NCBI RefSeq assembly: GCF_016463645.1
Contig: NZ_JAEMQX010000005.1
Span: forward strand, 1 to 64,000
DNA length: 64,000 nucleotides
Source: Sphingopyxis sp.
GTDB taxonomy: Bacteria > Pseudomonadota > Alphaproteobacteria > Sphingomonadales > Sphingomonadaceae
Direction: 5' to 3'
The notes under the pieces were generated by a model. The model was not told where the DNA came from and did not search any database. It saw only the letters and a list, made by a program, of their open reading frames with translations. The translations under genes and the position numbers were made by a program. Shown piece after piece: positions 1 to 64,000 of the stretch (its first letter is position 1; each line of letters starts with the position of its first letter).

Positions 1-2
1 GC

Positions 3-326
3 GTCATACCCGATCCGGTGCTGCTGTTCCGCTATTCGGCGCTCACCTTCAACGCGCACCGCATCCATTACGACCGCGACTATGCGCGGGGTGTCGAGGG
101 CTATCCCGGGCTCGTCGTCCACGGCCCGCTGATAGCGACCCTGCTCATCGATCATGCGCTCCGTGCCGCGCCGGATATCACCCCGCGCCATTTCCGATTC
201 CGTGCCGAGGCGCCGTTGATCGACGGCGCGCCCTTCGACCTCTGCCTCGCTCGCGAGCGCGAAGGCGCACGATTGTGGGCGCGCGATGCGGCGGGGCGCA
301 CGACAATGCGCGCGGACCTCTGCTGA
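3..326 (+). CDS. FAS1-like/MaoC-type acyl-CoA dehydratase, 3' end only
   Basis: This is the last 107 codons of a gene cut by the left edge of the window. The frame is open from the first complete codon, so no start is assigned. The visible stretch DPVLLFRYSALTFNAHRIHY followed by a GYPGLVVHGPL segment is the hot-dog-fold signature of the HTD2/mesaconyl-CoA hydratase-like (FAS1-like dehydratase) family, in which the conserved Asp/His region hydrates or dehydrates an acyl-CoA double bond in the cytoplasm. The C-terminal part is normal for the family and ends after a short beta-rich segment. The gene probably belongs to an acyl-CoA catabolic operon lying to the left and seems unrelated to the regulators that follow. 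The substrate cannot be told from this fragment. Confidence 0.8.
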   Translation, partial: VIPDPVLLFRYSALTFNAHRIHYDRDYARGVEGYPGLVVHGPLIATLLIDHALRAAPDITPRHFRFRAEAPLIDGAPFDLCLAREREGARLWARDAAGRTTMRADLC

Positions 327-443
327 TGGCGGAAATCACACGCGCACTTGTCGCTGTCGCTTCGCCGCCGGGAGCGCTATTATCGCCGGGCAGAAGCATA
401 CCCGCCGGTTGCCGGGGCAGCGCGGGATCGGGACATTCGAGCG

Positions 444-1076
444 ATGCGTGAAAATTCGCCGGCCATCCGGGTCCTGATCGTCGACGACCATCCCGTGCTC
501 CGCGCGGGCGTGGCGGCCATGCTGGGCAACCATTCCGACATGGTCGTGGTCGGAGAGGCCGGCGACGGCGCCGAAGCGCTCGACCAGTTCCGCACGCTCC
601 ATCCCGACGTCGTCGTGATGGACCTTCAGATGCCGGGCACGAACGGGGTCGAGGCGACGGCGGCGATCCGCGCCGAAGCGCCTTCGGCAAAGATACTTGT
701 CCTCACCACCTATGCCGGCGACGTCCAGGCCGTGCGCGCGCTGCGCGCGGGCGCCACCGGCTATCTGCTCAAGAACAGCCTGCGCACCGGGATCGTCGAC
801 GCGGTCCGGAGCGTCCACGCGGGGCGGCGGCATATCGACCCCGCGGTGTCCGAACAGATTGCGCTGCACGTCGCCGACGATCCGCTGACCGAACGCGAAC
901 TCTCGGTTCTCGAACTGGTGGCGCTCGGCCACGCCAACAAACAGGCGGCCGCCGAACTGGGGCTGGCCGAGGAGACGGTCAAGGCGCATCTCAAGAACAT
1001 CTTCCTCAAGCTCGACGTCAACGATCGTACGCGCGCGGTCACCGTTGCGATCGAGCGCGGGATCCTGGGCGGCTGA
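444..1076 (+). CDS. NarL/LuxR-family response regulator
   Basis: A 210-residue response regulator. The receiver domain (about residues 8-125) has the acidic pair in VLIVDDHPVLR, the phospho-acceptor Asp near residue 60 in VVVMDLQMPG, and the Thr and Lys switch residues (LVLTTYAGD, YLLKNS). A LuxR/GerE helix-turn-helix follows (about 150-210; LTERELSVLELVALGHANKQAAAELG). I start at the ATG at 444 because it begins directly before the receiver fold; an in-frame extension to 348 adds 32 Arg-rich residues with no domain. Such regulators activate transcription when phosphorylated by HisKA_3-type kinases, and a kinase of exactly that class is encoded 1 kb downstream, so they are a likely pair. Targets are unknown; the amyloid-like genes that follow are candidates by position only. 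Confidence 0.9.
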   Translation: MRENSPAIRVLIVDDHPVLRAGVAAMLGNHSDMVVVGEAGDGAEALDQFRTLHPDVVVMDLQMPGTNGVEATAAIRAEAPSAKILVLTTYAGDVQAVRALRAGATGYLLKNSLRTGIVDAVRSVHAGRRHIDPAVSEQIALHVADDPLTERELSVLELVALGHANKQAAAELGLAEETVKAHLKNIFLKLDVNDRTRAVTVAIERGILGG

Positions 1077-1218
1077 CCCCCTCGAACGGGGCAGCGGCAT
1101 ACCCCGATGTCGGGGCTGGCGGCCGACGGCAGGCCGGTTATCCCTGTCATCGGGGATGGTGCAATCCCGCAACATCGCGTCGAATGAACCGGCACGCCCG
1201 AACGGGCTGGAGAACGTC

Positions 1219-1926
1219 ATGGAGGACGATGAACCCCTGATCGTGATCGTCGACGACGACGACGCCATTCGCGACGCCGTGATCAATCTTCTCGCATCCG
1301 TCGGCATCGACGCCGTCGGCTTCGGGTCGCCGGCCGAGGCCGATCGCGCGCCGCTCCCCGATCGGCCCGGCTGTTTCATCCTCGACGTGCGCATGCCGGG
1401 GACGAGCGGCCTCGACTTCCAGCGGCAGCTTTACGCCGGGCCGGGCCGGGGCAAGCCGGTCATCTTCCTGACCGCGCACGGCGACATACCGATGTCGGTG
1501 CAGGCGATGAAGGCCGGCGCGATCGATTTCCTCACCAAGCCTTTTCGCGACCAGACGCTGCTCGATGCGGTCCAGACCGCGATCGAACGCGATTGCGCCC
1601 AACGGAACGCGAGCCGGATCTGCGACCGTCATCTGGAACGCTTCTCGGCCCTGACCCCGCGCGAGCGCGAAGTGATGCGCCACGTCGCGATGGGCCGGCT
1701 CAACAAGCAGATCGCCCATGACCTCGGGATCACCGAGGTCACGATCAAGCTGCATCGCAGCAACGTGATGCGCAAGATGAACCTCGCCTCCGCCAGCGAC
1801 CTCGTCCGGTCGTGGGAGACCATGGCGCCGCACCTGTCGGAAGATGCGGCCGGAGCTGCCGGGGTGGCGCCGCGGGGGCGCCCGCCCGATCATCGCCTCC
1901 TCCACGGCAGCGCCGCCTGCTCCTAG
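1219..1926 (+). CDS. FixJ-type response regulator
   Basis: A 235-residue regulator of the FixJ/TodT class. The receiver domain (about 8-125) shows IVIVDDDDAIRDAV, the phospho-acceptor Asp near residue 56 in FILDVRMPGTSG, and the characteristic FLTAHGDIPMSVQAMKAGA and FLTKPF elements. The C-terminal LuxR-type helix-turn-helix (about 155-220) contains LTPREREVMRHVAMG. The ATG at 1219 is chosen because a GGAG ribosome-binding sequence lies just upstream and the receiver starts at once; an ATG at 1156 in frame is possible. FixJ-type regulators usually partner PAS-type HisKA kinases rather than the propeller kinase next door, so its sensor may be elsewhere. It could cross-connect with that kinase or with the FixK/Fnr-like regulator at 9221-9901, since FixJ-to-FixK cascades are known in alphaproteobacteria; that link is inference. 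Confidence 0.9.
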   Translation: MEDDEPLIVIVDDDDAIRDAVINLLASVGIDAVGFGSPAEADRAPLPDRPGCFILDVRMPGTSGLDFQRQLYAGPGRGKPVIFLTAHGDIPMSVQAMKAGAIDFLTKPFRDQTLLDAVQTAIERDCAQRNASRICDRHLERFSALTPREREVMRHVAMGRLNKQIAHDLGITEVTIKLHRSNVMRKMNLASASDLVRSWETMAPHLSEDAAGAAGVAPRGRPPDHRLLHGSAACS

Positions 1927-2051
1927 CGCTTCGCGGCGGACGACGGCGGACGACGGCGGGTGGCCGTCGCGCGTTTAACCCTTATTTGATTTTAGGCCTT
2001 CGCCTCCGCTCCCCCCGCGACTAGTCTCGCGCGCCGTTGAAGGGGGCCAAG

Positions 2052-5000
2052 GTGGGAAGGCTGATCGCGATCCTGATCTTCATTCTGCTCGGCCTGTTGC
2101 CGGGCGGGGCGATGGCGGCGTTCGAACGGTCGGTCTTCCAGTACCACCACCGTCACTGGAGCGAGGAAAGCGACGCGCCGAAGCCTGTCTTCGCGGTAAA
2201 GCAAGGGCGGCGCGGCTATATCTGGATCGCATCCGCCGCCGGGCTGTTCCGTTTCGACGGAATCCGTTTCGACAATGTCAGCGAGGGCGTCGACCTGGTG
2301 CAGCATGGCCCGCCGTCGGCGATCCTCGTGCGCCGAAACGGCGATATCTGGACCAGCTTCGAGCGGTCGGGCCGGTTCGCCGTCTATCGGAACGGCCGCT
2401 TCCGCTTTCTCGATGCGCCACGTTCGCCCGACCGCGTCGCGGCGATGCACGAGGCGGAGGACGGTACGATCTGGGTACTGACCGAACGGACCGGACTGCC
2501 CTTGCTGCGCTATCGCGGCGGCCGATGGACGCGGTTCGGGACGGGGGCGGGCGCACCGTTCGACAATCCCTTCAGCATGGTCGTGACCCGTGACGGCACC
2601 GTCTGGGTTTCCTTTACCGGATCGGTTGCGCGATTGCCCCCAGGCAAGACCCGCTTCGAAACCGTGCAACAAAAACGCCGCGCGCTCGGCCGCTTGTCGC
2701 TCGATCCGCAGGAACGCGTCTGGCTGACCGAACAGGGCGGCTCCTATCCGATCAGTGGGCCGGGCGGCCGCGGTGCGCCGCCGCCGCTTCGCCACGCCTA
2801 CGCCACCGATGCCGCCGAAATACGCGGCTGGCCAATGTTCGACCGCGAGGGCAATCTTTGGATATCGACCTATTATCACGGCATCCAGCGCGTCGCCCGC
2901 CCCGATCCGCGCGGCGCCGCAACCCGCGCCGAGGCGATCGCGAGCGTCGAGCATTTCACCGCGCGCGACGGCCTGTCTTCCAATGCGACCACGGCGATAT
3001 CGCAGGATGCCGAAGGCAATGTCTGGGCCGGAACCGAAAATGGCGTCGACCGCTTCTGGCCGGCGACGCTGCGCTTCGAGCCGGGGCTGACCGACCCCGC
3101 AGCGTTCGGTGACCTCCTCCTCCCGGCATCGGACGGCTCGGTCTACATCGCCCAGGCATCGGCGATCTATCGCGTTCGCCCCGGCGGACATCCCGAGGCG
3201 ATATTCCGCCCCGCGCTGGAGCCAAGCTCGCTCTGCGAAGCACCCGACGGTGCGATCTGGATCGGCGTGCGGAGGGATGTCTTCATCTGGCGCGACGGAA
3301 ACGTCCGGCGGCTGCCCCGCCCCGTACCGCTCGATCTGACCATCTATGATTGCGCATTCGATGCGAGCGGCAGCTATTGGGTGACCGCCTCGCTCGGCGG
3401 CATGGCGCGCTGGCGCGCCGGGCGCTGGGAACATCCGCTCGGGCCCGCAAGCCGCGATTTCATTCCCAAATCGATGATAACCGACCGGAACGGCCGCCTC
3501 TTTGTACAATGGAACGACCGCACGCTCGCACGGATCGACGACACGCACACCACGAGGATCCCGATTCCATGGGACGGATATGAACCCGACGATGCCTCGC
3601 TCTATCCCGCCCCCGACGGGAACCTGTTCGTCGCCGGCCGGTTCGGGCTCGCCCGTCTAGCGGGCGGGCGTTTCCAGTCGGTCTCGGCCCGCCACACGCC
3701 GCTGTTCAGCGGCCTCAATGGCATGGTCAGGACTCCCGAAGGCGACAGCTGGCTTGCCGGGCCCGCCGGCGTGATCCAGATATCCTCCGACCGGCTCGAC
3801 CGCAGCTTCGCAAATCCCTGCGGTGCCGTGCCGATGCGGGTGTTCGGCGCACTCGACGGCCTTCGCAGCCTGCCGCACGACCATAGTCGCCGTTCGATCG
3901 TTCGCGGCGGCGACGGGCGGTTGTGGATCGCGACCCAGACGGGAACGCTCTGGCTCGATCCGGGCGATATCGCGCGCAACCGCCAGCCGCCCCGGGTCGC
4001 GATCAGCGCGCTGTCGGCCGATCGTCTTTATCGCGACCCGCGACGGGTCGAACTGCCCGCCGGCACCTCCGACATCGAAATCGATTTCGCGGTGCTCGCC
4101 TTTGCCAACCCTCGCGCGACGCAGGTGCGCTACCGCATCGAGGGGCAGGACAGCGAATGGGTCGATGCCGGGACGCGGCGACAGGCCTTCTATACCAATC
4201 TTGCGCCGGGCACGTACCGCTTCCACGTCGCCGCCGCCAATGACGACGGCGTATGGAACGAAGAAGGCGCGGCGGTCACATTCGAGATTCCGCCGACCTT
4301 CATCCAGTCGCGCTGGTTCCTGCTGCTGTGCATCGCGGCGGGATTGCTCCTGATCTGGACGTTCATGCAATGGCGCTATGCCGAGGCGATGCGGCGCCTC
4401 AGGAACCGGCTCGAGGAAAGGGTCGGCGAACGCGAGCGGATCGCGCGCGATCTTCACGACACCTTGCTCCAGGGCGTTCAGGGGCTCGTGCTGCAATTCC
4501 AGGCGCTCGCCGACCGGATCCCGGCGGGTGACGGCGAACGCGCGTCGCTCCAGCGGACGCTCGACCTTGCCGACGATATCATCCTCGAAGGGCGCGAACG
4601 CGTCCAGGCGCTCCGCGGACATCAGGACGCGGCCGATCTGGAAAGCGTCATCCGCAATCTCGTGAAGGCGCATCCCTTCTATCCCGCGGTCGAGGTGAAG
4701 GTCGCGATAGAGGGAGCCGCCCGCGCGGTCGATCCGTTCGTCGCGTCCGAGCTGGCGCTCATCGGCGGCGAGGCGCTCTTCAACATCGCGCATCACGCGC
4801 GGGCGACCGAGGTTCGCGTCCTCGTCCGCTTTGCGCGCGACGACCTCTCGATCCGGTTCGCCGACAACGGCGCCGGCATTCCCGACGAGGTGCTTCGGCG
4901 CGGGCAACGCGAAGGCCATTTCGGACTCGTCACGATGCGCGAGCGCACCGAACGGATCGGCGGCAGCTTCGCGATCGACAGTGCGCCCGGGAAAGGAACC

Positions 5001-5129
5001 GCGATCACGATCCGCACCGCGGCCGAAATGGCCTATGCCGATGCCAGACCGGCAAGTCTCGGGCAAAGATTCCGGCGATATTTTTCGGGCAAGCCCGCGT
5101 CCCCTCGCCACGACGACGCGCGGGATTGA
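2052..5129 (+). CDS. Propeller-type hybrid sensor histidine kinase (Reg_prop, Y_Y_Y, HisKA_3)
   Basis: A roughly 1025-residue membrane sensor kinase. Order of parts: signal peptide (about 1-22), a long periplasmic region (about 30-650) with repeated blades such as DGTIWVLTERTG and EGNVWAGTENGVDRFW typical of two-component propellers, a Y_Y_Y domain (about 660-740; QVRYRIEGQDSEW), one transmembrane helix (about 754-775), a HisKA_3 dimerisation/phosphorylation helix with RIARDLHDTLLQG (His near 801), and a HATPase_c domain (about 900-990; N-box ALFNIAHHA, G-box DNGAGIPDE). The GTG start at 2052 has an AGGGGG ribosome-binding sequence; a TTG at 2037 would add five residues. HisKA_3 kinases phosphorylate NarL-type regulators, matching the gene at 444-1076. 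Propeller sensors of this kind often bind oligosaccharides in Bacteroidetes; the ligand here is unknown. Confidence 0.92.
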   Translation: MGRLIAILIFILLGLLPGGAMAAFERSVFQYHHRHWSEESDAPKPVFAVKQGRRGYIWIASAAGLFRFDGIRFDNVSEGVDLVQHGPPSAILVRRNGDIWTSFERSGRFAVYRNGRFRFLDAPRSPDRVAAMHEAEDGTIWVLTERTGLPLLRYRGGRWTRFGTGAGAPFDNPFSMVVTRDGTVWVSFTGSVARLPPGKTRFETVQQKRRALGRLSLDPQERVWLTEQGGSYPISGPGGRGAPPPLRHAYATDAAEIRGWPMFDREGNLWISTYYHGIQRVARPDPRGAATRAEAIASVEHFTARDGLSSNATTAISQDAEGNVWAGTENGVDRFWPATLRFEPGLTDPAAFGDLLLPASDGSVYIAQASAIYRVRPGGHPEAIFRPALEPSSLCEAPDGAIWIGVRRDVFIWRDGNVRRLPRPVPLDLTIYDCAFDASGSYWVTASLGGMARWRAGRWEHPLGPASRDFIPKSMITDRNGRLFVQWNDRTLARIDDTHTTRIPIPWDGYEPDDASLYPAPDGNLFVAGRFGLARLAGGRFQSVSARHTPLFSGLNGMVRTPEGDSWLAGPAGVIQISSDRLDRSFANPCGAVPMRVFGALDGLRSLPHDHSRRSIVRGGDGRLWIATQTGTLWLDPGDIARNRQPPRVAISALSADRLYRDPRRVELPAGTSDIEIDFAVLAFANPRATQVRYRIEGQDSEWVDAGTRRQAFYTNLAPGTYRFHVAAANDDGVWNEEGAAVTFEIPPTFIQSRWFLLLCIAAGLLLIWTFMQWRYAEAMRRLRNRLEERVGERERIARDLHDTLLQGVQGLVLQFQALADRIPAGDGERASLQRTLDLADDIILEGRERVQALRGHQDAADLESVIRNLVKAHPFYPAVEVKVAIEGAARAVDPFVASELALIGGEALFNIAHHARATEVRVLVRFARDDLSIRFADNGAGIPDEVLRRGQREGHFGLVTMRERTERIGGSFAIDSAPGKGTAITIRTAAEMAYADARPASLGQRFRRYFSGKPASPRHDDARD

Positions 5130-5213
5130 CCGCACGCAATCCACCCACCGGGATCATCTGGATATTTCTCCACCCCGGCATTGCCAATTCGCAAAGCAGC
5201 CGGTGCCGCTGCG

Positions 5214-5223
5214 GATCATGATC
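5214..5223. promoter_or_regulatory. Palindrome upstream of amyloid-like operon
   Basis: The 10-base palindrome GATCATGATC lies about 100 bases before the start of the 175-residue secreted protein gene, in the 190-base gap after the kinase gene. It is a possible operator for one of the nearby regulators. A site this short can occur by chance. Confidence 0.25.
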
Positions 5224-5320
5224 AGCCTGTTCGCACCGATGCGGACGGAGTCGGGGAGGATCCGCATCTGCCATGCCATTCGGCATCGCGAGCCGTCCCC
5301 ATTATCGAGAGGAAGACGTC

Positions 5321-5848
5321 ATGATGAAGAAAGTCATGCTGGCGGTGTCGACGCTGGCACTCGCTGCGACGGCCGCACCGGCCCTCGCCCAACAGAACCA
5401 GGACAATGACAACACCACCACCGGCGCCGCAGGCGGCTTCGGCAACGACACCACCGTCGTCAACGACCTGATCGACCTGTTCGTCCAGGACAATGCGGCC
5501 GATACCTTTTCGGACGACGATCAGGACAATGATGGCAACGGCTCGGGCAACGGCAACACCGCCGTCGTCGCGATCCAGACGCTGAACGCCACCAACACCA
5601 ACCAGTATCTCGACGAAGTCGTCGATCTGGACGGTGAAGACGACAGCGACACGGCCGTCGGCTACAACAGCGGCAACAACTCGGTGCGCGGCAATGCGTT
5701 TGCGGCCTATGCCGGCATCCTGAACGCCGCCTGGAACACGGGCATCAACGCCAACACCCAGGCCGCGACCAACATCGCCGCGCAAGGCACCGTCAGCTTC
5801 GGCGACAGCGCTCCGGCTGCTGCCGGCGGCGGCGGCGGCGGCGACTGA
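5321..5848 (+). CDS. Small secreted Asn/Asp/Gly/Ala-rich protein, candidate amyloid subunit (FapB/FapC-like)
   Basis: A 175-residue precursor. The start ATG at 5321 has a good ribosome-binding sequence (GAGAGGAAG). Residues 1-23 form a Sec signal peptide ending in ALAQ. The mature chain is low complexity, rich in Asn, Asp, Gly, Ala and Thr, has no Cys, and contains a segment near the C-terminus (about 120-160) with the Asn/Ala spacing seen in amyloid repeat units (SGNNSVRGNAFAAYAG, NANTQAATNIAAQG). It ends in a Gly run. Its place just before a C39 peptidase and close to a FapF-like outer-membrane protein suggests the major or nucleating subunit of a Fap-like fibre. A strong hairpin follows the stop codon, as is common after highly expressed subunit genes. 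Homology to FapB or FapC is not provable by eye. Confidence 0.6.
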   Translation: MMKKVMLAVSTLALAATAAPALAQQNQDNDNTTTGAAGGFGNDTTVVNDLIDLFVQDNAADTFSDDDQDNDGNGSGNGNTAVVAIQTLNATNTNQYLDEVVDLDGEDDSDTAVGYNSGNNSVRGNAFAAYAGILNAAWNTGINANTQAATNIAAQGTVSFGDSAPAAAGGGGGGD

Positions 5849-5862
5849 TCGAGTCCCCCCGG

Positions 5863-5896
5863 ATGGCCGGCCCGGCTCCACTGACGGGCCGGCCAT
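5863..5896 (+). terminator. Strong intergenic hairpin after subunit gene
   Basis: A perfect 12-base stem (ATGGCCGGCCCG paired with its complement) with a 10-base loop, placed 15 bases after the stop of the 175-residue protein and before the next gene, followed by TTCC rather than a full T-run. It could be a leaky terminator or an RNA 3'-end stabiliser that makes the first gene more abundant than the rest of the operon. Confidence 0.6.
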
Positions 5897-5933
5897 TTCC
5901 TGAAGAAATTTCGCTTTCAAGGAGCCCCGTGTC

Positions 5934-6338
5934 ATGAAACCCCCGATCGTCCCGGTTCTGCTGATCGTGGCAGGCCTGTCCGTGCCCGTATCGGCGCAAT
6001 TGCCTCCACCGGAGACGGCTCCCGTCGTGGCCGTGGCCATCACAGCGGACGTATCGGCGGTCCCGCAGCGTCCGGCTCGACCCGCGCGCAAATCGCCGAT
6101 GCTGAAGGACAACGAGCTCGATACGCTGCGCGGCGGCCAGTCGCTCGTCATCACCAACCAGACGATGGAATCGCTCGTCGCCGGCAACACCCTCAACGGC
6201 GACTATACCGCCGGGTCGGTCGCGCTCAGCGATTTCGCGCTGTCGAATTTCAACGGCGTCGGCAATCTGCTGATCAACACCGGTGCGCAGGTCAGCGCCC
6301 AGAGCGGCATGAACCTCACCATCAACCTCGGCGACTGA
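5934..6338 (+). CDS. Sec-secreted protein with double-glycine processing motif (Fap-associated)
   Basis: A 134-residue precursor with a clear AAGGAG ribosome-binding sequence. Residues 1-21 are a Sec signal peptide (cut after VSA). A Pro/Ala-rich pro-region follows to about residue 56. Residues 57-68 read LKDNELDTLRGG, which matches the double-glycine leader consensus LSxxELxxIxGG at nearly every fixed position. The predicted mature part after Gly68 is about 66 residues, Asn/Leu/Thr-rich, with an NLLINTGAQVS segment near its C-terminus shared with the product of 7077-7655. The C39-family peptidase encoded seven bases downstream is the obvious candidate protease. It may be a minor fibre component or an accessory like FapA/FapE; which one cannot be told. 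Confidence 0.65.
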   Translation: MKPPIVPVLLIVAGLSVPVSAQLPPPETAPVVAVAITADVSAVPQRPARPARKSPMLKDNELDTLRGGQSLVITNQTMESLVAGNTLNGDYTAGSVALSDFALSNFNGVGNLLINTGAQVSAQSGMNLTINLGD

Positions 6339-6345
6339 ATTCGCC

Positions 6346-7080
6346 ATGCGGCCCATGCGCGCCCCGATCGCAGGCTTCCTATGCGCCCTTGCGGCCGCCC
6401 CCGCCGCCGCCGAGGTCCGCCTGACCGGACCCGAAACCGGCAGCAGCTATCAGCTCCAGGTCATGACCTGGTGGGATATTCCCTTCCGCTCGGTCATCCG
6501 CCAGCGCTATGATTTCAGCTGCGGATCGGCCGCGATCGCAACGCTGCTCACCTATCATTATGGCGCGCCGACGTCGGAAACGATGCCCTTTCGCGCGATG
6601 TGGGAAAAGGGCGATCGCGAGGCGATCCGCAAGGTCGGCTTCTCGATGCTCGACATGAAGACCTATCTCGCCTCGCGCGGCTATCGCGCCGAAGGCTTTC
6701 GCCTGACCGTCGAGCAGTTGAAGCAGGTCAAGCGTCCGACGATCGTCCTGATGAACCTCAAGGGCTTCAAGCATTTCGTCGTGATCAAGGGCGTCCGGGG
6801 CGACCGCGTGCTCACCGGCGATTCGGTGCTCGGCCTCAACGAATATTCGCTCGAGGATTTCGGGAAACACTGGAACGGGATCGCGCTCGCGATCGTCGAG
6901 GGCGGCAGAGGACGCCCCGAATTCAACCTCGCAGGCGACTGGGGCCCCTGGTCGCAGGCACCGCTCGAAGAAGACGGGTCGCTCCGTGTCGCGGTTGGCG
7001 ATCTCACGACCAACCTGCCCCCGCAATATCAGCTGTCGCCGCAGATCCTGCTCGACGTGCGCGTCGGCACCGTGAAATGA
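6346..7080 (+). CDS. Periplasmic C39-family peptidase, FapD-like
   Basis: A 244-residue protein with an N-terminal signal peptide (about 1-25, ending APAAAE), so it should act in the periplasm and not as part of an ABC exporter, unlike bacteriocin C39 domains. The papain-like catalytic set is visible: Gln53 and Cys59 in RQRYDFSCGSAAIATLL, His143 in GFKHFVVIKG and Asp159 in LTGDSVLGL. C39 peptidases cleave after double glycine. FapD of Pseudomonas is a stand-alone C39 protein of similar length, needed for Fap amyloid export. The gene starts seven bases after the previous stop and its TGA overlaps the next ATG, so the three genes are translationally linked. Starts at 6346 and 6355 are both possible. 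Confidence 0.85.
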   Translation: MRPMRAPIAGFLCALAAAPAAAEVRLTGPETGSSYQLQVMTWWDIPFRSVIRQRYDFSCGSAAIATLLTYHYGAPTSETMPFRAMWEKGDREAIRKVGFSMLDMKTYLASRGYRAEGFRLTVEQLKQVKRPTIVLMNLKGFKHFVVIKGVRGDRVLTGDSVLGLNEYSLEDFGKHWNGIALAIVEGGRGRPEFNLAGDWGPWSQAPLEEDGSLRVAVGDLTTNLPPQYQLSPQILLDVRVGTVK

Positions 7081-7655
7081 GAAAGACCATGTCCCCACGC
7101 ATCCTCCTGCTCGCCCTCGCGCCCGTGCTCCTCGCTGCTGGCGAGCCGGAGGATGCGGATCCGCTGGCCAATGCCCGGACGGTATCGGACGAGATACTGG
7201 CCACGCAGCGCGGCGGTTTCGCCTTTCAGGGGATGGTGATTTCCTTCGGCGCCGATATCCGCAGTTTCGTCAACGACGAACTCGCGCTGCGCACGATCGT
7301 CAGCTGGACGCCCGAGGGACAGACGATCGAACGCTTCGTTTCGCCCTCGTTGACCGCGGTCGACGCGGCGCAGGTCCAGGGCGGCATCCTGACCAGCGGC
7401 GGCATCAGCATGCGCGTCGGCGACGAGTCAGTGTTCCTCGCCAACAACGGCCAGACGGCATTGATCCAGAGTACCGACGCGATCCAGAACGTGCTGATCA
7501 ACACCGCCAGCAACGTCTCGCTGAACCAGCAGGTCGACGCCGTGCTCGACCTCAGCGGCTATGAAGGCTTCCGCGACGCACTGGCCATGACGCGGATGAG
7601 CGATGCGATCGGCGCGGTGATGGGCGCCCAGACGATCGGCGCACTCGGGAACTGA
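7077..7655 (+). CDS. Second Sec-secreted double-glycine protein (Fap-associated, FapE-like?)
   Basis: A 192-residue precursor. The ATG at 7077 overlaps the peptidase stop (ATGA) and gives a basic N-terminus before a hydrophobic signal peptide (about 1-21); an ATG at 7089 is the alternative. Residues 36-47 read VSDEILATQRGG, a second double-glycine leader-like motif (hydrophobic at -12, -7; Gly-Gly at -2/-1). The mature part would be about 145 residues and includes AIQNVLINTASNVS, matching the NLLINTGAQVS segment of the 134-residue protein, so the two are probably distant paralogues. No Cys, no membrane helix beyond the leader. Likely an accessory secreted component handled by the neighbouring C39 peptidase. 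Confidence 0.6.
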   Translation: MRKTMSPRILLLALAPVLLAAGEPEDADPLANARTVSDEILATQRGGFAFQGMVISFGADIRSFVNDELALRTIVSWTPEGQTIERFVSPSLTAVDAAQVQGGILTSGGISMRVGDESVFLANNGQTALIQSTDAIQNVLINTASNVSLNQQVDAVLDLSGYEGFRDALAMTRMSDAIGAVMGAQTIGALGN

Positions 7656-7694
7656 CGACCCCCCGCCCCCGTTTCGACAGGGACGGTTCACCTG

Positions 7695-7722
7695 GCCCCG
7701 CCGTCATGGCGGGGCTTCTTTC
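7695..7722 (+). terminator. Rho-independent terminator after the amyloid-like operon
   Basis: A perfect 8-base stem (GCCCCGCC / GGCGGGGC) with a five-base loop, followed by TTCTTTCGTT, 40 bases past the last plus-strand stop and before the convergent FapF-like gene. It closes the operon that starts at 5321. Confidence 0.8.
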
Positions 7723-7784
7723 GTTGCGGGCAAGGGAGAGATGGAGAGATGTCCGGCTCGGGGCGGGACGGAGGGCTTCGGGGC

Positions 7785-9224
7785 TTACAGCTTCCCGCCG
7801 AAGGGCATACGCAGCGTGATCGACACGTCGGGCGCATCCTCGGTCACCCCGATCTCGAAACCGAGGTTGATCACGTCGCGCTGCGTCAGGCGGTACGACA
7901 TGCCGAAGTTGAGCGAGCCGACGTGAATATAGTTGGATTTCTGCCGCGTGTCGCCGACCTCGGTCTTGGTCGGAAAGATATAATTGTGCCGATAGCCGAG
8001 CGAGAAGGAAAAGCGCGGATTGAGCGCAAAGCCGAAGCCGATGTTGGCCGACACGGCATCGCCCGGATCGACGCGCCCGATCAGCACGTCGCCGACCATT
8101 TTGTTCACGTCGCGCGGGATGTGATAGAGATAGGCGGCGCCGCCATAGATGACCGCGGGATCCGACGGCATCAGGAAGTTGAGCCCCGGCTGAACCGCCC
8201 AGAAGCCCGATCCGGTGGCGAGCCCCGTCGCGACGCCGAATTCGTCATAGCCGATGTCGAAGGGCCCCTTGCCCGTGTCCGATTTGACGCGAAGCGATCC
8301 GACGAAGATCGGCTTCTGCCCGACCGGCCGGTTGAATTGATAGCGAAGCGAGAATTCGGCGTCGCCGATCCCGTCGCCGCGCAGCGCGATCGAGCGGACG
8401 ATGCTCTCGTCGCGTTGCTGCACGACCTCGATCCGGTCGTTGCGATAGAGATAGGGCAAGCGGACTTCGGCCTCGAGCTGGTCGCTGAGCCCATAGCGGA
8501 ACGAAGCGGTTCCGACGAGCGTGTCGCGGTCGGCATCGGTCGCTTCGATCAGTCCGATCTGGATCCCCGGGATCAGTTCGATCCCGCGGAAGACGAGGCG
8601 ATTGGTCGACGAACGCGTATATTCAAACGAAGGTTCGAAGAAGAGCTCGCCGGCACGGGTGAGCACGCCCTGCCCTTCCGGCACGGCCGCCACGCGTTGC
8701 TGGGGCGGCTCCTCCGGCGGCGGCGCTTCTCCGACGGGCGCATCGGGCAGCGCGACGGTATCGCTGCCGGGACCTGGCAGCGCGGGGCCGGGGCCGACTC
8801 CCTGTCCCATGCCCGTCCCGCGGAACAGGTCGAGCGGCGCTTCGGCCAGAGCGAAGGACGACAGCCGGTCGATCTGCGCCTGCTGGGTGATAAGCTGGCC
8901 CTGCATTTTCACTATATGCTCCCGCTGTTCGACGAGCATCGCATTTTGCTGATCGATCAGCGCGCGTTGTTCGGCGATGATCCGGCGCTGCACCTCGATC
9001 TCGCTCTGGACGTCAGCGGCGGCAGGCGCGCCCCCGGCGATTCCGCCCTGCGCCGCGGCGGCATTCCAGGTCGGCAGGGTGTCCAGAAAGGGAAGCGTCT
9101 CGCACTGGCATTCGAGCGCCGGCGCTTCATGCGCTTCCGCCTGCGAGGGCATCATGACGGCCGAGAGGCCGACGGCTGCCACGCCGACGTGGCGCAGCAC
9201 GGGCGGGGGGGACAGGCCGGTCAT
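7785..9224 (-). CDS. FapF-like outer-membrane transporter with N-terminal coiled coil
   Basis: A 479-residue protein. Parts in order: signal peptide (about 1-30, ending QAEA), a short Cys-containing segment (ECQCETL), a heptad-like coiled coil (about 70-120; EVQRRIIAEQRALIDQQNAM and onward, very rich in Gln/Glu), a Pro/Gly linker (about 130-175) and a beta-barrel of about 300 residues with alternating aromatic/Gly strands (FEPSFEYTRSS, LSLRYQFNRPV-type). FapF of Pseudomonas has the same plan, a trimeric coiled coil feeding a 12-stranded barrel that exports FapB/FapC. The generic alternative is a MetA-pathway-like (Phenol_MetA_deg) transporter. The ATG overlaps the stop of the upstream Crp/Fnr gene by four bases (ATGA). 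Seven C in a row lie in codons 5-8, a possible slippage site. Confidence 0.72.
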   Translation of the reverse strand: MTGLSPPPVLRHVGVAAVGLSAVMMPSQAEAHEAPALECQCETLPFLDTLPTWNAAAAQGGIAGGAPAAADVQSEIEVQRRIIAEQRALIDQQNAMLVEQREHIVKMQGQLITQQAQIDRLSSFALAEAPLDLFRGTGMGQGVGPGPALPGPGSDTVALPDAPVGEAPPPEEPPQQRVAAVPEGQGVLTRAGELFFEPSFEYTRSSTNRLVFRGIELIPGIQIGLIEATDADRDTLVGTASFRYGLSDQLEAEVRLPYLYRNDRIEVVQQRDESIVRSIALRGDGIGDAEFSLRYQFNRPVGQKPIFVGSLRVKSDTGKGPFDIGYDEFGVATGLATGSGFWAVQPGLNFLMPSDPAVIYGGAAYLYHIPRDVNKMVGDVLIGRVDPGDAVSANIGFGFALNPRFSFSLGYRHNYIFPTKTEVGDTRQKSNYIHVGSLNFGMSYRLTQRDVINLGFEIGVTEDAPDVSITLRMPFGGKL

Positions 9225-9901
9225 GCGCCTATCCCCTGCCCGCTGAACGATCGTCGCGGCCGCATTGCGCCCATATTGTCGATCGCCAGCCCCGCTTCCT
9301 CGCCCGCGATCGCCCGCAACCCCTCCAGATCGACGAGGCGACACAGCTGCGGCCCCTCCAGCTCGATCAGGCCTTGCCGGACAAAGCCGGAGATCGTCCG
9401 GCTCACGGTGTGGATGGTCAGCCCCAGATGATCGGCGATATCGCTCCGCGTCATCGGCAGCGGAATGCTGCCGAGCGCCGACAGCCGCTTCGCCGCGATC
9501 AGCAAAAAGGCGGCGACGCGCTCGTTCGCATTGCGGCGGCCGAGCAGGAATATGCATTGGTTCGCGCTGTCGAGCGCCCGTTCGAGGGCCCGATTCTGCC
9601 CGAAGCTGTCCGGCTCCATATTCAGCACCGGATGCCGGGTCAGGATCGTGTTGGTGACCGCTTCGGCCGCGGCGTCGCGCAAGCCATATTCGACTCCGAA
9701 CACGTCGCCCTGATAGAAAAAGCCGGTCAACTGACGATGCCCGTCGACATGGAAATGACAGGTCCGGACCGTGCCCGAAACCACTTCGAACCAGCAATCG
9801 CCGGGGTCTCCCTGCGAAAAGATGATCTCGCCCTTGCGAAATTTCAGGATGGTATCCTGCGGAATAGTCCCGCGTTGAACTTCTGCCGACAGACCTTGCA
9901 C
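9221..9901 (-). CDS. Crp/Fnr-family regulator, FixK/FnrN-like
   Basis: A 226-residue regulator with a cyclic-nucleotide-binding-fold sensor domain (about 15-130; FRKGEIIFSQGDPGDCWFEV) and a C-terminal winged helix-turn-helix (about 155-215; TRSDIADHLGLTIHTVSRTISGF), the recognition helix typical of the FNR/FixK branch. The N-terminal Cys cluster that holds the Fe-S centre in FNR is absent, so it is more like FixK or a redox-independent member. The likely start is a GTG at 9901 behind a GGAG. It forms a two-gene unit with the FapF-like gene through a four-base overlap, suggesting that it controls, and is co-expressed with, export of the fibre. Oxygen or cyclic-nucleotide control is an inference from the family. 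Confidence 0.85.
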   Translation of the reverse strand: MQGLSAEVQRGTIPQDTILKFRKGEIIFSQGDPGDCWFEVVSGTVRTCHFHVDGHRQLTGFFYQGDVFGVEYGLRDAAAEAVTNTILTRHPVLNMEPDSFGQNRALERALDSANQCIFLLGRRNANERVAAFLLIAAKRLSALGSIPLPMTRSDIADHLGLTIHTVSRTISGFVRQGLIELEGPQLCRLVDLEGLRAIAGEEAGLAIDNMGAMRPRRSFSGQGIGA

Positions 9902-10207
9902 GCCACGTCTCCAATCTTGAATTGGTATTTGCGGCGACCCCGTTTGCGAGTCTCATCTGCCTTTGCGGGTCGTGAATCCATCCGGGAAAAACCTAGGAAT
10001 TCGTGTGTATGAACGGCCTAGCAAATTCACTTACGTAAATTTCCTCGGCATTTTCGATGTATTTACGACTGAATTTCAATATCATAGGCGTATTGGCATA
10101 GCCGGTGCCGCTATATGCTTAATTAGCTTGGGTTAATTGCTAAACAGCGCGCAAAGGGATATCATGCCCATCAGAGCAGGTGGGTTGCGGGTCGTGCCGC
10201 GCAAAAG
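9902..10207. promoter_or_regulatory. AT-rich divergent regulatory gap
   Basis: This 306-base gap separates the Crp/Fnr-FapF unit from the lone LuxR-type gene. It is markedly more AT-rich than its surroundings and holds an 8-base palindrome TTACGTAA at 10031-10038 and two direct repeats TTAATTAGCT (10119-10128) and TTAATTGCTA (10133-10142). These look like regulator sites or promoter elements. No gene was seen in it. Confidence 0.4.
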
Positions 10208-10525
10208 ATGCTCGTCGGTCGCAAAATATCCACGCCTTGGGTGTCAGGGGATTGCACCGTGCATCGTAATGCTTTGAACGTCGAACCGCATTTGACCTTT
10301 CGTGAACATCAAATACTGGAATTGGTAGCGGTCGGCTGCTCGGCCAAGCAGATCGCGCTCGAGATCAATATCGCGCCGCGCACGGTCGAACGGCATATCG
10401 AAAACGTGCGACTGAAACTCAATGCCCGCAACCGCGCGCATCTGATCACCCAGGCCATGCACCTCGGCCTGCTCGTCATCGAAACCCCGTCCCCCGACGA
10501 ACCGACGCTCTTCGAACTCGAATAG
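10208..10525 (+). CDS. Stand-alone LuxR-type helix-turn-helix protein
   Basis: A 105-residue protein that is almost only a GerE/LuxR DNA-binding domain (about 28-90; LTFREHQILELVAVGCSAKQ, then PRTVERHIENVRLKLNARNR). There is no receiver or ligand domain, so it may act constitutively, be controlled by its own expression, or dimerise with other LuxR-type proteins. The first 20 residues are poorly conserved in character and a GTG near 10259 could be the true start; no clear ribosome-binding sequence decides it. It stands beside the Fap-like genes, which makes it a candidate local regulator, much as CsgD-type LuxR proteins govern curli; that comparison is functional only. Confidence 0.8.
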   Translation: MLVGRKISTPWVSGDCTVHRNALNVEPHLTFREHQILELVAVGCSAKQIALEINIAPRTVERHIENVRLKLNARNRAHLITQAMHLGLLVIETPSPDEPTLFELE

Positions 10526-10567
10526 TTGGCCGGCCCGGCCGAACCCGGTCGCCGCGCGCCCGGCCAA
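10526..10567. terminator. GC-rich inverted repeat between convergent genes
   Basis: TTGGCCGG directly after the stop of the lone LuxR-type gene is matched by CCGGCCAA 26 bases later, ahead of the convergent VOC gene end. Without a T-run it is at best a weak two-way terminator. Confidence 0.3.
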
Positions 10568-10625
10568 TGTCCGATTTCAAACTCGAAGCAACCGGCTCCC
10601 ATAATGTCGCAAAACCGCAGGCCGG

Positions 10626-11069
10626 CTACCAGCGCGGCTCGATTTGCGACAAGGCCATCGAAACGCAGGGATCGCCGTCGAACATGTTGAGCCTGGCTTC
10701 GCGGAAAACCTCGAACCGGTCGAACCAGGGCTCCGTTCCCCCGAGCTCGACCTCGAAACCCACCTCGACGCCCGCGTCGCGCGCGCGCTGCTGCGCCGCG
10801 TCCATATCCCGCACGCCGAACACGATGATCGTGCTGCCCTCGCCATATTTTTGCAGCCGGTCCCAATAGCGGCCCTCATTGCGCAACGGCGCGAGTATCT
10901 CGAGCCCCGAGTCCCATGAGAGAGCCGCAACGACCCCGGTGCTTTCAACGATGGCCGGCCGATCGAATTCGATGCCCAGCACGGCACTGAACTTCGCGAC
11001 ATAGGCGTCCAGATTTTCGCGATAAACGATGATCGCGACATGATCGATTTTTTGAATGGCCTGTTCCAT
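10626..11069 (-). CDS. VOC-family (glyoxalase/dioxygenase fold) protein
   Basis: A 147-residue protein with the paired beta-alpha-beta-beta-beta modules of the vicinal-oxygen-chelate fold: IDHVAIIVYRENLDAYVAKF at the start and a second module from about residue 75 (STIIVFGVRDMDAAQQRARDAG). The His of the first module (KIDHVAI) is a metal ligand in the family, and the family's terminal Glu is not obvious, so the enzyme class (lyase, epimerase, dioxygenase or binding protein) is open. It is divergent from the flavoenzyme gene at 11247 with a 177-base gap containing a dyad (11136-11147), which suggests shared control with the catabolic cluster. Confidence 0.75.
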   Translation of the reverse strand: MEQAIQKIDHVAIIVYRENLDAYVAKFSAVLGIEFDRPAIVESTGVVAALSWDSGLEILAPLRNEGRYWDRLQKYGEGSTIIVFGVRDMDAAQQRARDAGVEVGFEVELGGTEPWFDRFEVFREARLNMFDGDPCVSMALSQIEPRW

Positions 11070-11135
11070 AACCGGACTTTTCTCCCATTTTTCAACCGGA
11101 TGAATAGAATCTTTCGGGTCTCGGGCATAAAATAC

Positions 11136-11147
11136 CTAGTATTCTAA
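11136..11147. promoter_or_regulatory. TTAG-N4-CTAA-like dyad between divergent catabolic genes
   Basis: CTAGTATTCTAA, one mismatch from TTAG-N4-CTAA, sits 67 bases upstream of the VOC gene and 100 upstream of the flavoenzyme gene. Related dyads occur before the TonB receptor at 15392 and the TpsB gene at 41162. Confidence 0.3.
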
Positions 11148-11246
11148 TTATTTTGAGTCCACTGTCTTCACAGCCGTGACGTCTCGTTTGCGAACACGGG
11201 CCGGAAGAGCGGGCGACGCAATCAGCCCGCCGGGAGAGAGAGAATC

Positions 11247-12977
11247 GTGGTCGAAACGTCGCCGCATCGCGACCCGAATTCGCCCGCCGAACGGACCTGC
11301 GACGTTCTTGTCGTCGGCTCGGGCGCGGCGGGCTTTACCGCAGCGATTTCGGCTCGTCTGATGGGGCTTGATGTCCTGATGGTCGAGAAGGCCCCGCGCT
11401 TCGGCGGCACGACGGCACGCTCCGGCGGCATTCCCTGGATTCCTGGCAATCCCTATCAGGCCGCGGCGGGCGGCCCGGACGACCCCGCCGAGGCGCGCCG
11501 CTACCTGCGATCGGAACTCGGCAATCGTTACGACGATGCGTTGATCGAGGCCTATCTCGATTCGGGACCCGAAATGATCGCGTTCCTGACCGAGCATGGC
11601 GCGATCGCGTCGAAGGCGCTCGCCCCCTTCCCCGATTATCACAGCGACGTCGCGGGCGCGGCGCTCGGGGGGCGTGGCGTGCGGCCGCTACCCTATGACG
11701 GGCGCCGGCTCGGCCACCGCTTTGCCGACCTCGAATGGCCGATCGGCGAAACGATGCTCAGGGGGCGAATGACGATCAACAGCGAGCATATGGCGCATTA
11801 TTACAATGTCGCCAAAAGCCTGAAATCCTTCCTGTTCGTCGCCGCGCGCCTGCTGCGCTATGCGCGCGACCGCTTGTCGGGCTACCCGCGCGGAACCGAA
11901 ATCGCCGGAGGCAATGCCCTGATCGGGCGGCTTGCCGAAAAGGCCTTTGCGCTCGATATCCCCCTGCTTCTCTCCACGCCGATCACGCGCCTGACAAGCG
12001 ACGGCGCACGGATCGTCGGTGCGGTGTCGGCGTCGGGTCCGATCCACGCGCGCCGCGGTGTCGTACTCGCGACCGGGGGCTTTTCCGGCGACGCGGCGTT
12101 GCGCGAGCGCTACTTCCCCGCCAATACCGCGGGAGAAAACAGCTGGACGCTGACCACCCCGGGCGTCGCCGGCGACGCGGCGCGCCTTGCCATGGAAGCA
12201 GGCGGCACCCTCAACGCCAATATGGCGCAGCCCGTCACCTGGCTGCCGATGAGCCGCGTCCCCCGCTCCGACGGAAGCGAGGGCCTGTTTCCGCACCTGA
12301 TCGACCGCAACAAACCGGGCTTCATCGCCGTCGGCCAGGATGCCCGTCGCTTTGCCAATGAGTCCTCGTCCTATCAGGACTTCACGCCCCGCATCGCTGC
12401 GGCGCTCGCGGACGCCGCGCGGCAGGAAGCCTATCTGATCTGCGACCATCGGGCGCTCCGCAAATATGGCATCGGCCCTGTCCGCCCGGCGCCTGTCCCC
12501 TTCGGGAAATGGCTGCGCAACGGCTATCTGGTGACGGGCCGCAATCTTTCCGAGCTTGCGGAACGACTGGGCCTCGACGCCGCCTCGCTCGTCGGGACGG
12601 TCGCGCGCTTCAACGCGGGCGCCGGGACGGGGACGGACCCCGAGTTCGGCCGCGGCAGCACCGCCTATCAACGCGCAATGGGCGACCCCTCGCACACGCC
12701 CAACCCGTCGCTCGGGCCCCTTGTTCGGGCGCCCTTCTATGCGGTGCGCCTCGTTCCCGGAGACATCGGCACATCGATCGGCCTCTCGACCGATGCCGAA
12801 GCGCGAGTGCTCGACGCCGACGGCAAGGCGATCGTCGGGCTTTATGCGGTCGGCAACGACATGGCGAACCCGACCGTCGGCGTCTACCCCGGCCCGGGCG
12901 TGACCCTGGGCCCCGCGATGACCTTCGCCTGGCGTGCCGCTCGCCACCTAGCCACCGCCAGGGAACAGTTCGTATGA
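11247..12977 (+). CDS. FAD-dependent dehydrogenase, 3-ketosteroid Delta1-dehydrogenase-like
   Basis: A 576-residue flavoenzyme, the usual length for the KstD/fumarate-reductase flavoprotein group. The N-terminal Rossmann motif is CDVLVVGSGAAGFTAAISAR with an acidic VEKAP end, followed by FGGTTARSGG. Near the C-terminus GLYAVGNDMANPTVGVYPGPG ends in the YPGPG motif in which KstD places a catalytic Tyr and the backbone Gly that polarises the 3-keto group (here Tyr547 and Gly551). It therefore probably dehydrogenates a cyclic ketone; steroid activity is plausible, not shown. The GTG start at 11247 follows a GGGAGAGAG sequence. Its stop overlaps the ATG of the MFS gene, so they form an operon. 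Confidence 0.85.
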   Translation: MVETSPHRDPNSPAERTCDVLVVGSGAAGFTAAISARLMGLDVLMVEKAPRFGGTTARSGGIPWIPGNPYQAAAGGPDDPAEARRYLRSELGNRYDDALIEAYLDSGPEMIAFLTEHGAIASKALAPFPDYHSDVAGAALGGRGVRPLPYDGRRLGHRFADLEWPIGETMLRGRMTINSEHMAHYYNVAKSLKSFLFVAARLLRYARDRLSGYPRGTEIAGGNALIGRLAEKAFALDIPLLLSTPITRLTSDGARIVGAVSASGPIHARRGVVLATGGFSGDAALRERYFPANTAGENSWTLTTPGVAGDAARLAMEAGGTLNANMAQPVTWLPMSRVPRSDGSEGLFPHLIDRNKPGFIAVGQDARRFANESSSYQDFTPRIAAALADAARQEAYLICDHRALRKYGIGPVRPAPVPFGKWLRNGYLVTGRNLSELAERLGLDAASLVGTVARFNAGAGTGTDPEFGRGSTAYQRAMGDPSHTPNPSLGPLVRAPFYAVRLVPGDIGTSIGLSTDAEARVLDADGKAIVGLYAVGNDMANPTVGVYPGPGVTLGPAMTFAWRAARHLATAREQFV

Positions 12978-14299
12978 CGATGCCTCCAACCGCCATCGCC
13001 GTTCGCCGCGACGCGAGCGATGCCGAACCGACACCCGCGAAGGGCGCATGGCTCGCGCTCGGCCTGCTGTCGCTCATTTACATGCTGAACTTCATGGATC
13101 GGCAGATCCTGTCGGTCCTGATCGAGCCGGTGCGGAAGGATATCGCCTTCAGCGATACCGAGATCGGCCTTCTTACCGGAACTTTATTCGCGCTCTGCTA
13201 TTCGGCGCTCACCGTCCCGATCGCGATGCTCGCCGACCGCTGGAACCGGGTCCGGATCGTCGCGGCCGGTTGTTTCCTGTGGAGCCTGTTCACCGGATTG
13301 TCGGGGACGGCGACGAGCTTCATCCATCTCGCAGCCGCGCGGCTGGGGGTCGCTTTCGGCGAAGCGGGCGGGGTCGCGCCATCGCTGTCGCTGCTCGGCG
13401 ACCTGTTCCCGCCGCGCCGCCGCGTGCTCGCGATCGCCATCTTCACCTGCTTCTCTCCCGTCGGGGTTCTCGTCGGAACGACTGCGGGCGGACTGATCGC
13501 CGCCGCCTGGGGCTGGCGCGCGGCGTTCCTGTTCGCCGCGGCGCTCGGCATAGTGATGACGCCGATCCTGCTTCTGTGCGTGCGCGAACCCCTGCGCGGT
13601 CGCTTCGATCGCCCGACCGTCAAAGCGCAGCGAACGTCATTCGGGGAAACGCTGGCACTGTTCGCCAAGCTGCCGAGCCTCGCCTGGCTGGCAATCACAT
13701 GCGGCGTCTATGCCATGGTCGGCAACGGCCTGCTGACCTGGATGCCCGCCTTGCTGATGCGTACCCACGGTGCGTCGGTTCGCGATGTCGCGCTCTACTA
13801 CGGGCCGATGGTCGGGATCAGCCTTATCGTCGGGACGATTCTCAGCGGGGTGGTCGTCACGCGTATGGAAAGCCGGTCGATCAAGGCCTATGCGCTGGTG
13901 CCGGCGGGAGCGATGGCGCTCTGCGCTCCCCTCTTTCTCTTCGCGTTGACGAGCGAGAGCTGGCAGTCGATGCTCCTCTGGCTCTTCGTGCCGATCGCAC
14001 TGATGAATTTCGTGATCGCACCGGCGCTCAGCCTTATCCAGCATCTGGCGCCCGCCGACGCACGCAGCACGGCGTCGGCATTGCTGATGCTGGTCCTCAA
14101 TCTCGTCGGCATCGGACTCGGGCCGTTGCTCATCGGAATGGTGAGCGATGCGCTGGCCGCCTCCGAAGGCACGCGCAGCGTCCATATCGCCATGATGACC
14201 GTCATCGGCCCGCTGATGGTGGCGACCGTGCTGCTGCTTCTGATGGTCGCGCGCCATCTCGCGCGCGACCATCAACGCGTGCTCGACGGCGACGTCTGA
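12974..14299 (+). CDS. MFS transporter
   Basis: A 441-residue, 12-helix major facilitator protein. After a 25-residue cytoplasmic start, helix 1 (LALGLLSLIYMLNFMDRQIL) leads to the conserved loop between helices 2 and 3, LADRWNRVR, a variant of the MFS signature. The sequence around MLNFMDRQILSVLIEP is typical of the spinster/hexuronate-like organic anion transporters common in sphingomonad catabolic clusters. The ATG overlaps the preceding stop by four bases. It probably imports the substrate or exports a product of the neighbouring flavoenzyme and dehydrogenases across the inner membrane, working downstream of the TonB receptor at 15392. Confidence 0.9.
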   Translation: MTMPPTAIAVRRDASDAEPTPAKGAWLALGLLSLIYMLNFMDRQILSVLIEPVRKDIAFSDTEIGLLTGTLFALCYSALTVPIAMLADRWNRVRIVAAGCFLWSLFTGLSGTATSFIHLAAARLGVAFGEAGGVAPSLSLLGDLFPPRRRVLAIAIFTCFSPVGVLVGTTAGGLIAAAWGWRAAFLFAAALGIVMTPILLLCVREPLRGRFDRPTVKAQRTSFGETLALFAKLPSLAWLAITCGVYAMVGNGLLTWMPALLMRTHGASVRDVALYYGPMVGISLIVGTILSGVVVTRMESRSIKAYALVPAGAMALCAPLFLFALTSESWQSMLLWLFVPIALMNFVIAPALSLIQHLAPADARSTASALLMLVLNLVGIGLGPLLIGMVSDALAASEGTRSVHIAMMTVIGPLMVATVLLLLMVARHLARDHQRVLDGDV

Positions 14300-14326
14300 A
14301 TTCCAACCACGACAGGGAGAGTCGAC

Positions 14327-15217
14327 ATGACCGACATCAATGGAAAAATCGCGTTCGTCAGCGGCGGAGCGAGCGGTATCGGGCTCGCCATGGCACAGGC
14401 GTTTGCGAAACGTGGAGCGAGGGTCGCGATCGCGGACATCGATTTCGATCTGGCCCGCCGCCAGGCCGCCCTGATCGACGGAGCCGCCGCGATCGAGCTC
14501 GACGTGACGAGCGAGGACAGCTGGCAGATGGCCGCCGAGACGACGCGGCGTGCGCTGGGACCGGTTTCGATATTGTGCAATAATGCAGGCGTTGGCGGAG
14601 GCTCCGGCAAGCTCGAGGAATATGATCCGGAAATCTGGCGCTGGGTCTATTCGGTCAATGTCCATGCGCTGCTCTATTCGGCCCGGACCTTCGTCCCCGA
14701 CATGAAGGCGAGCGGCACCCGGTGCCATATCGTCAACACCGCATCGATGGTCGCGCTCGTGCCGACGCCCAATTCGATCGCCTATGTTGCATCCAAGTTC
14801 GCGACGCTCGGCATCTCGTTCGGAATGCGCAACGAGTTCGAGGGCTTTGATATCGGCGTCTCGGTTCTCTGCCCCGGCATGACCGCGACGCGCATCGTCC
14901 AGACGACAGGCAGGTTGCGCCCCGACAACCGGAATAATGCGCTCACGGACGAGCGCATGAAAACGATGCACGATATCCTCCAGACCGGGATGCGTCCCGA
15001 GTCGGTCGGCGAAATGGTCGCCCGAGCCGTCGAGGGGGACGAATTTTATGTCCTGCCGTCGCCGGAGTGGAAGCCGATGGTCGAGGGACATTTTTCCGAC
15101 ATCCTGTCGGGGTTCCGCGAGCCTGCCCAGCCGGGTCATTCCGACGATCTGACGAGTTTCCTCAAGGCCTGGAACAAGACGGAAATGTTCGGCTACCGCA
15201 TTCCCGATGCGCCTTAG
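14327..15217 (+). CDS. SDR-family oxidoreductase
   Basis: A 296-residue classical short-chain dehydrogenase/reductase. The cofactor motif is VSGGASGIGLAMAQAFAKRG, with an acidic residue (IADID) after beta-2 that favours NAD(H). The structural motif is LCNNAGVGG. The catalytic triad is complete: Ser in NTASM, Tyr and Lys in SIAYVASKFA. An extra C-terminal stretch of about 50 residues distinguishes it from 250-residue SDRs. It follows the MFS gene by 27 bases, with a GGGAGAGT ribosome-binding sequence, and likely oxidises an alcohol or reduces a ketone in the same pathway as the KstD-like enzyme. Confidence 0.88.
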   Translation: MTDINGKIAFVSGGASGIGLAMAQAFAKRGARVAIADIDFDLARRQAALIDGAAAIELDVTSEDSWQMAAETTRRALGPVSILCNNAGVGGGSGKLEEYDPEIWRWVYSVNVHALLYSARTFVPDMKASGTRCHIVNTASMVALVPTPNSIAYVASKFATLGISFGMRNEFEGFDIGVSVLCPGMTATRIVQTTGRLRPDNRNNALTDERMKTMHDILQTGMRPESVGEMVARAVEGDEFYVLPSPEWKPMVEGHFSDILSGFREPAQPGHSDDLTSFLKAWNKTEMFGYRIPDAP

Positions 15218-15233
15218 CACCTGAAGAAGCCGA

Positions 15234-15251
15234 GAAATATCTTTATATTTC
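15234..15251 (+). terminator. Weak AT-rich hairpin
   Basis: GAAATAT paired with ATATTTC around a CTTT loop, followed by CTTTTCTTA, 17 bases after the SDR stop. It may be a weak terminator ending the first catabolic unit before the receptor promoter. Confidence 0.35.
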
Positions 15252-15305
15252 CTTTTCTTACAACAAATCCGCGCACCGCTCGCGCAATTCCGTTTCAAAA
15301 ATATC

Positions 15306-15351
15306 TTAGTATACGAACTTTTTTCTTCACGCCCCACCATTAGTAAGCTAA
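15306..15351. promoter_or_regulatory. Pair of TTAG-type dyads upstream of TonB receptor
   Basis: Two dyads lie in the AT-rich leader of the receptor gene: TTAGTATACGAA (15306-15317, one mismatch) and TTAGTAAGCTAA (15340-15351, exact TTAG-N4-CTAA). They resemble the dyads at 11136 and 41246 and could be sites for one substrate-responsive repressor. Confidence 0.35.
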
Positions 15352-15391
15352 GTAAATTCCAGCGATCAAAGTCGCACATGGGAGGAAGAGG

Positions 15392-18031
15392 ATGAAAAGA
15401 GAGGCAGCGCGCCGCCGCTTGCTGGCCGGCACCACATATGTTCCCGCCCTGATCTTGGCGTTTGGCACCTTGCTGCCAGCGACCGTCCATGCACAGGACG
15501 TGGCCGCGCAGGACGCGGCACCGGCGGCGAATGAAGAGATCGTCGTTACCGGCAGCTATATCGCAAAACCGATCCAGGATAATGCCTCGCCCATTTCGCT
15601 GATCGGTTCCGAGGAAATCCAGTCGCGCGGCATCCAGTCGGTCGAAGGACTTCTCTCGACCCTGCCTTCCAACGGCCTTTCCAAGCGTTACAGCGACGCG
15701 ACCGGATCGCCTTACACCGTCGGCACCTCGCAGGTGAACCTGCGCGGCCTCGGCTTCTCGTCGACGCTGACGCTGATCAACGGACGGCGCCAGACCTTGT
15801 CGCCGACCCCCGACACCGACGGCGCGAGCTTCGTCGACATCAACCCGATCCCGCTGATCATGATCGAACGGCTCGAGGTGCTGACCGACGGCGCGTCGGC
15901 CATCTACGGCTCGGACGCCGTTGCCGGCGTCGCGAACTTCATCATGCGCAAGAAGATGGACGGCATCGAGGTGCGCGGCTCGCTCGCCGGCACCTTCGAG
16001 GATTGGCAGCGCGACAGCAATATCGGCATCGCCGGCGGCTTCTCTTCGGGGGGCCTCGATGTCGTCGCGGGCGTGGAATGGATCCACCGCTCGCGGCTCG
16101 GACAGGACGAGCGCGACTTCTCCGCACCCTTCGCTGTCTCGGGCTTCGGTTCGCCGGGTGCCTTCCAGCCGGTCGCCGGAACCGCGGCCGACCGCGTGCG
16201 CGATCCCGATTGCGAGGAACTGGGCGGCACGGCGGCGGCGGGCAATCTTTGTTCCATCTACCTGTCGCCCTATTTCGATCTCGTCCCCCGAGAAGACCGC
16301 ATCGCGAGCTATCTCACCGCGACTTACGACCTGGGCGATGGCCTCGAACTTTATGGCGAAGGCGGATATACCTATTCGAAGATCTATATGCGGGGCAGCC
16401 CCTCCTATCTGAACTCGAAATTCCCGATCGTTCCCGCCGACAACCCCGGAAACCTCGTCGAAAATGGCGGACTGGGCGTCGATGCCTATTATTTCGGCCG
16501 CGCATTCGGCGCTCAATTCCCCGCGACCCAGCGCCCGCAGACGATCCATACGCTGCGCGGCGTGCTCGGCATGCGCGGCGATCTTTCCGACGATTGGCGC
16601 TTCGATACCTCCTTTTCATACAGCCGGCAGCGGACCTATTCGATCGTTCCCGGCGACGTGAACGCCGAGCGCTACGAAGCCGCGCTGAACTGTCAGGGCG
16701 GACCCAATAACGATCTCTGCTTCAACCCGTTCGGTTCGGCGCTGCTCGATCCGGCGCTGGCGAACTCGCAGGAGGTCATCGACGATTTCAGCCGCATCGC
16801 GCTGCGCGAATATATCTCGTCGCTCGCGGTCTGGGACGGCGTCCTTTCGGGCCGCGTCGCCGAGTTGCCGGGCGGACCGCTGTCGATCGCCATCGGCGCG
16901 CAGTACCGGCGTGAAACGCTCAGCTTTTCCGCCGACATCGAACAGCAAACCAACCAGCTCGGCTTCGTCTATTCGGGGCCCAATTTCGACAGCGGCCGCA
17001 ATTTCTACGCCGGTTTCATGGAAATCGACATGCCGTTCCGCGACTGGATCACGCTCAACATCGCCGGCCGTTACGAACATATCGGCGGCGGCATCGGCGG
17101 CACCTTCAATCCCAAGGGATCGCTGCGCATCGAACCGACCGACGGGCTGGTGCTGCGCGGTTCGGTGGGATCGAGTTTCCGCGCACCATCGCTGTCGCAG
17201 ATCACGTCGATCTCGACGATCAACACCGCGATCACCGATCCGCTCAACCCGTCCGCGGTGCCCTTCTTCACCATCGTGCGCACCGTTCCAGGCGTTGCGC
17301 TCGAATCCGAAAAGTCGCTCGCCTACAATCTGGGCGTGGTGTGGGAGCCGGCGCCGGGCCTGTCGCTCAGCGTCGACTATTACAGCTATGACTACAAGGA
17401 TCTGATCGTAAAGCAGGATGCCCAGTCGATCGTCAACGCCGACCCGCTCGATCCGCGCATCGACCGCCTGAACGGCACTGGCCCGATCCAGTCGATCGCG
17501 GTGTCGTTCGAAAATGCGCAATCGGTGAAAATCAAGGGACTCGACTTCGCGGCGGACTATCGCACGAGCTTCGTCGGCGGAACGCTGTCGCTCACCGGGC
17601 GTGCGAGCTATACCGCGAGCTACAAGGCCGATGTCGGCCATGGCCATGTCGAGCAGCTTGCGGGCTATCGCAATTATCAGAACTTTGCGCCGCCGGTGCC
17701 GCGCTGGCGCGGCAACCTCAACGCGCGCTTCGAGACGGGACCGCATCAATTCTCCGTCACCACGACCTACATCGGTCCGGTCCGCGAGAATTACAACAAT
17801 CTCAACGACCCCAATTACGGGTTCAAGGTCAAGTCGTTCACGACCGTCGATGCGCAATATTCGGTGCAGGTCGATGCATTGAAGAGCGAGTTCAGCATCG
17901 GCGTCCAGAACATCTTCGGCGCCGAACCGCCGAAAGTGCTCCTGACGTCGGTCGAACTGTCGGGTTTCGACCGCCAGCTTCACGACCCGCGCGGCACCAT
18001 CGGTTACGTCGGCTTCAAGACGCGTTTCTGA
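15392..18031 (+). CDS. TonB-dependent outer-membrane receptor
   Basis: An 879-residue receptor with a signal peptide (about 1-34, ending VHA), a TonB-box-like EIVVTG, a plug domain (about 50-170; SVEGLLSTLPSN, VNLRGLG, TLTLINGRRQT, IERLEVLTDGASAIYGSDAVAGV) and a 22-strand-type barrel ending in the expected aromatic residue (GFKTRF). No N-terminal STN signalling domain, so uptake is not itself coupled to an ECF sigma factor. The GGAGGAAGAGG ribosome-binding sequence is strong. Placed inside the catabolic cluster, it probably brings the substrate of the flavoenzyme and SDRs into the periplasm. Plug features resemble the large sphingomonad receptors for plant compounds or hydrophobic molecules; the ligand is not predictable. 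Confidence 0.93.
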   Translation: MKREAARRRLLAGTTYVPALILAFGTLLPATVHAQDVAAQDAAPAANEEIVVTGSYIAKPIQDNASPISLIGSEEIQSRGIQSVEGLLSTLPSNGLSKRYSDATGSPYTVGTSQVNLRGLGFSSTLTLINGRRQTLSPTPDTDGASFVDINPIPLIMIERLEVLTDGASAIYGSDAVAGVANFIMRKKMDGIEVRGSLAGTFEDWQRDSNIGIAGGFSSGGLDVVAGVEWIHRSRLGQDERDFSAPFAVSGFGSPGAFQPVAGTAADRVRDPDCEELGGTAAAGNLCSIYLSPYFDLVPREDRIASYLTATYDLGDGLELYGEGGYTYSKIYMRGSPSYLNSKFPIVPADNPGNLVENGGLGVDAYYFGRAFGAQFPATQRPQTIHTLRGVLGMRGDLSDDWRFDTSFSYSRQRTYSIVPGDVNAERYEAALNCQGGPNNDLCFNPFGSALLDPALANSQEVIDDFSRIALREYISSLAVWDGVLSGRVAELPGGPLSIAIGAQYRRETLSFSADIEQQTNQLGFVYSGPNFDSGRNFYAGFMEIDMPFRDWITLNIAGRYEHIGGGIGGTFNPKGSLRIEPTDGLVLRGSVGSSFRAPSLSQITSISTINTAITDPLNPSAVPFFTIVRTVPGVALESEKSLAYNLGVVWEPAPGLSLSVDYYSYDYKDLIVKQDAQSIVNADPLDPRIDRLNGTGPIQSIAVSFENAQSVKIKGLDFAADYRTSFVGGTLSLTGRASYTASYKADVGHGHVEQLAGYRNYQNFAPPVPRWRGNLNARFETGPHQFSVTTTYIGPVRENYNNLNDPNYGFKVKSFTTVDAQYSVQVDALKSEFSIGVQNIFGAEPPKVLLTSVELSGFDRQLHDPRGTIGYVGFKTRF

Positions 18032-18043
18032 AAACGCAGGCAA

Positions 18044-18071
18044 GGGGGCAGGCCCGCACAGGCCCGCCCCC
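18044..18071 (+). terminator. Hairpin between receptor and SDR genes
   Basis: GGGGGC (18044-18049) pairs with GCCCCC (18066-18071), with a GGCC/GGCC inner stem, right after the receptor stop, followed by ATTTGC. It may terminate or attenuate transcription into the downstream dehydrogenase/NIPSNAP genes. Confidence 0.5.
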
Positions 18072-18100
18072 ATTTGCTCGACGAGAGAGGAGCCCGGCAC

Positions 18101-18865
18101 ATGGATGGTCGCCTGAAAGGCAAGATCGCAATTATCACTGGAACCGGCGGCGCCATGGGCCAGCAGGCGGCACTGCGCTTCGCGGCGGAGGGCGCGAAGG
18201 TTGTGGGCTGCGACTATAACGCGGAAAAAGGGGAAGAAACGGTCCGGAAGGTCCTGGCCGCGGGAGGCGAGATGATTTCGCTTCACCCGCTCGATCTGGG
18301 ATATGAGGACGGCGCGCGGACGCTCCTCGACGCCGCGATCGGGGCTTATGGCGGGGTCGACATCCTCTATAACAATGCCGCGATGGCCTGGTTCGACTGG
18401 GTCCCCGACATGAGTTTCAAGGCGTTCGACGACACGATGCGCGAAGAGGTGGATATCATCTTCCATCTCACCAAGCTCTGCTGGCCGCATCTGATCAGGT
18501 CGGGGAGAGGATCGATCATCAATATCGCATCCGGTGCCGCATTGATGGCGCTCCCCGAACAGGGCGCGATCGCGCATTGCGCGGCGAAAGGCGCGGTCGT
18601 GTCGATGTCACGGCAATATGCGGCCGAAGGCGGCGTCCACAATATTCGCTGCAACAGCATCTCGCCCGGCGTGATCGCTTCGGCACAGACGGCGGTCTTC
18701 ATGAAGGATCCCGCCTGGACCGAGAAGCTGGTCGCGAAGCGGATGATCAAGCGTATCGGCGACCCGGCCGAAGTCGTCAACGCGGCGCTTTTCCTTGCGT
18801 CGGATGAGGCGAGCTATGTCACTGGCGCCAATCTGTGCGTCGATGGCGGCTCGACCGCGATGTGA
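18101..18865 (+). CDS. SDR-family protein lacking the catalytic tyrosine
   Basis: A 254-residue SDR-fold protein. The start ATG at 18101 has a GAGAGGAG ribosome-binding sequence. The cofactor loop is TGTGGAMGQQ (Ala where the second-last Gly is usual), the acidic GCDYN after beta-2 suggests NAD(H), and LYNNAAMAW replaces the usual NNAG. The catalytic Ser is present (NIASGA) and the Lys too, but the YxxxK motif reads HCAAK: the codon is CAT, one transition from TAT. Either it works with a His, needs another residue, or is a non-catalytic partner. Neighbouring NIPSNAP and EthD genes follow closely, so it belongs to the same catabolic unit. Confidence 0.85.
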   Translation: MDGRLKGKIAIITGTGGAMGQQAALRFAAEGAKVVGCDYNAEKGEETVRKVLAAGGEMISLHPLDLGYEDGARTLLDAAIGAYGGVDILYNNAAMAWFDWVPDMSFKAFDDTMREEVDIIFHLTKLCWPHLIRSGRGSIINIASGAALMALPEQGAIAHCAAKGAVVSMSRQYAAEGGVHNIRCNSISPGVIASAQTAVFMKDPAWTEKLVAKRMIKRIGDPAEVVNAALFLASDEASYVTGANLCVDGGSTAM

Positions 18866-18887
18866 CCGGCCGCGAAGGAGGCGCCCG

Positions 18888-19622
18888 ATGATGTTCGAAT
18901 ATCGATTCTACGAATGCACCCCCGGACGCCTTGCCGAAGAGGTTGCGCGGATGAAGGAGGTCGCGATCGATCCGTGGCCGGGTGGTGGCGGCGAAAGCCT
19001 GTTCGACCGCTTCGGCATTCCCCGCCCGCTCGGCGCCTGGACCTCGATCGCCGGGCGCCAGCAACCGGTGTTCGGTTATATTCTGAAATGGGATTCGCTC
19101 GACGCCCGCGACCGCGCCTTTCCGCCCTTCTGGACGTGCCCCGAATGGGCCGAGGTGCGCACACGCACCGACGACGGGCATCCGCTGGTCGACAGCATCG
19201 AGGACTGGCTGCTCGCTCCGAATGCCGCGTGGAAGCGAACCGGCGAGATCGATGCGACGCGGCATGGCGGCGTCCACGAAATGCGGATCCACCGCTGCCT
19301 CGCGGGTTTCGGACCGCAGGTCACCGCCTATCTCGCCGAGATCGAGCATCGCCAGATCGAAGTCCTAGGCGGGCGCATCCTCGGTGTTTTCGACGTCGCC
19401 ATCGGCCCGGACATGCCCGCGATCGTCAGCTTCGTCGCCTGGCCCGATTTTCCGACGCAGCAACGCGCCGCCGAAAGGCTCGACATGGAACCACGCGTGC
19501 GCGAGCGTCACCGGCAGTGGCGGGACGAATATGGCCGCTCGCCGATCCGCTCGGTCGAGCAGACGCTGCTCCGCCCGCTCGACTATGGCCTTCCCCTGAG
19601 CAATTTCGGACTGTCGTCATGA
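18888..19622 (+). CDS. NIPSNAP-family protein (two tandem half-domains)
   Basis: A 244-residue protein made of two dimeric alpha/beta-barrel (ferredoxin-like) repeats: FEYRFYECTPGRLAEEVARM at the start and VHEMRIHRCLAGFGPQVTAY from about residue 123. Such NIPSNAP-like proteins are frequent in sphingomonad degradation clusters, where their reaction is usually unknown. The ATG at 18888 follows AAGGAGG by seven bases. Its stop overlaps the start of a paralogue (ATGA), so the two may form a hetero-oligomer. No signal peptide; it should be cytoplasmic. Confidence 0.82.
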   Translation: MMFEYRFYECTPGRLAEEVARMKEVAIDPWPGGGGESLFDRFGIPRPLGAWTSIAGRQQPVFGYILKWDSLDARDRAFPPFWTCPEWAEVRTRTDDGHPLVDSIEDWLLAPNAAWKRTGEIDATRHGGVHEMRIHRCLAGFGPQVTAYLAEIEHRQIEVLGGRILGVFDVAIGPDMPAIVSFVAWPDFPTQQRAAERLDMEPRVRERHRQWRDEYGRSPIRSVEQTLLRPLDYGLPLSNFGLSS

Positions 19623-20347
19623 TGGACGCCCCCCAGGATTATTACGAGCTGCGCATCTATCGCTGCCTGCCCGGTCGCCTGCCCGACCTGCACCATCGCA
19701 TGGGCTATGAATTGCCGCACCTCTTCGCCCGCCACGGCGTTGCGCGGCCGCTCGCCTATTGGGACGGCTATGCCGGCGCGTTCAGCCCGATCTACTGCTA
19801 CATTCAGAGATGGCAGAGCCTCGACGAACGCTTCCGCGCATTCGGGGGCTTCTACGCCGACCCCGAGTGGATCGAACAGCGCGATGCGAGCAATTGCGGC
19901 GAGCAGATGATCGACCGCCTCGACCTGATGCTGCTCAAGCCGTCGCCGCATTGGGCAGCGCTGAAAACGCCGGGCGAAGCACAACCCGTCGGCGGGATTC
20001 ACGAGTTGCGGCTGCAGCGCCTGTCGACGCGGAACGCCGCCGAGGCGCATCGCGTGCTCGCCGAGGTCGATCTGCCCTATCTTCGCGATCGCGGCGCGAC
20101 GATCCTCGGCCTCTTCATGGTCTGGTACGGATGGAAGACGCCGCACGCGGTCATCCTGCTCGCCTGGCCCGATATCGGGACGCGCGAGGCGGCAATGGAC
20201 GCGCTCGACGCCGATCCCGCCATCCAGACCCTTCGCAAGGCCGAACGCGAAACCTTTGGCGGGCCGCTGCTCGGCACCGCCGATTCCCATCTGATGCGCC
20301 CGGCACCCTACGGCATCGCGCACAACAATCTCGCGCCGCAACCCTGA
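19619..20347 (+). CDS. NIPSNAP-family protein, paralogue of the preceding one
   Basis: A 242-residue protein with the same two-repeat plan: YYELRIYRCLPGRLPDLHHR at the start and IHELRLQRLSTRNAAEAHRV in the second half. Ends such as LRPLDYG and MRPAPYG are shared with the previous gene. It begins inside the stop codon of that gene (ATGA overlap), which points to strict co-translation. Function is not known; roles in handling reactive ring-cleavage or keto intermediates have been guessed for the family. It is cytoplasmic by lack of a leader. Confidence 0.82.
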   Translation: MMDAPQDYYELRIYRCLPGRLPDLHHRMGYELPHLFARHGVARPLAYWDGYAGAFSPIYCYIQRWQSLDERFRAFGGFYADPEWIEQRDASNCGEQMIDRLDLMLLKPSPHWAALKTPGEAQPVGGIHELRLQRLSTRNAAEAHRVLAEVDLPYLRDRGATILGLFMVWYGWKTPHAVILLAWPDIGTREAAMDALDADPAIQTLRKAERETFGGPLLGTADSHLMRPAPYGIAHNNLAPQP

Positions 20348-20356
20348 GATCGCCCG

Positions 20357-20770
20357 ATGTTCAAAATGTCGTTCACCATATACCGCCGCCCCGGCATGAC
20401 GCGCGACGAATTCCTCGATTATTGGAAGAATGTTCACGCGCCGCTCGCGATCAAGAACGCCAAGGTGCTGCGCATCCGCCGCTATGTGCAGATGCACGCG
20501 GGCGATTACGAGATGGTCCGGACCATGACCGAAACGCGCGGCTGCCAGCCGCCGCACGACGGCGTGTGCGAAATCTGGTGGGACAGCGAGGAAGACCGGC
20601 TCGCCGCCGCGCGCAGCGCCGAGGGACAGGCCGCCAGCCGCGAGATGTATGCCGACGAGCTTCGCTTTTGCGACATGAGCCGCGCGACCGTCTCGTTCGG
20701 CTACGAGCATGAGGTGATCGTGGAGGGTGAACCGACCCCCTCCTATCGTCAGGCGGCCGGTATCGAATAG
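20357..20770 (+). CDS. EthD-family protein
   Basis: A 137-residue protein with the EthD dimeric alpha-beta barrel. The diagnostic part is SFTIYRRPGMTRDEFLDYWK followed by NVHAPLA, where the His is conserved in the family. The gene follows the NIPSNAP pair by nine bases and is the last of the cluster. EthD was first described as an accessory protein in ethyl-ether degradation; homologues may be small cyclases or isomerases. It is structurally related to the NIPSNAP proteins beside it, so the operon carries five copies of this ferredoxin-like fold in three genes. Confidence 0.85.
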   Translation: MFKMSFTIYRRPGMTRDEFLDYWKNVHAPLAIKNAKVLRIRRYVQMHAGDYEMVRTMTETRGCQPPHDGVCEIWWDSEEDRLAAARSAEGQAASREMYADELRFCDMSRATVSFGYEHEVIVEGEPTPSYRQAAGIE

Positions 20771-20812
20771 CGCTCGGCTCGACCCGCCGGCCTGCCAAAC
20801 CGGGAGGAGATC

Positions 20813-21415
20813 CTATTCGGCGCCCGGAGAATTTCCTTCCGCCGCGACCTGGGGCAATTTTTCGCGCTCGAACTGGATCGTCGTGATCTTGGCGTCGAGC
20901 GCCTGCACCACCTCGGCCGTCAGGTCGTTCGCGAAATTCCCGCCGAGCACCGCACCGCGATCGAACAACAACCCGCATTTACGTTCGCCATAGACTTTTA
21001 CGATCACCGGCTGCGCTTCGTCGGCAACGCGCGCGAGCGCCTTGGCGCGGGTGGCGTCGATCTCGCGGCTGCCTTGCGCGGCCTGTCGCTGCAGCGCCTG
21101 CCAGCGCGTCGCGAGAGCATCGCGGCGCGTCCTGGTTTTGGCATCGTCGCCCTGCGCCGCGAGCGCCTTCGCCTCGGCCTCGATCGGCGTGCGCTGCTGG
21201 TCGACTTCGGCCTGGGCGGCGCGTGTCAGCTCCGCGATCCGCGCCGATACCGCCTTTCCGACAGCCGCATTGGCAAAAACCGCCTCGCGTGAGAGCAGGC
21301 AGACGCCGGGGACGACCGGGCCTCCGAACGTCGGCGCGGGAGCGGTCTGCTGCGCAGCGACCGGCGCGGCGACCAGCGCGAGAGCGATGGCACTTGTCGG
21401 TATGATCCGGATCAT
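20813..21415 (-). CDS. OmpH/Skp-like periplasmic chaperone
   Basis: A 200-residue exported protein with a signal peptide (about 1-22), then a long helical, Ala/Gln/Arg/Glu-rich hairpin (about 50-130; ARIAELTRAAQAEVDQQRTP) and a C-terminal beta strand region, as in Skp/OmpH. I prefer the ATG at 21415, two bases after the upstream stop, because GAGG lies nine bases before it; an ATG at 21424 overlaps that stop. Skp holds unfolded outer-membrane and secreted proteins in the periplasm. It is the last gene of the minus-strand block that encodes a giant FHA-like protein, so a dedicated holding role for that cargo is likely by context. Confidence 0.78.
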   Translation of the reverse strand: MIRIIPTSAIALALVAAPVAAQQTAPAPTFGGPVVPGVCLLSREAVFANAAVGKAVSARIAELTRAAQAEVDQQRTPIEAEAKALAAQGDDAKTRTRRDALATRWQALQRQAAQGSREIDATRAKALARVADEAQPVIVKVYGERKCGLLFDRGAVLGGNFANDLTAEVVQALDAKITTIQFEREKLPQVAAEGNSPGAE

Positions 21416-21416
21416 T

Positions 21417-22175
21417 TCAGGCATCCTCGGTTTCGGTGACGGCTTCCGCCGATACGACGGCGTCCTCTGCGCGCGCCAGCAGGTCGGCGAAGCGGTCGAG
21501 CGACAGGAAATGGAAATGGACGAGCGCGAGCCATCCCTTGCGATGCCATTCGAGCACCAGCGCGTCGGGAAGCGCGTCGAACTTCGCGCGATCGACGACC
21601 TTGAAACCGCTGAGCGTCAGGGCCTGCCCCGAATCGAGCCGCGCGTCGGCATGCTGGTCGACGAGCAGCTCCTGCGCGAGCAGCGCCTCGACGAAGGCAT
21701 CGGTCTGGATGTGCGCACCGTGGAAATCGCGGCAGAAGGTCAGGATATTGTCGACCACTTCGGTCGGCCTCCCGTCCGAAAACAGCGCCGCGCCCTCGGC
21801 GTCTCCCGTAAAATGCGGCGCCGCGCGGTCGATCGCGAGGACAAAGCTGTCCTGCGACCGGTCGACGAAGACAAACGGATAGCGACGGGCATAAGCGGGC
21901 ACATAGCAACCCGGCGCCCATTCTTTGCCATCGACGAATCCGTTGCGGCGGTCGAGGCCCAGGATCGCCACGGGAAAGCCGTCGCCGGCCGCAAAAACGA
22001 CCGGGTAGTGTCGCATCGCAGGCCCGAATTCGACGACGGTCAGCGGGATCGCATTGGCTTCCTTGGCAAAGCCATAGCCGCCGGGCCGGAGCCGCAGGTC
22101 GACGTGCTGCGCCGCCGTGAGCAATTCGGGCTGGCGATAGAAGAGCGGAAATCGGGTTTCGGTTTTCTCGGTCAT
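21417..22175 (-). CDS. SapC-family protein
   Basis: A 252-residue protein with the SapC-family features: FGPAMRHYPVVFAAGDGFPVAILGL, EWAPGCYVPAYARRYPFVFV and a C-terminal HFHFLSLDRFADLL. There is no clear Sec signal, so it probably acts in the cytoplasm or with another partner. The family is named after a Campylobacter S-layer gene, but its biochemical role is unknown; in Caulobacter and sphingomonads it often lies near TonB receptors or surface protein genes. The ATG at 22175 directly starts the conserved part. It follows the giant FHA-like gene across a gap holding a strong hairpin. Confidence 0.85.
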   Translation of the reverse strand: MTEKTETRFPLFYRQPELLTAAQHVDLRLRPGGYGFAKEANAIPLTVVEFGPAMRHYPVVFAAGDGFPVAILGLDRRNGFVDGKEWAPGCYVPAYARRYPFVFVDRSQDSFVLAIDRAAPHFTGDAEGAALFSDGRPTEVVDNILTFCRDFHGAHIQTDAFVEALLAQELLVDQHADARLDSGQALTLSGFKVVDRAKFDALPDALVLEWHRKGWLALVHFHFLSLDRFADLLARAEDAVVSAEAVTETEDA

Positions 22176-22216
22176 GTCGAACCTGTCTGCAAAAAGAGGA
22201 AATAGCGGTTGGCAGT

Positions 22217-22246
22217 GGCCGGGAGGAACGACCCTCCCTCCCGGCC
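22217..22246 (-). terminator. Strong hairpin between TpsA and SapC genes
   Basis: GGCCGGGAGG (minus strand) pairs perfectly over ten bases with CCTCCCGGCC around a ten-base loop, 10 bases after the giant gene stop. There is no T-run, so partial termination, pausing or protection of the 12-kb message from 3' decay are all possible. Confidence 0.5.
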
Positions 22247-22255
22247 GGCCGCCGG

Positions 22256-25200
22256 TCAGTCGCGATCGACCGGGCAACGGTTGGTTGCGGTTTCGACGCA
22301 GTCGTCGGTGCCGAAGCTGACGACCGATCCCGTCAGGATCGTCTGGCGGACGGTGCGCAATTTCTCGACTTCGGCTGCCATGTCGAACGCCTTGTCGAGC
22401 GCGTCGTCCTCCGCCGACTGGGCGAAGTTTTCGAGGTTGAGCGGCCCGACCGAGCCTTCCTCGGTCGTCAGGTCGACGTTCGTCTCGCCCCCGACCGTGA
22501 TATTGTCGAGCCCGCGGATCTCGATCGCCCCGACGAACAGGTCGCGCGATGCCCGGATGCCCGCATCGCCGGCGTTGACGATGCCGTTGAAGGCATAAAG
22601 GTCGACGTCGCCGCCCTGCTTGCCGTCGACCTGGTCGAGCGTCGCGATACCGGCACCGTTGGGCAGGCCGGAGAGCTGGATGTTGGTCTGACCCCAGGCG
22701 TTGATCGGGAAGGCCACCGGCGGCACCGAAAGCGACGTCTTGCGACCGCGCCCGGCGTCGATGTTGCCAAAGGACGACCAGATCAGGATATCGCCGTCGT
22801 CGGCGGTCATCGTGCGGCTCTGGTTGACGATATAGTCGCCATAAGTGACCACATTGACCCCGCCGCCGCGCTGGGTGACGATACCCGCGGTGCCCGGATT
22901 GGTATTCGAGATCGCAAGGCTGGCGAGCTGGATCGAGCCGCCCGGCGCGAGCAGGTCGACGTTGCCGCCGCTTTCCCCGCGGATCTGGCTGACCATCATC
23001 TCGATATTGCCCGTCCAGCGATGCTCGCCTTCGGCCAGCGTCTCGCCCGGCTTGCGCTGCGCACCGGGGAAGAGGCGGCCCACCGCATCATAACCGCGCG
23101 TCGGGTCGCCCTGACGGACATAACGGCCGTCGGTTTCGGGCGAGCGGCCCACTGCTTCGCGACCGGCGGTCTTGAGCTCGGCGTTGAGGATGCGCACCGC
23201 GAGCGGCCGCTGGAGCACGGGGTCGAGCGCCTTGAACGCCGCGAACGCCCCGGCATATTCGGCGGGATCGATCTCGGCGACCAGCTTGCCGCGGGTGATC
23301 GGACGACTGCCACTGACCTCGTCGGGCGCTTCGGTCGGGATCGGTTCCCGCCCCGCCATCTCGCGCATGTAATTGACGAGTTCGATCGCATAGACGGTGG
23401 TCCGCGTCTGGCCGTCGGCGAGCACGACATCGGTCGAGACGGTCAGCCCCTCGCGGTCGCCCTCGACGAAATACTGGCGGAGCCACGACGGCGCATCGGC
23501 GACATTCTCGGGATCGAGATAATAATCGAAGAACGGCTGATACTCGGGTTCCTGATCGATGCCGGCGAGAGCGCTGATGCTGCCGCCGCTGAGCGGCGCC
23601 GCGGTCGGAACGATGCTGTATGCCTCGCGCGCCCGGATGCCCCGCCCCTCGGTGCGGCCCATCCAGATTTCGTCGCCCGCCTGCACCCACAGGTGTCCGG
23701 GGCCATAGAGCACGGCGTCGGGCAGATAGATCGAACCGCCCGCCTCGATCACCGGCACGTCGCTGCCGTCGTGGGTGATGAAGGTGATGTCGCCCATGCG
23801 GATGTTGCCGCCGGCCTTCAGCCGCGTCTCGTGCCCGAAGGTGAAGGTCCCGCCATGCATCCCGTTGCCGCCGTTCGGATCGGTATCGTAGCTGCCCTCG
23901 TCCCAGCCGATCATGTCGCCCTGCGCGGCGTAGATCCGGCTGTAGCTCGACGACCCGCTGTGGACGTTGGGCCCGTCGATCCCGTAGCCCGGCCCGGCCT
24001 GGTTGAACATCCAGTGGCCGTTCAGCGGATCCTGCGTGATCGTCGACTGGAACAGCGGGGTATTGAAATTGCTGGTGCCGGGGTTGATCGCGCGCGGAAC
24101 CCAGAGCGGGTCGGCGTAGCCGATGGTGAAGCCCGCACCGTCATAATTGCCCGCAAGGCGGAACCGGATATTCTGCTGCGCGAGGAGGTCGAGCCGCGTG
24201 TCGGGCCACATGTCGACCATGACGCGGGCGCCGGCCTTGTCCTCCATCCCGAAGTTGATCGAGCCCGCCGTCGCCACGAACGCGGTCTGGCTGGGCAGTA
24301 TATTCACCCCGCCGTTGGCGCCCGACTGGGTGCGATAGTTGATGTCGCCGCCCAGCGAGGTGACGCGAAGGCGGGTGTCGGCCGTGTAGCCGAGCCAGCT
24401 CGGCTGGTCGCCGCTGCTGCCGTAGCGCCCGCTGAGCCACAGCGGCAGCGACGTCACGCCGAGCATCGACGATACGCCGCGCAGATTGACGTCGCCGCCC
24501 GCCTGCAGGCTGAGCTGCGCATCGTCGACGGCGAGTTGCAGATAGGCGGCGTTGTCGAGCGCCAGCCCGATTCCCGTCCGCTGATCGGTCGCGATCACGC
24601 TGCCCGCGACGTCGATCGTCGCACGGCCCTTGCCGACCTGGACAAGGCCGCCTTTCATATTCTGGCCGACGTTCATGACCAGATCGCCGCCGCCCGACAG
24701 ATGGAGCGTCTTGGCCGGCATGTCGGCCGTACCGCCCGAAACGCGCACCCACGTCGGAAGCGCGACAACCAGATTGTCGACATCCCCGCCACTGGTGATG
24801 CTGACGTCACCGCCGCCCAGCGCGCCGATGCCCTGCGTAAACTGGTCGGCGAGCAGCGAAAGCGCCGTCTGGCCGGTCTGGTCGGCCTGATATTGCACAT
24901 ATTCCGTGTTGAACAACGCGTTCGGGTCCTTGCCCGGATAGCTGTAGCCGAACAGTGCGGTCGTCGGCGTCGAACCGCTCGCCACCATCCAGCGGTAATT
25001 TTCGAATATCGTCCCCGCGCCGGTTATCGCACCGCCGACATTCACATTCACATCGCCACCCTTGGTCATATACGACCGGTGCGCGATGATGCCGGGCATG
25101 TTGCTGCTCGAAAAACCGACATGCGTCTTGTCGGTGAAATTGGCGACCGGACCATCCTCGACGCCGACGGTATAGATGGCGCCGTTCACCATCTCGACCG

Positions 25201-28200
25201 GCCGCACGTCATCGAAGCCGAACGTGCTGTTATCGGGGATATAGCGCCCGTCGGCGAGAACGAGCGCGACATCGCCGGTGCCGCCGACCACGACCCGGAC
25301 CTCGAGGTCGCCGAGACCGGCGATCGAGGCGGGCACGCGCATCTGGACCGGCGCGCCCGGGTCGTTCGACCGGTTCGACGCGATTTCCCAGACGAGGTCG
25401 CCGCCAAGAAAGGTCTTGCCGGCGATGACGACTTCGCCGGGGAAACGCGTGTCGGCGGCCAGCGTCACATCGGCGGTCAGCACGGTATCCGCCGCGAGCA
25501 CGCTGCCGTCGGGCATTTCGGTCCCCGCAGGCAGTTTCGTGCCCTTGCGCAGCACCGTACCCGCCGGAAGCTCGGGGTAGATGGTGCGCCCGGCACCGTC
25601 GGCCGAGGCGTAGCTCGTCGGCTTCAGGATCGTGCCGTCGGCGACCGGCGTGCCCTTCGGAACGGTGATCCGGGTCGCCGGATCGCTGTCGTTCCAGCTC
25701 CCCTGATAGCTGATCAGCGAAGCCTTTTCGTAGGTCAGGTCGCCGCTGGCGGCGACGTTGATGTCGCCGGTGCCGGTGCGCACCAGCCCGCCGACCTCGA
25801 TCGCCCCGTCGCTGCCGGTTTGTGTCGAGAGCACATTGGTCTGTGCGAAATCGGCGCCCGCGACGAGGTTGTAGCTCCAGCTGTCGTCATTGGTGAAATC
25901 GGACGCCGGCGCATCGGGCAGCGGGACCGAGCCCGGGGTCCAGCCAAAGGGGAGCCCCTCCGGCGAAATGGCGTCGGGAGTCGCATGTCCGTCGACGAAG
26001 CCGTCTGACAGGTTGGCGTTGATCGTCAGGTCGCCCCCGGCGCGCAGTGTCAGCACGCCGCCCTTTCCGTCGAAGCGCGCATTCTTGAAGTTCCAGTTGT
26101 GGACAAGGTCCATGTCGCCTTCGGAGCGCAGTTCGATCCCCGGGACGAGCTGGAAGGCGGCATTGCCCGCCTGGCCGAGCCGCGCCCGGATTCCTGTACC
26201 ATTGGCGTCCATGAACGCCGTCGCATCGGCGATCACCTGCTGCTGCAACGCAGTGTCGATTTCGGCCAGATGGCCGTTCGATGCGTCGCCGTCGGCGTCG
26301 CCGAGATCATAGACGCGGAACGCCTCGAGCTGCGTGGCGCCGCCCGAGACATTGGCGCCCCAGCGCGTGACGGCGACGTCGTTGCCGGTCTGCGCCGCGC
26401 GCAGCCGAACGGTGCCGCCCTGCCCCTTGCCTTTGCCCGAGACGTCGAGCGACGCATTGCCGACGTCGATATTGCCGCCGACCGCGACCTGCAGGTCGAC
26501 CGAGCCGCCGCGCTGGTCGGCGCCCTTCGCGCTCACGTCAAAGCGCGCGCCGTCGGCGACGATCAGGTCGCCGCCCGAGGCGAGCAGGATCGTTCCGCCC
26601 TTCGCGCTGTCGCTACCGAGGATCGCGTCGCCGGCGACCGTGATATCGCCATTGCCGGTAACGATACGCAGCGCATCGACCCGTGTCGTGCCGTTGAGCA
26701 GGACATCGCCGTCGAGGATCGCGAAGTCGCGGCGCCGCGAGAAGCCCCAGTCGTTGAGTCTGGCGTTGAGGCCGCCGAAATCGTCGAGCGTCGAGGTCGT
26801 CAGCGCGAAACTGCCGGTACGGTAACCGTCGGCGACATCGGCCTTCAGCACGCCGCCCAGCACGACGACGCCGCGCCCCGCCGACAGTGCAACCGCGCCC
26901 GCGTCACCGCCCGCCGAACCGCCCGACACATTGAGGAGCGAGCCTTCTTCGACCAGCGTATCGCCGTTGACCGAGGTGAGTTGGATGCTGCCGCCGGGCA
27001 GGAAGCCCTGGACCTCGAAGAAGGACACATCGGCGCCGCCGACGTCGATCTTCGCGCCCGAGGCCAGCCGGACGTCACCCTCGCTCGCGGTCGCGCGCAC
27101 CGTACCCGACCCCGCGCGAATCGCGGCATCGATCAGGACATCGGTCCCGCGGAAATCGAGCAAGGCACCCGCCGATGCGAAGGCGGGGAGCGCCGCCGTG
27201 CTGCCGTTGCCGCGCAGTTGGGTCGCGTCCGCCGCGGTCACGACATGGCCCGCGCCGCTTTCGCCGGTGATCTCGGCGGCGCGGATCGTAAGCGCGCCGT
27301 CGAAGCTGCTTTCGCCCAGACCCGCGAAGATCACACGCTGTTCGGCATCCATTGTCGTGGTGTCGAAGGCGAAATCGACATTGCCCTCACCCATCACGAT
27401 ATTCTTCGCGCCCAGCGCCAGCGCGCCGCCGTTTCCGGTGGCATCGATCGCCGCGGCGTCGCTGTTGCGAAGCTCGAGCGTGCCGGCGGCGATGCTCACA
27501 TTGCCCGGCGTTTCGCCGCGCGCGATGAAGGCTGCGCCGTCGAGCGCGACCGTGCCGGTCAGGTCGAGCGCCACATCGCCATAGAAATCGATGGTCGAAT
27601 AGCTTTTGAGCGTCAGCTTGTCGGCGGTGGTCAGCGCGGCCAGCGTCGCCCCCGAGAAGACGAGGCCCTCGGTGCCTTGCGGAACCGCACCGAGGCTGAC
27701 GAGACCCGCCGCCGCGGTGATCGCGTCGGCCTTGATCACCGCGCCATTGCCGACGATCGTGTTCTCGGTCGAGTCGAGCAGCACCGAGTCCGCCGCTTCG
27801 AGCGTGGCGCCCGCCTCGACGATCATGTCGCCGGCAACGCTCTGCACATTCTCGCGCGACACGGTAATGTCGCCGAGGTTCGAGACGCGCAGGAAGGCAC
27901 CGCCGCGATCTTCCGGACCGGCGACAAACTGTCCGAATTCATAAAAGGCGGGCATGCTCGGCGCGATTGCGATATCCGCGGCATCCGCGCCATCGCCCTG
28001 CGCGCGGATCACCGACCCGCTTTCGACGCGCACGGTGTCGTTCGCGGCGAACAGCAGCTCGGTGCCGGTCAGCGGATTGGCTCCATCTGTGCGGATCACG
28101 ACATTTTCGGCGCCGACGCTCTTTTCGGGCGAGCGGACCTCGTCAACCGAATCGCGCGTGGATTGGCCGGTGACGACTTCGAGGCCGGCCTGTCCCTGAC

Positions 28201-31200
28201 GGCGGATACCGCCGATCAGCAGGCTTTCAGCGATGTTCGAGATCTTGTTCGGATCGAGAACCAGATATCCATCGAGGTCGCTGACATCGGTCCCCGGCGC
28301 CGCGATCACGATATTGTCCGACGTGATGTCGACGATCCCGCCGCGCGCGCCGGTCACGCCGCTCGCGCCGCCGGCGACAATCGTGCCGTCGAGCTTGAGC
28401 GCGCTGTTCGCTGCGAGCGTCAGGAAGCCGCCGTCGACCGGCAGGCGCGGGTCGGCGTTATAGGGATTACCCGAACGCAGCAGCCCTTCGAGGAAACGCT
28501 CGCTCGAAAAGAAGCTGTTGCCATAGGTTTCGAAGAATTCGGAACGTTTGCGCACGTCCCTGCCGCTCGTCAGGCGCCAGGTCGACAGCGTCTGGTCGGT
28601 GATGCCGGTGCCCGACAGGCCGCGGCGCCCGAGCACGAGGAAGCTGTCGTCGGACGCCCGGCGCGCCTCGGTCGTCATCGGCGTATCGCCGGCGAGCGAG
28701 AGCAGATAGCCGCCCGGGGTCAGCGCATATTCGGCCGGGAGCAGCGTGTACCAGCCCGCCGGATTGCCGTCGAAGGCCGCAAGCCACACCGACGACCCGA
28801 GCGGCAGATAACCTGCCGTCGTGCCACCGTTGACCGTGTCGCTCGACGTGCCCGGATTATAGAGCGGGTCGATCGGCGCGATGATGCCGTTCCCATAGGC
28901 CGGGACGATCGCATAATTGCCCGACGCATCGAGAATGTTCGTCTGGCCCATCGGGCCCGCGACGAACTCCAGCCCGAGCACGTCGCCGCTGCCCGACACG
29001 TCGATCGTCGCGCCTTCCTGCACGTCGACGATATCGCCGCTCAGTGAAACGCGCTTTTCGGGCGGGGTCGACAATTCGGTCGATCCGGTGGTGCCCGCCG
29101 ACGTCGGCGCATACCAGCTCTGGCCGTCGTAAGTGTAGCCGTAAAGGATCGTCCGGCCATCGGCCGCCGTCGACGTGATGCTGCCCGGAAGCAGGGCTAC
29201 GCTGCCCGGAACGAAGGTTTCGGCTCCGCTGTCGTCGGTTACATTATAGCCCGTTGCGGTCAGGCGGATTTCGCCGAACGGCGCGCGCAGCGTGCCCGCC
29301 TGCTCGATTTTCGGCGCTTCGAGGATAAGCGTTCCGCCCGCCGACAGCGGCGCGGCGCGGCGGCCGGTCTGTTCGACGCGGATGCTCCGGTCGGAATCGA
29401 AGCGCAGGACCCCGTCGGTGGTCGGATAGATTTGCGCCGCGCGCAGTATGAGGTCGCTCGTCGTGTGGATTCCCGGGGTGACGTCGCCGTCTTCGGGGAC
29501 CGGCTGCTCGGCCCCCACGGCAAAGCCGCCGCGTATGTCGCCTTCGGCCGCGATGACGACCTTCCCGAATCCGCCGACCTCGAACTTGCCGGCGATCTCG
29601 ACCGTCTCGCCCGAAACCGTCAGCGTGCCGCTGCCTGCCTCCTTCAGCGCGAAGCCGATGCCGCCGCCGCCGGTCAGATAGACGTTGCGGCTGCTGAACG
29701 ACATGTCCTGCGTACCGTTGAACCCGCCCGCGACGGTCAGCACCCGCTGGCTCGAAATATCGATCGCCTGGTCCGATTCCAGCTTGCCCGCGATCGACAG
29801 CGTATCGAAACGCTTCATATCGCGCAGGATGTTCGCGCCAACCGTGGCGCGCGAGCCGCGACCGAGCCCGGCCGGATTCTGGACGTTGCCGAGCGCGGTG
29901 AGCACGAATGTCATCGAGCGATCGAACGCGGCCATGTCGGCCGGCTCATATCCTTCCGGAAACGCATAGCGGCTCGGCGGTGGCACGTTCGGAACCGCAG
30001 TCATGTCGGCATCGAGCACGAGCGCACCGTCAGCGTCCGACGGGTTATATTTGACGAGCGGGCCCAGCACCGTGCGCACGAAATCGGTGAACTCGGCGAT
30101 GCTGGTGATCTGGATATCCTCGATGTCACCGGCGCCGAAGCCAAGCTGCGGTTCGAGCCAGCTATAATTGTCCGCGAAAAACTGGCGCAGGCTGACCGGC
30201 GCTTCGGGCGTCGGTTCGGGGAAGAAGGCATATTGGAAATTGTCGAGGATCGATTGCAGGCCGGTTTCGCCGGTCGACCAGTCAGTATATTCGGGGAGCA
30301 ACAGCTTGCCGTCGAGGCCGCCGGCGATGGCGAGCTTGCCGCCATAATTATACTGACTGCCCGCTTCGCCGCGCAGGTTGCCGAGCAGGTAGCCGCCGTC
30401 GGCATCGAGATCGATCGCACCGGCATCGCTGCCGATCACCTGATTGACCTTGACCACCGCATAGCGGCCGGGCTGGAGGACCGAGAGCAGGCCGCTGGTG
30501 CCCGACACGTCGATCGTCGCCCTGGCATCCATGACGACATGGGCGCCCTGCACCGCAACAGCGCCACCGTCGACAATCCGCCCGTCATACCAGAAACCGC
30601 GGCCGTCGGCGCCGCCCGGCACCTTCACCGTCTGGGCGATGCCGGTCGCGTCGAGCAGCGCGCTGTTGCCGAGGTGGATGGTCGAGGCGGACGTGCCGCC
30701 GACGTTGATCGAACCGCCGTGCGCGCGTAGCGTACCGTCGATACGGATCTGCGACGCGTCGAGCAGGATGCTGCCGAGCGGGTCGACCTCGACCAGCGCG
30801 CCGGCCTCGATCGTGATCGCGTCGCCGAGCAACTGGAGCGAGCCGCCCTGACGCAAATGCGGCGGCAGGAGCGCGAGGTCGGTCACGTCGCGCAGGTCGG
30901 TGCCGCTCGCGACGTCATAGGCGCGGCCGCGGAAGCGCATGTTGCGCGTCTGGAACAACAGGTTGGCGCCCGAAGCGATGGTCAGCGTGTCGGCGCCGAG
31001 CGCCAGACTGCCGACGCCCATGTCGCGGAACAGCGTCTCGTCGATATATTCGGCCTCCCCCGCCGAGCCGCCGGCGGGTCCGACGACGACATCGCCCGAC
31101 GCGATCAGCGCCAGCATGCCACCACCGCCGAGGCCGCCAAGGCTGATGTCGGCGAAATCGAGAATCGCGCCGACGGTCTGGCCGCCGCCGCCCAGTTCGA

Positions 31201-34200
31201 CCTTGCCGCCCTTGCCTTCGAACAGGCGGAAATCGCCTTCGTTGAAACGGGTGGACGCACCCTGCCCCTGGCTGTTCTGTCCGGGTTTGACGCGCTGGTA
31301 CCAGCCGCCGCCGGCGGCATCGAGCGTGATGTCGCCCGTCAGCGTCGAGCCGAGCAGGCTGATCGTCCCGCCGTCGACATAGCCGCGGATGGCATTGGCG
31401 GGCGCATCGACGTCATTGATCCACGGCGCCGCGACCGACAGCAGGACGTCGCTGCCGATCGTCATGCCGTTGGCGGCCCCGAGCGAAATATTGCCCGATG
31501 GCGCGATGATCGAGACATTGTTGCCGACGCGGCCAACGCCATTTTCGCTGCCGGTCGAAAAACCGCCGCCCGGCGCGAGGCGGATCGAGACGCCGGGATT
31601 GATCGTCTGGTTCTGATGGCCGCTGCCATAACCGAGCACGACGTCGCCCATGCCCGAGAAGAAATCATCCTCGATATAGGAGATCCAGCGCGGCTGGCCG
31701 TTTTCATAGGTGCCCTTGGACGTCCAGAGCGGATCGCCCTCGGTATAGCTCTGGTCGCCATAGGCGGTGCCGACCGCGAACGGATCGAGCAGCATCGGAT
31801 CGCTCTCGACGAACGGGCCGTTGGTTTCGGTCTCGGTCCACAGCGTGCCGGTGAATGCCTTTTCGTCGGCGACGATGAAGCTGTACGTCGACGACCAAGG
31901 CCCATATTCAGGCCCGCCGCGGTGGAGCGTCGCCGACCCCGCCTTGGGCATGCCGATTTCGCCGACAAGGCTCGCACCGACCGCGCCGGCGGGAACGCGC
32001 GGGGCGCGGATCTGACCGAGCGCCGCCATTACCTGGCGGTCGCCCACGACGGCGTCGCCCGTGAGCTTGCCGAACAGGCGCGAACTGCCCGACAGCAATT
32101 CGACCGCCCCCGCGTCGGCGCCCTCGACATAGCCCTTTTCCAGCCGCGTCGCCTTGCTGATCCCGACATAGCGCAGGTTCGGATCGGCGTCGGAGATATT
32201 GTGGAAGCGCCCGAAGCTGTCCTGCAGGCGCGTCACGGTCACTTCGGCATCGGTATATCTGGTGCTGCCGCCCGACACGTCGATCGTCGCGCCGTCCTCG
32301 ACGATGGCGAACTCGGACGCGCGGATGCGTACGTTGCCGCCTTCGGTCGACATCTGTTCGGCGGTACGCTGCTCGCCCGCGAGCGCACCAGTCCAGTCGA
32401 CGATCGCCGCGCCGTCGCGGCGGTCGACATAGACCGTCTCGCCGACCAATATGCCGTCGCGCTGCTTCGGCGAGGCCGACACTTCATTCGAGCGCACCTC
32501 GACCGCGAAGATGTTGTCGGCGACGCTGCGCTCGACATCGCGCAGGCCCGACACGTCGATCCGCGCGCCCGATTTCATGACGAAGCTGCCCTTGTCGCCG
32601 CGGGTTTCCTGGACCGAGCCGTCGGTGGCCGCCGGGCTGCTGCCGCCGCGTTCGCCGACGCCGCTCGGGCTCGCGTGGATCACGACCTCGCCGCTGCGCG
32701 AGATCACGCTGGAATTTTCCTCGAGCACAATATCCCTGCCCGCGATCAGGATGCGCCCCTTGGCGAAACTGTCCGCCGCAAGGCCGGTGATGTCCGATGT
32801 ATCGGGGGTGATGCTGGTGACGCTGCCTTCGCCCAACGTGACCTTGCCGGCGAAATAATTGCCGCCGACCGAATAATCGCTGACGTTGAAGCCATGGCTC
32901 GCCTGCAGCACGATCGTGCCGTTGCGCTGGCGCACGCCGTTGGTGACGCGGATCGCGCCCATCTGGTCGACATTGGCGCCGACCATCGTCACCGCGCCGC
33001 GATCGACGAGGATCTCGCCGCTGTTGGCGGCGGTCATCCCCACCGCATTGGCGCGTTCGAGATAGGCCGCGTCCCACGCCGCCTGCGTTTCCGGCCGGCA
33101 ACATGGCATTCCGGGGAAGCTGCCGTAGGAATCGATGATCGGCGTCGCCCGCACATTGACCGCAAGACCGCCGCGTGCCGAGTTGGTGAAGCCCTGACCG
33201 GCGCTGAGCTTGATTTCCTCGCCGGCGGCCATCAGCACCTGTCCGTCGTGCGCGGTCAGCTTGCCGGCGTTCGAGACGTTGGGGCCGAACAGCATGATCT
33301 TGCCGGGGCTGGCGCTGTCCGACGAACTGGCGGTCAGGGTCACGCCGCGTTCGACCGTGATGCGCGAATTGGCGAGATAATTGGTATAGTTCTGCTGCGT
33401 CGTCGCAAGGCGCGCGCTGTACTGGTCGACGAACTGCGTCTTGATCTGCGCCGCTACTTCGTCGCGCAGCATCTGGGGGATCGATTGCGATCCGGCCGGA
33501 ATCCCCTGCCAGCTTACCCCGGTCCAGAACTGACTGATGTTGGTGAAATCCGAATAATCATAGTCGCCCATTTTCGACACGTCGATGTTGGCGATGATGC
33601 TTTCGAGCACCGCGCCGAGACCGACATTCGCGAATTCGGGATTGACGAAATAGCTGTTGCCGCCGGTCGACGCATCATAATAGCTCAGCAGGTCGAGGCC
33701 GTAGCCCGAATTATACTGGTCGACGCCCTCCATGCCATTGTCGCGCAGGATCGCCATGCGGATCGCGGCGCGCGCGAGGAAATCGATGACGCTCGTGCGC
33801 TCGCCCGCGACCGGCGCCGGCGCTTCGCCGAGCAGGCTGTTCGGATCGAGCCCGACCGGCGGGCGCGGCACCATGCCGATATTCTGGGCGGGAAAGAGCG
33901 GATTGGCGGCCTGACCGCGGATGACCCCGTTGCCCGAAAGCAGCCCGTTATAGAGCTGATTCTCGGTGATCGGCAGCGCGGTCGCAAGGATGCTGTGCGC
34001 GTTGATCTGCGCGCCGTCCTTGAAGATGATGCCATTGGTATTCTGCAACCACACCTGGCCCTTGGCGGTAATCTTGCCCGCGATCTCGCTCGGCTTGCTG
34101 TCGAAGATGCGGTTGAGCGCGATCCAGTCGGTGCCCTGCTGCTGGAAACGCACCTCCTCATTCTTGCCGACGTCGAAGCGCGACCAGTCGAGCAGCGCGC

Positions 34201-34450
34201 GCTTCTGCTCCTGCTCGATCGTCATCACCAGTCCCGTGTTCCCCTGCGCCACGGTCGGCAGCTTGGCACCCGTCCAGCGCCCGCCCTGCAGGATTTGCGT
34301 TCCCGGCAGGGTGCCGGCTTCCTGCGCGACGGCGGGCTGCGAGGCCATGACCAGCAGCGAAGAGATGCTGACCGATGCCGCCAGCGCGGCGCGGCTCAAA
34401 CGGGTGATGCGCTTGCGGGCGGGGGCGATGAAAGCATTGGGGGTCAACAT
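22256..34450 (-). CDS. Giant filamentous-haemagglutinin-like secreted protein (TpsA)
   Basis: A 4064-residue exoprotein, very large even for this family. It has a long basic leader (about 1-43, ending PAVAQ), then a TPS export domain (about 44-250) with MTIEQEQKRALLDWSRFDVG and QNTNGIIFKDGAQIN, a variant of the NPNGI motif that TpsB recognises. The remainder is thousands of residues of short beta-helix repeats rich in Gly, Asp and Ala with SGxIxVxAG-type strands. A hexapeptide-like block (about plus-strand 25440-25700; PAGTVLRKGTKLPAGTEMPD) stands out. Cys is nearly absent apart from a CC pair near residue 450 and a C-terminal pair in DDCVETATNRCPVDRD, reminiscent of the disulphide loop that tethers HMW1. 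It is probably a surface adhesin or fibre. The export partner is the TpsB gene at 39450. Confidence 0.92.
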   Translation of the reverse strand: MLTPNAFIAPARKRITRLSRAALAASVSISSLLVMASQPAVAQEAGTLPGTQILQGGRWTGAKLPTVAQGNTGLVMTIEQEQKRALLDWSRFDVGKNEEVRFQQQGTDWIALNRIFDSKPSEIAGKITAKGQVWLQNTNGIIFKDGAQINAHSILATALPITENQLYNGLLSGNGVIRGQAANPLFPAQNIGMVPRPPVGLDPNSLLGEAPAPVAGERTSVIDFLARAAIRMAILRDNGMEGVDQYNSGYGLDLLSYYDASTGGNSYFVNPEFANVGLGAVLESIIANIDVSKMGDYDYSDFTNISQFWTGVSWQGIPAGSQSIPQMLRDEVAAQIKTQFVDQYSARLATTQQNYTNYLANSRITVERGVTLTASSSDSASPGKIMLFGPNVSNAGKLTAHDGQVLMAAGEEIKLSAGQGFTNSARGGLAVNVRATPIIDSYGSFPGMPCCRPETQAAWDAAYLERANAVGMTAANSGEILVDRGAVTMVGANVDQMGAIRVTNGVRQRNGTIVLQASHGFNVSDYSVGGNYFAGKVTLGEGSVTSITPDTSDITGLAADSFAKGRILIAGRDIVLEENSSVISRSGEVVIHASPSGVGERGGSSPAATDGSVQETRGDKGSFVMKSGARIDVSGLRDVERSVADNIFAVEVRSNEVSASPKQRDGILVGETVYVDRRDGAAIVDWTGALAGEQRTAEQMSTEGGNVRIRASEFAIVEDGATIDVSGGSTRYTDAEVTVTRLQDSFGRFHNISDADPNLRYVGISKATRLEKGYVEGADAGAVELLSGSSRLFGKLTGDAVVGDRQVMAALGQIRAPRVPAGAVGASLVGEIGMPKAGSATLHRGGPEYGPWSSTYSFIVADEKAFTGTLWTETETNGPFVESDPMLLDPFAVGTAYGDQSYTEGDPLWTSKGTYENGQPRWISYIEDDFFSGMGDVVLGYGSGHQNQTINPGVSIRLAPGGGFSTGSENGVGRVGNNVSIIAPSGNISLGAANGMTIGSDVLLSVAAPWINDVDAPANAIRGYVDGGTISLLGSTLTGDITLDAAGGGWYQRVKPGQNSQGQGASTRFNEGDFRLFEGKGGKVELGGGGQTVGAILDFADISLGGLGGGGMLALIASGDVVVGPAGGSAGEAEYIDETLFRDMGVGSLALGADTLTIASGANLLFQTRNMRFRGRAYDVASGTDLRDVTDLALLPPHLRQGGSLQLLGDAITIEAGALVEVDPLGSILLDASQIRIDGTLRAHGGSINVGGTSASTIHLGNSALLDATGIAQTVKVPGGADGRGFWYDGRIVDGGAVAVQGAHVVMDARATIDVSGTSGLLSVLQPGRYAVVKVNQVIGSDAGAIDLDADGGYLLGNLRGEAGSQYNYGGKLAIAGGLDGKLLLPEYTDWSTGETGLQSILDNFQYAFFPEPTPEAPVSLRQFFADNYSWLEPQLGFGAGDIEDIQITSIAEFTDFVRTVLGPLVKYNPSDADGALVLDADMTAVPNVPPPSRYAFPEGYEPADMAAFDRSMTFVLTALGNVQNPAGLGRGSRATVGANILRDMKRFDTLSIAGKLESDQAIDISSQRVLTVAGGFNGTQDMSFSSRNVYLTGGGGIGFALKEAGSGTLTVSGETVEIAGKFEVGGFGKVVIAAEGDIRGGFAVGAEQPVPEDGDVTPGIHTTSDLILRAAQIYPTTDGVLRFDSDRSIRVEQTGRRAAPLSAGGTLILEAPKIEQAGTLRAPFGEIRLTATGYNVTDDSGAETFVPGSVALLPGSITSTAADGRTILYGYTYDGQSWYAPTSAGTTGSTELSTPPEKRVSLSGDIVDVQEGATIDVSGSGDVLGLEFVAGPMGQTNILDASGNYAIVPAYGNGIIAPIDPLYNPGTSSDTVNGGTTAGYLPLGSSVWLAAFDGNPAGWYTLLPAEYALTPGGYLLSLAGDTPMTTEARRASDDSFLVLGRRGLSGTGITDQTLSTWRLTSGRDVRKRSEFFETYGNSFFSSERFLEGLLRSGNPYNADPRLPVDGGFLTLAANSALKLDGTIVAGGASGVTGARGGIVDITSDNIVIAAPGTDVSDLDGYLVLDPNKISNIAESLLIGGIRRQGQAGLEVVTGQSTRDSVDEVRSPEKSVGAENVVIRTDGANPLTGTELLFAANDTVRVESGSVIRAQGDGADAADIAIAPSMPAFYEFGQFVAGPEDRGGAFLRVSNLGDITVSRENVQSVAGDMIVEAGATLEAADSVLLDSTENTIVGNGAVIKADAITAAAGLVSLGAVPQGTEGLVFSGATLAALTTADKLTLKSYSTIDFYGDVALDLTGTVALDGAAFIARGETPGNVSIAAGTLELRNSDAAAIDATGNGGALALGAKNIVMGEGNVDFAFDTTTMDAEQRVIFAGLGESSFDGALTIRAAEITGESGAGHVVTAADATQLRGNGSTAALPAFASAGALLDFRGTDVLIDAAIRAGSGTVRATASEGDVRLASGAKIDVGGADVSFFEVQGFLPGGSIQLTSVNGDTLVEEGSLLNVSGGSAGGDAGAVALSAGRGVVVLGGVLKADVADGYRTGSFALTTSTLDDFGGLNARLNDWGFSRRRDFAILDGDVLLNGTTRVDALRIVTGNGDITVAGDAILGSDSAKGGTILLASGGDLIVADGARFDVSAKGADQRGGSVDLQVAVGGNIDVGNASLDVSGKGKGQGGTVRLRAAQTGNDVAVTRWGANVSGGATQLEAFRVYDLGDADGDASNGHLAEIDTALQQQVIADATAFMDANGTGIRARLGQAGNAAFQLVPGIELRSEGDMDLVHNWNFKNARFDGKGGVLTLRAGGDLTINANLSDGFVDGHATPDAISPEGLPFGWTPGSVPLPDAPASDFTNDDSWSYNLVAGADFAQTNVLSTQTGSDGAIEVGGLVRTGTGDINVAASGDLTYEKASLISYQGSWNDSDPATRITVPKGTPVADGTILKPTSYASADGAGRTIYPELPAGTVLRKGTKLPAGTEMPDGSVLAADTVLTADVTLAADTRFPGEVVIAGKTFLGGDLVWEIASNRSNDPGAPVQMRVPASIAGLGDLEVRVVVGGTGDVALVLADGRYIPDNSTFGFDDVRPVEMVNGAIYTVGVEDGPVANFTDKTHVGFSSSNMPGIIAHRSYMTKGGDVNVNVGGAITGAGTIFENYRWMVASGSTPTTALFGYSYPGKDPNALFNTEYVQYQADQTGQTALSLLADQFTQGIGALGGGDVSITSGGDVDNLVVALPTWVRVSGGTADMPAKTLHLSGGGDLVMNVGQNMKGGLVQVGKGRATIDVAGSVIATDQRTGIGLALDNAAYLQLAVDDAQLSLQAGGDVNLRGVSSMLGVTSLPLWLSGRYGSSGDQPSWLGYTADTRLRVTSLGGDINYRTQSGANGGVNILPSQTAFVATAGSINFGMEDKAGARVMVDMWPDTRLDLLAQQNIRFRLAGNYDGAGFTIGYADPLWVPRAINPGTSNFNTPLFQSTITQDPLNGHWMFNQAGPGYGIDGPNVHSGSSSYSRIYAAQGDMIGWDEGSYDTDPNGGNGMHGGTFTFGHETRLKAGGNIRMGDITFITHDGSDVPVIEAGGSIYLPDAVLYGPGHLWVQAGDEIWMGRTEGRGIRAREAYSIVPTAAPLSGGSISALAGIDQEPEYQPFFDYYLDPENVADAPSWLRQYFVEGDREGLTVSTDVVLADGQTRTTVYAIELVNYMREMAGREPIPTEAPDEVSGSRPITRGKLVAEIDPAEYAGAFAAFKALDPVLQRPLAVRILNAELKTAGREAVGRSPETDGRYVRQGDPTRGYDAVGRLFPGAQRKPGETLAEGEHRWTGNIEMMVSQIRGESGGNVDLLAPGGSIQLASLAISNTNPGTAGIVTQRGGGVNVVTYGDYIVNQSRTMTADDGDILIWSSFGNIDAGRGRKTSLSVPPVAFPINAWGQTNIQLSGLPNGAGIATLDQVDGKQGGDVDLYAFNGIVNAGDAGIRASRDLFVGAIEIRGLDNITVGGETNVDLTTEEGSVGPLNLENFAQSAEDDALDKAFDMAAEVEKLRTVRQTILTGSVVSFGTDDCVETATNRCPVDRD

Positions 34451-34503
34451 GACGATTCCTCGGGATCGAATGGGGAAAGGGGTACGCGCGGCGGGTGTGC
34501 GGA

Positions 34504-34980
34504 TCAGGGGTTGGCCGGCGCCGGTTCGGCGGCGGGCACCGCGTCACGCTCGGGGTAGAAGCCGAGCGCCGCGACTTGGTCGCTGAACTCCTGCAGCTTG
34601 TTCTCCAGCCGGACGCGATAGAGGCCGGTCAGCGGTTCGCTCGCCGCCATCTTCTTGCCGAGGCCCATTTTTTCGTAATCGGCGATGATCGCGTCGCCGA
34701 GTTCGCGCAGTTCGCGGTTCTTGTCGGCGGCGATCGTGATTGCCTTGCGGCTCGCCTCGATCTGGCCGGTGGCGCTGCGCGCGGCGGCGACCTCGGCCTC
34801 CATCGCGCGCATCTTTTCCGACATGTCACGAAGCTGGTCGTTACGCTGCTTCAGCGTCGCGATCAGTTGCTGCGCCTGCTCGGCGACGATGCAACCGCCG
34901 GGCGCCGCATTTTCCTGTGCCTGCGCGGCAGGAGCGATGGCCAGCGCGACGAGCGACAGGCCGATGATCTGCTTTTTCAT
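34504..34980 (-). CDS. Small periplasmic coiled-coil protein
   Basis: A 158-residue exported protein. The signal peptide (about 1-22, ending AQA) is followed by a single Cys and a long charged helical region (about 35-125; IATLKQRNDQLRDMSEKMRA and so on) and a short Pro/Ala tail. No named family was recognised; it resembles a compact Skp/OmpH-like or TonB-system accessory protein. It lies 54 bases upstream of the giant TpsA gene in the direction of transcription, and 12 bases after the porin gene, so it is a good candidate for a chaperone or periplasmic guide of the exoprotein. Confidence 0.7.
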   Translation of the reverse strand: MKKQIIGLSLVALAIAPAAQAQENAAPGGCIVAEQAQQLIATLKQRNDQLRDMSEKMRAMEAEVAAARSATGQIEASRKAITIAADKNRELRELGDAIIADYEKMGLGKKMAASEPLTGLYRVRLENKLQEFSDQVAALGFYPERDAVPAAEPAPANP

Positions 34981-34991
34981 CACGATATCCC

Positions 34992-36581
34992 TCAAAACTT
35001 CGCGTTCAGGTCGAGCATGAAGACGTCGGTATCGATCGGCGGCGCGGCGGTGCCGGTCGCGGGGTCGACGAGGTCGATGGTGCGCGCCGAAAGCCACGAG
35101 CCGGTGAGCCAGAAATTCTTGGCGAGGCCCCAGCTGCCGCGAACGACAAAACCCTTCTGGTCGGTGCCGCCGAGACCGAAATCGGAATCGGTGAACAGGT
35201 CGAGCGTCGAATCGGCTTCGAGACGGCGGTAACCCGCGCTGAGGCTCCAAGCGTTCGCTTCGGCGATCTCGCGGTGGCCGATCGACAGCTGCGCGTTCCA
35301 CGCCATGTCGCCGCTCGACGCGGGCACCAGCCGGTCGTCGAGTTCGTCGCGGTCGAAGGCGAAGTTTTTCAGCACCTCGAAATCGAGCGCGCCGACGAGC
35401 GTCGGGTTGATGTCGAATTCGGCGCGCGCGGTCGCCGCCCCGACGCGGAACTTCGATGCGAGGCCGAACTTGACGGTGTTCACGACGCCGCCGTCCTGGC
35501 GCAGGTTGAACACCGAGTTACCGAACTGGACGCGATCGGGCGCGGTGAAGTCGTTATCGCGCAGGCCCTGCGTATTATACTGGCCCTGGACGTTCGCGAA
35601 TTCGTAGAGCGCCGCCGCCGCCTTGAAGCGCAGCCCGTCGACCGGCGCGGTCTTCACCCCGATCTGGCCCGCGAACAGGAATTTGTCGTCGCCGGTGAAA
35701 TCCCATTCCTCGAGCGGGAAGGCACCGCCGGTCAGGAAGACCGAGGGTGCACCCTCGCCGCCACCAAGGCGCGCTTCGAGCGTCGCCGCCGCGCCCTCGA
35801 ACTGCAGGTCGCGGTCGAACATCAGCTCGGTCGAGAAGAAGGGATTGTCGAACTTGCCGAGGATGAGGTTGCTGCCGGCAAAGCGGCCGTCCTTGTCGAA
35901 CGGGCGCACGCGGATGTACGCACGGTCGAGCCCGACCATGAACTTGTCGAAATTGCCGGTCAGCGATTCATTCGTCGAAACCGGGTCGCTTGGGTTGCCG
36001 GTGACGAAGCGCAGGCCGGCCTCGACCTTGTCCGACACCTTGGCATCGACGCCGAAACGGGCGCGGACGCGCGCGCGCTGGCGATCCTTCGTCGTCGCGC
36101 GCAGCGGCAACAGGTCGTCGACGAAATAGCCGCCATCGGCGTTGATCGCATTGATGTCATAGATCAGCGGCGTGTTGCTCTGACCGAAGGCGACATGCTC
36201 GCCCCGCACGCGCATGTCGCCCGAGAAGCGAAAGCGGCTGAGCCATTCGGGAAGCGCGTCGGGCTGGGCCCAGCCTTCCTGCCGGGCGGTCGCGACGACC
36301 TCCTTCTTCACTTCGTCGCGGATCTGGTTGCGGACCGCCTCGGGCACATAGGGCACACGCACGACGCCGCTGTTCGCCTCGGCGCGCTTGCGCGCCTCCG
36401 ACAGCACCGAATTGGCGTCGTCGCGCGACAGCACGCCCTTTTCGACGAGGACGTCGAGGATATCGATCGTCGAGGGATCGGTCGGGCGATCCTGCGCGGC
36501 GGCGCCCTGCGGGATCGCGGCCAATGCAGCGAGCGCAGCGGTCGCGGCCAGGAGAGTCGGTTTAAGCTTGTGGCTACGCAT
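34992..36581 (-). CDS. Putative outer-membrane porin
   Basis: A 529-residue protein. The chosen ATG at 36581 gives a good signal peptide (about 1-30, ending GAAAQ); an ATG at 36608 adds nine residues. After the leader a short helical segment (ILDVLVEKGVLSRDDANSVL) and a charged stretch precede a large barrel (about 115-529; FSGDMRVRGEHVAFGQ to the terminal LNAKF with Phe last), as in the putative porin (Porin_5) family. In the same operon as TonB, ExbD, ExbB and TPS genes, it might be a passive channel or a structural helper of surface display. The specific solute is not known. Confidence 0.8.
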   Translation of the reverse strand: MRSHKLKPTLLAATAALAALAAIPQGAAAQDRPTDPSTIDILDVLVEKGVLSRDDANSVLSEARKRAEANSGVVRVPYVPEAVRNQIRDEVKKEVVATARQEGWAQPDALPEWLSRFRFSGDMRVRGEHVAFGQSNTPLIYDINAINADGGYFVDDLLPLRATTKDRQRARVRARFGVDAKVSDKVEAGLRFVTGNPSDPVSTNESLTGNFDKFMVGLDRAYIRVRPFDKDGRFAGSNLILGKFDNPFFSTELMFDRDLQFEGAAATLEARLGGGEGAPSVFLTGGAFPLEEWDFTGDDKFLFAGQIGVKTAPVDGLRFKAAAALYEFANVQGQYNTQGLRDNDFTAPDRVQFGNSVFNLRQDGGVVNTVKFGLASKFRVGAATARAEFDINPTLVGALDFEVLKNFAFDRDELDDRLVPASSGDMAWNAQLSIGHREIAEANAWSLSAGYRRLEADSTLDLFTDSDFGLGGTDQKGFVVRGSWGLAKNFWLTGSWLSARTIDLVDPATGTAAPPIDTDVFMLDLNAKF

Positions 36582-36613
36582 CGTTGATTTTCCCTGTTCC
36601 TTGGTCATGGGTT

Positions 36614-37309
36614 TCACGCCTGATTGAGTTGGAGAGTGATCTGGTTGGGGACGCCCGCGGGTGGCGGCGTGTCGATCCGGTTGAGGCCGCGCAGCGTCTG
36701 GAGCAGTTCGGCCTCGAGATCGGCCGGACGGACGCCCGAGAGCCCCAGGATTTCCAGCTGCCCCGACCCCGAGACGCGGACCCGGACACGAAACTGGAAG
36801 CTCGCCTGCGCGAGGTTGGGCCGCTTGCGCAGTTGCCGCATCAGCGCGCGCTGGACGAGTTCGGCATAAGCGCGCGACGCGCCGCTGCCGCCCTTGCCGG
36901 TGCCGCCGATCATCGGGCCGCTGCCGGTGCCGCCCTGCCCGCGCGGACCGCCCGAAAAGGCCCCGCTGTCGCTGGTCGGGTCCTGCAGCAGGCTCGACAG
37001 GTCGCCCGTCGGCGGGTTGGTGTTCGCCGGTTGCGGCGGCGAGAGCGGGTCGGGCTGCACCGCCTGCGCGGTTTCGGCGACCTTCTCGACCTCCTCGGGC
37101 GGCTGTTCGGTGAGTTCGGGCGGCGGCGGAGGCGGCGGCGGCGGGACCGCGAGGTCGAACATCTCGACCTCTTCGTCGCGCACGCGCTCCTCGACCTTGT
37201 CGAGGCCCGCGAGCCACCAAGCGGCCAGCAGCAGCGCGAGGATCAGCGCGGCCGGCCCGGCGACCCGCCTGAGGTCGGGCGTCTTCCGGAGGGATGGAAA
37301 AGCGGTCAT
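36614..37309 (-). CDS. tonB: TonB-family energy transducer of the TPS cluster
   Basis: A 231-residue TonB-like protein: a short cytoplasmic start, one transmembrane helix (about 17-38; AGPAALILALLLAAWWLAG), a Pro-rich periplasmic spacer with a run of nine Pro, a Gly-rich flexible stretch (about 110-150), and a C-terminal TonB domain (about 150-231; FQFRVRVRVSGSGQLEILGLS). TonB carries proton-motive energy from ExbB/ExbD to outer-membrane partners. The gene follows ExbD by 18 bases and precedes the porin by 32, in one operon with TpsB and TpsA. Its outer-membrane client may be TpsB, the porin or something elsewhere. Confidence 0.88.
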   Translation of the reverse strand: MTAFPSLRKTPDLRRVAGPAALILALLLAAWWLAGLDKVEERVRDEEVEMFDLAVPPPPPPPPPELTEQPPEEVEKVAETAQAVQPDPLSPPQPANTNPPTGDLSSLLQDPTSDSGAFSGGPRGQGGTGSGPMIGGTGKGGSGASRAYAELVQRALMRQLRKRPNLAQASFQFRVRVRVSGSGQLEILGLSGVRPADLEAELLQTLRGLNRIDTPPPAGVPNQITLQLNQA

Positions 37310-37327
37310 GGCGGTCCGATACCCCGC

Positions 37328-37735
37328 TCAGCCCGCGGGCTTTTCGGCGGGCAGGCCGATCTTGGTGATGCCCACGCCCTTCAGCACATCGAGCACCTCG
37401 ACGACCTTGCCATAGGCGGCCTGCGTGTCGCCGCGGATCACGACGGGCACTTCGGGATCCTCGGCGAAACGCTGACGCATCTCGGCCTCCAGCTCGGCAG
37501 TCGTCGTCGGCGCGCCGTTGAGATAGAGGTCGCCCGTCGACGCGACGCTGATCGCCTGCGTCTGCGAAGCCTCCAGCGTCTGGCGGTTCGACGCCTGCGG
37601 CAGGTCGAGTTCGATGCCCGCCACCTGCGCGGTCGCCATCAGGATGAAGATGACGATCAGCACATAGGCAAGGTCGAGCATCGGAACGACGTTGATCTCG
37701 TCGTAAATGGCGTCTTCGTCTTGAACTTTAGCCAT
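37328..37735 (-). CDS. exbD: ExbD/TolR-family proton-channel subunit
   Basis: A 135-residue protein of normal ExbD length. It has one N-terminal transmembrane helix (about 15-38; INVVPMLDLAYVLIVIFILM) with the essential acidic residue of the family, here the Asp in MLDLAYVL, and a small periplasmic domain (about 45-130; PEVPVVIRGDTQAAYGKVVE). Together with the ExbB-type protein encoded 12 bases upstream, it would form the stator that powers the TonB protein encoded just downstream. The gene order ExbB-ExbD-TonB is standard; the setting between TpsB and TpsA is not. Confidence 0.92.
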   Translation of the reverse strand: MAKVQDEDAIYDEINVVPMLDLAYVLIVIFILMATAQVAGIELDLPQASNRQTLEASQTQAISVASTGDLYLNGAPTTTAELEAEMRQRFAEDPEVPVVIRGDTQAAYGKVVEVLDVLKGVGITKIGLPAEKPAG

Positions 37736-37747
37736 GAGCCCGGCTCC

Positions 37748-39439
37748 TCAGGCGCCATATTCTTCGGCAATCCGCGCGACGAGGGCGTCGGCGAACGAGC
37801 GATTAGCAGCGTTGATGCGCTTGATCCGGGTGAGGATCAGGTTGTAGCCGAACAGCGCGGGGATCGCGACGGCGAGGCCGGCGGCGGTGGCGAGCAGCGC
37901 CGCGGCGACACCCGGAGCAATCGCGTTGACGTTGACGTTCCCCTGCGCCGCGATCGCGGCAAAGGTGATCATCACGCCGACCACCGTACCGAGCAGGCCG
38001 AGGAACGGCCCCCCCGCGATCGACAGCGTCAGGATGACGAGCTTGTCCGACAGGCTGTACGCCTGGTTCGACGACACCGCATCGATCCGCGCCTTCAGCG
38101 CTTCGATCGCCGGCGCAGTGAAGCGCGCACGTCCGGCCTGCGAACGATTGGCAACCTCCTGCAGCCCGGCCTGATAGAGCTGCGACAGCGTCGAGCTCGG
38201 GGTCTTTTCGGCGTGCTGGCCGAGCGCGGCGCCATCGAGCTGCGCTTCGGTCGCATAGGCTTTTTCGAACTGGCCGTTCTCGGTCTCGATCCGCTTCAGG
38301 AGGCGGAACTTCTGGACCATCACGCGGATCGCAAGCACCAGCAGCACGGCACAAAGCGCGATGACGAGCCAGCCTTCGATCGTGACGCTTTTGACGACGG
38401 TCACGAAATAGCCGAGTTCGAAATGCCCGCTGCGTTCCTGTTCGGCGCCGAAGGTCACGAGGCCGCGGCCGTTGTCCGACCGCGCGACCGCCTGCACATA
38501 GCCCGCGCTGCGATCGGCGGCGGCGAAGCGCAGATTGTCGATCTGGCCGGCGAAGCCCTGCCCGACGACGATATCGCCCTGCTGTGCGGGAAGCGCGGCG
38601 CTGCCGGCGCCCGCCGGGGTGCCATTGACGAACAGTTCGGCGCGGCCATCGCTGCGCACGACGAGAGCGACATGGTTCCAGCTGCCCGGCTTCAGCGCCG
38701 CAGTCGAGGGGATCTGCACGCCGCCGACGGTCACCACCGGCGCGAGCCCGGCAAGCGCGATCGAGAAGGACCCACCCCGGTCGACGACGCTGCCGCCCCC
38801 CGCCGCGCCCGGCTTGACCCACGCCATGAAAGTGAACGGCCGGCCGCCGATGTTGAGGCTGCTCGAAGCCGCGATGCGCAGCACTTCCCTGCCGCTGAAC
38901 GTCGCCGACTGGCCGGCGAAGCCCGCCGAGGTCGGGACGGTCGAAACGCTGTTGTTGTTGCGCGTGCGGTCCTTGACCGGCGAGCCAGAGAAATCGAGCG
39001 CGAGGATTTCGGACGCATCGAACACCCCGGCCGGATTGGCGGTCGAGGCGACGTCGCCATCATAATAGAGATGATAGGTCTGGCTCGATGCGGGGTCGAG
39101 GCCGACGCCCTTCACCCACACCGTCGCGAGCCCCGACTTCGGGTCGAAATTCTCGACATAATGGTCGACGCGTTCGCCATTGGGGCCCGCGACGCGCAGG
39201 TCCGATCCGTCGGGCTTCACATCGTCGAACGCAAAGGTCTGCGTCGACAGGCGGAGCACGAAGGGAAAGGTCGCCGTCTTGGCGTCGAGCCCCGCGCCAT
39301 CGGCCCCCGGCTTCACAACGATTTCCTTGCGCACCGACAGATTGTCGTCGAGCCAGGCGGCGTCTTGCGTTTGCGCCGCAGCGGACATGGAAAGCATGCC
39401 GATCGCTGCCGCGATCGCTCCGAAAATCAGTTTCTTCAT
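37748..39439 (-). CDS. DUF2341-LamG-ExbB fusion (MotA/TolQ/ExbB proton channel)
   Basis: A 563-residue protein, more than twice the size of normal ExbB. Order: signal peptide (about 1-22), a DUF2341 domain (about 40-150; DHYVENFDPKSGLATVWVKG), a concanavalin-like LamG domain (about 165-325; FTFMAWVKPGAAGGGSVVDR, SWNHVALVVRSDGRAELFVN), then the ExbB part: first helix (about 350-372; GWLVIALCAVLLVLAIRVMV), a cytoplasmic helical loop, and two more helices (about 465-535; LGLLGTVVGVMITFAA, AALLATAAGLAVAIPALFGY). The periplasmic lectin-like extension could sense a sugar polymer or the exoprotein. Known in Caulobacterales and sphingomonads by this architecture; its role is not established. Confidence 0.88.
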   Translation of the reverse strand: MKKLIFGAIAAAIGMLSMSAAAQTQDAAWLDDNLSVRKEIVVKPGADGAGLDAKTATFPFVLRLSTQTFAFDDVKPDGSDLRVAGPNGERVDHYVENFDPKSGLATVWVKGVGLDPASSQTYHLYYDGDVASTANPAGVFDASEILALDFSGSPVKDRTRNNNSVSTVPTSAGFAGQSATFSGREVLRIAASSSLNIGGRPFTFMAWVKPGAAGGGSVVDRGGSFSIALAGLAPVVTVGGVQIPSTAALKPGSWNHVALVVRSDGRAELFVNGTPAGAGSAALPAQQGDIVVGQGFAGQIDNLRFAAADRSAGYVQAVARSDNGRGLVTFGAEQERSGHFELGYFVTVVKSVTIEGWLVIALCAVLLVLAIRVMVQKFRLLKRIETENGQFEKAYATEAQLDGAALGQHAEKTPSSTLSQLYQAGLQEVANRSQAGRARFTAPAIEALKARIDAVSSNQAYSLSDKLVILTLSIAGGPFLGLLGTVVGVMITFAAIAAQGNVNVNAIAPGVAAALLATAAGLAVAIPALFGYNLILTRIKRINAANRSFADALVARIAEEYGA

Positions 39440-39449
39440 GGGTATTTCC

Positions 39450-41162
39450 TCAGTATTTCAAGCCGACTTTGAAGTGCGCGCGCAGGCCACCCAGGTCGTC
39501 CTGGACAGGCTGCCCCGACTTCGTCGGATCCGATCGAAATTGATAAGCAAGGTCGAGTTGACCGTAGAAAATCTTGTACAGGTCGAACCTAGTCGTCAGG
39601 CCGGCGCTTCCGAGCCAGAAGGACGATTTTTCCTCGGGAAGCGGGCTTTCGATCCAAGCGTAGCCGCCCTCCAGGAAAGCCGCGACGCGCCAGTCGATCT
39701 TTTCGGCGCCCGTCGGGAGCTTGTAGCCGAGTTCGAGCGAAAGCCGCGCGCCGCTGTCGCCGAGCACTTCGGCCTCGCGGTAGCCGCGGATGCTGCCGAC
39801 CCCGCCGAGCACGAACTGTTCGTTCGAAATCAGCGGCGCGGGGGCGAGCTGCCAGTCGAGCGCCGCGCGCAGGTCGAAATCATTCTTGAGCTGGCGGTTA
39901 TAGACGCCGCTGCCATAGAAATAGATGAAGCTCGCTTCGGCGCCGGCGCGCTTGCCGACCGATTCCTCGTTGACGTTCGGGGTCAGCGGATTGTCGGGAA
40001 TATAGCCGAATTCGCGCTGGCGGCCGACGAGGCCGTCGAAAGCGAAGGTCGTGCCGATGCTGAACTCGCCATTCGATTGCGTGTTGCCGCCGAGCCAGCG
40101 ATATTGCGCGGTAAACGGCAGATAGGTGACCGGCGTGTCGAAGGTCAGTGTCTCGCCCGTTTCAGGATCGACGAGGCCGATCTGGTCGAGATAATCCTTG
40201 TAATCGACGCCGAACAACAGCGACTGCACCGTCCCCTGCGGCGAATTTCCGAGCGTGCGCATGAAGCGCCCGCCGACGGTCAGGCCATTGCCAAGCACGG
40301 TCAGCCCGCCGACCGTCGCGACGTCGGTGTTCGAATTGACGATATAGCCGAGCAGGCTCGACCGGCCGTAGCCGAGCGGCGCATAATAGGAGCCCGAGAC
40401 GACCTGTACCTGATCGAAATCCTCGGGCGCGGTCTGGAAGAAGATATTCGCGCTGTGTCCGGCCTGCCAGAGATTGTCGTAGTTCGCCGACACGTTGAGG
40501 CGAAAGCGTTCGGTCGAGCGGTTATACTGGTCGCTGACCTCGATCGACGCGCCCCACGGCTTCTTGTCCTCGACCGCCAGTTCGATGTCGACGGTCCCCG
40601 GCGCCGCGCCGGCCTTGAACTCGGGAGTGATCGTGCGCGTCGTGCGCGCGTTCGCCGATGACAATTCCTGCTGGAGCGTCGGCACATTGGGAACGGTGCC
40701 GGGCTTCAGGCTCGGCAGCGCGCCGCGAACCTCGCTCGGCAGCACGAAGTCGGCGCCCGTCACGCGGACGCGGCCGACCTTGCCTTCGGTGACGACCAGC
40801 TCGAGAATGCCCGAGCTGACGTCCTGTTGCGGGATTTCGACGACGACCGTCGCATAGCCGCGGTCGCGATACGCTTTTTCAAGCTCGCTGCGCGCGACTT
40901 CGACGTCAGGCACGCTCTTGCCGTAACCCGCGTGCGGCATCAGCACCGTCTGGATGTCGGCCGCCGTGAGGACCGAATTGCCGCGCACGACATATTCCAT
41001 GACGTCGAAGCGAAACTTGGGATCGCCCGCCGGCGCCGCGGCGGCCTCGTCCTGCGCCGCGGCCGGATTCGCCGCACAGAGAGCAAGGACGCTTACCGCG
41101 GCCATACAACCCCGCAGCGGGTGCAGGGTACGCCCCGCTCTCAATTTTTTCATTCGAACCAT
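39450..41162 (-). CDS. Two-partner secretion outer-membrane transporter (TpsB, ShlB/FhaC/HecB)
   Basis: A 570-residue Omp85-superfamily protein. After a signal peptide (about 1-36, ending AAAQ) come POTRA domains (about 50-210; EYVVRGNSVLTAADIQTVLM, VEIPQQDVSSGILELVVTEG) and a 16-stranded-type barrel ending in FKVGLKY with a terminal aromatic residue. The conserved loop motif appears as GSIRGYRE near residue 458, matching the VRGY/F element that plugs the pore in FhaC. POTRA domains bind the TPS domain of the exoprotein; the cognate TpsA is encoded 5 kb downstream in the same direction. The normal tpsB-tpsA adjacency is broken here by five genes for energy coupling and envelope proteins. Confidence 0.93.
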   Translation of the reverse strand: MVRMKKLRAGRTLHPLRGCMAAVSVLALCAANPAAAQDEAAAAPAGDPKFRFDVMEYVVRGNSVLTAADIQTVLMPHAGYGKSVPDVEVARSELEKAYRDRGYATVVVEIPQQDVSSGILELVVTEGKVGRVRVTGADFVLPSEVRGALPSLKPGTVPNVPTLQQELSSANARTTRTITPEFKAGAAPGTVDIELAVEDKKPWGASIEVSDQYNRSTERFRLNVSANYDNLWQAGHSANIFFQTAPEDFDQVQVVSGSYYAPLGYGRSSLLGYIVNSNTDVATVGGLTVLGNGLTVGGRFMRTLGNSPQGTVQSLLFGVDYKDYLDQIGLVDPETGETLTFDTPVTYLPFTAQYRWLGGNTQSNGEFSIGTTFAFDGLVGRQREFGYIPDNPLTPNVNEESVGKRAGAEASFIYFYGSGVYNRQLKNDFDLRAALDWQLAPAPLISNEQFVLGGVGSIRGYREAEVLGDSGARLSLELGYKLPTGAEKIDWRVAAFLEGGYAWIESPLPEEKSSFWLGSAGLTTRFDLYKIFYGQLDLAYQFRSDPTKSGQPVQDDLGGLRAHFKVGLKY

Positions 41163-41245
41163 CGCTGTGCAACGCCCCTCGTAAAGTCGAATCGGTCAGC
41201 CCGATTCGCTACCGGTGGTCGCTCCGCTAAGGTTTCACTATGACA

Positions 41246-41258
41246 TTAGTAATACTAA
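41246..41258. promoter_or_regulatory. TTAG-N5-CTAA dyad upstream of TpsB
   Basis: TTAGTA and TACTAA flank a single A, about 85 bases before the TpsB start, in an AT-rich promoter region. It resembles the dyads in the catabolic cluster at 11136 and 15306-15351. Confidence 0.35.
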
Positions 41259-41302
41259 CCTTTTCGAGTAGATTTATATAAATATCTTACAACAAAATGC
41301 CC

Positions 41303-41318
41303 GGATCAATATTGATCC
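41303..41318. promoter_or_regulatory. 16-base perfect palindrome upstream of TpsB
   Basis: GGATCAATATTGATCC is a perfect 16-base palindrome, 140 bases before the TpsB start and 44 bases beyond the end of the LuxR-type gene. It is a strong operator candidate for a dimeric regulator, with the adjacent LuxR-type protein the first suspect. Confidence 0.5.
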
Positions 41319-41361
41319 AGGCTGGATTTGAAGAGGTTATTATTTCTATATTTTAGATATA

Positions 41362-42165
41362 TTATATTCTTGAGCCGGCCTGTGACGACCGCACTCCTGC
41401 GCCTTCCCGGAACGATCCATCCCATGATGCATCGAGGATCGCGAAAAGCGCGATGGCATCCGCTCTGCTTCGGGTGCCCAGCTTTTCCCGGATTCCCCGG
41501 AAATGGAATTTGACGGTCTCTTCGACGATCTCGAGCTGCTCGGCGACGGCGCTGTTCGTGAGCCCCTGCGCGGCGAGTTCGAGAATCTCGATTTCGCGAC
41601 GGGATAGCGGCGTGCGGCCGCGGATGAGCGAGAGCCTTTCGATCGTCCGTGCCGTCAGCACGGTCGCGACAAAGAAGAGGTCGAGAAATGATGGTGGCAG
41701 GGCCCGCAACACCGGCGGAGCAGCGATCGCGTCGGCGATCGCAACGCGCCCGCCGCGCCCCCATACCGCCACGCTGACGCCGCCTTCTACCCCTGCCCTG
41801 CGCAGGTTCGCCATGACATCCCTCGCAAAGGCCGACTTCTCGCCGGGCCATTCGTCGCAGGTCCACACGAAAGGTTCGATCGCGCGGCGTGCGAAGCGCC
41901 GGACCGGGTCGCGCCCGTCAAAGCCGATGTTGCGCACGCGGTCGGCCGTTTCGCTCGCCAGCGTCGACCATTGAACGGTCTGGTTGGCAAGGTCCCCCGG
42001 CGGAATGAAGGTCAGGATCAGATCGGGCAGGCCCTGCCCATGCAGAAAGCAGGCGAGCAGGTCGAACGCGTCCTTGCGCGTCCGGACCTGCGCCAGCCGG
42101 CCCGACAGCGCGGGAAGTCCGGCGTCGAGCATTTCCAGCGGCTTCATGGCAAGACACGCACTCAT
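41362..42165 (-). CDS. LuxR-family regulator with autoinducer-binding-like domain
   Basis: A 267-residue regulator. Residues about 20-165 look like an autoinducer-binding domain: the family's DPV after an aromatic/Asp stretch (GFDGRDPVRRFARRAIEPFVW) and a Gly-rich strand (EGGVSVAVWGRGG) are visible. The C-terminal LuxR helix-turn-helix (about 195-255) contains LSRREIEILELAAQGLTNSA. No luxI-like synthase is in the window, so it is a solo receptor or has lost signal binding. It is encoded just upstream of and co-directional with TpsB, with a 200-base AT-rich gap holding a 16-base palindrome, which suggests direct control of the secretion operon. The ATG at 42165 is chosen because longer extensions lack domain content. 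Confidence 0.82.
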   Translation of the reverse strand: MSACLAMKPLEMLDAGLPALSGRLAQVRTRKDAFDLLACFLHGQGLPDLILTFIPPGDLANQTVQWSTLASETADRVRNIGFDGRDPVRRFARRAIEPFVWTCDEWPGEKSAFARDVMANLRRAGVEGGVSVAVWGRGGRVAIADAIAAPPVLRALPPSFLDLFFVATVLTARTIERLSLIRGRTPLSRREIEILELAAQGLTNSAVAEQLEIVEETVKFHFRGIREKLGTRSRADAIALFAILDASWDGSFREGAGVRSSQAGSRI

Positions 42166-42230
42166 TTCATTCCCCTCGCTCCGATGACGTTCGGGGGCCG
42201 GGAAATGCGAAATCTTTTTTTCGCGGTTCC

Positions 42231-43175
42231 CTAATTTCGCAGGATCGCAATGCCTCCCGGAAGGCGGGTGACCTTCATGCCGAGCGACTTTGCGATGTGA
42301 TCGACCGCAAAATCCGCGCGTTCGAGGTGGATGACACCGCTGATCCGGACCTCGTTTCGGCTGCCCAGCAGGTAGACGCGCCCGGGGCGATAGCGATTGA
42401 GCTCGGCTATCACTTCGCTCGCCGGGCGGTCCTTGAACAGGAACAGATCGCGCTGCCATGCGGCGCCGCTTTCGGCGACGTCGCGCGGGGTCGGCCGCAC
42501 CTCACCCGCCCGGAAGTCGAGACTGGCGCCGGCATCGACCGTGGCGCGGCCGCCCTGCGACACCACCTCGATCCGTCCCTCCAGACAGGCGACACGCATC
42601 AGCCCACCGCCCGACCGCATCGAGAAACGCGCGACCTGTGCGCGGACCTCGACATCCTTCGCCGTGGCGATCAGCCGGCGTCCCGGATCGCAGGTCGCCG
42701 AAATCAGGGCCTCGCCCTGCGACAGCTCGACACGCGGCGCCGCGGCATCGGCCCAGAACAACAGCCGCGAATCGGTGTTGAGCTCGGCGCTGACCTCGGG
42801 CTCGAGCCGGACGTGACGGCGCTCGCCCTTGCCTGTGCGATATTCACGCGCCCCCGCCGGGACAGGCGCCGCCAGGGGCACCAGCGACACCGCCGCAGCG
42901 GCGGCCATCGCAGCCCCGCCGCCAAGGAACCAGCGGCGCGAAACCCCGTGGCCGGCCGCCGGCAAGGCCGCGCCGCCGGCCAGCGCCGGCCCCAGTTGTT
43001 CCCACAGGCGGACCGCCTGGCGGAACGCGCCTTCATTCTCTTCGTTTTGCGCGCGCCACGACAGCAGCATGTCGAGGTCGCGCTGCGTCGCCTCGCCCGA
43101 TTTCAGGCGCACGACCCAGCTACGCGCCATCGCGTCGCGGTCGGGCCATCGTCCCAGTTCATTATTATCGGGCAT
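42231..43175 (-). CDS. FecR-family anti-sigma/sensor protein
   Basis: A 314-residue FecR-type protein. A cytoplasmic DUF4880-like start (about 10-60; WVVRLKSGEATQRDLDMLLSW) precedes one membrane segment (about 90-115, with RRWFLGG ahead of it, Tat-like) and a periplasmic FecR domain (about 125-225; RHVRLEPEVSAELNTDS), then a C-terminal STN-like module (about 240-314; ASEVIAELNRYRPGRVYLLG). FecR proteins hold or activate an ECF sigma factor depending on outer-membrane signals. The ATG at 43175 is preferred over a TTG six bases earlier because a CAGG is nearby. It follows its sigma gene by 20 bases, in an unusual set with a TonB and a free STN protein. Confidence 0.9.
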   Translation of the reverse strand: MPDNNELGRWPDRDAMARSWVVRLKSGEATQRDLDMLLSWRAQNEENEGAFRQAVRLWEQLGPALAGGAALPAAGHGVSRRWFLGGGAAMAAAAAVSLVPLAAPVPAGAREYRTGKGERRHVRLEPEVSAELNTDSRLLFWADAAAPRVELSQGEALISATCDPGRRLIATAKDVEVRAQVARFSMRSGGGLMRVACLEGRIEVVSQGGRATVDAGASLDFRAGEVRPTPRDVAESGAAWQRDLFLFKDRPASEVIAELNRYRPGRVYLLGSRNEVRISGVIHLERADFAVDHIAKSLGMKVTRLPGGIAILRN

Positions 43176-43195
43176 CGTCAACCTGGATCAGTCCT

Positions 43196-43738
43196 TCAAT
43201 GACGAGACGGTTTTTGCCGGCCATAAGCGAAATCCTCCCGTTCTTCTTTTTTCAGATATTCGGCGCAATGGTCGAGCGCGCAGCGAAGCTCCATCTCGAC
43301 CGTCCGCGTCGAGACGCCAAGTTCGGCGGCGATTTCGCGGCACGACCGTTCGTGGATGCGCACCGCGATCAGGATCATCCGCCGCCGTTCGGTCAGCGCG
43401 GCAATCGCGGCTTCGAGCTGCCCCACCGCCTCGCGATCCTCCGCCGTGCGCGCGACCGAGGGTGTAGGATCGGGGATGTCGAGCGCTGCCTCGATCCGGT
43501 CCGCCAGCGAATGGCGGTTCGCCGACCGGCGGAGATCCGTCGCGGCATTCAGCGTCAGGCGGAACAGATAGGCGGGCGCGTTGCGCACCGAATAGGATTT
43601 TTCGGTCGTCCGCAGTTTGACATAGACTTCGTTCAGCGCCTCGTCGGCTAGGTCAGCCGAACCGAGGCGGCGACGCAGCCGCTCCCGGAAATCGGGATAG
43701 AGTTGCATGAAGCGCTGCAGGAGGGCGAAGGTCTCCAC
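43196..43738 (-). CDS. ECF-type RNA polymerase sigma factor
   Basis: A 180-residue ECF sigma factor. Region 2 (about 10-75) has the DNA-melting helix area AYLFRLTLNAATDLRRSA, and region 4 (about 110-165) has the helix-turn-helix ERSCREIAAELGVSTRTVEM. The start is a GTG at 43738. It lies downstream of a TonB-like gene and directly upstream of FecR, so it should be the FecI-type partner. Targets could be the co-oriented LuxR/TpsB block that begins 1 kb further; that is inference from position. Confidence 0.9.
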   Translation of the reverse strand: METFALLQRFMQLYPDFRERLRRRLGSADLADEALNEVYVKLRTTEKSYSVRNAPAYLFRLTLNAATDLRRSANRHSLADRIEAALDIPDPTPSVARTAEDREAVGQLEAAIAALTERRRMILIAVRIHERSCREIAAELGVSTRTVEMELRCALDHCAEYLKKEEREDFAYGRQKPSRH

Positions 43739-43775
43739 GGCGCTAGCGGGCCGTCACGGGCGGGCGCATCGGCAC

Positions 43776-44447
43776 TCACCCCCGGACCTGGAAGTCGATC
43801 GGCACATCGACCTCGATCGGTGCGGGCAGTTCGTCGGGCACCTGCGGCAGCGGTTCGGCGCGCCACAGCGCGGCGAGCGCCTTTTCGCCGACCAGGCTGT
43901 TCGGCGAACGCAGCACGCGCGCATCGACGACGCGCCCGTCACGCGCGACGCGAAAACGCAGTATGACGAGGCCGGCATCGCCGCGACCGATATGATCGCC
44001 GCGGCGCCGGCTATGCGCCGCGATATGCTTGCGGAGGATCGCGCCATAGGCCGACTTGCCCGCCCCCGCGAGCGGATCGTCCGCCAGCAGGCTGGCCAGT
44101 TCGGTGTCGAATTTCGCGTTGCCCGCCTCGGCCGCCTTGCCGCTTCCCTTGGTGCGGATGGCGACGTCGCTGTTTTCCCGCGTGACGGGCAGATCGCGGG
44201 CATCGATGTCGCCGCCGCCCGCGCGTGCGGGACCGGCAGCGGGATCGAACGTCAAAAGTTCGACCGTCATCGGCTCGCTGCCCGGCGCCGCGCGCGATCC
44301 GCCCGCACCGCTGCCGGCATAGACCAGGCTGAAGAGGATGAAGCCGCCCGCATGAAGGACCAGCGAAAGCGCGATTGCGGCCTTGCGCCCACGATCCTCC
44401 GGCGCGGCGCGGCGGCTCTCGCCGCCGATCGCGGTCGCCGCGTTCAT
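43776..44447 (-). CDS. TonB-like energy transducer linked to ECF module
   Basis: A 223-residue TonB-family protein with a cytoplasmic N-terminus, one transmembrane helix (about 23-45; AAIALSLVLHAGGFILFSLV, with a His inside the helix as in TonB), a periplasmic spacer that is not Pro-rich, and a C-terminal TonB-like domain (about 130-223; LVILRFRVARDGRVVDARVL, then LPQVPDELPAPIEVDVPIDF). Its ATG overlaps the stop of the STN gene (ATGA). A sigma/FecR pair with its own TonB and a free STN protein but no adjacent receptor suggests a re-wired surface-signalling device. Confidence 0.85.
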   Translation of the reverse strand: MNAATAIGGESRRAAPEDRGRKAAIALSLVLHAGGFILFSLVYAGSGAGGSRAAPGSEPMTVELLTFDPAAGPARAGGGDIDARDLPVTRENSDVAIRTKGSGKAAEAGNAKFDTELASLLADDPLAGAGKSAYGAILRKHIAAHSRRRGDHIGRGDAGLVILRFRVARDGRVVDARVLRSPNSLVGEKALAALWRAEPLPQVPDELPAPIEVDVPIDFQVRG

Positions 44448-45112
44448 TGCGCGACGATCCGCAACCCGACCGGCTGGGGCATGTTCGCCGGCGGGGGCGA
44501 ACCGACCGTCATGCCATCGAGCAGCCGGCGCGCGATGACGAGCGCCTCGCCGTTGCTCCCGGCGCCGAAACCGTCGAGACCGGTGATCCGTCCGTCCGCC
44601 GAGAGCCAGACATAGAGCGTGAAATCATAGGACCGCGTGCCCAGTTCGCTCGACCGGCGCAGGAGCGCGAGACTCGCGCCCAGCAGCTTCTCGCCATACC
44701 AGCGATATTCGTCGTTGCTGGCGCGAAAGGCCGAGGTCAGTACGTCGATCTCGTCGAGCGACATGTCGGCGGGCGCCTCGCGCGATGCCGATTCGAGGAT
44801 GATGGCGTCGGGACGCGTGAAGCGCGGAACCAATCCGCTTCCCTCCAGCATCTGCATCAACGCCTCATATGCGGTCCGCGCCTCCTGCACGGGGCCGGCC
44901 CGCTTGCCCTCGACGAGGCCTTCGGCGACGATGACGTCATATCCGTTGCGCTTGCCGAACTGGCGCAAGGCATCCGCAAGCGGCTGGCCGGCGGTTACGC
45001 CCCAGTCGCGCTCGCGCGCCGCGACGGGCCCGGCCACCAGCGCCTGACATAACAGCGCCAGTGACAGAGCGAGCGCGCGTATCGCCCGGCCGGAATGTCT
45101 CGTCTGCCCCAT
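44444..45112 (-). CDS. Exported STN-domain protein
   Basis: A 222-residue exported protein. Signal peptide about 1-32. Residues 35-105 form a secretin/TonB N-terminal (STN) domain (GVTAGQPLADALRQFGKRNG, YEALMQMLEGSGLVPRF). The remaining half (about 130-222) has a TonB-C-like look (LYVWLSADGRITGLDGFGAG). STN domains normally form the N-terminus of FecA-type receptors and touch FecR in the periplasm; here the domain is free. It could be a soluble signal carrier between an outer-membrane partner and FecR. It is the first gene of the minus-strand block that continues to TpsA, and no clear ribosome-binding sequence was seen before its ATG. Confidence 0.8.
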   Translation of the reverse strand: MGQTRHSGRAIRALALSLALLCQALVAGPVAARERDWGVTAGQPLADALRQFGKRNGYDVIVAEGLVEGKRAGPVQEARTAYEALMQMLEGSGLVPRFTRPDAIILESASREAPADMSLDEIDVLTSAFRASNDEYRWYGEKLLGASLALLRRSSELGTRSYDFTLYVWLSADGRITGLDGFGAGSNGEALVIARRLLDGMTVGSPPPANMPQPVGLRIVAQ

Positions 45113-45405
45113 CTAGCTTGATCGACCCCGTGCAGAGACCATCGCCGAAATGGAGGCCAGTTGCGCTGCCAGTATTGCAATTTGGTGACGACCGGCAGCG
45201 ATGTCGCCAGTGCCCGCATTATCTGCGCGGCGCCAATCCGGCAGCCTGGCGAGGACGGCAAACCCGACGGCGGCAGCGACCGGAAGTTTCCCGACCTCGG
45301 CCCTTGAAGCCGGGGATCCCGGGTCTCGAAAGGCGTGTTTTGGGCGCGAAGTCGTTGCTTGCCCGGCGTGTCCGGCGAATCCGGAACCGGAACCACATGG
45401 GCGGT
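45113..45405. other. Intergenic gap without recognised gene
   Basis: These 293 bases separate the phosphatase gene end from the STN gene start, both on the minus strand. The promoter of the STN-TonB-sigma-FecR unit should be here, but no convincing promoter, terminator or small gene could be identified by eye. Confidence 0.5.
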
Positions 45406-46998
45406 TCAGGATAAATCGAGGCGAGCCTTGTCGGGCGTCACGACGAAGCGAGCAAGCGTATCGAGCGAACCGCCCGGCGTCTGCACGCGATCCATGACCT
45501 TGACGTCCGCATGCCATGCCTCCGCAGTGATGTCGTGAATCTGGTATCCGCGCTGATCGTTGAGCAAGGCGACGTTGGGACTGGCGGCGAGCAGGGCCTC
45601 GTGCCGCTTGAGCGGTACGGACGATCCATCGCCGCCCGAGGTGATCGACGTCGCGAGAAATTCGGTCGCTGCCGCGGGACCGTCGGGTTCGTCGTCGCGC
45701 ACCGGAATCGTTCCGACCGCGTGAATATGCGCATCGCCGGTCGCGATCACGACGTTGGTGAGGTCGTGACGACAGATCGAGCGCACCAACTGCTTGCGTG
45801 CGCCGGGATAGCCGCTCCAGCTGTCCGGACCGGCACGCAGCTTGCGCGTGCCGTCTCCCGCCGTTTCGTATAGCGGCATGGCGAATACCTGCTGCGCGAT
45901 CAGGTTCCAGCCCGCCTTGTTGCGAAGCCCTCGATCGAGCCACGCACGCTGCGCGTCGCCAAGTATCGTCGCTTCGGCATCGCCGGTGCGGCACGCGGTC
46001 TGGCCCGGCTGCGTGCATGACTGGTCGTCGCGATAACTGCGCGTGTCGAGGACATGCATGCGCAGCAGTGCGCCGAAATCGAGCCGGCGATGCATGACGA
46101 TGCCGCACGGCCCGGGAAGTTGGGCGCGGCGGACGGGCATATGCTCGTACCAAGCCTGCATCGCGGCGAAGCGCCGCAAGGCGAAAGCTTCGGGCGGCGT
46201 ACCATCTTGGTCGAAGGCGCTCGCCCAGTCGTTGTCCACCTCATGATCGTCGAATGACATGACGAACGCGGCGGCGGCGTGCGCCGCCTGCAACTGGCGG
46301 TCGCCCTTATACTGGGCGTAGCGGCGCCGATAATCGTCGAGGCTGTATATCTCGTCGCCGAAATGCGACCGGTCGACGATGCCGCCGGCGGCATCGCGCA
46401 CCTGGAGATGCGGCGCCCCCGGATGGCCGGCGGTCTCGTAGATATAGTCTCCATAATGAAAGACCGCGTCGAGGCCGGCTTCCTCGCTCAGGTGGTGCCA
46501 CGCGTCATACCAGCCGTGCGGATAGGCCTGGCAGCCGGCGACGGCGATTCGCAGGCGGTCCACGCCGACGCCCGCCGCCGGGGCGGTCCGCGCCGTCCCC
46601 GCCGTGCTGGCCTCCGCGCCATCGACGCGGAAGCGGTACCAATAGGGCCGGTGCGGGCGAAGGCCATCGACCTCGACATGCACCGCGTGCGCGAATTCGG
46701 GCCGCGCCACCGCTTCGCCCGAGCGCACGATCCGGGTGAAACGCGCGTCTTCCGATACCTCCCAGCACACCGGAACCGCAACCATCGGCATGCCACCATG
46801 TTCGGCAAGCGGGTCAGGTGCCAGCCGCGTCCAGATCACGAAGCCGTCAGGCCATGGATCGCCGGAGGCGACACCAAGCGAGAAGGGATAGCGCCGGAAT
46901 TTCGGCGTCGCCGCCGATACGGACCCGAAACCGGCGAACAGCGCCATGCCGCCTGCCGCGGCGAGAAGACGGCGGCGATCGATATGGGGCGACATCAT
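45406..46998 (-). CDS. PhoD-like alkaline phosphatase/phosphodiesterase
   Basis: A 530-residue secreted enzyme with a Tat signal peptide (RRRLLAAAGGMALFAGFGSV), an N-terminal Ig-like PhoD_N domain (about 38-135; FSLGVASGDPWPDGFVIWTR) and the metallophosphatase domain (about 145-500). Metal-binding segments are visible: AGCQAYPHGWYDAWHH (Cys ligand), FHYGDYIYE, SFDDHEVDND and ATGDAHIHAVG, as in the Ca/Fe-dependent PhoD family. It would hydrolyse phosphomono- or diesters in the periplasm or outside. The start overlaps the stop of the TBDR gene upstream, so receptor and phosphatase are co-translated, implying joint use of one organophosphate-type substrate. Confidence 0.92.
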   Translation of the reverse strand: MMSPHIDRRRLLAAAGGMALFAGFGSVSAATPKFRRYPFSLGVASGDPWPDGFVIWTRLAPDPLAEHGGMPMVAVPVCWEVSEDARFTRIVRSGEAVARPEFAHAVHVEVDGLRPHRPYWYRFRVDGAEASTAGTARTAPAAGVGVDRLRIAVAGCQAYPHGWYDAWHHLSEEAGLDAVFHYGDYIYETAGHPGAPHLQVRDAAGGIVDRSHFGDEIYSLDDYRRRYAQYKGDRQLQAAHAAAAFVMSFDDHEVDNDWASAFDQDGTPPEAFALRRFAAMQAWYEHMPVRRAQLPGPCGIVMHRRLDFGALLRMHVLDTRSYRDDQSCTQPGQTACRTGDAEATILGDAQRAWLDRGLRNKAGWNLIAQQVFAMPLYETAGDGTRKLRAGPDSWSGYPGARKQLVRSICRHDLTNVVIATGDAHIHAVGTIPVRDDEPDGPAAATEFLATSITSGGDGSSVPLKRHEALLAASPNVALLNDQRGYQIHDITAEAWHADVKVMDRVQTPGGSLDTLARFVVTPDKARLDLS

Positions 46999-49900
46999 CA
47001 GAAACGGGCGCGCAGGCCGATGACGCCGCTCGTTCCCGCCTTGAGATAGACGGCGCTATAATCGTCATAGGGAGTCGCCGAACTGGTTACGGTCGATCCC
47101 TCGACGATGACGTTGCGGGCGCTGTTGAGCAAGTTGCGGATCGAGAAGAATGCCTCGACCCCCTTGTGGACCGCAACGCTCCCCGAGAAGCTCATATCCC
47201 AGAAATCGTCGTAGTAGGAGGGCGTGGTGCTGCGGTATTTGTCGCCGGTCCAGGCGGTGTTGAGATAGAGCTTCACCGGTCCCTTGCGATAGGAAAGCGA
47301 GATGCTGCCCATCTTGTCGGCGACACCGACGATCGGCACTTCGGGATAGTTCATGCTGAGCGAGCCGCGCACCGACAACCCGTCGAGCGGCGATGGCAGA
47401 TACTTCATCGCATGGCTGAATTCGAACTCCCAGCCGCGGATGCTGATCGCCTCGCCGCCCACCGTGGTGGTGGTGCGGAAGGTGTAATCCGAATATTCGG
47501 TACCGGTATAGCCGAACTCGTCGGCGGTCAGGTCCTGGGTCTGGAACAGCCCTTTCACCTTGTTCTGGTACAGGTTGATCGCGACGACGCCGACCGGTTC
47601 GAAATATTGCGCGAGACGCAGCGAGATATTGTCGGAAATTTCAGGCTTCAGCCCCGGATTCGGCGCGCGAATGACCTGGTTGATATCATCGATAGACCAG
47701 ATACCGGTGAGCGTGCCCACTTCCGGACGGCGGATCGTGCGGCTGTAGCCGAGTTGCAGGTCGGTGCTGGGCGTGAAGGAATATTTGAGCGACGCGCTGG
47801 GAAAGAAATAGTCATAGGTTCCCTTGCGCTCGACCTTCGGGCGCGAGAAATATTGATATTCGAGCCCCGGGATGGTGGTCGCCATGCCCGTCGAGGCGGA
47901 GACGGGGTAGCCCGCGGCCGCGACCTCCTGCGCGGAGAGCGCGTCCACCTCCAGCGCGGTGGTGGTCGTCTGTTCCCAACGCAGGCCCGCGCGCACCTTC
48001 AGCTTCTCGGTCAGCTCCGCCGTGCCCATGGCGTACAGCGCGTTTGTTTCCTCGGCGAACTGCCGGTTGTTGCCCACATTGATGCTGTACCACTCGCTCG
48101 CCGTCGTCGCGGCGGTCGCGGTCCAATATTCGGGATGCTGGCGGTAGAGCTCGAGCAGCTTGTAACCGCTCGGCATATAAAGATACGAACTGCCGTTCAG
48201 AGTCCGGATGTCGATCCCGCTGTCGGCGAACGACACCTGGTTGCCACCCTGGATTTGCGCGAACAGGTCCGCGGTCGAAAGATCGCCGACATAACGGTAA
48301 CGATCCTTGTCGGTCTCGTCGCGATACAGCCATTTGGCACGCTGGTTCTTGAAACCGACCTTCAGCACCAGCGGCAGGCCGCCGACATCGGTGCGATAGG
48401 TGGCATTGAGAGCGCCCCCGCGCTGGGTACGCTTGGCATATGGACCATTGTTGAGGCGCAGGATCAGCGCCGACGGTCCCGAGAAGCTCGCCGGGTCGCT
48501 CCAGTCTCCACCGCTCAACTGCTGAATCTGCCATTTCTGGCCGAACAGGTCGCCGGGTTCGCGTTGCGCGGAAAAATTGCCGCGGGCGGTGAGCGCGCTC
48601 AGCACATAGGCCGAATCCTTCTCGCCCTGCGGGTCATAGGTGCTGATCGAGTCCGAATAGAAGAGGTTGCCGTCGATGGCGAGCTGACCGGTCTCGTAAT
48701 TGAAGCTGGGGATGATCGTCTTGCCCTTGCTCGTCTTGTAATTGAGCGTGTTCTGGATCGACATGCTCGCGGCCGTCGCCGCCTGCTGGGTGGTGATGTC
48801 GAATAGCGGGTCGCCGATCACTCCGCGCGTTCGTGCGTTGGTGGTGAATTTATATGCCGTCGACGCCGCCCAGATGTCGGCCTCGTTGTAAACCGACGCG
48901 AGCGAGAGCACGAGTTCGTCGCTCGCCTTGAAGTCCATATTCAGCGATGCCGCGAGCCGCGAGATTTCGCGCGAGTCCTGTTGCGTCTCGATCGATGTGA
49001 TCGCCAGCGGCTCGGGGCTGATCGCGGTGGGCACGTTGCTGCGGCCGAGCGTGACCTGCTCATGCTCGATATAGAGGTTCGACTTGCTGACGCTCGCGAC
49101 CACGCCAAGTCGTCCGCCGAGCAGCACGTCGGAATATTCGACCTGCCAGTTGGGCAGGAAGCGCTTGCCGCCATACCCGCCCTCGCCGGGGCCTGTATGT
49201 TCGCGCGAATCCCACAAATTGGCGTGGGTGCTGGCACTCGCCTGGAGCAGGATGCGCCGGCCCTTGCGATCGAAAGCCCGCTTCGTCTTGATGTTGATCG
49301 TGCCCGCCGGCGCGTTCGCATCGACATCGGCGCTGATCGTCTTCGATATCTCGATCGAGTCGATCGAGCTCAGCGACAGCTGTTCAAAGCTGAAGGTTCG
49401 CGAGCCGGCGGCGCCGGTCATCGCATCGACGCCCGCCAGGCTGACGCCGTTCAGCGTCACTGCGGTATATTCGGCGGGAAGCCCGCGCAGCTTGACGTTG
49501 CGCACGGTACCGTCGCCGTCGCCGCCGGCATCGGTGTCGACGCCCGGCATGAACTTGATGAATTCGCCCGGATTGCCGTCGGCGATATCGCCGTAGGATT
49601 CGGCCGACAGGCTATTCTTGATATCCATCGACTGGCGCTGACTCATGATCGCGCGCGCGTCACCCTCGCGCACGCCGATGACGACGATCTCGTCGTTGAG
49701 TTCGCCACGCTCGTCGCCGCGCGTCATCGCAAAATCCTGCCGCGTGGTGCCGCCCGCGGAAACGCTTACGGTCGCGTTCTGGCTGGCATAGCCGATATAG
49801 CGGACGGTGATCGTGGCGGGTCCGGCCGGCACATCGGCCAGCCGATATTCGCCGCCTTCGCCGGTCGTGATCGACCGCCGGTCGCCGTTCGCGGCCGTCA

Positions 49901-50312
49901 CCTCGACGATCGCGGCACGCAGATATTCGCGGGTGGCGGGGTCGATGACCTGGCCGGTGAGTTCACCCTTGCCGGCGACCTCGCGGGTCTGTGCGCCCTG
50001 TACCGCGCGGCGGGAGCGCAGAGTCACCACCTGCCCGTCGTCGCTCGCGATTTCGAGCGGTGTGTTTGCGATCATGCGACGGAGCGCGGCGCGCACGTCC
50101 ATCCGCCCCTTGATCACCGGCGTTCGCACCCCTTCGAGGTCGCGTGCGGCCGCAACGATCTGGATTCGCGCCTGACGGGCGAGTTCGGGGATCCCCTTGA
50201 CCGCCGGCTGCGCGGGAATGTCGAACTGGCGGACCTGTGCATAGGCGGGCGCCGAGGTGGCGAGCGCGACGACGACGGCGGTTGTGGTAAGTGCGAAACG
50301 ACGCGAATTCAT
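46998..50312 (-). CDS. FecA-type TonB-dependent receptor with STN and carboxypeptidase-like domains
   Basis: A 1104-residue receptor. Signal peptide (about 1-26), STN domain (about 28-100; FDIPAQPAVKGIPELARQAR), carboxypeptidase regulatory-like domain (about 117-195; GELTGQVIDPATREYLRAAI), TonB-box-like EIVVIG, plug (about 220-360; VKLRGLPAEYTAVTLNGVSL, SIDSIEISKTISADVDANAP) and barrel ending LRARF. This plug type is that of the oar-like/oligosaccharide receptors of sphingomonads and Caulobacter. The ATG at 50312 begins the leader. It lies between a FecR gene upstream and the PhoD gene that overlaps it by one base downstream. The STN domain should signal ligand binding to that FecR and its sigma factor. 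Confidence 0.93.
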   Translation of the reverse strand: MNSRRFALTTTAVVVALATSAPAYAQVRQFDIPAQPAVKGIPELARQARIQIVAAARDLEGVRTPVIKGRMDVRAALRRMIANTPLEIASDDGQVVTLRSRRAVQGAQTREVAGKGELTGQVIDPATREYLRAAIVEVTAANGDRRSITTGEGGEYRLADVPAGPATITVRYIGYASQNATVSVSAGGTTRQDFAMTRGDERGELNDEIVVIGVREGDARAIMSQRQSMDIKNSLSAESYGDIADGNPGEFIKFMPGVDTDAGGDGDGTVRNVKLRGLPAEYTAVTLNGVSLAGVDAMTGAAGSRTFSFEQLSLSSIDSIEISKTISADVDANAPAGTINIKTKRAFDRKGRRILLQASASTHANLWDSREHTGPGEGGYGGKRFLPNWQVEYSDVLLGGRLGVVASVSKSNLYIEHEQVTLGRSNVPTAISPEPLAITSIETQQDSREISRLAASLNMDFKASDELVLSLASVYNEADIWAASTAYKFTTNARTRGVIGDPLFDITTQQAATAASMSIQNTLNYKTSKGKTIIPSFNYETGQLAIDGNLFYSDSISTYDPQGEKDSAYVLSALTARGNFSAQREPGDLFGQKWQIQQLSGGDWSDPASFSGPSALILRLNNGPYAKRTQRGGALNATYRTDVGGLPLVLKVGFKNQRAKWLYRDETDKDRYRYVGDLSTADLFAQIQGGNQVSFADSGIDIRTLNGSSYLYMPSGYKLLELYRQHPEYWTATAATTASEWYSINVGNNRQFAEETNALYAMGTAELTEKLKVRAGLRWEQTTTTALEVDALSAQEVAAAGYPVSASTGMATTIPGLEYQYFSRPKVERKGTYDYFFPSASLKYSFTPSTDLQLGYSRTIRRPEVGTLTGIWSIDDINQVIRAPNPGLKPEISDNISLRLAQYFEPVGVVAINLYQNKVKGLFQTQDLTADEFGYTGTEYSDYTFRTTTTVGGEAISIRGWEFEFSHAMKYLPSPLDGLSVRGSLSMNYPEVPIVGVADKMGSISLSYRKGPVKLYLNTAWTGDKYRSTTPSYYDDFWDMSFSGSVAVHKGVEAFFSIRNLLNSARNVIVEGSTVTSSATPYDDYSAVYLKAGTSGVIGLRARF

Positions 50313-50403
50313 GGCTATTGCCCCCGAGATGCGGGCGGCGACCTCCGCCCGTTCGGAGACTGAGAGACCTGGGCGGCGCGCTTCCGCCCCTGGCTTGCGC
50401 AAA

Positions 50404-51396
50404 TTATTGCTGCGGTGCGGCGCGATACAGCCGGACGAGGTTTCCGCGCTGCTCGACGCGAGCGCCGAAGACCGTTGCGACGGCGCGGCCGAAGCCCGCC
50501 GGATCGCCTGCGGCGAACAGCCCCGTGACCGGTTCGCGCGCGAGCGCCGGGTCGGCGATCTCGATCCGCGTGTTGCTGTAGCGTGCGAAGGCGGCGGCCG
50601 CCTCGTCGAGCCGTTCGCCCTCGAAGGCGATCTTGCCCTCGCGCCACGCAAGTTCGCGCGATAGCAGGTTGGGGTCGACAATGCGTGGCGCGGGCCTGCG
50701 CGCGGATATGCCGCTGGCGGGAAGAATGAGCCGCGAGCCGGGGCGCATCGTCACCGGCGCCGCGATACCCGGCCCGCGCAGCGCAAGCCCCCCGCGGTCG
50801 ACCAGGATATCGACGGGCGCCGCGTCCAGCGCACGGATGCGGAACGCGGCGGAGAAGGTCGAAAGCCGGTTGTCGCGGGCATCGACGACGAAGGGGCGCG
50901 CGCCGCGGATGGCCGTGAAGAAGGCCTCGCCTTCGAGCAATTCGACGCGGCGTTCGCGGTCGGTATACCGCACGCGCACGCTCGTGCTCGTGTTCAGCAT
51001 GACCGTCGAGCCGTCGTCGAGCGTGACCAGCCGCACTTCGCCGAGATCGGTATGAATCGCGCCCGCGGCGGGGAGAACGATGCCGAGCGTCGCCGCCGAT
51101 GCGGCGATCGCGCACCCGCCGCCGGCCCAGCCCAGCATCTTGCGCCGCGTTATGGTGCGGGGTTCGCCCGGCGCGAAGCGTTGCGGGTCGAACTGCGGCC
51201 CCAGCGCGCTAGCGGATTCGCTGAGCATCGAAACGGCATCGGCGCGCAACATCGCGCCGCGTCGGCGCGAATCGCCGGCGAGCCACGCATCCAGCGCCGC
51301 CGCTTCACCATCTGAAAGCGGGCCGCGGTCGCGTCTTGCGATCCAGGCGGCCGCCTGATCGTCAATGTCTCGACTGGTTTCGCGTTCGCTCGTCAA
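50404..51396 (-). CDS. FecR-family sensor of the phosphatase module
   Basis: A FecR-type protein of about 330 residues: DUF4880-like N-terminus (about 12-60; QAAAWIARRDRGPLSDGEAA), a membrane segment with RR ahead (about 90-115), the FecR domain (about 120-215; VRLVTLDDGSTVMLNTSTSV, VELLEGEAFFTAI) and a C-terminal STN-like end. The start is uncertain. I use a TTG at 51396, with GGAG ten bases upstream, giving a 35-base overlap with the sigma gene; an ATG at 51453 gives a longer overlap and has no ribosome-binding sequence. It should relay the signal of the STN-type receptor downstream. Confidence 0.85.
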   Translation of the reverse strand: MTSERETSRDIDDQAAAWIARRDRGPLSDGEAAALDAWLAGDSRRRGAMLRADAVSMLSESASALGPQFDPQRFAPGEPRTITRRKMLGWAGGGCAIAASAATLGIVLPAAGAIHTDLGEVRLVTLDDGSTVMLNTSTSVRVRYTDRERRVELLEGEAFFTAIRGARPFVVDARDNRLSTFSAAFRIRALDAAPVDILVDRGGLALRGPGIAAPVTMRPGSRLILPASGISARRPAPRIVDPNLLSRELAWREGKIAFEGERLDEAAAAFARYSNTRIEIADPALAREPVTGLFAAGDPAGFGRAVATVFGARVEQRGNLVRLYRAAPQQ

Positions 51397-51964
51397 GGAA
51401 GGCCATCTCCAACTCCGTTTTCGTAGAGCCTTCTGCCAGAGCTCTTCCGCCATCGCCAAACCAATTGATCAGGTAACGCAGCCCTCGCGAAATGTGTTTT
51501 TCGACGGTATTTTCGGAGATCGCCATACGCGCGGCAATTTCGCGCTGCGAGAGACCATCGACGCGGCGCAGCACGAAGGCCTGCTGCGTCTTGCTCGGCA
51601 TCGCGGCGATCGCCCGCGCCAGCCGCCCAAGCTCGTCGCGGTCGATGGCGATCCGTTCGGGCGATGGCAGATCGTCGGCATGCTCGAGCGCAGCGACGTC
51701 CTCGACCGCATGAATCGGGACGACCCGCGCGCGCCGCAATTGTCTGGAGATGACCGATCGCGCCACCTGGAAGAGATAGGCGCGGGGATGGACAATCCCG
51801 TCCGGGCTATCGAGGTCGGCCAGGATCGCATAGGCTTCCTGGATGATGTCGTCGGGATCAAGACCGAGCGGTGTGCGGCGCGCCAGCCACCCCCGCAGCG
51901 CCGGCTCGTGCGGCAGGATGTTGCGAAGAAACCATCGCGTTCTTTCTCGGTCCGGAACGGGCAC
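51362..51964 (-). CDS. ECF-type RNA polymerase sigma factor (phosphatase module)
   Basis: A 200-residue FecI-like sigma factor starting with GTG. Region 2 (about 30-85) contains DPDDIIQEAYAILADL and AYLFQVARSVISRQLRRA; region 4 (about 120-170) contains LSQREIAARMAISENTVEKH. A 30-residue C-terminal extension overlaps the FecR start. It heads the sigma-FecR-receptor-PhoD unit, so the likely targets are its own promoter and the receptor gene. Confidence 0.92.
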   Translation of the reverse strand: MPVPDRERTRWFLRNILPHEPALRGWLARRTPLGLDPDDIIQEAYAILADLDSPDGIVHPRAYLFQVARSVISRQLRRARVVPIHAVEDVAALEHADDLPSPERIAIDRDELGRLARAIAAMPSKTQQAFVLRRVDGLSQREIAARMAISENTVEKHISRGLRYLINWFGDGGRALAEGSTKTELEMAFLDERTRNQSRH

Positions 51965-52282
51965 TGGCTATCCCTGGAAAGCATGGTCGGATCATACGAC
52001 CGCCGTGAGCGGGGAACCGCGGACGGCACGGCCCGGCGGCGAGTCCGCGCTGCGTTAGGTGTGAAATGTGACAGCCAGCATTCAGAACGATGCCAATGGC
52101 ATGACAGTCTCGTTCCGGATTCGTCACAGAAATGACACCTCAACCGACGCGGCTTTCGGGATCGGTGCCGACCGGCAACGGTCTCGACGCGGACACCCTT
52201 CATCGTAGCTGGCGGGGCTGACGAAAGCCGTCCCGTTTTCACGACGGGGGTCTGTCGCAATCCCCAGCCTATCCGCGCGGCA
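51965..52282. promoter_or_regulatory. Regulatory gap upstream of sigma gene
   Basis: This 318-base gap lies between a receptor gene end and the sigma start, both on the minus strand. It contains a 13-base dyad ATGCCAATGGCAT (52090-52102) flanked by three copies of a TGACA-type element (near 52067, 52102 and 52128). A short hairpin close to the receptor stop (CCCGT/ACGGG) might be a weak terminator. No gene was seen. Confidence 0.4.
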
Positions 52283-54821
52283 TCAGAATTTCTTTCGCAG
52301 CACCAGCCGGACCGTCCGCCCCAGGGGATCGACCTCGTCGCGGCTGAAACCGGCGGGGATCGAGCCGTCGACGCGCGTCACGCGCCGGTAGCCGTTGAAA
52401 AGATTGTCGACGTCGACGGACAATTTGAAGTCGTTCATCACCCCCTTCCTCGATGGAGAGGCGAAGAGGCGGTCGGGCTCGACGAAAGCCGAGAGGCCGA
52501 ACGTCGTCGGCGGCCTGAAAATGAAATCTTCTGCCGCTCCCCGCACACGCCCCGGGGCGCTCCAGTTGGCGGCCAGGTTCAGGCCGAGGCCGCGCTTGCC
52601 GATCGACAGTTGCGCCGAGAGATTGTGACGCGGTTGCCCGCCGGCGCCGAGCTGGTCGATCGCCGGCAGGCCCGGACGGACAAGGAGCATGTTCTTGAGC
52701 CGCCAGCGATGGTTGAGCGAAGCGCTGAGTTGCACCGGGTCGGCCCGGTTGCCGCTCACGAGACGGAAGGTGACGCCGGTCGTGAGATCGGCATCCATGT
52801 TGCGGGCGATATTGATGGCCCGCGCATCGACCGTCACCAACCGCCCTTCCCCGTCGCGCGTGACGCGCTCGGGAAAGGCGGCCTCGATGGCCGGCGTCAG
52901 CTCGGGAAAGGATGTCACGCCGCCGCGCGTCACCGACCGGCGATAGCCGATGTTGAGCGTCAGAATCTGTCCGAGCGGACGGATCATGGCGGCAAGCGAC
53001 ACATCTCTGCGCTCGCCCCGGAGAAGGGAGGGATTCCCGCCCGTAATCCACACCGGTTCCGCGACCTCCTGCCGCGCATAATCGAAGATGCGATTGACGA
53101 CGGTCTCGACCGGCGCGTCGAGCTGCTCGAACGAGGGCCCGATCTCCGCATGGTCGATCGACCCGCGAAACTGGACGACCGGCCAGGGCGACCAGCTCAG
53201 ATTTCCGAAAAAGCGCCGCTGCGCCCGATTGCCCGTCATCGTCTGCATGCTGGCCGACAGATCGACGTCCAGGTCGCCGAGCCAGTTCGCCTCCGCGTCG
53301 CTCTGCCGCGATATCGGCAAACCGAGCGACAGCTGGCCGTCGATCTGTCGCCGCGACACGGCTGCCGGTGCGAAATGCCCGGCAACCGTCCCCCCCCTGC
53401 CGGCTCCATGTTCGATTGCGGCTGGCACCGATAACGACATTCCACACGATCGGCCCCGCCGGCAGATCGAGGATTGCCTTGCGCACATTGGCCCGCACGC
53501 TCAGATTTTCGCCGCGCGTCCGGCTGCGCAAGGCCAGCAGCAAATTCTCGTCCCACGCCCCATAGGGATTGAAATCGGGATCGCCCGCATCGATGGACCG
53601 CTGGACAGCCGCGACGTCGACCCCGCTTTCCAGAAGATTGTCGGCCCGGCTGCGCGACCAGTTGACGCCGAAACTCGTCTGCCAGCCCCCGATGCGGCCA
53701 TTCAGCGACAGCGAGGCCCCGAGCGACGTGACCTCGTTGATCGTGCGAAGCGCGCGCAGGCCGTCGAAGGGCCGCGTCAATATGATATCATCGGCGAAGG
53801 GCGACGAGGGATGTCCGGCCGGGATGATGATCGACGCCATGGGCAGACCGCGCTTCCCCTCGGTACGGCTCCGGTTCGCGTTGAGCGCGAAGGAAGCCGA
53901 AAAAGCCCCGATCGGGCGCGTGAGGCCGAGGCTGAGAACCGCAGCCCGCCGCGGCGATCGCAATGTCTCGAAGCGATGGGGATCGACCGGATGGCGGATG
54001 TTCGCGGTCCGCGCGAAATCGTCGAGGCCGGGGTCGCGCGTCGCGCCGGCCGGAACGGCGGCCACGGTCACGGCCATGCCGGCGGCGAGACTGAGTGCGG
54101 GATCGATCTCGCCTCCGCCGGGCGCCGCAACGAAGCCCATGCCATCGAAGAGGCCCCCACGCCGCGGAAGATCGCGAGCGGATTTGAGAAAGGCGCTGTC
54201 GGCATTGACCCGCGCCTGGACGTTCCAGCGGGTATCGCCATCGATCGCCGCGCGCATCGCCGACAGCGAACCGCCATATTGTCCGCCGGCCGTCGCGAAA
54301 TCAAAGCCGGCATCGACGTTGAGGCTCGCAAAGCTCTTCTTGAGAACCAGATTGATGACGCGCCGGCCCGCCTGCTCTCCGTATCGCGCCGCCGCTTCCG
54401 GTTTCAGAACCGCCAGCCGCTCCAGCGCCTCGGCCGGATAGGACAGGATCGACCGATCAAAGCCGATCGGCTTGCCGTTGATCAGGATCACCGGTTGCGC
54501 GCCGCCTGCATTGATGAAAGGGGAAAGGCGCGCCAGCAGATCCTGCACGCTATCCGCGCCATGGCCCGCGATCTCATCCTCCTCGAACTCGGTTTCCGCG
54601 GCGACCTCGGCTTCGCCGCGCCGACTGGCCGTGACGACGATCTCGTCGCTCCTGCCCGGCACCGGGTCGGGTTCGGCACCGGACCGCGCCTCGCTTCGCG
54701 GTGCGGGCAATTTCGCGGTGGCCGTCCGGTCGGCTTCGGAAATCGCCGCCATGCCATGCGCGGCGGGCGCCGCCGGAGCGAGTAGCATCGCCAACGAAAA
54801 GGGGATCAGCCTTCGCGCCAT
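52283..54821 (-). pseudogene. TonB-dependent receptor split by a frameshift at a G8 tract
   Basis: A receptor of about 845 residues if its two frames are joined. The first frame (54821 to about 53398) gives a signal peptide, a TonB-box-like EIVVTASRR, a plug (about 60-180; DSVQDLLARLSPFINAGG, PVILINGKPIGFD) and the first half of the barrel. The rest of the barrel lies in another frame (about 53389 to 52283) and ends in the expected VRLVLRKKF. The change of frame falls in a run of eight C on the plus strand (53390-53397; G8 in the gene). Removing one G restores one frame. It may be a sequencing error, a recent pseudogene or a phase-variable switch. No STN domain. No sigma or FecR is directly attached. 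Confidence 0.75.
53390..53397 (-). repeat. Homopolymer G8 tract at a frame break
   Basis: Eight consecutive G (minus strand) at the exact place where the receptor reading frame shifts. Seven would join the two halves. Such tracts slip during replication and are also common sites of assembly error. Confidence 0.8.
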
Positions 54822-54850
54822 CGAGAAGCCCCATTGCGCATTACCAGCGA

Positions 54851-54880
54851 AAAAAACGGGCGCGCCCGAAAGGCGCGCCC
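54851..54880 (-). terminator. Rho-independent terminator after the 185-residue gene
   Basis: On the minus strand a perfect 9-base GGGCGCGCC stem with a five-base loop is followed by a run of T (plus-strand AAAAAA at 54851-54856). It lies 49 bases after the stop of the 54929-55486 gene and 30 before the next receptor start, so the two are separate units. Confidence 0.88.
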
Positions 54881-54928
54881 GTAGTTCGGAGAGGTGCCGT
54901 TCATCCGGACACGATCACGAAAGGCGGC

Positions 54929-55486
54929 TTAGCTGATGTCCACCGCGCCGGGAGTTCTCAGCGGAAGATTGCCGATGATCGTGCAGGCGCCGCTGCCCGG
55001 GGTCACTTCCGGCAGCACCGCATTGACGTCGAGGCTGTCGTCGCCCGAGCTCGGCGGGTTGTTGTCGTTGAAGACGATGTTCGTGATGTCGCCGGCACAA
55101 TCGCCGGGGGTCGGTGTGATCACATAGACGTTCCGGACATTGAACGCCTCGTTGCCGCCGGTATTGGTATAATCCACCGCAAAGGGCTGCGTGATCGGCA
55201 GGATGCCCGGACAGGCGATGAAGCCAGCGTTGAACTGGATGCCGTCGACATTGCCCGGCGTGACGGCGGGCTGCTGGGTTTGCGTCGTGCTGCCGGTGCC
55301 CGGATTCACGACTTCGACCGTCACCCGGCAGGGGAAGGCCGGCGACGATCCCTTCTGGACCGTGACCGTTCCTTCCCATACCCAGACCGGCGCGGCGCCC
55401 GGACCCGGCGTCCAGGTCTGGGCGCCCGCCTGCGCGTTCAGCAAGGACAGCGCCGTCGCTGCGAAGATTGCCATCTTTTTCATCAA
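54929..55486 (-). CDS. Small exported protein of unknown function
   Basis: A 185-residue exported protein. Signal peptide about 1-23 (ending AGAQ). The mature part is Pro/Gly/Asn/Thr-rich, mostly beta by appearance, with four Cys (FPCRV, FIACPG, GDCAG, GACTI) that could form two disulphides. I do not recognise it for certain; it faintly recalls the PraB-type alkane-oxidation activator proteins often found in sphingomonads. It is a single-gene unit with an AT-rich promoter region containing a 14-base palindrome and a strong terminator, which suggests high, tightly regulated expression. Confidence 0.7.
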   Translation of the reverse strand: MMKKMAIFAATALSLLNAQAGAQTWTPGPGAAPVWVWEGTVTVQKGSSPAFPCRVTVEVVNPGTGSTTQTQQPAVTPGNVDGIQFNAGFIACPGILPITQPFAVDYTNTGGNEAFNVRNVYVITPTPGDCAGDITNIVFNDNNPPSSGDDSLDVNAVLPEVTPGSGACTIIGNLPLRTPGAVDIS

Positions 55487-55549
55487 TCATCTCCCAAATA
55501 ACAGTGAAAAAAGCGCTTACAAGAACATCACCGAGTCGTGATGCAGTAA

Positions 55550-55585
55550 AATTTTGCCACTATTAAATTTGGAGTCAATTGACTC
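55550..55585 (-). promoter_or_regulatory. Promoter with palindrome over the -35 element
   Basis: GAGTCAATTGACTC (55572-55585) is a perfect 14-base palindrome. Its TTGACT, read on the minus strand (55578-55573), is followed after 17 bases by AAAATT (55555-55550), a plausible sigma-70 promoter 64 bases before the small exported protein gene. A dimeric repressor bound at the palindrome would cover the -35 element. Confidence 0.5.
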
Positions 55586-55668
55586 TATATATATTATTCA
55601 ATCTGAATTCGGTATTCATTATACCATTTCGGATATTAATATAAACAATATTTTACTCTATTTTACAT

Positions 55669-58600
55669 CTAGAATCTTTTTGAGACACTGAAACCGATGA
55701 TGCGGGGATCGAGCGTAAAGACGTTCGCGCTGAGGCCGGTATCGTCGGCGTTGGTAAACACGTCGGTGATCGGCGCATCGTCGAAGAGATTCTTCACATA
55801 GAACTGGAAGGCCAGGTCGTCGTCCGGACGCGACAGCGTCACCGCCACATTGGCATTGTCCCATGCCTTGAGCCGGTCGTAGGCGGTATTGTATATCCGG
55901 GCGTAGCTCTTCGACTGGCGGTAATAGTCGCCGCGGAACGTCAGCTCCCAATCGCCGCCGTCGATGAAGAACGTATATTGGGCGCCGACGTTGAAGGTCA
56001 GCCGCGGCGCATTGGGCAGCTCGTTCCCCGAAAGATCGGCCGCGAACCCGCGCCCGCCGTTCGGCGCTCCGCTGCCGCCCTGGTTGATGTTCAGCCCAAT
56101 GGTGTCCGGGTTATAGGGTGCAAGCGGATCGTAGGTGAAGCCGAACAGGCTGTTGTAGGGCGTGCCGCCCGTCGTCGCGGGATTGAAATCCCCGATCCGA
56201 TTGCTGCCCGGACACATCGCGGTCAGCCCCAGCTGATGCAGGCTGGTGCGCGCGCTGGCCAGGATGCGTTCGACCAGCACCCGCGGCGCGATGCAGTTGG
56301 AGGGCGCCTGCAGCCAGGGGCGCAGAACCACCCAGTCGGCGTTGCCCTGCGTACGGTTCATCACGTCGATGGACTGCTCGCCATTGTCCAGCCGGGTACG
56401 CAGATATCCCAGATTGGCATCGACGCGAAAGGCCCGCGACGGTCGCCAGGCGGCCTCGAGTTCCAGCCCCCAGCTCGTCGCATCGAAGTTTTCATTATAG
56501 GCGATGCGATCGACGATCTGCGAAATCTGATAATCTTTATAATCATAGTAGAATGCGGTCGCGTTGAGCGTGAACCGGCCGCCGTCGAAGCTGTTCTTCG
56601 TCCCGATTTCCAGAGCGTTGATATATTCGGGTTTGAACGTCGTATCGAGCGGCTGATCCTGGACGATCGCGGGATTGATGTCGACGCGAGGCGGATTGGT
56701 ACCGCCGCCCTTGTAACCGCGCGATGCCGACGCATAGATCAGCGTATCGTCGGCAAAGCCGAGGTCGGGCTTCCAGTCGAGTACGACGCGGCCTGTGAAC
56801 TTGTTCCACTTCTGCCGGATATCGTCGAGGGCCGGATAGCCGCTGTTCACGCGGCCGCCGGTACTCTGGCCGGGAACGGCGCTCTCGGTGCCGCCCGCGA
56901 GCAGCAGCTGGCTGGGTATCTGCGTCGACACCTTCCTGTCGCTCGTATAGCGCGCGCCCGCAGTCAGCTTGAGATTGTCCGTGACATTCCAGTACAGCTC
57001 GCCGAACAGAGCCTTCGACTTGATGCGCACGCCGTTCTGGCTGAGAAAATAATTGTGCCCCTGGTTGTCGAGGCTGTCGAGCCCGTTGGGGTCGGTGTAA
57101 ACGCACTCCCGCCCCTCGAAGCCAAGCGGGCACGGGTTTGTCGTGAGCTCGCCGCCCGGACCGCGGATGCCCTTGTAGAAATAGTCCGCGATGGCCGTGA
57201 AGAAATTGTTGAAGACATAATAATCGTCTTGCGATTTGAAATCGAGATAGTTGGCGCCAAGATTGAAATTCAGCGCGCCGTCGAAATCGGATTGCAGCCG
57301 AAGCTCCTGCGACCATTGACGGTTGCGCGACCGGCTGATGTCGATCGACAGGAGCCGGTCCGAACAGCCCACCTGCGGATCGCAATAAATGCCGTCGGGC
57401 GTCGGTCCGGGATAGCGGGCGGTATCGATCGGCCGGTTGAAGACATCGTTGAGCGGTTGCGAGGAATCGTTGAAAACCTGATTGGATACGAAGCGGTTGT
57501 AATCCTGCGACGAGTAGTAGCGGTCGCGCGCATAAGCGGTCTGCGACACCAACTTCAGCCCGTCCGAAGGCTCGAGTTCCATGTTGAGCTGAAACAGGTC
57601 GTTCTTCGCCCGGAACACAGGATCGTAGCTGGTCGCAATCTCCCGCAGATTGCGGGACTGCACGACGTTGCTGAACGGGTCGCCCGGCCTGATCATCGGA
57701 ACCGCGACCGTCCGCGTGACGGGATCGATCCCGAGCGAAATGCCCCGCGCGGCGAGATAATAGGACAAGGCGTTGCCGTTGGGCGCGCCATAGGCCGCAT
57801 CGTCATAGAGCGACCCGGGCAGGCAGCCCTGGCTCATGCGCCCCTGCGTCACCGGATCGGTAATCGTCACATTGCCGATCCGCGATGGGCCGGGGTCGCG
57901 CGTACAAAGGCTCTTGCCGGTCCGCGAACGGTCGTCATCCTCCTCGAAATGCTGCCAGATCAGATTGGCGCGAAAGCGATCGCCCGGTTCCCACGCCGCG
58001 ACCGCGCGCGTCGACCATAGCTCGCGGCCGTTCACACGCTTGCCGGTGAAGCTGTTATAATCGAAACCGTCGCGGCTGGTCAGCGCGCCCGCGAAGCGGA
58101 CGCCCAGCGTATCGGTGACCGGAAGGTTCAGCATGGCGTTCGCGCGCATCGACTTGAAGCTGCCGACCTCGACTTTCGCGAGCAGGCCGAAATCGGGCTC
58201 GGGAAGCATCGGTATCAGGTTGACCACGCCGCCGGTCGCGTTGCGCCCGTAAAGCGTGCCCTGCGGACCGCGCAAAACCTCGACCCGCTGCATGTCGAAA
58301 AATTCGGACTCGAACAGGCGATTGCGGACAAGCGGCGTATTGTTGAAGCTCACCGCCACGGCCGGATCGCTCGATGCCGACACCGCCTTGGTCCCGACCC
58401 CGCGGATCGAGAAATTATACATGCTGAAATTGCTCTTGGAGAAATTGACGTTTGGCACCGCGCGAAGCAGCTCGGACCCGCCCTCGATCTTCCGGTCATC
58501 CAGCGCCGCCGCCGAAAGCGCGGTCATCGCGATCGGCACGTCGATGATCTTCTCCTCGCGCTTCTGCGCCGTCACGATGATTTCGCTGTCGCCACCCGCC

Positions 58601-58983
58601 TGATCGGACGCCCCGACCGCGGCCGCCATCGGGACCGCGCCCGCCGTCTCGGCGGAGGCCTGCGCGACCTTCCGCGCAGGGCTGACGATGAAGATCTTTC
58701 CGTTGCGGCGAAAGGTCAGCCCCGTCCCGCGCAGCAATTCGCGCAGCGCGCCCTCGGCGCCGGAGCGATGCCGCAAGGCCTCGCTACGCTTTCCCCGCAC
58801 CATCTTGCCGTCGAAAATGACCTGAACGCCCGACACCCGGGCGAAAGTCCGCAGCGCACTGCCAAGATCCTGGGCCGGAATATCGAACTGGTGTATCTGA
58901 CGCGCCTCGGCATGGGCCGGCGCCGAAACGGCGACCAGCGCGCCCAACGCAAGACTTGAAAGCAAATAGTAACGCGCGGACAT
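55669..58983 (-). CDS. FecA-type TonB-dependent receptor with STN domain
   Basis: A 1104-residue receptor. Signal peptide (about 1-26), STN domain (about 30-105; HQFDIPAQDLGSALRTFARV), TonB-box-like EIIVTAQKR, plug (about 140-260; SELLRAVPNVNFSKSNFSMY, SIRGVG, VEVLRGPQGTLYGRNATGGV) and a barrel ending FSVSKRF with terminal Phe. The GPQGTLYGRNATGG plug and AQKREE start are typical of the large sphingomonad receptor group. The ATG at 58983 has a GAGGGA ribosome-binding sequence. FecR and sigma genes lie directly upstream in order, forming a full surface-signalling unit. The ligand is unknown. Confidence 0.93.
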   Translation of the reverse strand: MSARYYLLSSLALGALVAVSAPAHAEARQIHQFDIPAQDLGSALRTFARVSGVQVIFDGKMVRGKRSEALRHRSGAEGALRELLRGTGLTFRRNGKIFIVSPARKVAQASAETAGAVPMAAAVGASDQAGGDSEIIVTAQKREEKIIDVPIAMTALSAAALDDRKIEGGSELLRAVPNVNFSKSNFSMYNFSIRGVGTKAVSASSDPAVAVSFNNTPLVRNRLFESEFFDMQRVEVLRGPQGTLYGRNATGGVVNLIPMLPEPDFGLLAKVEVGSFKSMRANAMLNLPVTDTLGVRFAGALTSRDGFDYNSFTGKRVNGRELWSTRAVAAWEPGDRFRANLIWQHFEEDDDRSRTGKSLCTRDPGPSRIGNVTITDPVTQGRMSQGCLPGSLYDDAAYGAPNGNALSYYLAARGISLGIDPVTRTVAVPMIRPGDPFSNVVQSRNLREIATSYDPVFRAKNDLFQLNMELEPSDGLKLVSQTAYARDRYYSSQDYNRFVSNQVFNDSSQPLNDVFNRPIDTARYPGPTPDGIYCDPQVGCSDRLLSIDISRSRNRQWSQELRLQSDFDGALNFNLGANYLDFKSQDDYYVFNNFFTAIADYFYKGIRGPGGELTTNPCPLGFEGRECVYTDPNGLDSLDNQGHNYFLSQNGVRIKSKALFGELYWNVTDNLKLTAGARYTSDRKVSTQIPSQLLLAGGTESAVPGQSTGGRVNSGYPALDDIRQKWNKFTGRVVLDWKPDLGFADDTLIYASASRGYKGGGTNPPRVDINPAIVQDQPLDTTFKPEYINALEIGTKNSFDGGRFTLNATAFYYDYKDYQISQIVDRIAYNENFDATSWGLELEAAWRPSRAFRVDANLGYLRTRLDNGEQSIDVMNRTQGNADWVVLRPWLQAPSNCIAPRVLVERILASARTSLHQLGLTAMCPGSNRIGDFNPATTGGTPYNSLFGFTYDPLAPYNPDTIGLNINQGGSGAPNGGRGFAADLSGNELPNAPRLTFNVGAQYTFFIDGGDWELTFRGDYYRQSKSYARIYNTAYDRLKAWDNANVAVTLSRPDDDLAFQFYVKNLFDDAPITDVFTNADDTGLSANVFTLDPRIIGFSVSKRF

Positions 58984-59066
58984 AATCCCTCCCCATTGTG
59001 CGAGGGATTGTTTTTTGGCCCCTCCGCCATTAAAACGGATGGACCGTCCTTTTGCGCCCCCGTTTC

Positions 59067-60128
59067 TTATCTTGGATCGATTTTTTCTTCGCTTGCCCCC
59101 GAAACTGCGGTCCCGATCACGATCCGGCCATTTTCCTCGCGGGCGACGAGCGGATAGAGCGAGGTCACTCCCCTGATGAAACTCTCGGTGTCGCCAGCGT
59201 TGAAAACGCCGCTCACGAGATGGCGGCCGGCAGCCGCATCGCCGATGGCGATCGGCGATGCGGCGTAGCGGTTGATCCGTTCGACGGCGTTGGCAAGGGG
59301 CATGTCGTCGAAATCGACCTGCCCGCTTTCCCATCCCGGCGAACGGCCTTCCGCCACAGGAACTATCTCCGCCGCTCCCGACGAAAGACTGGCCACCAGT
59401 TCCTGTCCTGGCGCAAGCTGGGGGGTGGGCTGCACGGTCGATTTGCCCGCCCTGACCTTGCCCGTCGCGGCCGCACGCGGAACGACCGCAACCTGGCCTT
59501 CGAACAGCAGGACGCGCAATTGGTCGCGCAGCAGTTCGACGCTGAAACTCGTGCCTACCGCCACCACCGCCTGCGAACCCGCGGTCACCGTGAACGGCCG
59601 CAGCGGATCCTTGGCCACGTCGAATTTCGCCCGGCCGCGATCGAGCGTAATTCCGCGCCGCTCGTCGGTGAAGGACACCGATATCCGGCTGTCGGCGTCG
59701 AGCGAAACGCTCGATCCGTCATCGAGCCGGACCACACGCCGCTCGCCTATTTCAGTGAAATATACGTCCGCGCCATGGCTCCAGTACCAGCCCGCCGCCG
59801 ATGCCATCAGCGCGACAACCGCCATCGCCGCAAAGGCGCGGCGACGTGTCAGCCCGGGGGCCTCGGTATCGGCGCGCGCCTGTTCCATCGCGGTCAGCGC
59901 CCTCGCGCGAAGCGACAGGAAACCTGGCATTTCGGCAATGGCATCGGTTCCCTGCCACACCGCGACCATCTGTTCGAAATGCCGGGCATGACGCCGGTCC
60001 GCGGCGAGCCACTCGTCAAAATCGCCCTGCTCACGCGCGGTGAGCGGCCGGTCGGCGATCAGCAGGCACCATGCCGCCGCCTGCTCTTCGCGTTCGCCAG
60101 GGTCATTGTCGTTCTGCGGCGTCATCAT
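59067..60128 (-). CDS. FecR-family sensor
   Basis: A 353-residue FecR-type protein: DUF4880-like N-terminus (about 12-60; EEQAAAWCLLIADRPLTARE), membrane helix (about 97-118; RRRAFAAMAVVALMASAAGW), FecR domain (about 125-235; RRVVRLDDGSSVSLDADSRI, VAVGTSFSVELLRDQLRVLL) and a C-terminal STN-like part (about 265-345; MPLANAVERINRYAASPIAI). The ATG at 60128 overlaps the sigma stop (ATGA), so the pair is co-translated. It should pass the signal from the receptor at 55669. Confidence 0.92.
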   Translation of the reverse strand: MMTPQNDNDPGEREEQAAAWCLLIADRPLTAREQGDFDEWLAADRRHARHFEQMVAVWQGTDAIAEMPGFLSLRARALTAMEQARADTEAPGLTRRRAFAAMAVVALMASAAGWYWSHGADVYFTEIGERRVVRLDDGSSVSLDADSRISVSFTDERRGITLDRGRAKFDVAKDPLRPFTVTAGSQAVVAVGTSFSVELLRDQLRVLLFEGQVAVVPRAAATGKVRAGKSTVQPTPQLAPGQELVASLSSGAAEIVPVAEGRSPGWESGQVDFDDMPLANAVERINRYAASPIAIGDAAAGRHLVSGVFNAGDTESFIRGVTSLYPLVAREENGRIVIGTAVSGASEEKIDPR

Positions 60129-60634
60129 GTCCGCTGCTCCATCCGGCGAGCGAGAAAGACGAGCGCACGCAGGATATGCTTGTCGATGGTGCGGATGTGG
60201 AATCCGAAATTGTCGGCGATCGTCTGCTTCGGAATATTCTCCACCCGGTACAGGATGAAGATTTGCTGCGTCGGTTCGGGAAGCGCCTGGATCGCGGCCC
60301 ACAGGACCGCGATCGATTCGCGCGCAGACACGATCCGGAACGGGTCCAGACTGTCGATGCCCGCGCCGGCATCCTGCTTCACCATACCCGCGAAATTGCG
60401 GCGCGTGCCGTCGCGGCGCGCCCTGTCCGTCACCAGATTGGCGGCAATCCGGAAGATATAGGCGGCACTCAGCTCTTCGCTGTCCCTGTGCGAATTCGCC
60501 AGCCGCAAGAAAACCTCCTGAGTCATGTCTTCGGCTTCGGCCAGACTTCCTACGCGCCGCGAAAAGAAGGCGATCAGCGGCGGCCGGAATTTCCGGGTCA
60601 ACCGCTCCAGCTCGGGCACAGGTTCCGCCGTCAC
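60125..60634 (-). CDS. ECF-type RNA polymerase sigma factor
   Basis: A 169-residue FecI-like sigma factor. Region 2 (about 10-80) includes RVGSLAEAEDMTQEVFLRLA and AAYIFRIAANLVTDRARR; region 4 (about 110-160) includes IPKQTIADNFGFHIRTIDKH. The GTG start at 60634 follows GAGAGGGGGCT. It heads the sigma-FecR-receptor unit. The upstream 190-base gap contains AT-rich stretches fit for its own promoter and an inverted repeat GCACAT/ATGTGC (60757-60774). Confidence 0.92.
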   Translation of the reverse strand: MTAEPVPELERLTRKFRPPLIAFFSRRVGSLAEAEDMTQEVFLRLANSHRDSEELSAAYIFRIAANLVTDRARRDGTRRNFAGMVKQDAGAGIDSLDPFRIVSARESIAVLWAAIQALPEPTQQIFILYRVENIPKQTIADNFGFHIRTIDKHILRALVFLARRMEQRT

Positions 60635-60827
60635 AGCCCCCTCTCATCCGCCGTCTCGACACTAAAACGTTTATCGGCGAAAAATGCGCCCTTCTTTTTT
60701 CCCGATCATGTCCGGTCCGGCTTTGAAATATGGTCGGCGAACGGCATCCCTTGCCCGCACATTCCGGCATGTGCAGGTTGGTACGATATCGATCTCTTCC
60801 CGGCCCTGCCGAAGAACCCGCTGACGC

Positions 60828-62003
60828 TCAGACCGTCGGGATATCGGGGAGCGGCGTCCATTTCGTTCCGCCCGAACTGTTTTCCACCGCCGCTTCGACG
60901 AAGGCCATCGTTCGCAAGCCGTCTGCGATTCCGGGAAACCAGTCGGCCGCACCGGGCGGCGGCGGCGTCGCAGCGCCCGCGCGCAGGGCCCGGCCGAAGC
61001 TGCGGTACAGGTTGGCGAACGCCTCGATATAGCCTTCGGGATGCCCCGCCGGGGTGCGCAGCCGCGCCAGCGCCGTGGCGTCGAGCCCCGGCCCGCCCGC
61101 GCGGACCAGTTCGCTCGGCCGGTCGAGCCAGCGCAAGGTCAGGCTGTTCGGCTCCATCTGCGACCATTCGAGACCGCCCTCCTCGCCGTGGATTCTGAGG
61201 CGCAGGCCGTTTTCATCGCCCGCGGCGACCTGGCTGGCTTTCAGCATGCCGCGCGCGCCGCCCCTGAACCTCAGGAGCACCGACACATCGTCGTCGAGAC
61301 GGCGGCCCGGAACATGCGTGGTCAGATCGGCGCTGAGAGATTCGACCGCGAGTCCCGAGACATGCTCGGCGAGCTGGAACGCATGCGTCCCGATGTCGCC
61401 GAGGCAACCGCCGAGCCCGGCGCGCGCGGGATCGGTGCGCCATTCGGCCTGTTTGTTGCCATCGCGATCGATCGGCCGGCTGAGCCAGCCCTGCGAATAT
61501 TCGACCTGCACCAGCCGGATATCGCCGAAATCGCCGCGCGCGACGCGCACGCGCGCCTCCTCGATCAGCGGATAGCCGCTGTAGGTGAAGGCGAGGCCAT
61601 AGAGCTTGCCGCTGCGCGCGACCGCCGCATCGATCGCGCGCGCCTCGGCGAGATCCAGCGCCATCGGCTTTTCGGACAGGACGTGAAAGCCCGCATCGAG
61701 CGCGGCGATCGCCATCGGCGCGTGCAGATGATTCGGGGTGACGATCGCGAGCGCCTCCATCCGCTCATCCACGGGAAGCCCTGCTTCGGCGGCAAGCAAC
61801 CTATCGAAGGTCGCATGGGCGCGACCCGCATCGAGTCCCAGCGCTTCGGCGCTGCGCCGGTTGCGGTCAGCGTCGGTGCTGAAGGCACCGCATACCAATT
61901 CATATTCGCTATCGAGCGCGGCGGCCATACGGTGCACCGCACCGATGAAAGCGCCTTCGCCGCCGCCGACCATGCCATAGCGAATTTTCGACCGACCGTT
62001 CAT
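60828..62003 (-). CDS. Gfo/Idh/MocA-family oxidoreductase
   Basis: A 391-residue NAD(P)-dependent dehydrogenase. The Rossmann start is KIRYGMVGGGEGAFIGAVHR, the family's EKP motif appears as VLSEKPMALDLAEARA (about residue 110), and the catalytic region includes DIGTHAFQLAEHVSG. Such enzymes oxidise a hydroxyl of sugars or inositols. The ATG at 62003 has GAGGGA upstream and starts the fold at once. It is divergent from the cytochrome c/isomerase/MFS genes across a 95-base gap with a LacI-type palindrome, so both sides are probably one sugar regulon. Confidence 0.92.
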   Translation of the reverse strand: MNGRSKIRYGMVGGGEGAFIGAVHRMAAALDSEYELVCGAFSTDADRNRRSAEALGLDAGRAHATFDRLLAAEAGLPVDERMEALAIVTPNHLHAPMAIAALDAGFHVLSEKPMALDLAEARAIDAAVARSGKLYGLAFTYSGYPLIEEARVRVARGDFGDIRLVQVEYSQGWLSRPIDRDGNKQAEWRTDPARAGLGGCLGDIGTHAFQLAEHVSGLAVESLSADLTTHVPGRRLDDDVSVLLRFRGGARGMLKASQVAAGDENGLRLRIHGEEGGLEWSQMEPNSLTLRWLDRPSELVRAGGPGLDATALARLRTPAGHPEGYIEAFANLYRSFGRALRAGAATPPPPGAADWFPGIADGLRTMAFVEAAVENSSGGTKWTPLPDIPTV

Positions 62004-62046
62004 CGCATTCCCTCTGCCAGAATTCATAAAATTGTTTGCATTATTC

Positions 62047-62062
62047 GCTTTCAACCGGTTAC
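62047..62062. promoter_or_regulatory. LacI-type operator candidate in divergent promoter
   Basis: TTTCAACCGGTTACAT has the central AACCGGTT palindrome (62051-62058) typical of LacI-family sugar regulators. It lies 44 bases upstream of the oxidoreductase start and 37 upstream of the cytochrome c start. Confidence 0.55.
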
Positions 62063-62098
62063 ATCATCGCACCGGCTGTTGCCAGACGGGAGAGGATA

Positions 62099-62488
62099 AT
62101 GAAATTTCTGTTCGCCCTGCCGCCGGCGGGTGCAATATTGATGGCCGCGATGATCACGCCATCGCCCATAGCACACGCCGGACCGGCCCAAGGGCCGGGC
62201 GCGCAGGCCTTTGCCGCGTGCAAGGCCTGTCACACGGTGGAAGCGGGCGGCAAAAGCGTGATGGGGCCAAATCTGCACGGGCTGATGGGCCGGCAGGCAG
62301 GCTCGGTCGCCGGGTTCAATTACAGCCCTGCGCTCAAGGCCTCGAAAATCCGCTGGGATGAAAAGTCGCTCGACGAATATCTCGCCGCGCCGACCAGGAA
62401 AGTGCCCGGGACGCGCATGGTCGTCAAAGTGGCCGATCCGGCGCGGCGCGCGGCGCTGATCGCCTGGCTCAAGGCCGAAACCCAGTGA
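62099..62488 (+). CDS. Small exported c-type cytochrome
   Basis: A 129-residue protein with a signal peptide (about 1-27, ending AHA) and one class I cytochrome c domain. The haem motif is CKACH (about 41-45) and the probable axial Met is in PGTRMVVKV (about 105). It would carry electrons in the periplasm. In sphingomonads and Caulobacter, such small cytochromes accept electrons from GMC-type sugar 3-dehydrogenases; no such dehydrogenase is in the window, but it may follow beyond the right edge. The isomerase gene follows after 28 bases. Confidence 0.9.
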   Translation: MKFLFALPPAGAILMAAMITPSPIAHAGPAQGPGAQAFAACKACHTVEAGGKSVMGPNLHGLMGRQAGSVAGFNYSPALKASKIRWDEKSLDEYLAAPTRKVPGTRMVVKVADPARRAALIAWLKAETQ

Positions 62489-62516
62489 CAGTCAAAGTGA
62501 CGCGAAAGGCCATCGC

Positions 62517-63560
62517 ATGAAGGGTCCGGCTGTTTTTCTCGCGCAGTTCATGGGCGACGCGGCGCCCTTCGACACTTTGCCCTCGGCGGCGCGGTGGATG
62601 GCGGAGGCGGGCTATGTCGGCATCCAGATTCCGACCTGGGACAGCCGCTGCATCGACCTGGCCAAGGCCGCCGAGAGTCAGGACTATTGCGACGAGCTCG
62701 CCGGGACCTGCCGCGAGGCGGGGGTCGAGATCACCGAGCTGTCGACGCATCTGCAGGGGCAACTGGTCGCGGTGCATCCCGCCTATGACGCCCAGTTCGA
62801 CGCCTTCGCCCCCGACGCGCTGAAGGGCAAGCCGGCCGAGCGGCAGGCATGGGCGGTCGAGCAGCTCCACCTCGCCGCCAAGGCGAGCCGGCGGCTCGGC
62901 CTCGATGCCCATGCGACCTTTTCGGGCGCGCTCGCCTGGCCCTATCTCTATCCGTGGCCGCAGCGTCCCGCGGGACTGGTCGAGGAGGCGTTCGCCGAAC
63001 TCGCGAAACGCTGGCGGCCGATCCTCGACATCTTCGAGGAACAGGGCGTCGACCTCGCCTACGAGATTCACCCGGGCGAGGATCTGCACGACGGCGTGAC
63101 CTTCGAACGCTTCCTCGCGGGGGTCGGCGATCACCCGCGCGCCAACATCCTTTACGACCCCAGCCATTATGTGCTGCAGGCGCTCGACTATCTGGCCTTC
63201 ATCGACATTTATCACGAGCGGATCCGCATGTTCCATGTCAAGGATGCGGAACTCAATCCGACCGGGCGATCGGGGGTCTATGGCGGCTTTCAGGACTGGG
63301 TCGACCGCCCCGGCCGCTTCCGCTCGCTGGGCGACGGCCAGGTCGATTTCGGCGGGATTTTCTCGAAGCTGACGCAATATGGCTATGCCGGCTGGGCGGT
63401 GCTCGAATGGGAATGCTGCCTGAAGCATCCCGAAGACGGCGCGCGCGAAGGCGCGCCCTTCATCGCCGCGCACATGATCCGCAAGGCCGACAAGGCATTC
63501 GACGATTTCGCGGGCGGCAGCGATCCCGCGCTCAACCGCGCGATGCTAGGGCTGACCTGA
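62517..63560 (+). CDS. Sugar phosphate isomerase/epimerase (TIM barrel)
   Basis: A 347-residue xylose-isomerase-like TIM-barrel protein. Metal-binding segments of the AP-endonuclease-2/IolE type can be seen: YEIHPGEDLHDGVTF (Glu/His), NILYDPSHYVLQ (Asp/His), FHVKDAEL (His/Lys/Asp) and AVLEWECC (Glu). It probably isomerises or epimerises a sugar or keto-sugar in the cytoplasm. Its neighbours (cytochrome c, Gfo/Idh, MFS) match 3-keto-sugar clusters of related bacteria. Confidence 0.9.
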   Translation: MKGPAVFLAQFMGDAAPFDTLPSAARWMAEAGYVGIQIPTWDSRCIDLAKAAESQDYCDELAGTCREAGVEITELSTHLQGQLVAVHPAYDAQFDAFAPDALKGKPAERQAWAVEQLHLAAKASRRLGLDAHATFSGALAWPYLYPWPQRPAGLVEEAFAELAKRWRPILDIFEEQGVDLAYEIHPGEDLHDGVTFERFLAGVGDHPRANILYDPSHYVLQALDYLAFIDIYHERIRMFHVKDAELNPTGRSGVYGGFQDWVDRPGRFRSLGDGQVDFGGIFSKLTQYGYAGWAVLEWECCLKHPEDGAREGAPFIAAHMIRKADKAFDDFAGGSDPALNRAMLGLT

Positions 63561-63605
63561 CGACAGGGCACACCGGATAAAGATAAAGTTCGAGGGGACG
63601 CAGGG

Positions 63606-64000
63606 ATGACGACATTGCACAAGGGACGCCTGTTCTGGCTCGGCGTGCTCGCGCTGTTCACCGCCGCGGCGAGCCTTGCGATCCGTGGCGCGATCGCCAG
63701 CGGGCTCAAGGCCGAATGGATCGACCCGATCGCCCCGTTGCAGGCGGGCGAGCTCGTGGCCGCGGCGCTGGGCGCCGCTTTCCTGAGCTTTTCGATCACC
63801 CTGTTCGTCGCCAGCGCGTTGCTCGACCAGATCGGGATGAAACGGTGCCTCGCCGGCGCGGGACTGTGCTTCATCCTCGGGCCGCTGATGATCGTCACCG
63901 CGGGCCATGTCGCGGCGGGCATGGCCGTCTATTGGGTCGTGTGGGCGGGCATGCTGCTCAGCGGCATCGGCTGGGGACTGACCGAGGCGGCAATCAACCC
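63606..64000 (+). CDS. MFS transporter, 5' end only
   Basis: The first 131 codons of an MFS permease cut by the right edge. Helix 1 (FWLGVLALFTAAASLAIRGA), helix 2 (AGELVAAALGAAFLSFSITL), helix 3 and helix 4 regions are visible. The ATG at 63606 follows a GGGGACGCAGGG stretch and lies 45 bases after the isomerase stop, so it is in the same operon. It likely imports the sugar or keto-sugar used by the cluster. Confidence 0.85.
   Translation, partial: MTTLHKGRLFWLGVLALFTAAASLAIRGAIASGLKAEWIDPIAPLQAGELVAAALGAAFLSFSITLFVASALLDQIGMKRCLAGAGLCFILGPLMIVTAGHVAAGMAVYWVVWAGMLLSGIGWGLTEAAIN

What the first reader, a model, noticed from the sequence alone, without database searches (positions are those of the whole stretch)
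20813..41162. Two-partner secretion operon with its own TonB-ExbB-ExbD motor
Between TpsB and its 4064-residue TpsA lie ExbB-type, ExbD, TonB, porin and coiled-coil periplasmic genes, followed by SapC and an Skp-like chaperone, all on one strand. Known: TpsB-driven export is thought to need no inner-membrane energy. Inferred: this may be an energised variant in which TonB acts on TpsB or on surface release of a very long substrate.
Basis: partly seen in the sequence, partly recalled or inferred. Interest (0 to 1): 0.87.

Follow-up and report, generated by a model that had tools for sequence, protein, structure and literature searches.

The report
Giant-adhesin exporter with its own motor
A bacterium carries a gene set for exporting a giant surface protein that comes packaged with its own proton-driven motor; the same packaging recurs in many other bacteria, which makes it testable whether this "energy-free" export route is really powered.

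Summary
On the minus strand lie TpsB (39450-41162), ExbB with a large N-terminal domain, ExbD, TonB, a Porin_5 protein, a coiled-coil protein and a 4064-residue TpsA, with 5-53 bp gaps. It is the PdtAB/PUMA3-type locus known from Pseudomonas aeruginosa (pdtB-exbB2-exbD2-tonB4-PA0696-PA0697), whose Ton genes PMC7035377 calls "still uncharacterized". New here: the coupling looks obligatory. TpsA with DUF3739 occurs in 14 of 398 genomes of the phylum (own included); all 14 have the motor, and only these 14 have full-length Porin_5. TpsB-ExbB-ExbD-TonB-Porin_5-coiled coil stands in that order in 78 of 80 named loci, fetched through ExbB; two are cut by contig ends. None of 62 TpsB genes in 35 genomes without DUF3739 had ExbD within 20 kb. 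Motor TpsBs branch apart from 19 controls and seem to lack the N-terminal plug helix. The presumed proton-channel residues are invariant. Whether the motor serves export, display, retention, uptake through Porin_5 or signalling is untested; no TonB target was identified. Verdict: real, conserved, partly in print, mechanism open.

The parts
44444..45112 (-). VreA-like periplasmic protein: STN-like N-terminal half plus TonB/TolA-like C-terminal half
   Evidence: No Pfam hit by itself; in its alignment 14 of 15 members match STN and 7 of 15 TonB_2; profile hits FpvA/PupB/FecA signalling domains; C-terminal half matches the operon's TonB profile, hhalign 98.6%, E 6.4e-16
43776..44447 (-). second TonB protein, between VreA-like and sigma factor genes
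   Evidence: TonB_C 2.5e-7; a match to it in the same place in the alphaproteobacterial loci L078, L084 and L154
43196..43738 (-). ECF sigma factor (VreI-like)
   Evidence: Sigma70_r4_2 9e-11; recurs with FecR beside part of the operons (29 of 80)
42231..43181 (-). FecR-type sigma regulator (VreR-like)
   Evidence: FecR 6.8e-12, DUF4880 4.5e-9
41362..42165 (-). LuxR regulator with autoinducer-binding domain
   Evidence: GerE 6.5e-18, Autoind_bind 1.6e-11
39450..41162 (-). TpsB outer-membrane transporter, two POTRA domains and barrel, no N-terminal plug helix seen
   Evidence: Pfam; AlphaFold2 model pLDDT 79.3, pTM 0.68, residues 1-47 under 50; best Foldseek matches CdiB 6wim (4.4e-27) and FhaC 4ql0 (1.9e-24)
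37748..39439 (-). ExbB/TolQ-type proton channel subunit with N-terminal DUF2341 + concanavalin-like domain, taken to be periplasmic
   Evidence: Pfam; model pLDDT 74.3, pTM 0.46, weak over the DUF2341 part: beta domain about 202-306 and TolQ-like helices; Thr485 and Thr518 invariant in 94 of 94
37328..37735 (-). ExbD/TolR subunit
   Evidence: ExbD 9.9e-28; membrane Asp present in 93 of 93
36614..37309 (-). TonB-like protein: N-terminal hydrophobic stretch (seen by eye), Pro-rich stretch, C-terminal TonB/TolA-like domain
   Evidence: Alignment A2, prolines invariant in 24 of 24; TonB_2 in 19 of 24 members; profile hits TolA, HasB, TonB in PDB at 0.0013-0.25
34992..36608 (-). Porin_5 outer-membrane protein
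   Evidence: PF16930 1.8e-140; full-length family members only in the 14 DUF3739 genomes of 398
34504..34980 (-). periplasmic coiled-coil protein with conserved C-terminal motif
   Evidence: Alignment A4; a family hit in the same place in 78 of 80 named loci, but in only 8 of 13 loci of the phylum sample
22256..34450 (-). TpsA, 4064 residues: TPS domain and C-terminal DUF3739
   Evidence: TPS 3.3e-21, DUF3739 7.5e-27
21417..22175 (-). SapC-family protein, seen only in this locus
   Evidence: SapC 3.7e-59; no SapC hit in the 80 loci or in the 9 kb behind TpsA of the nearest relative
20813..21424 (-). OmpH/Skp-type periplasmic chaperone
   Evidence: OmpH 1.6e-18; a Skp hit follows TpsA in the nearest relative and stands between CC and TpsA in L116, L119, L121, L122

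Best explanation
This is a motor-coupled subtype of two-partner secretion, the PdtAB/PUMA3 type. Shown by sequence: in every sampled genome a DUF3739-type TpsA goes with a private ExbB-ExbD-TonB set and a Porin_5 protein, with a distinct branch of TpsB and mostly with a coiled-coil protein. Inferred: ExbB-ExbD take up protons in the inner membrane and drive the TonB protein, which reaches the outer membrane and works on the TpsB/Porin_5 assembly or on the TpsA chain in it. There it helps very long TpsA chains (about 3300-5100 residues) to be threaded, kept on the surface or released. The coiled-coil protein and Skp or PpiC helpers keep TpsA unfolded in the periplasm. The VreA-like/sigma/FecR genes set when the set is made, in P. 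aeruginosa under phosphate starvation. That the motor serves TpsA biogenesis is the likely part; direct powering of translocation is one version of it, put at about 0.25.
For: Co-occurrence: DUF3739 in 14 of 398 genomes; DUF2341, the ExbB N-terminal domain, in 13 of 398, all among those 14; full-length Porin_5 in exactly those 14. The one genome without DUF2341, G342, has ExbB cut off at a contig start, followed by ExbD-TonB-Porin_5. Order: 78 of 80 named loci. Control: 0 of 62 TpsB in 35 genomes without DUF3739 have ExbD within 20 kb. Presumed motor residues invariant. Motor TpsBs are one side of a branch against 19 controls (100/99), the ExbBs against 29 other TolQ/ExbB genes (100/100). Motor TpsBs have a short N-terminus without the Gln-rich stretch of several controls and no helix there in the model. 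TpsA, TpsB, motor and porin genes sit together on a plasmid typed conjugative in Klebsiella.
Against: No TonB box or contact site was found in TpsB. The literature holds that TPS export needs no outside energy, with in vitro translocation into liposomes (PMC5422565 passages). Porin_5 is tied to the motor as closely as TpsB, so it may be the real target. In G326 the motor lies on another contig than TpsB-Porin_5-CC-TpsA. In 51 of 80 named loci no TpsA piece lies in the fetched stretch, up to 10 kb each side. G342 has no TpsB hit in its assembly. The motor's role in PdtA secretion is not tested in anything I could read.
Confidence: 0.5

Rival explanations
1. Nutrient-scavenging reading: TpsA is an extracellular capture or processing protein, and TonB-ExbB-ExbD powers uptake through the Porin_5 protein, as HxuA-HxuB and the TonB-dependent HxuC divide the work in heme capture.
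For: Full-length Porin_5 has the same 14-of-398 distribution as DUF3739. It follows TonB directly in 12 of 13 loci from the phylum sample. The P. aeruginosa locus is induced by phosphate starvation (PMC4971064, PMC9769906 passages). A PhoD phosphatase with a TonB-dependent receptor lies just upstream in the window. HxuCBA precedent.
Against: Porin_5 has no plug domain in Pfam, so it is not a classical TonB-dependent transporter. No substrate or binding protein is suggested. In G326 Porin_5 sits with TpsB, not with the motor.
Confidence: 0.22
2. Tol-like envelope or retention reading: the motor and TonB/TolA-like protein keep the outer membrane tethered, or hold, retract or release the finished TpsA, rather than drive its export.
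For: NCBIfam's best matches are TolQ (9.8e-36) and TolR (5.5e-27), both under their curated cut-offs. The best solved relatives of the channel part are TolQ, and the TonB protein's weak matches are to TolA. The coiled-coil protein is reminiscent of CpoB in the Tol operon (recalled).
Against: No TolB or Pal among the operon's genes. DUF2341-bearing motors are found only with this TpsA class in 398 genomes, whereas envelope maintenance should be more general.
Confidence: 0.16
3. Signalling reading: the TonB system serves the VreA-like/FecR/sigma pathway, reporting secretion or an outside signal, since the VreA C-terminal half is a relative of the operon's TonB domain.
For: Profile match of TonB and VreA-like C-terminal halves, 98.6%, E 6.4e-16; STN half in 14 of 15 members.
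Against: Only 29 of 80 ExbB loci have FecR+ECF in the fetched stretch; they may lie further off. VreA is reported not to be required for sigma-VreI activity in P. aeruginosa (PMC7035377, PMC4971064 passages).
Confidence: 0.1

Closest known systems
PdtA/PdtB with exbB2-exbD2-tonB4-PA0696-PA0697 and vreAIR (PUMA3) of Pseudomonas aeruginosa
   Same: Same gene order from TpsB to the gene in the coiled coil's place, as printed; large TpsA; bilobal VreA (STN + TolA/TonB-like), ECF sigma, FecR-type regulator (PMC2729926, PMC7035377, PMC4971064 passages). Llamas 2009 lists the association of PUMA3, TPS, ExbBD and PA0696 homologues in six further genomes.
   Different: In the window TpsA follows the coiled-coil gene in one run, a second TonB and a LuxR gene lie among the regulators, and SapC and Skp follow TpsA; in P. 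aeruginosa pdtA has its own promoter. A phosphate link in the window is not shown. The P. aeruginosa sequences themselves were not compared; its congener P. otitidis (L147) was.
Canonical two-partner secretion (FhaB/FhaC, CdiA/CdiB)
   Same: TPS domain, ShlB-type POTRA, 2-POTRA Omp85 barrel; nearest folds CdiB 6wim and FhaC 4ql0.
   Different: Private ExbB-ExbD-TonB, Porin_5 and coiled-coil genes; DUF3739 C-terminus; TpsB on a separate branch and without an evident plug helix.
TonB-ExbB-ExbD and Tol-Pal energy systems
   Same: ExbB/ExbD with the conserved residues, Pro-rich TonB with a C-terminal TonB_2-like domain.
   Different: ExbB bears about 330 extra N-terminal residues (DUF2341 + concanavalin-like); no TonB-dependent receptor and no TolB/Pal in the operon. 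DUF2341 on such subunits is named as of unknown function in PMC12505986 (passages).
HxuCBA of Haemophilus influenzae
   Same: TPS genes in one operon with a TonB-dependent outer-membrane transporter (PMC5422565 passages).
   Different: HxuC is a TonB-dependent transporter; here the barrel is Porin_5 and the motor genes themselves are in the operon.

Membership tests
Two-partner secretion (type Vb) | TpsB: Omp85 barrel with ShlB-type POTRA domains | tested here: met
Two-partner secretion (type Vb) | TpsA with N-terminal TPS domain, gene near tpsB | tested here: met
   PF05860 3.3e-21; same run of genes
Two-partner secretion (type Vb) | N-terminal plug helix H1 in TpsB (typical of FhaC and CdiB; recalled, not strictly defining) | tested here: not met
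   Median 16 residues before POTRA1 in the 83 of 91 motor TpsBs that could be assigned (range 1-54); 15 of 18 assigned controls, of 20, have 40-57 (crude rule); no helix before residue 67 in the model
Two-partner secretion (type Vb) | No inner-membrane energy input needed | not testable with these tools
   Needs mutants
PdtAB/PUMA3-type locus | Order TpsB-ExbB-ExbD-TonB-porin-PA0697-like | tested here: met
   against gene lists in PMC7035377; last gene by position only
PdtAB/PUMA3-type locus | VreA with STN and TolA/TonB-like halves, ECF sigma and FecR-type regulator nearby | tested here: met
PdtAB/PUMA3-type locus | PhoB/phosphate control | tested here: inconclusive
   Pho-box scan at up to 3 mismatches: 3 hits, 2.25 expected; none before TpsB
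PdtAB/PUMA3-type locus | Hxc type II secretion genes and phdA beside it | not tested
   Not searched for
TonB-ExbB-ExbD energy system | ExbB Thr residues and ExbD membrane Asp (choice of residues recalled) | tested here: met
   94 of 94, 94 of 94, 93 of 93
TonB-ExbB-ExbD energy system | TonB C-terminal domain | tested here: met
   19 of 24 family members match TonB_2; the window protein alone has no Pfam hit
TonB-ExbB-ExbD energy system | Use of proton-motive force | not testable with these tools
   Inferred from conserved residues only
Tol-Pal system | TolB and Pal encoded with the motor | tested here: not met
   None among the operon's genes
TonB-dependent transporter (for the Porin_5 protein) | Plug domain | tested here: not met
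   Only Porin_5 found

The most novel reading that the evidence does not exclude
A proton-powered type V secretion machine. TonB-ExbB-ExbD acts directly on the plug-less TpsB or on a conserved C-terminal strand of TpsA (near-consensus S-hydrophobic-x-x-V-x-V-L-G-F-G behind DUF3739), and VreA, which carries a relative of the same TonB domain, competes for that contact and so reports secretion to the sigma factor.
Probability: 0.2. Interest if true: 0.88.

Novelty: new variant of a known kind. Interest (0 to 1): 0.62.

Why it matters
Type V secretion is described as having no energy source of its own, and what pulls or pushes TpsA through its pore is posed as an open question (PMC5422565 and PMC6555100 passages). 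A TPS subtype that in this sample never occurs without its own Ton-type motor, and that lies with it on a plasmid typed conjugative, lets one ask directly whether some TPS systems are powered. It also gives a place to look for the job of DUF2341 motor subunits, named as an open point in PMC12505986, and of the "still uncharacterized" P. aeruginosa tonB4 system.

Tried and rejected
Cysteine hook: the window TpsA ends with two cysteines as HMW1/CdrA-type anchors do (recalled), but among the TpsA ends compared only the window, G214-C4 and G326 have it; not a general feature.

TonB box in TpsB: the stretch before POTRA1 is short and not conserved. In Porin_5 the conserved N-terminal stretch looks helical by eye. 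Nothing convincing.

TpsA C-terminal strand: a regular expression matched 20 of 24 TpsA ends; two more (L037, L039) differ by one letter; the window and its nearest relative are degenerate. Kept only as the novel case.

First TpsB tree took the longest open frame of each control stretch, apparently the wrong one in some; redone with the frames matched (19 controls, L171 left out because the POTRA profile did not find it). The cleavage rule is crude: 8 of 91 motor rows and L172 among the controls could not be assigned, L171 was not matched, and three controls got 0, 4 and 17, at least one of them (L181) plainly a mis-assignment.

Pho box: not better than chance.

A plasmid of Methylomagnum looked like a motor without TPS genes; the same plasmid carries DUF3739 and POTRA_2 genes elsewhere.

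Foldseek hits of the ExbB model to neurotoxin binding domains reflect a common lectin-like fold; no functional meaning drawn.

Full report
WHAT IS THERE. The minus strand from 45112 to 20813 carries, in order of transcription: a VreA-like protein, a second TonB, an ECF sigma factor, a FecR-type regulator, a LuxR regulator, then TpsB, ExbB, ExbD, TonB, Porin_5, a coiled-coil protein, TpsA, SapC and an OmpH/Skp chaperone. From TpsB to TpsA the gaps are 10, 12, 18, 5, 11 and 53 bp; 199 bp separate LuxR and TpsB. Its coordinates leave out the regulators.

THE TonB GENE. The weakest name is TonB (36614-37309): no Pfam hit, and a TolA match at 0.0064. Its family settles it. Of 24 aligned members, 19 match TonB_2 and 11 TonB_C. 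The profile finds TolA (0.0013), HasB (0.0044) and TonB (0.016) among solved structures, with unrelated chains in between and below. The run of prolines is invariant in all 24.

KNOWN OR NOT. The same order is printed for P. aeruginosa: pdtB, exbB2, exbD2, tonB4, PA0696 (putative porin), PA0697, controlled by vreA-vreI-vreR and phosphate (passages of PMC2729926, PMC7035377 and PMC4971064). [quoted passage not shown] PMC2729926 (Discussion, part 1) reports PUMA3 homologues beside TPS, ExbBD and PA0696 homologues in six further genomes. Nine literature searches listed nothing whose title, start of abstract or read passages test this motor in TPS secretion. Faure 2014 on PdtA is not held, so I cannot say what it tested.

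CO-OCCURRENCE. In 398 genomes of the window's phylum, taken to be Pseudomonadota (own genome included), DUF3739, the TpsA C-terminal domain, is in 14. DUF2341, the N-terminal domain of this ExbB, is in 13, all among the 14. Full-length Porin_5 is in exactly the same 14; five more genomes have short matches of 103-119 bits. The one genome without DUF2341, G342, has an ExbB cut off by a contig start, with ExbD, TonB and Porin_5 behind it. So 14 of 14 have the motor. Dropping the own genome, a simple hypergeometric chance is 5e-22 for DUF2341 and 1e-24 for Porin_5; this ignores kinship (the 14 fall in 12 genera of 212). TpsB-type POTRA is in 158 of 398, 13 of the 14 among them; G342 has no TpsB hit in its assembly, and its two TpsA genes end near contig ends.

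ORDER. In 13 ExbB loci from 12 of these genomes ExbB-ExbD-TonB is contiguous in all 13, Porin_5 follows in 12, TpsB stands directly before ExbB in 10, and a coiled-coil hit follows in 8. The rest: in G078 and G416 the order is TpsB-TpsA-ExbB-ExbD-TonB-Porin_5-coiled coil; in G326 TpsA, coiled coil, Porin_5 and TpsB lie on one contig and the motor on another; four loci (L072, L073, L074, L081) show no coiled-coil hit. The keep favours kin of the Burkholderia-like query. In 78 of 80 the order TpsB-ExbB-ExbD-TonB-Porin_5-coiled coil is complete; L107 and L132 end at contig ends. FecR+ECF lie in the fetched stretch in 29 of 80 and a TpsA piece in 29 of 80. These loci were found through ExbB, so ExbB itself is given. 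Of 72,556 plasmid records 11 hold this ExbB at E up to 1e-30. Six were opened; all six have ExbD and TonB next to it and five have the porin there. H6 has no porin beside it but has DUF3739 and POTRA_2 genes elsewhere on the plasmid. These gene tables are incomplete. The Klebsiella quasipneumoniae record is typed conjugative and carries sigma, DUF4880, TpsA, TpsB, motor and porin genes, a hypothetical protein in the coiled coil's place, YbjN and PpiC genes.

CONTROL. In 35 of the 145 genomes with TpsB-type POTRA and no DUF3739, taken mostly from the top of the score list, 62 listed TpsB genes were compared with 124 ExbD genes: none within 20 kb, nearest 33 kb. Short contigs could hide neighbours, and not all TpsBs were listed. 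In the window's relatives (59 besides the own genome, 35 of its genus) no full-length ExbB of this kind was found: matches begin at residue 331 or later. The locus is thus sporadic in its genus.

ANATOMY. ExbD's membrane Asp is present in 93 of 93 rows, and ExbB Thr485 and Thr518 in 94 of 94; that these are the proton-channel positions is recalled. The ExbB model (pLDDT 74, pTM 0.46, weak over DUF2341) has TolQ-like helices and a lectin-like beta domain. Motor TpsBs form one side of a branch against 19 controls (25 rows, 100/99); the ExbBs do so against 29 relatives' TolQ/ExbB genes (17 rows, 100/100). The stretch between signal peptide and POTRA1 has a median of 16 residues (range 1-54) in the 83 of 91 motor TpsBs that could be assigned and is low in complexity; 15 of 18 assigned controls (of 20 fetched) have 40-57 residues, several with a Gln-rich stretch. 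In the TpsB model (pLDDT 79, pTM 0.68) residues 1-47 are of low confidence and no helix precedes POTRA1. So the plug helix known from FhaC and CdiB seems to be missing. The VreA-like C-terminal half is a relative of the operon's TonB domain (hhalign 98.6%), which may matter for regulation. TpsA ends carry a conserved strand behind DUF3739, degenerate in the window.

MECHANISM. Shown: the gene set, its conservation, its exclusive pairing in the sample, and intact conserved motor residues. Inferred: that the motor uses protons, that TonB reaches the outer membrane, and that the work done concerns TpsA. Not shown: the target. The case for a TpsA-serving motor (0.5) rests on exclusive pairing with the TpsA class and joint carriage on plasmids. 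Against it stand the accepted energy-free model of TPS, the lack of a TonB contact site in TpsB, and the equal tie to Porin_5. Rivals are uptake through Porin_5 (0.22), a Tol-like envelope or retention role (0.16) and signalling (0.1).

VERDICT.

Noticed in passing
window 45406-51964 (-): PhoD-like phosphatase, a TonB-dependent receptor with a weak STN match, FecR and ECF sigma form a second signalling set directly upstream; a Pho-box-like site with 2 mismatches lies at 52090-52107, but the scan is not better than chance.
   Followed up: partly
window 52269-54821 (-): A TonB-receptor-like gene seems split over two overlapping frames (850 and 401 codons); only a weak Plug match in one, none in the other. 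Possible frameshift or pseudogene; not mended.
   Followed up: no
window 55669-60770 (-): A further STN-type TonB receptor (55669-59334) and FecR gene (within 59067-60770): the window holds three FecR genes, two of them with an ECF sigma gene found beside them.
   Followed up: no
window 41362-42165; L084, L143, L153, L158, L187, L188: A match to the LuxR profile recurs near the operon in several lineages; the window's gene has an autoinducer-binding domain, hinting at quorum control.
   Followed up: no
window 44444-45112 against 36614-37309: The C-terminal half of the VreA-like regulator is a profile relative of the operon's TonB domain; with the second TonB at 43776-44447 the locus has three such domains.
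   Followed up: partly
L083 (G416) and L200 (Aquabacterium plasmid): Two ExbD genes in tandem in the same operon.
   Followed up: no
L196, Klebsiella quasipneumoniae plasmid pKqq_SB98_1: TpsA, TpsB, motor and porin genes with a sigma and a DUF4880 gene sit on a plasmid typed conjugative, so the set may move between species as a unit.
   Followed up: partly
L195, L196, L201, L202: Peptidyl-prolyl isomerase and YbjN genes recur beside the operon, as PA0698-PA0699 in P. aeruginosa; the window has Skp instead.
   Followed up: no
window TpsA C-terminus, about 22256-22300 (-): Two cysteines eight residues apart at the very end, a pair shared with G214-C4 and G326 but with none of the other TpsA ends compared.
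   Followed up: partly
L197, Methylomagnum ishizawai plasmid: Motor genes stand apart from TpsA/TpsB on the same plasmid, near two alkaline phosphatase genes.
   Followed up: partly
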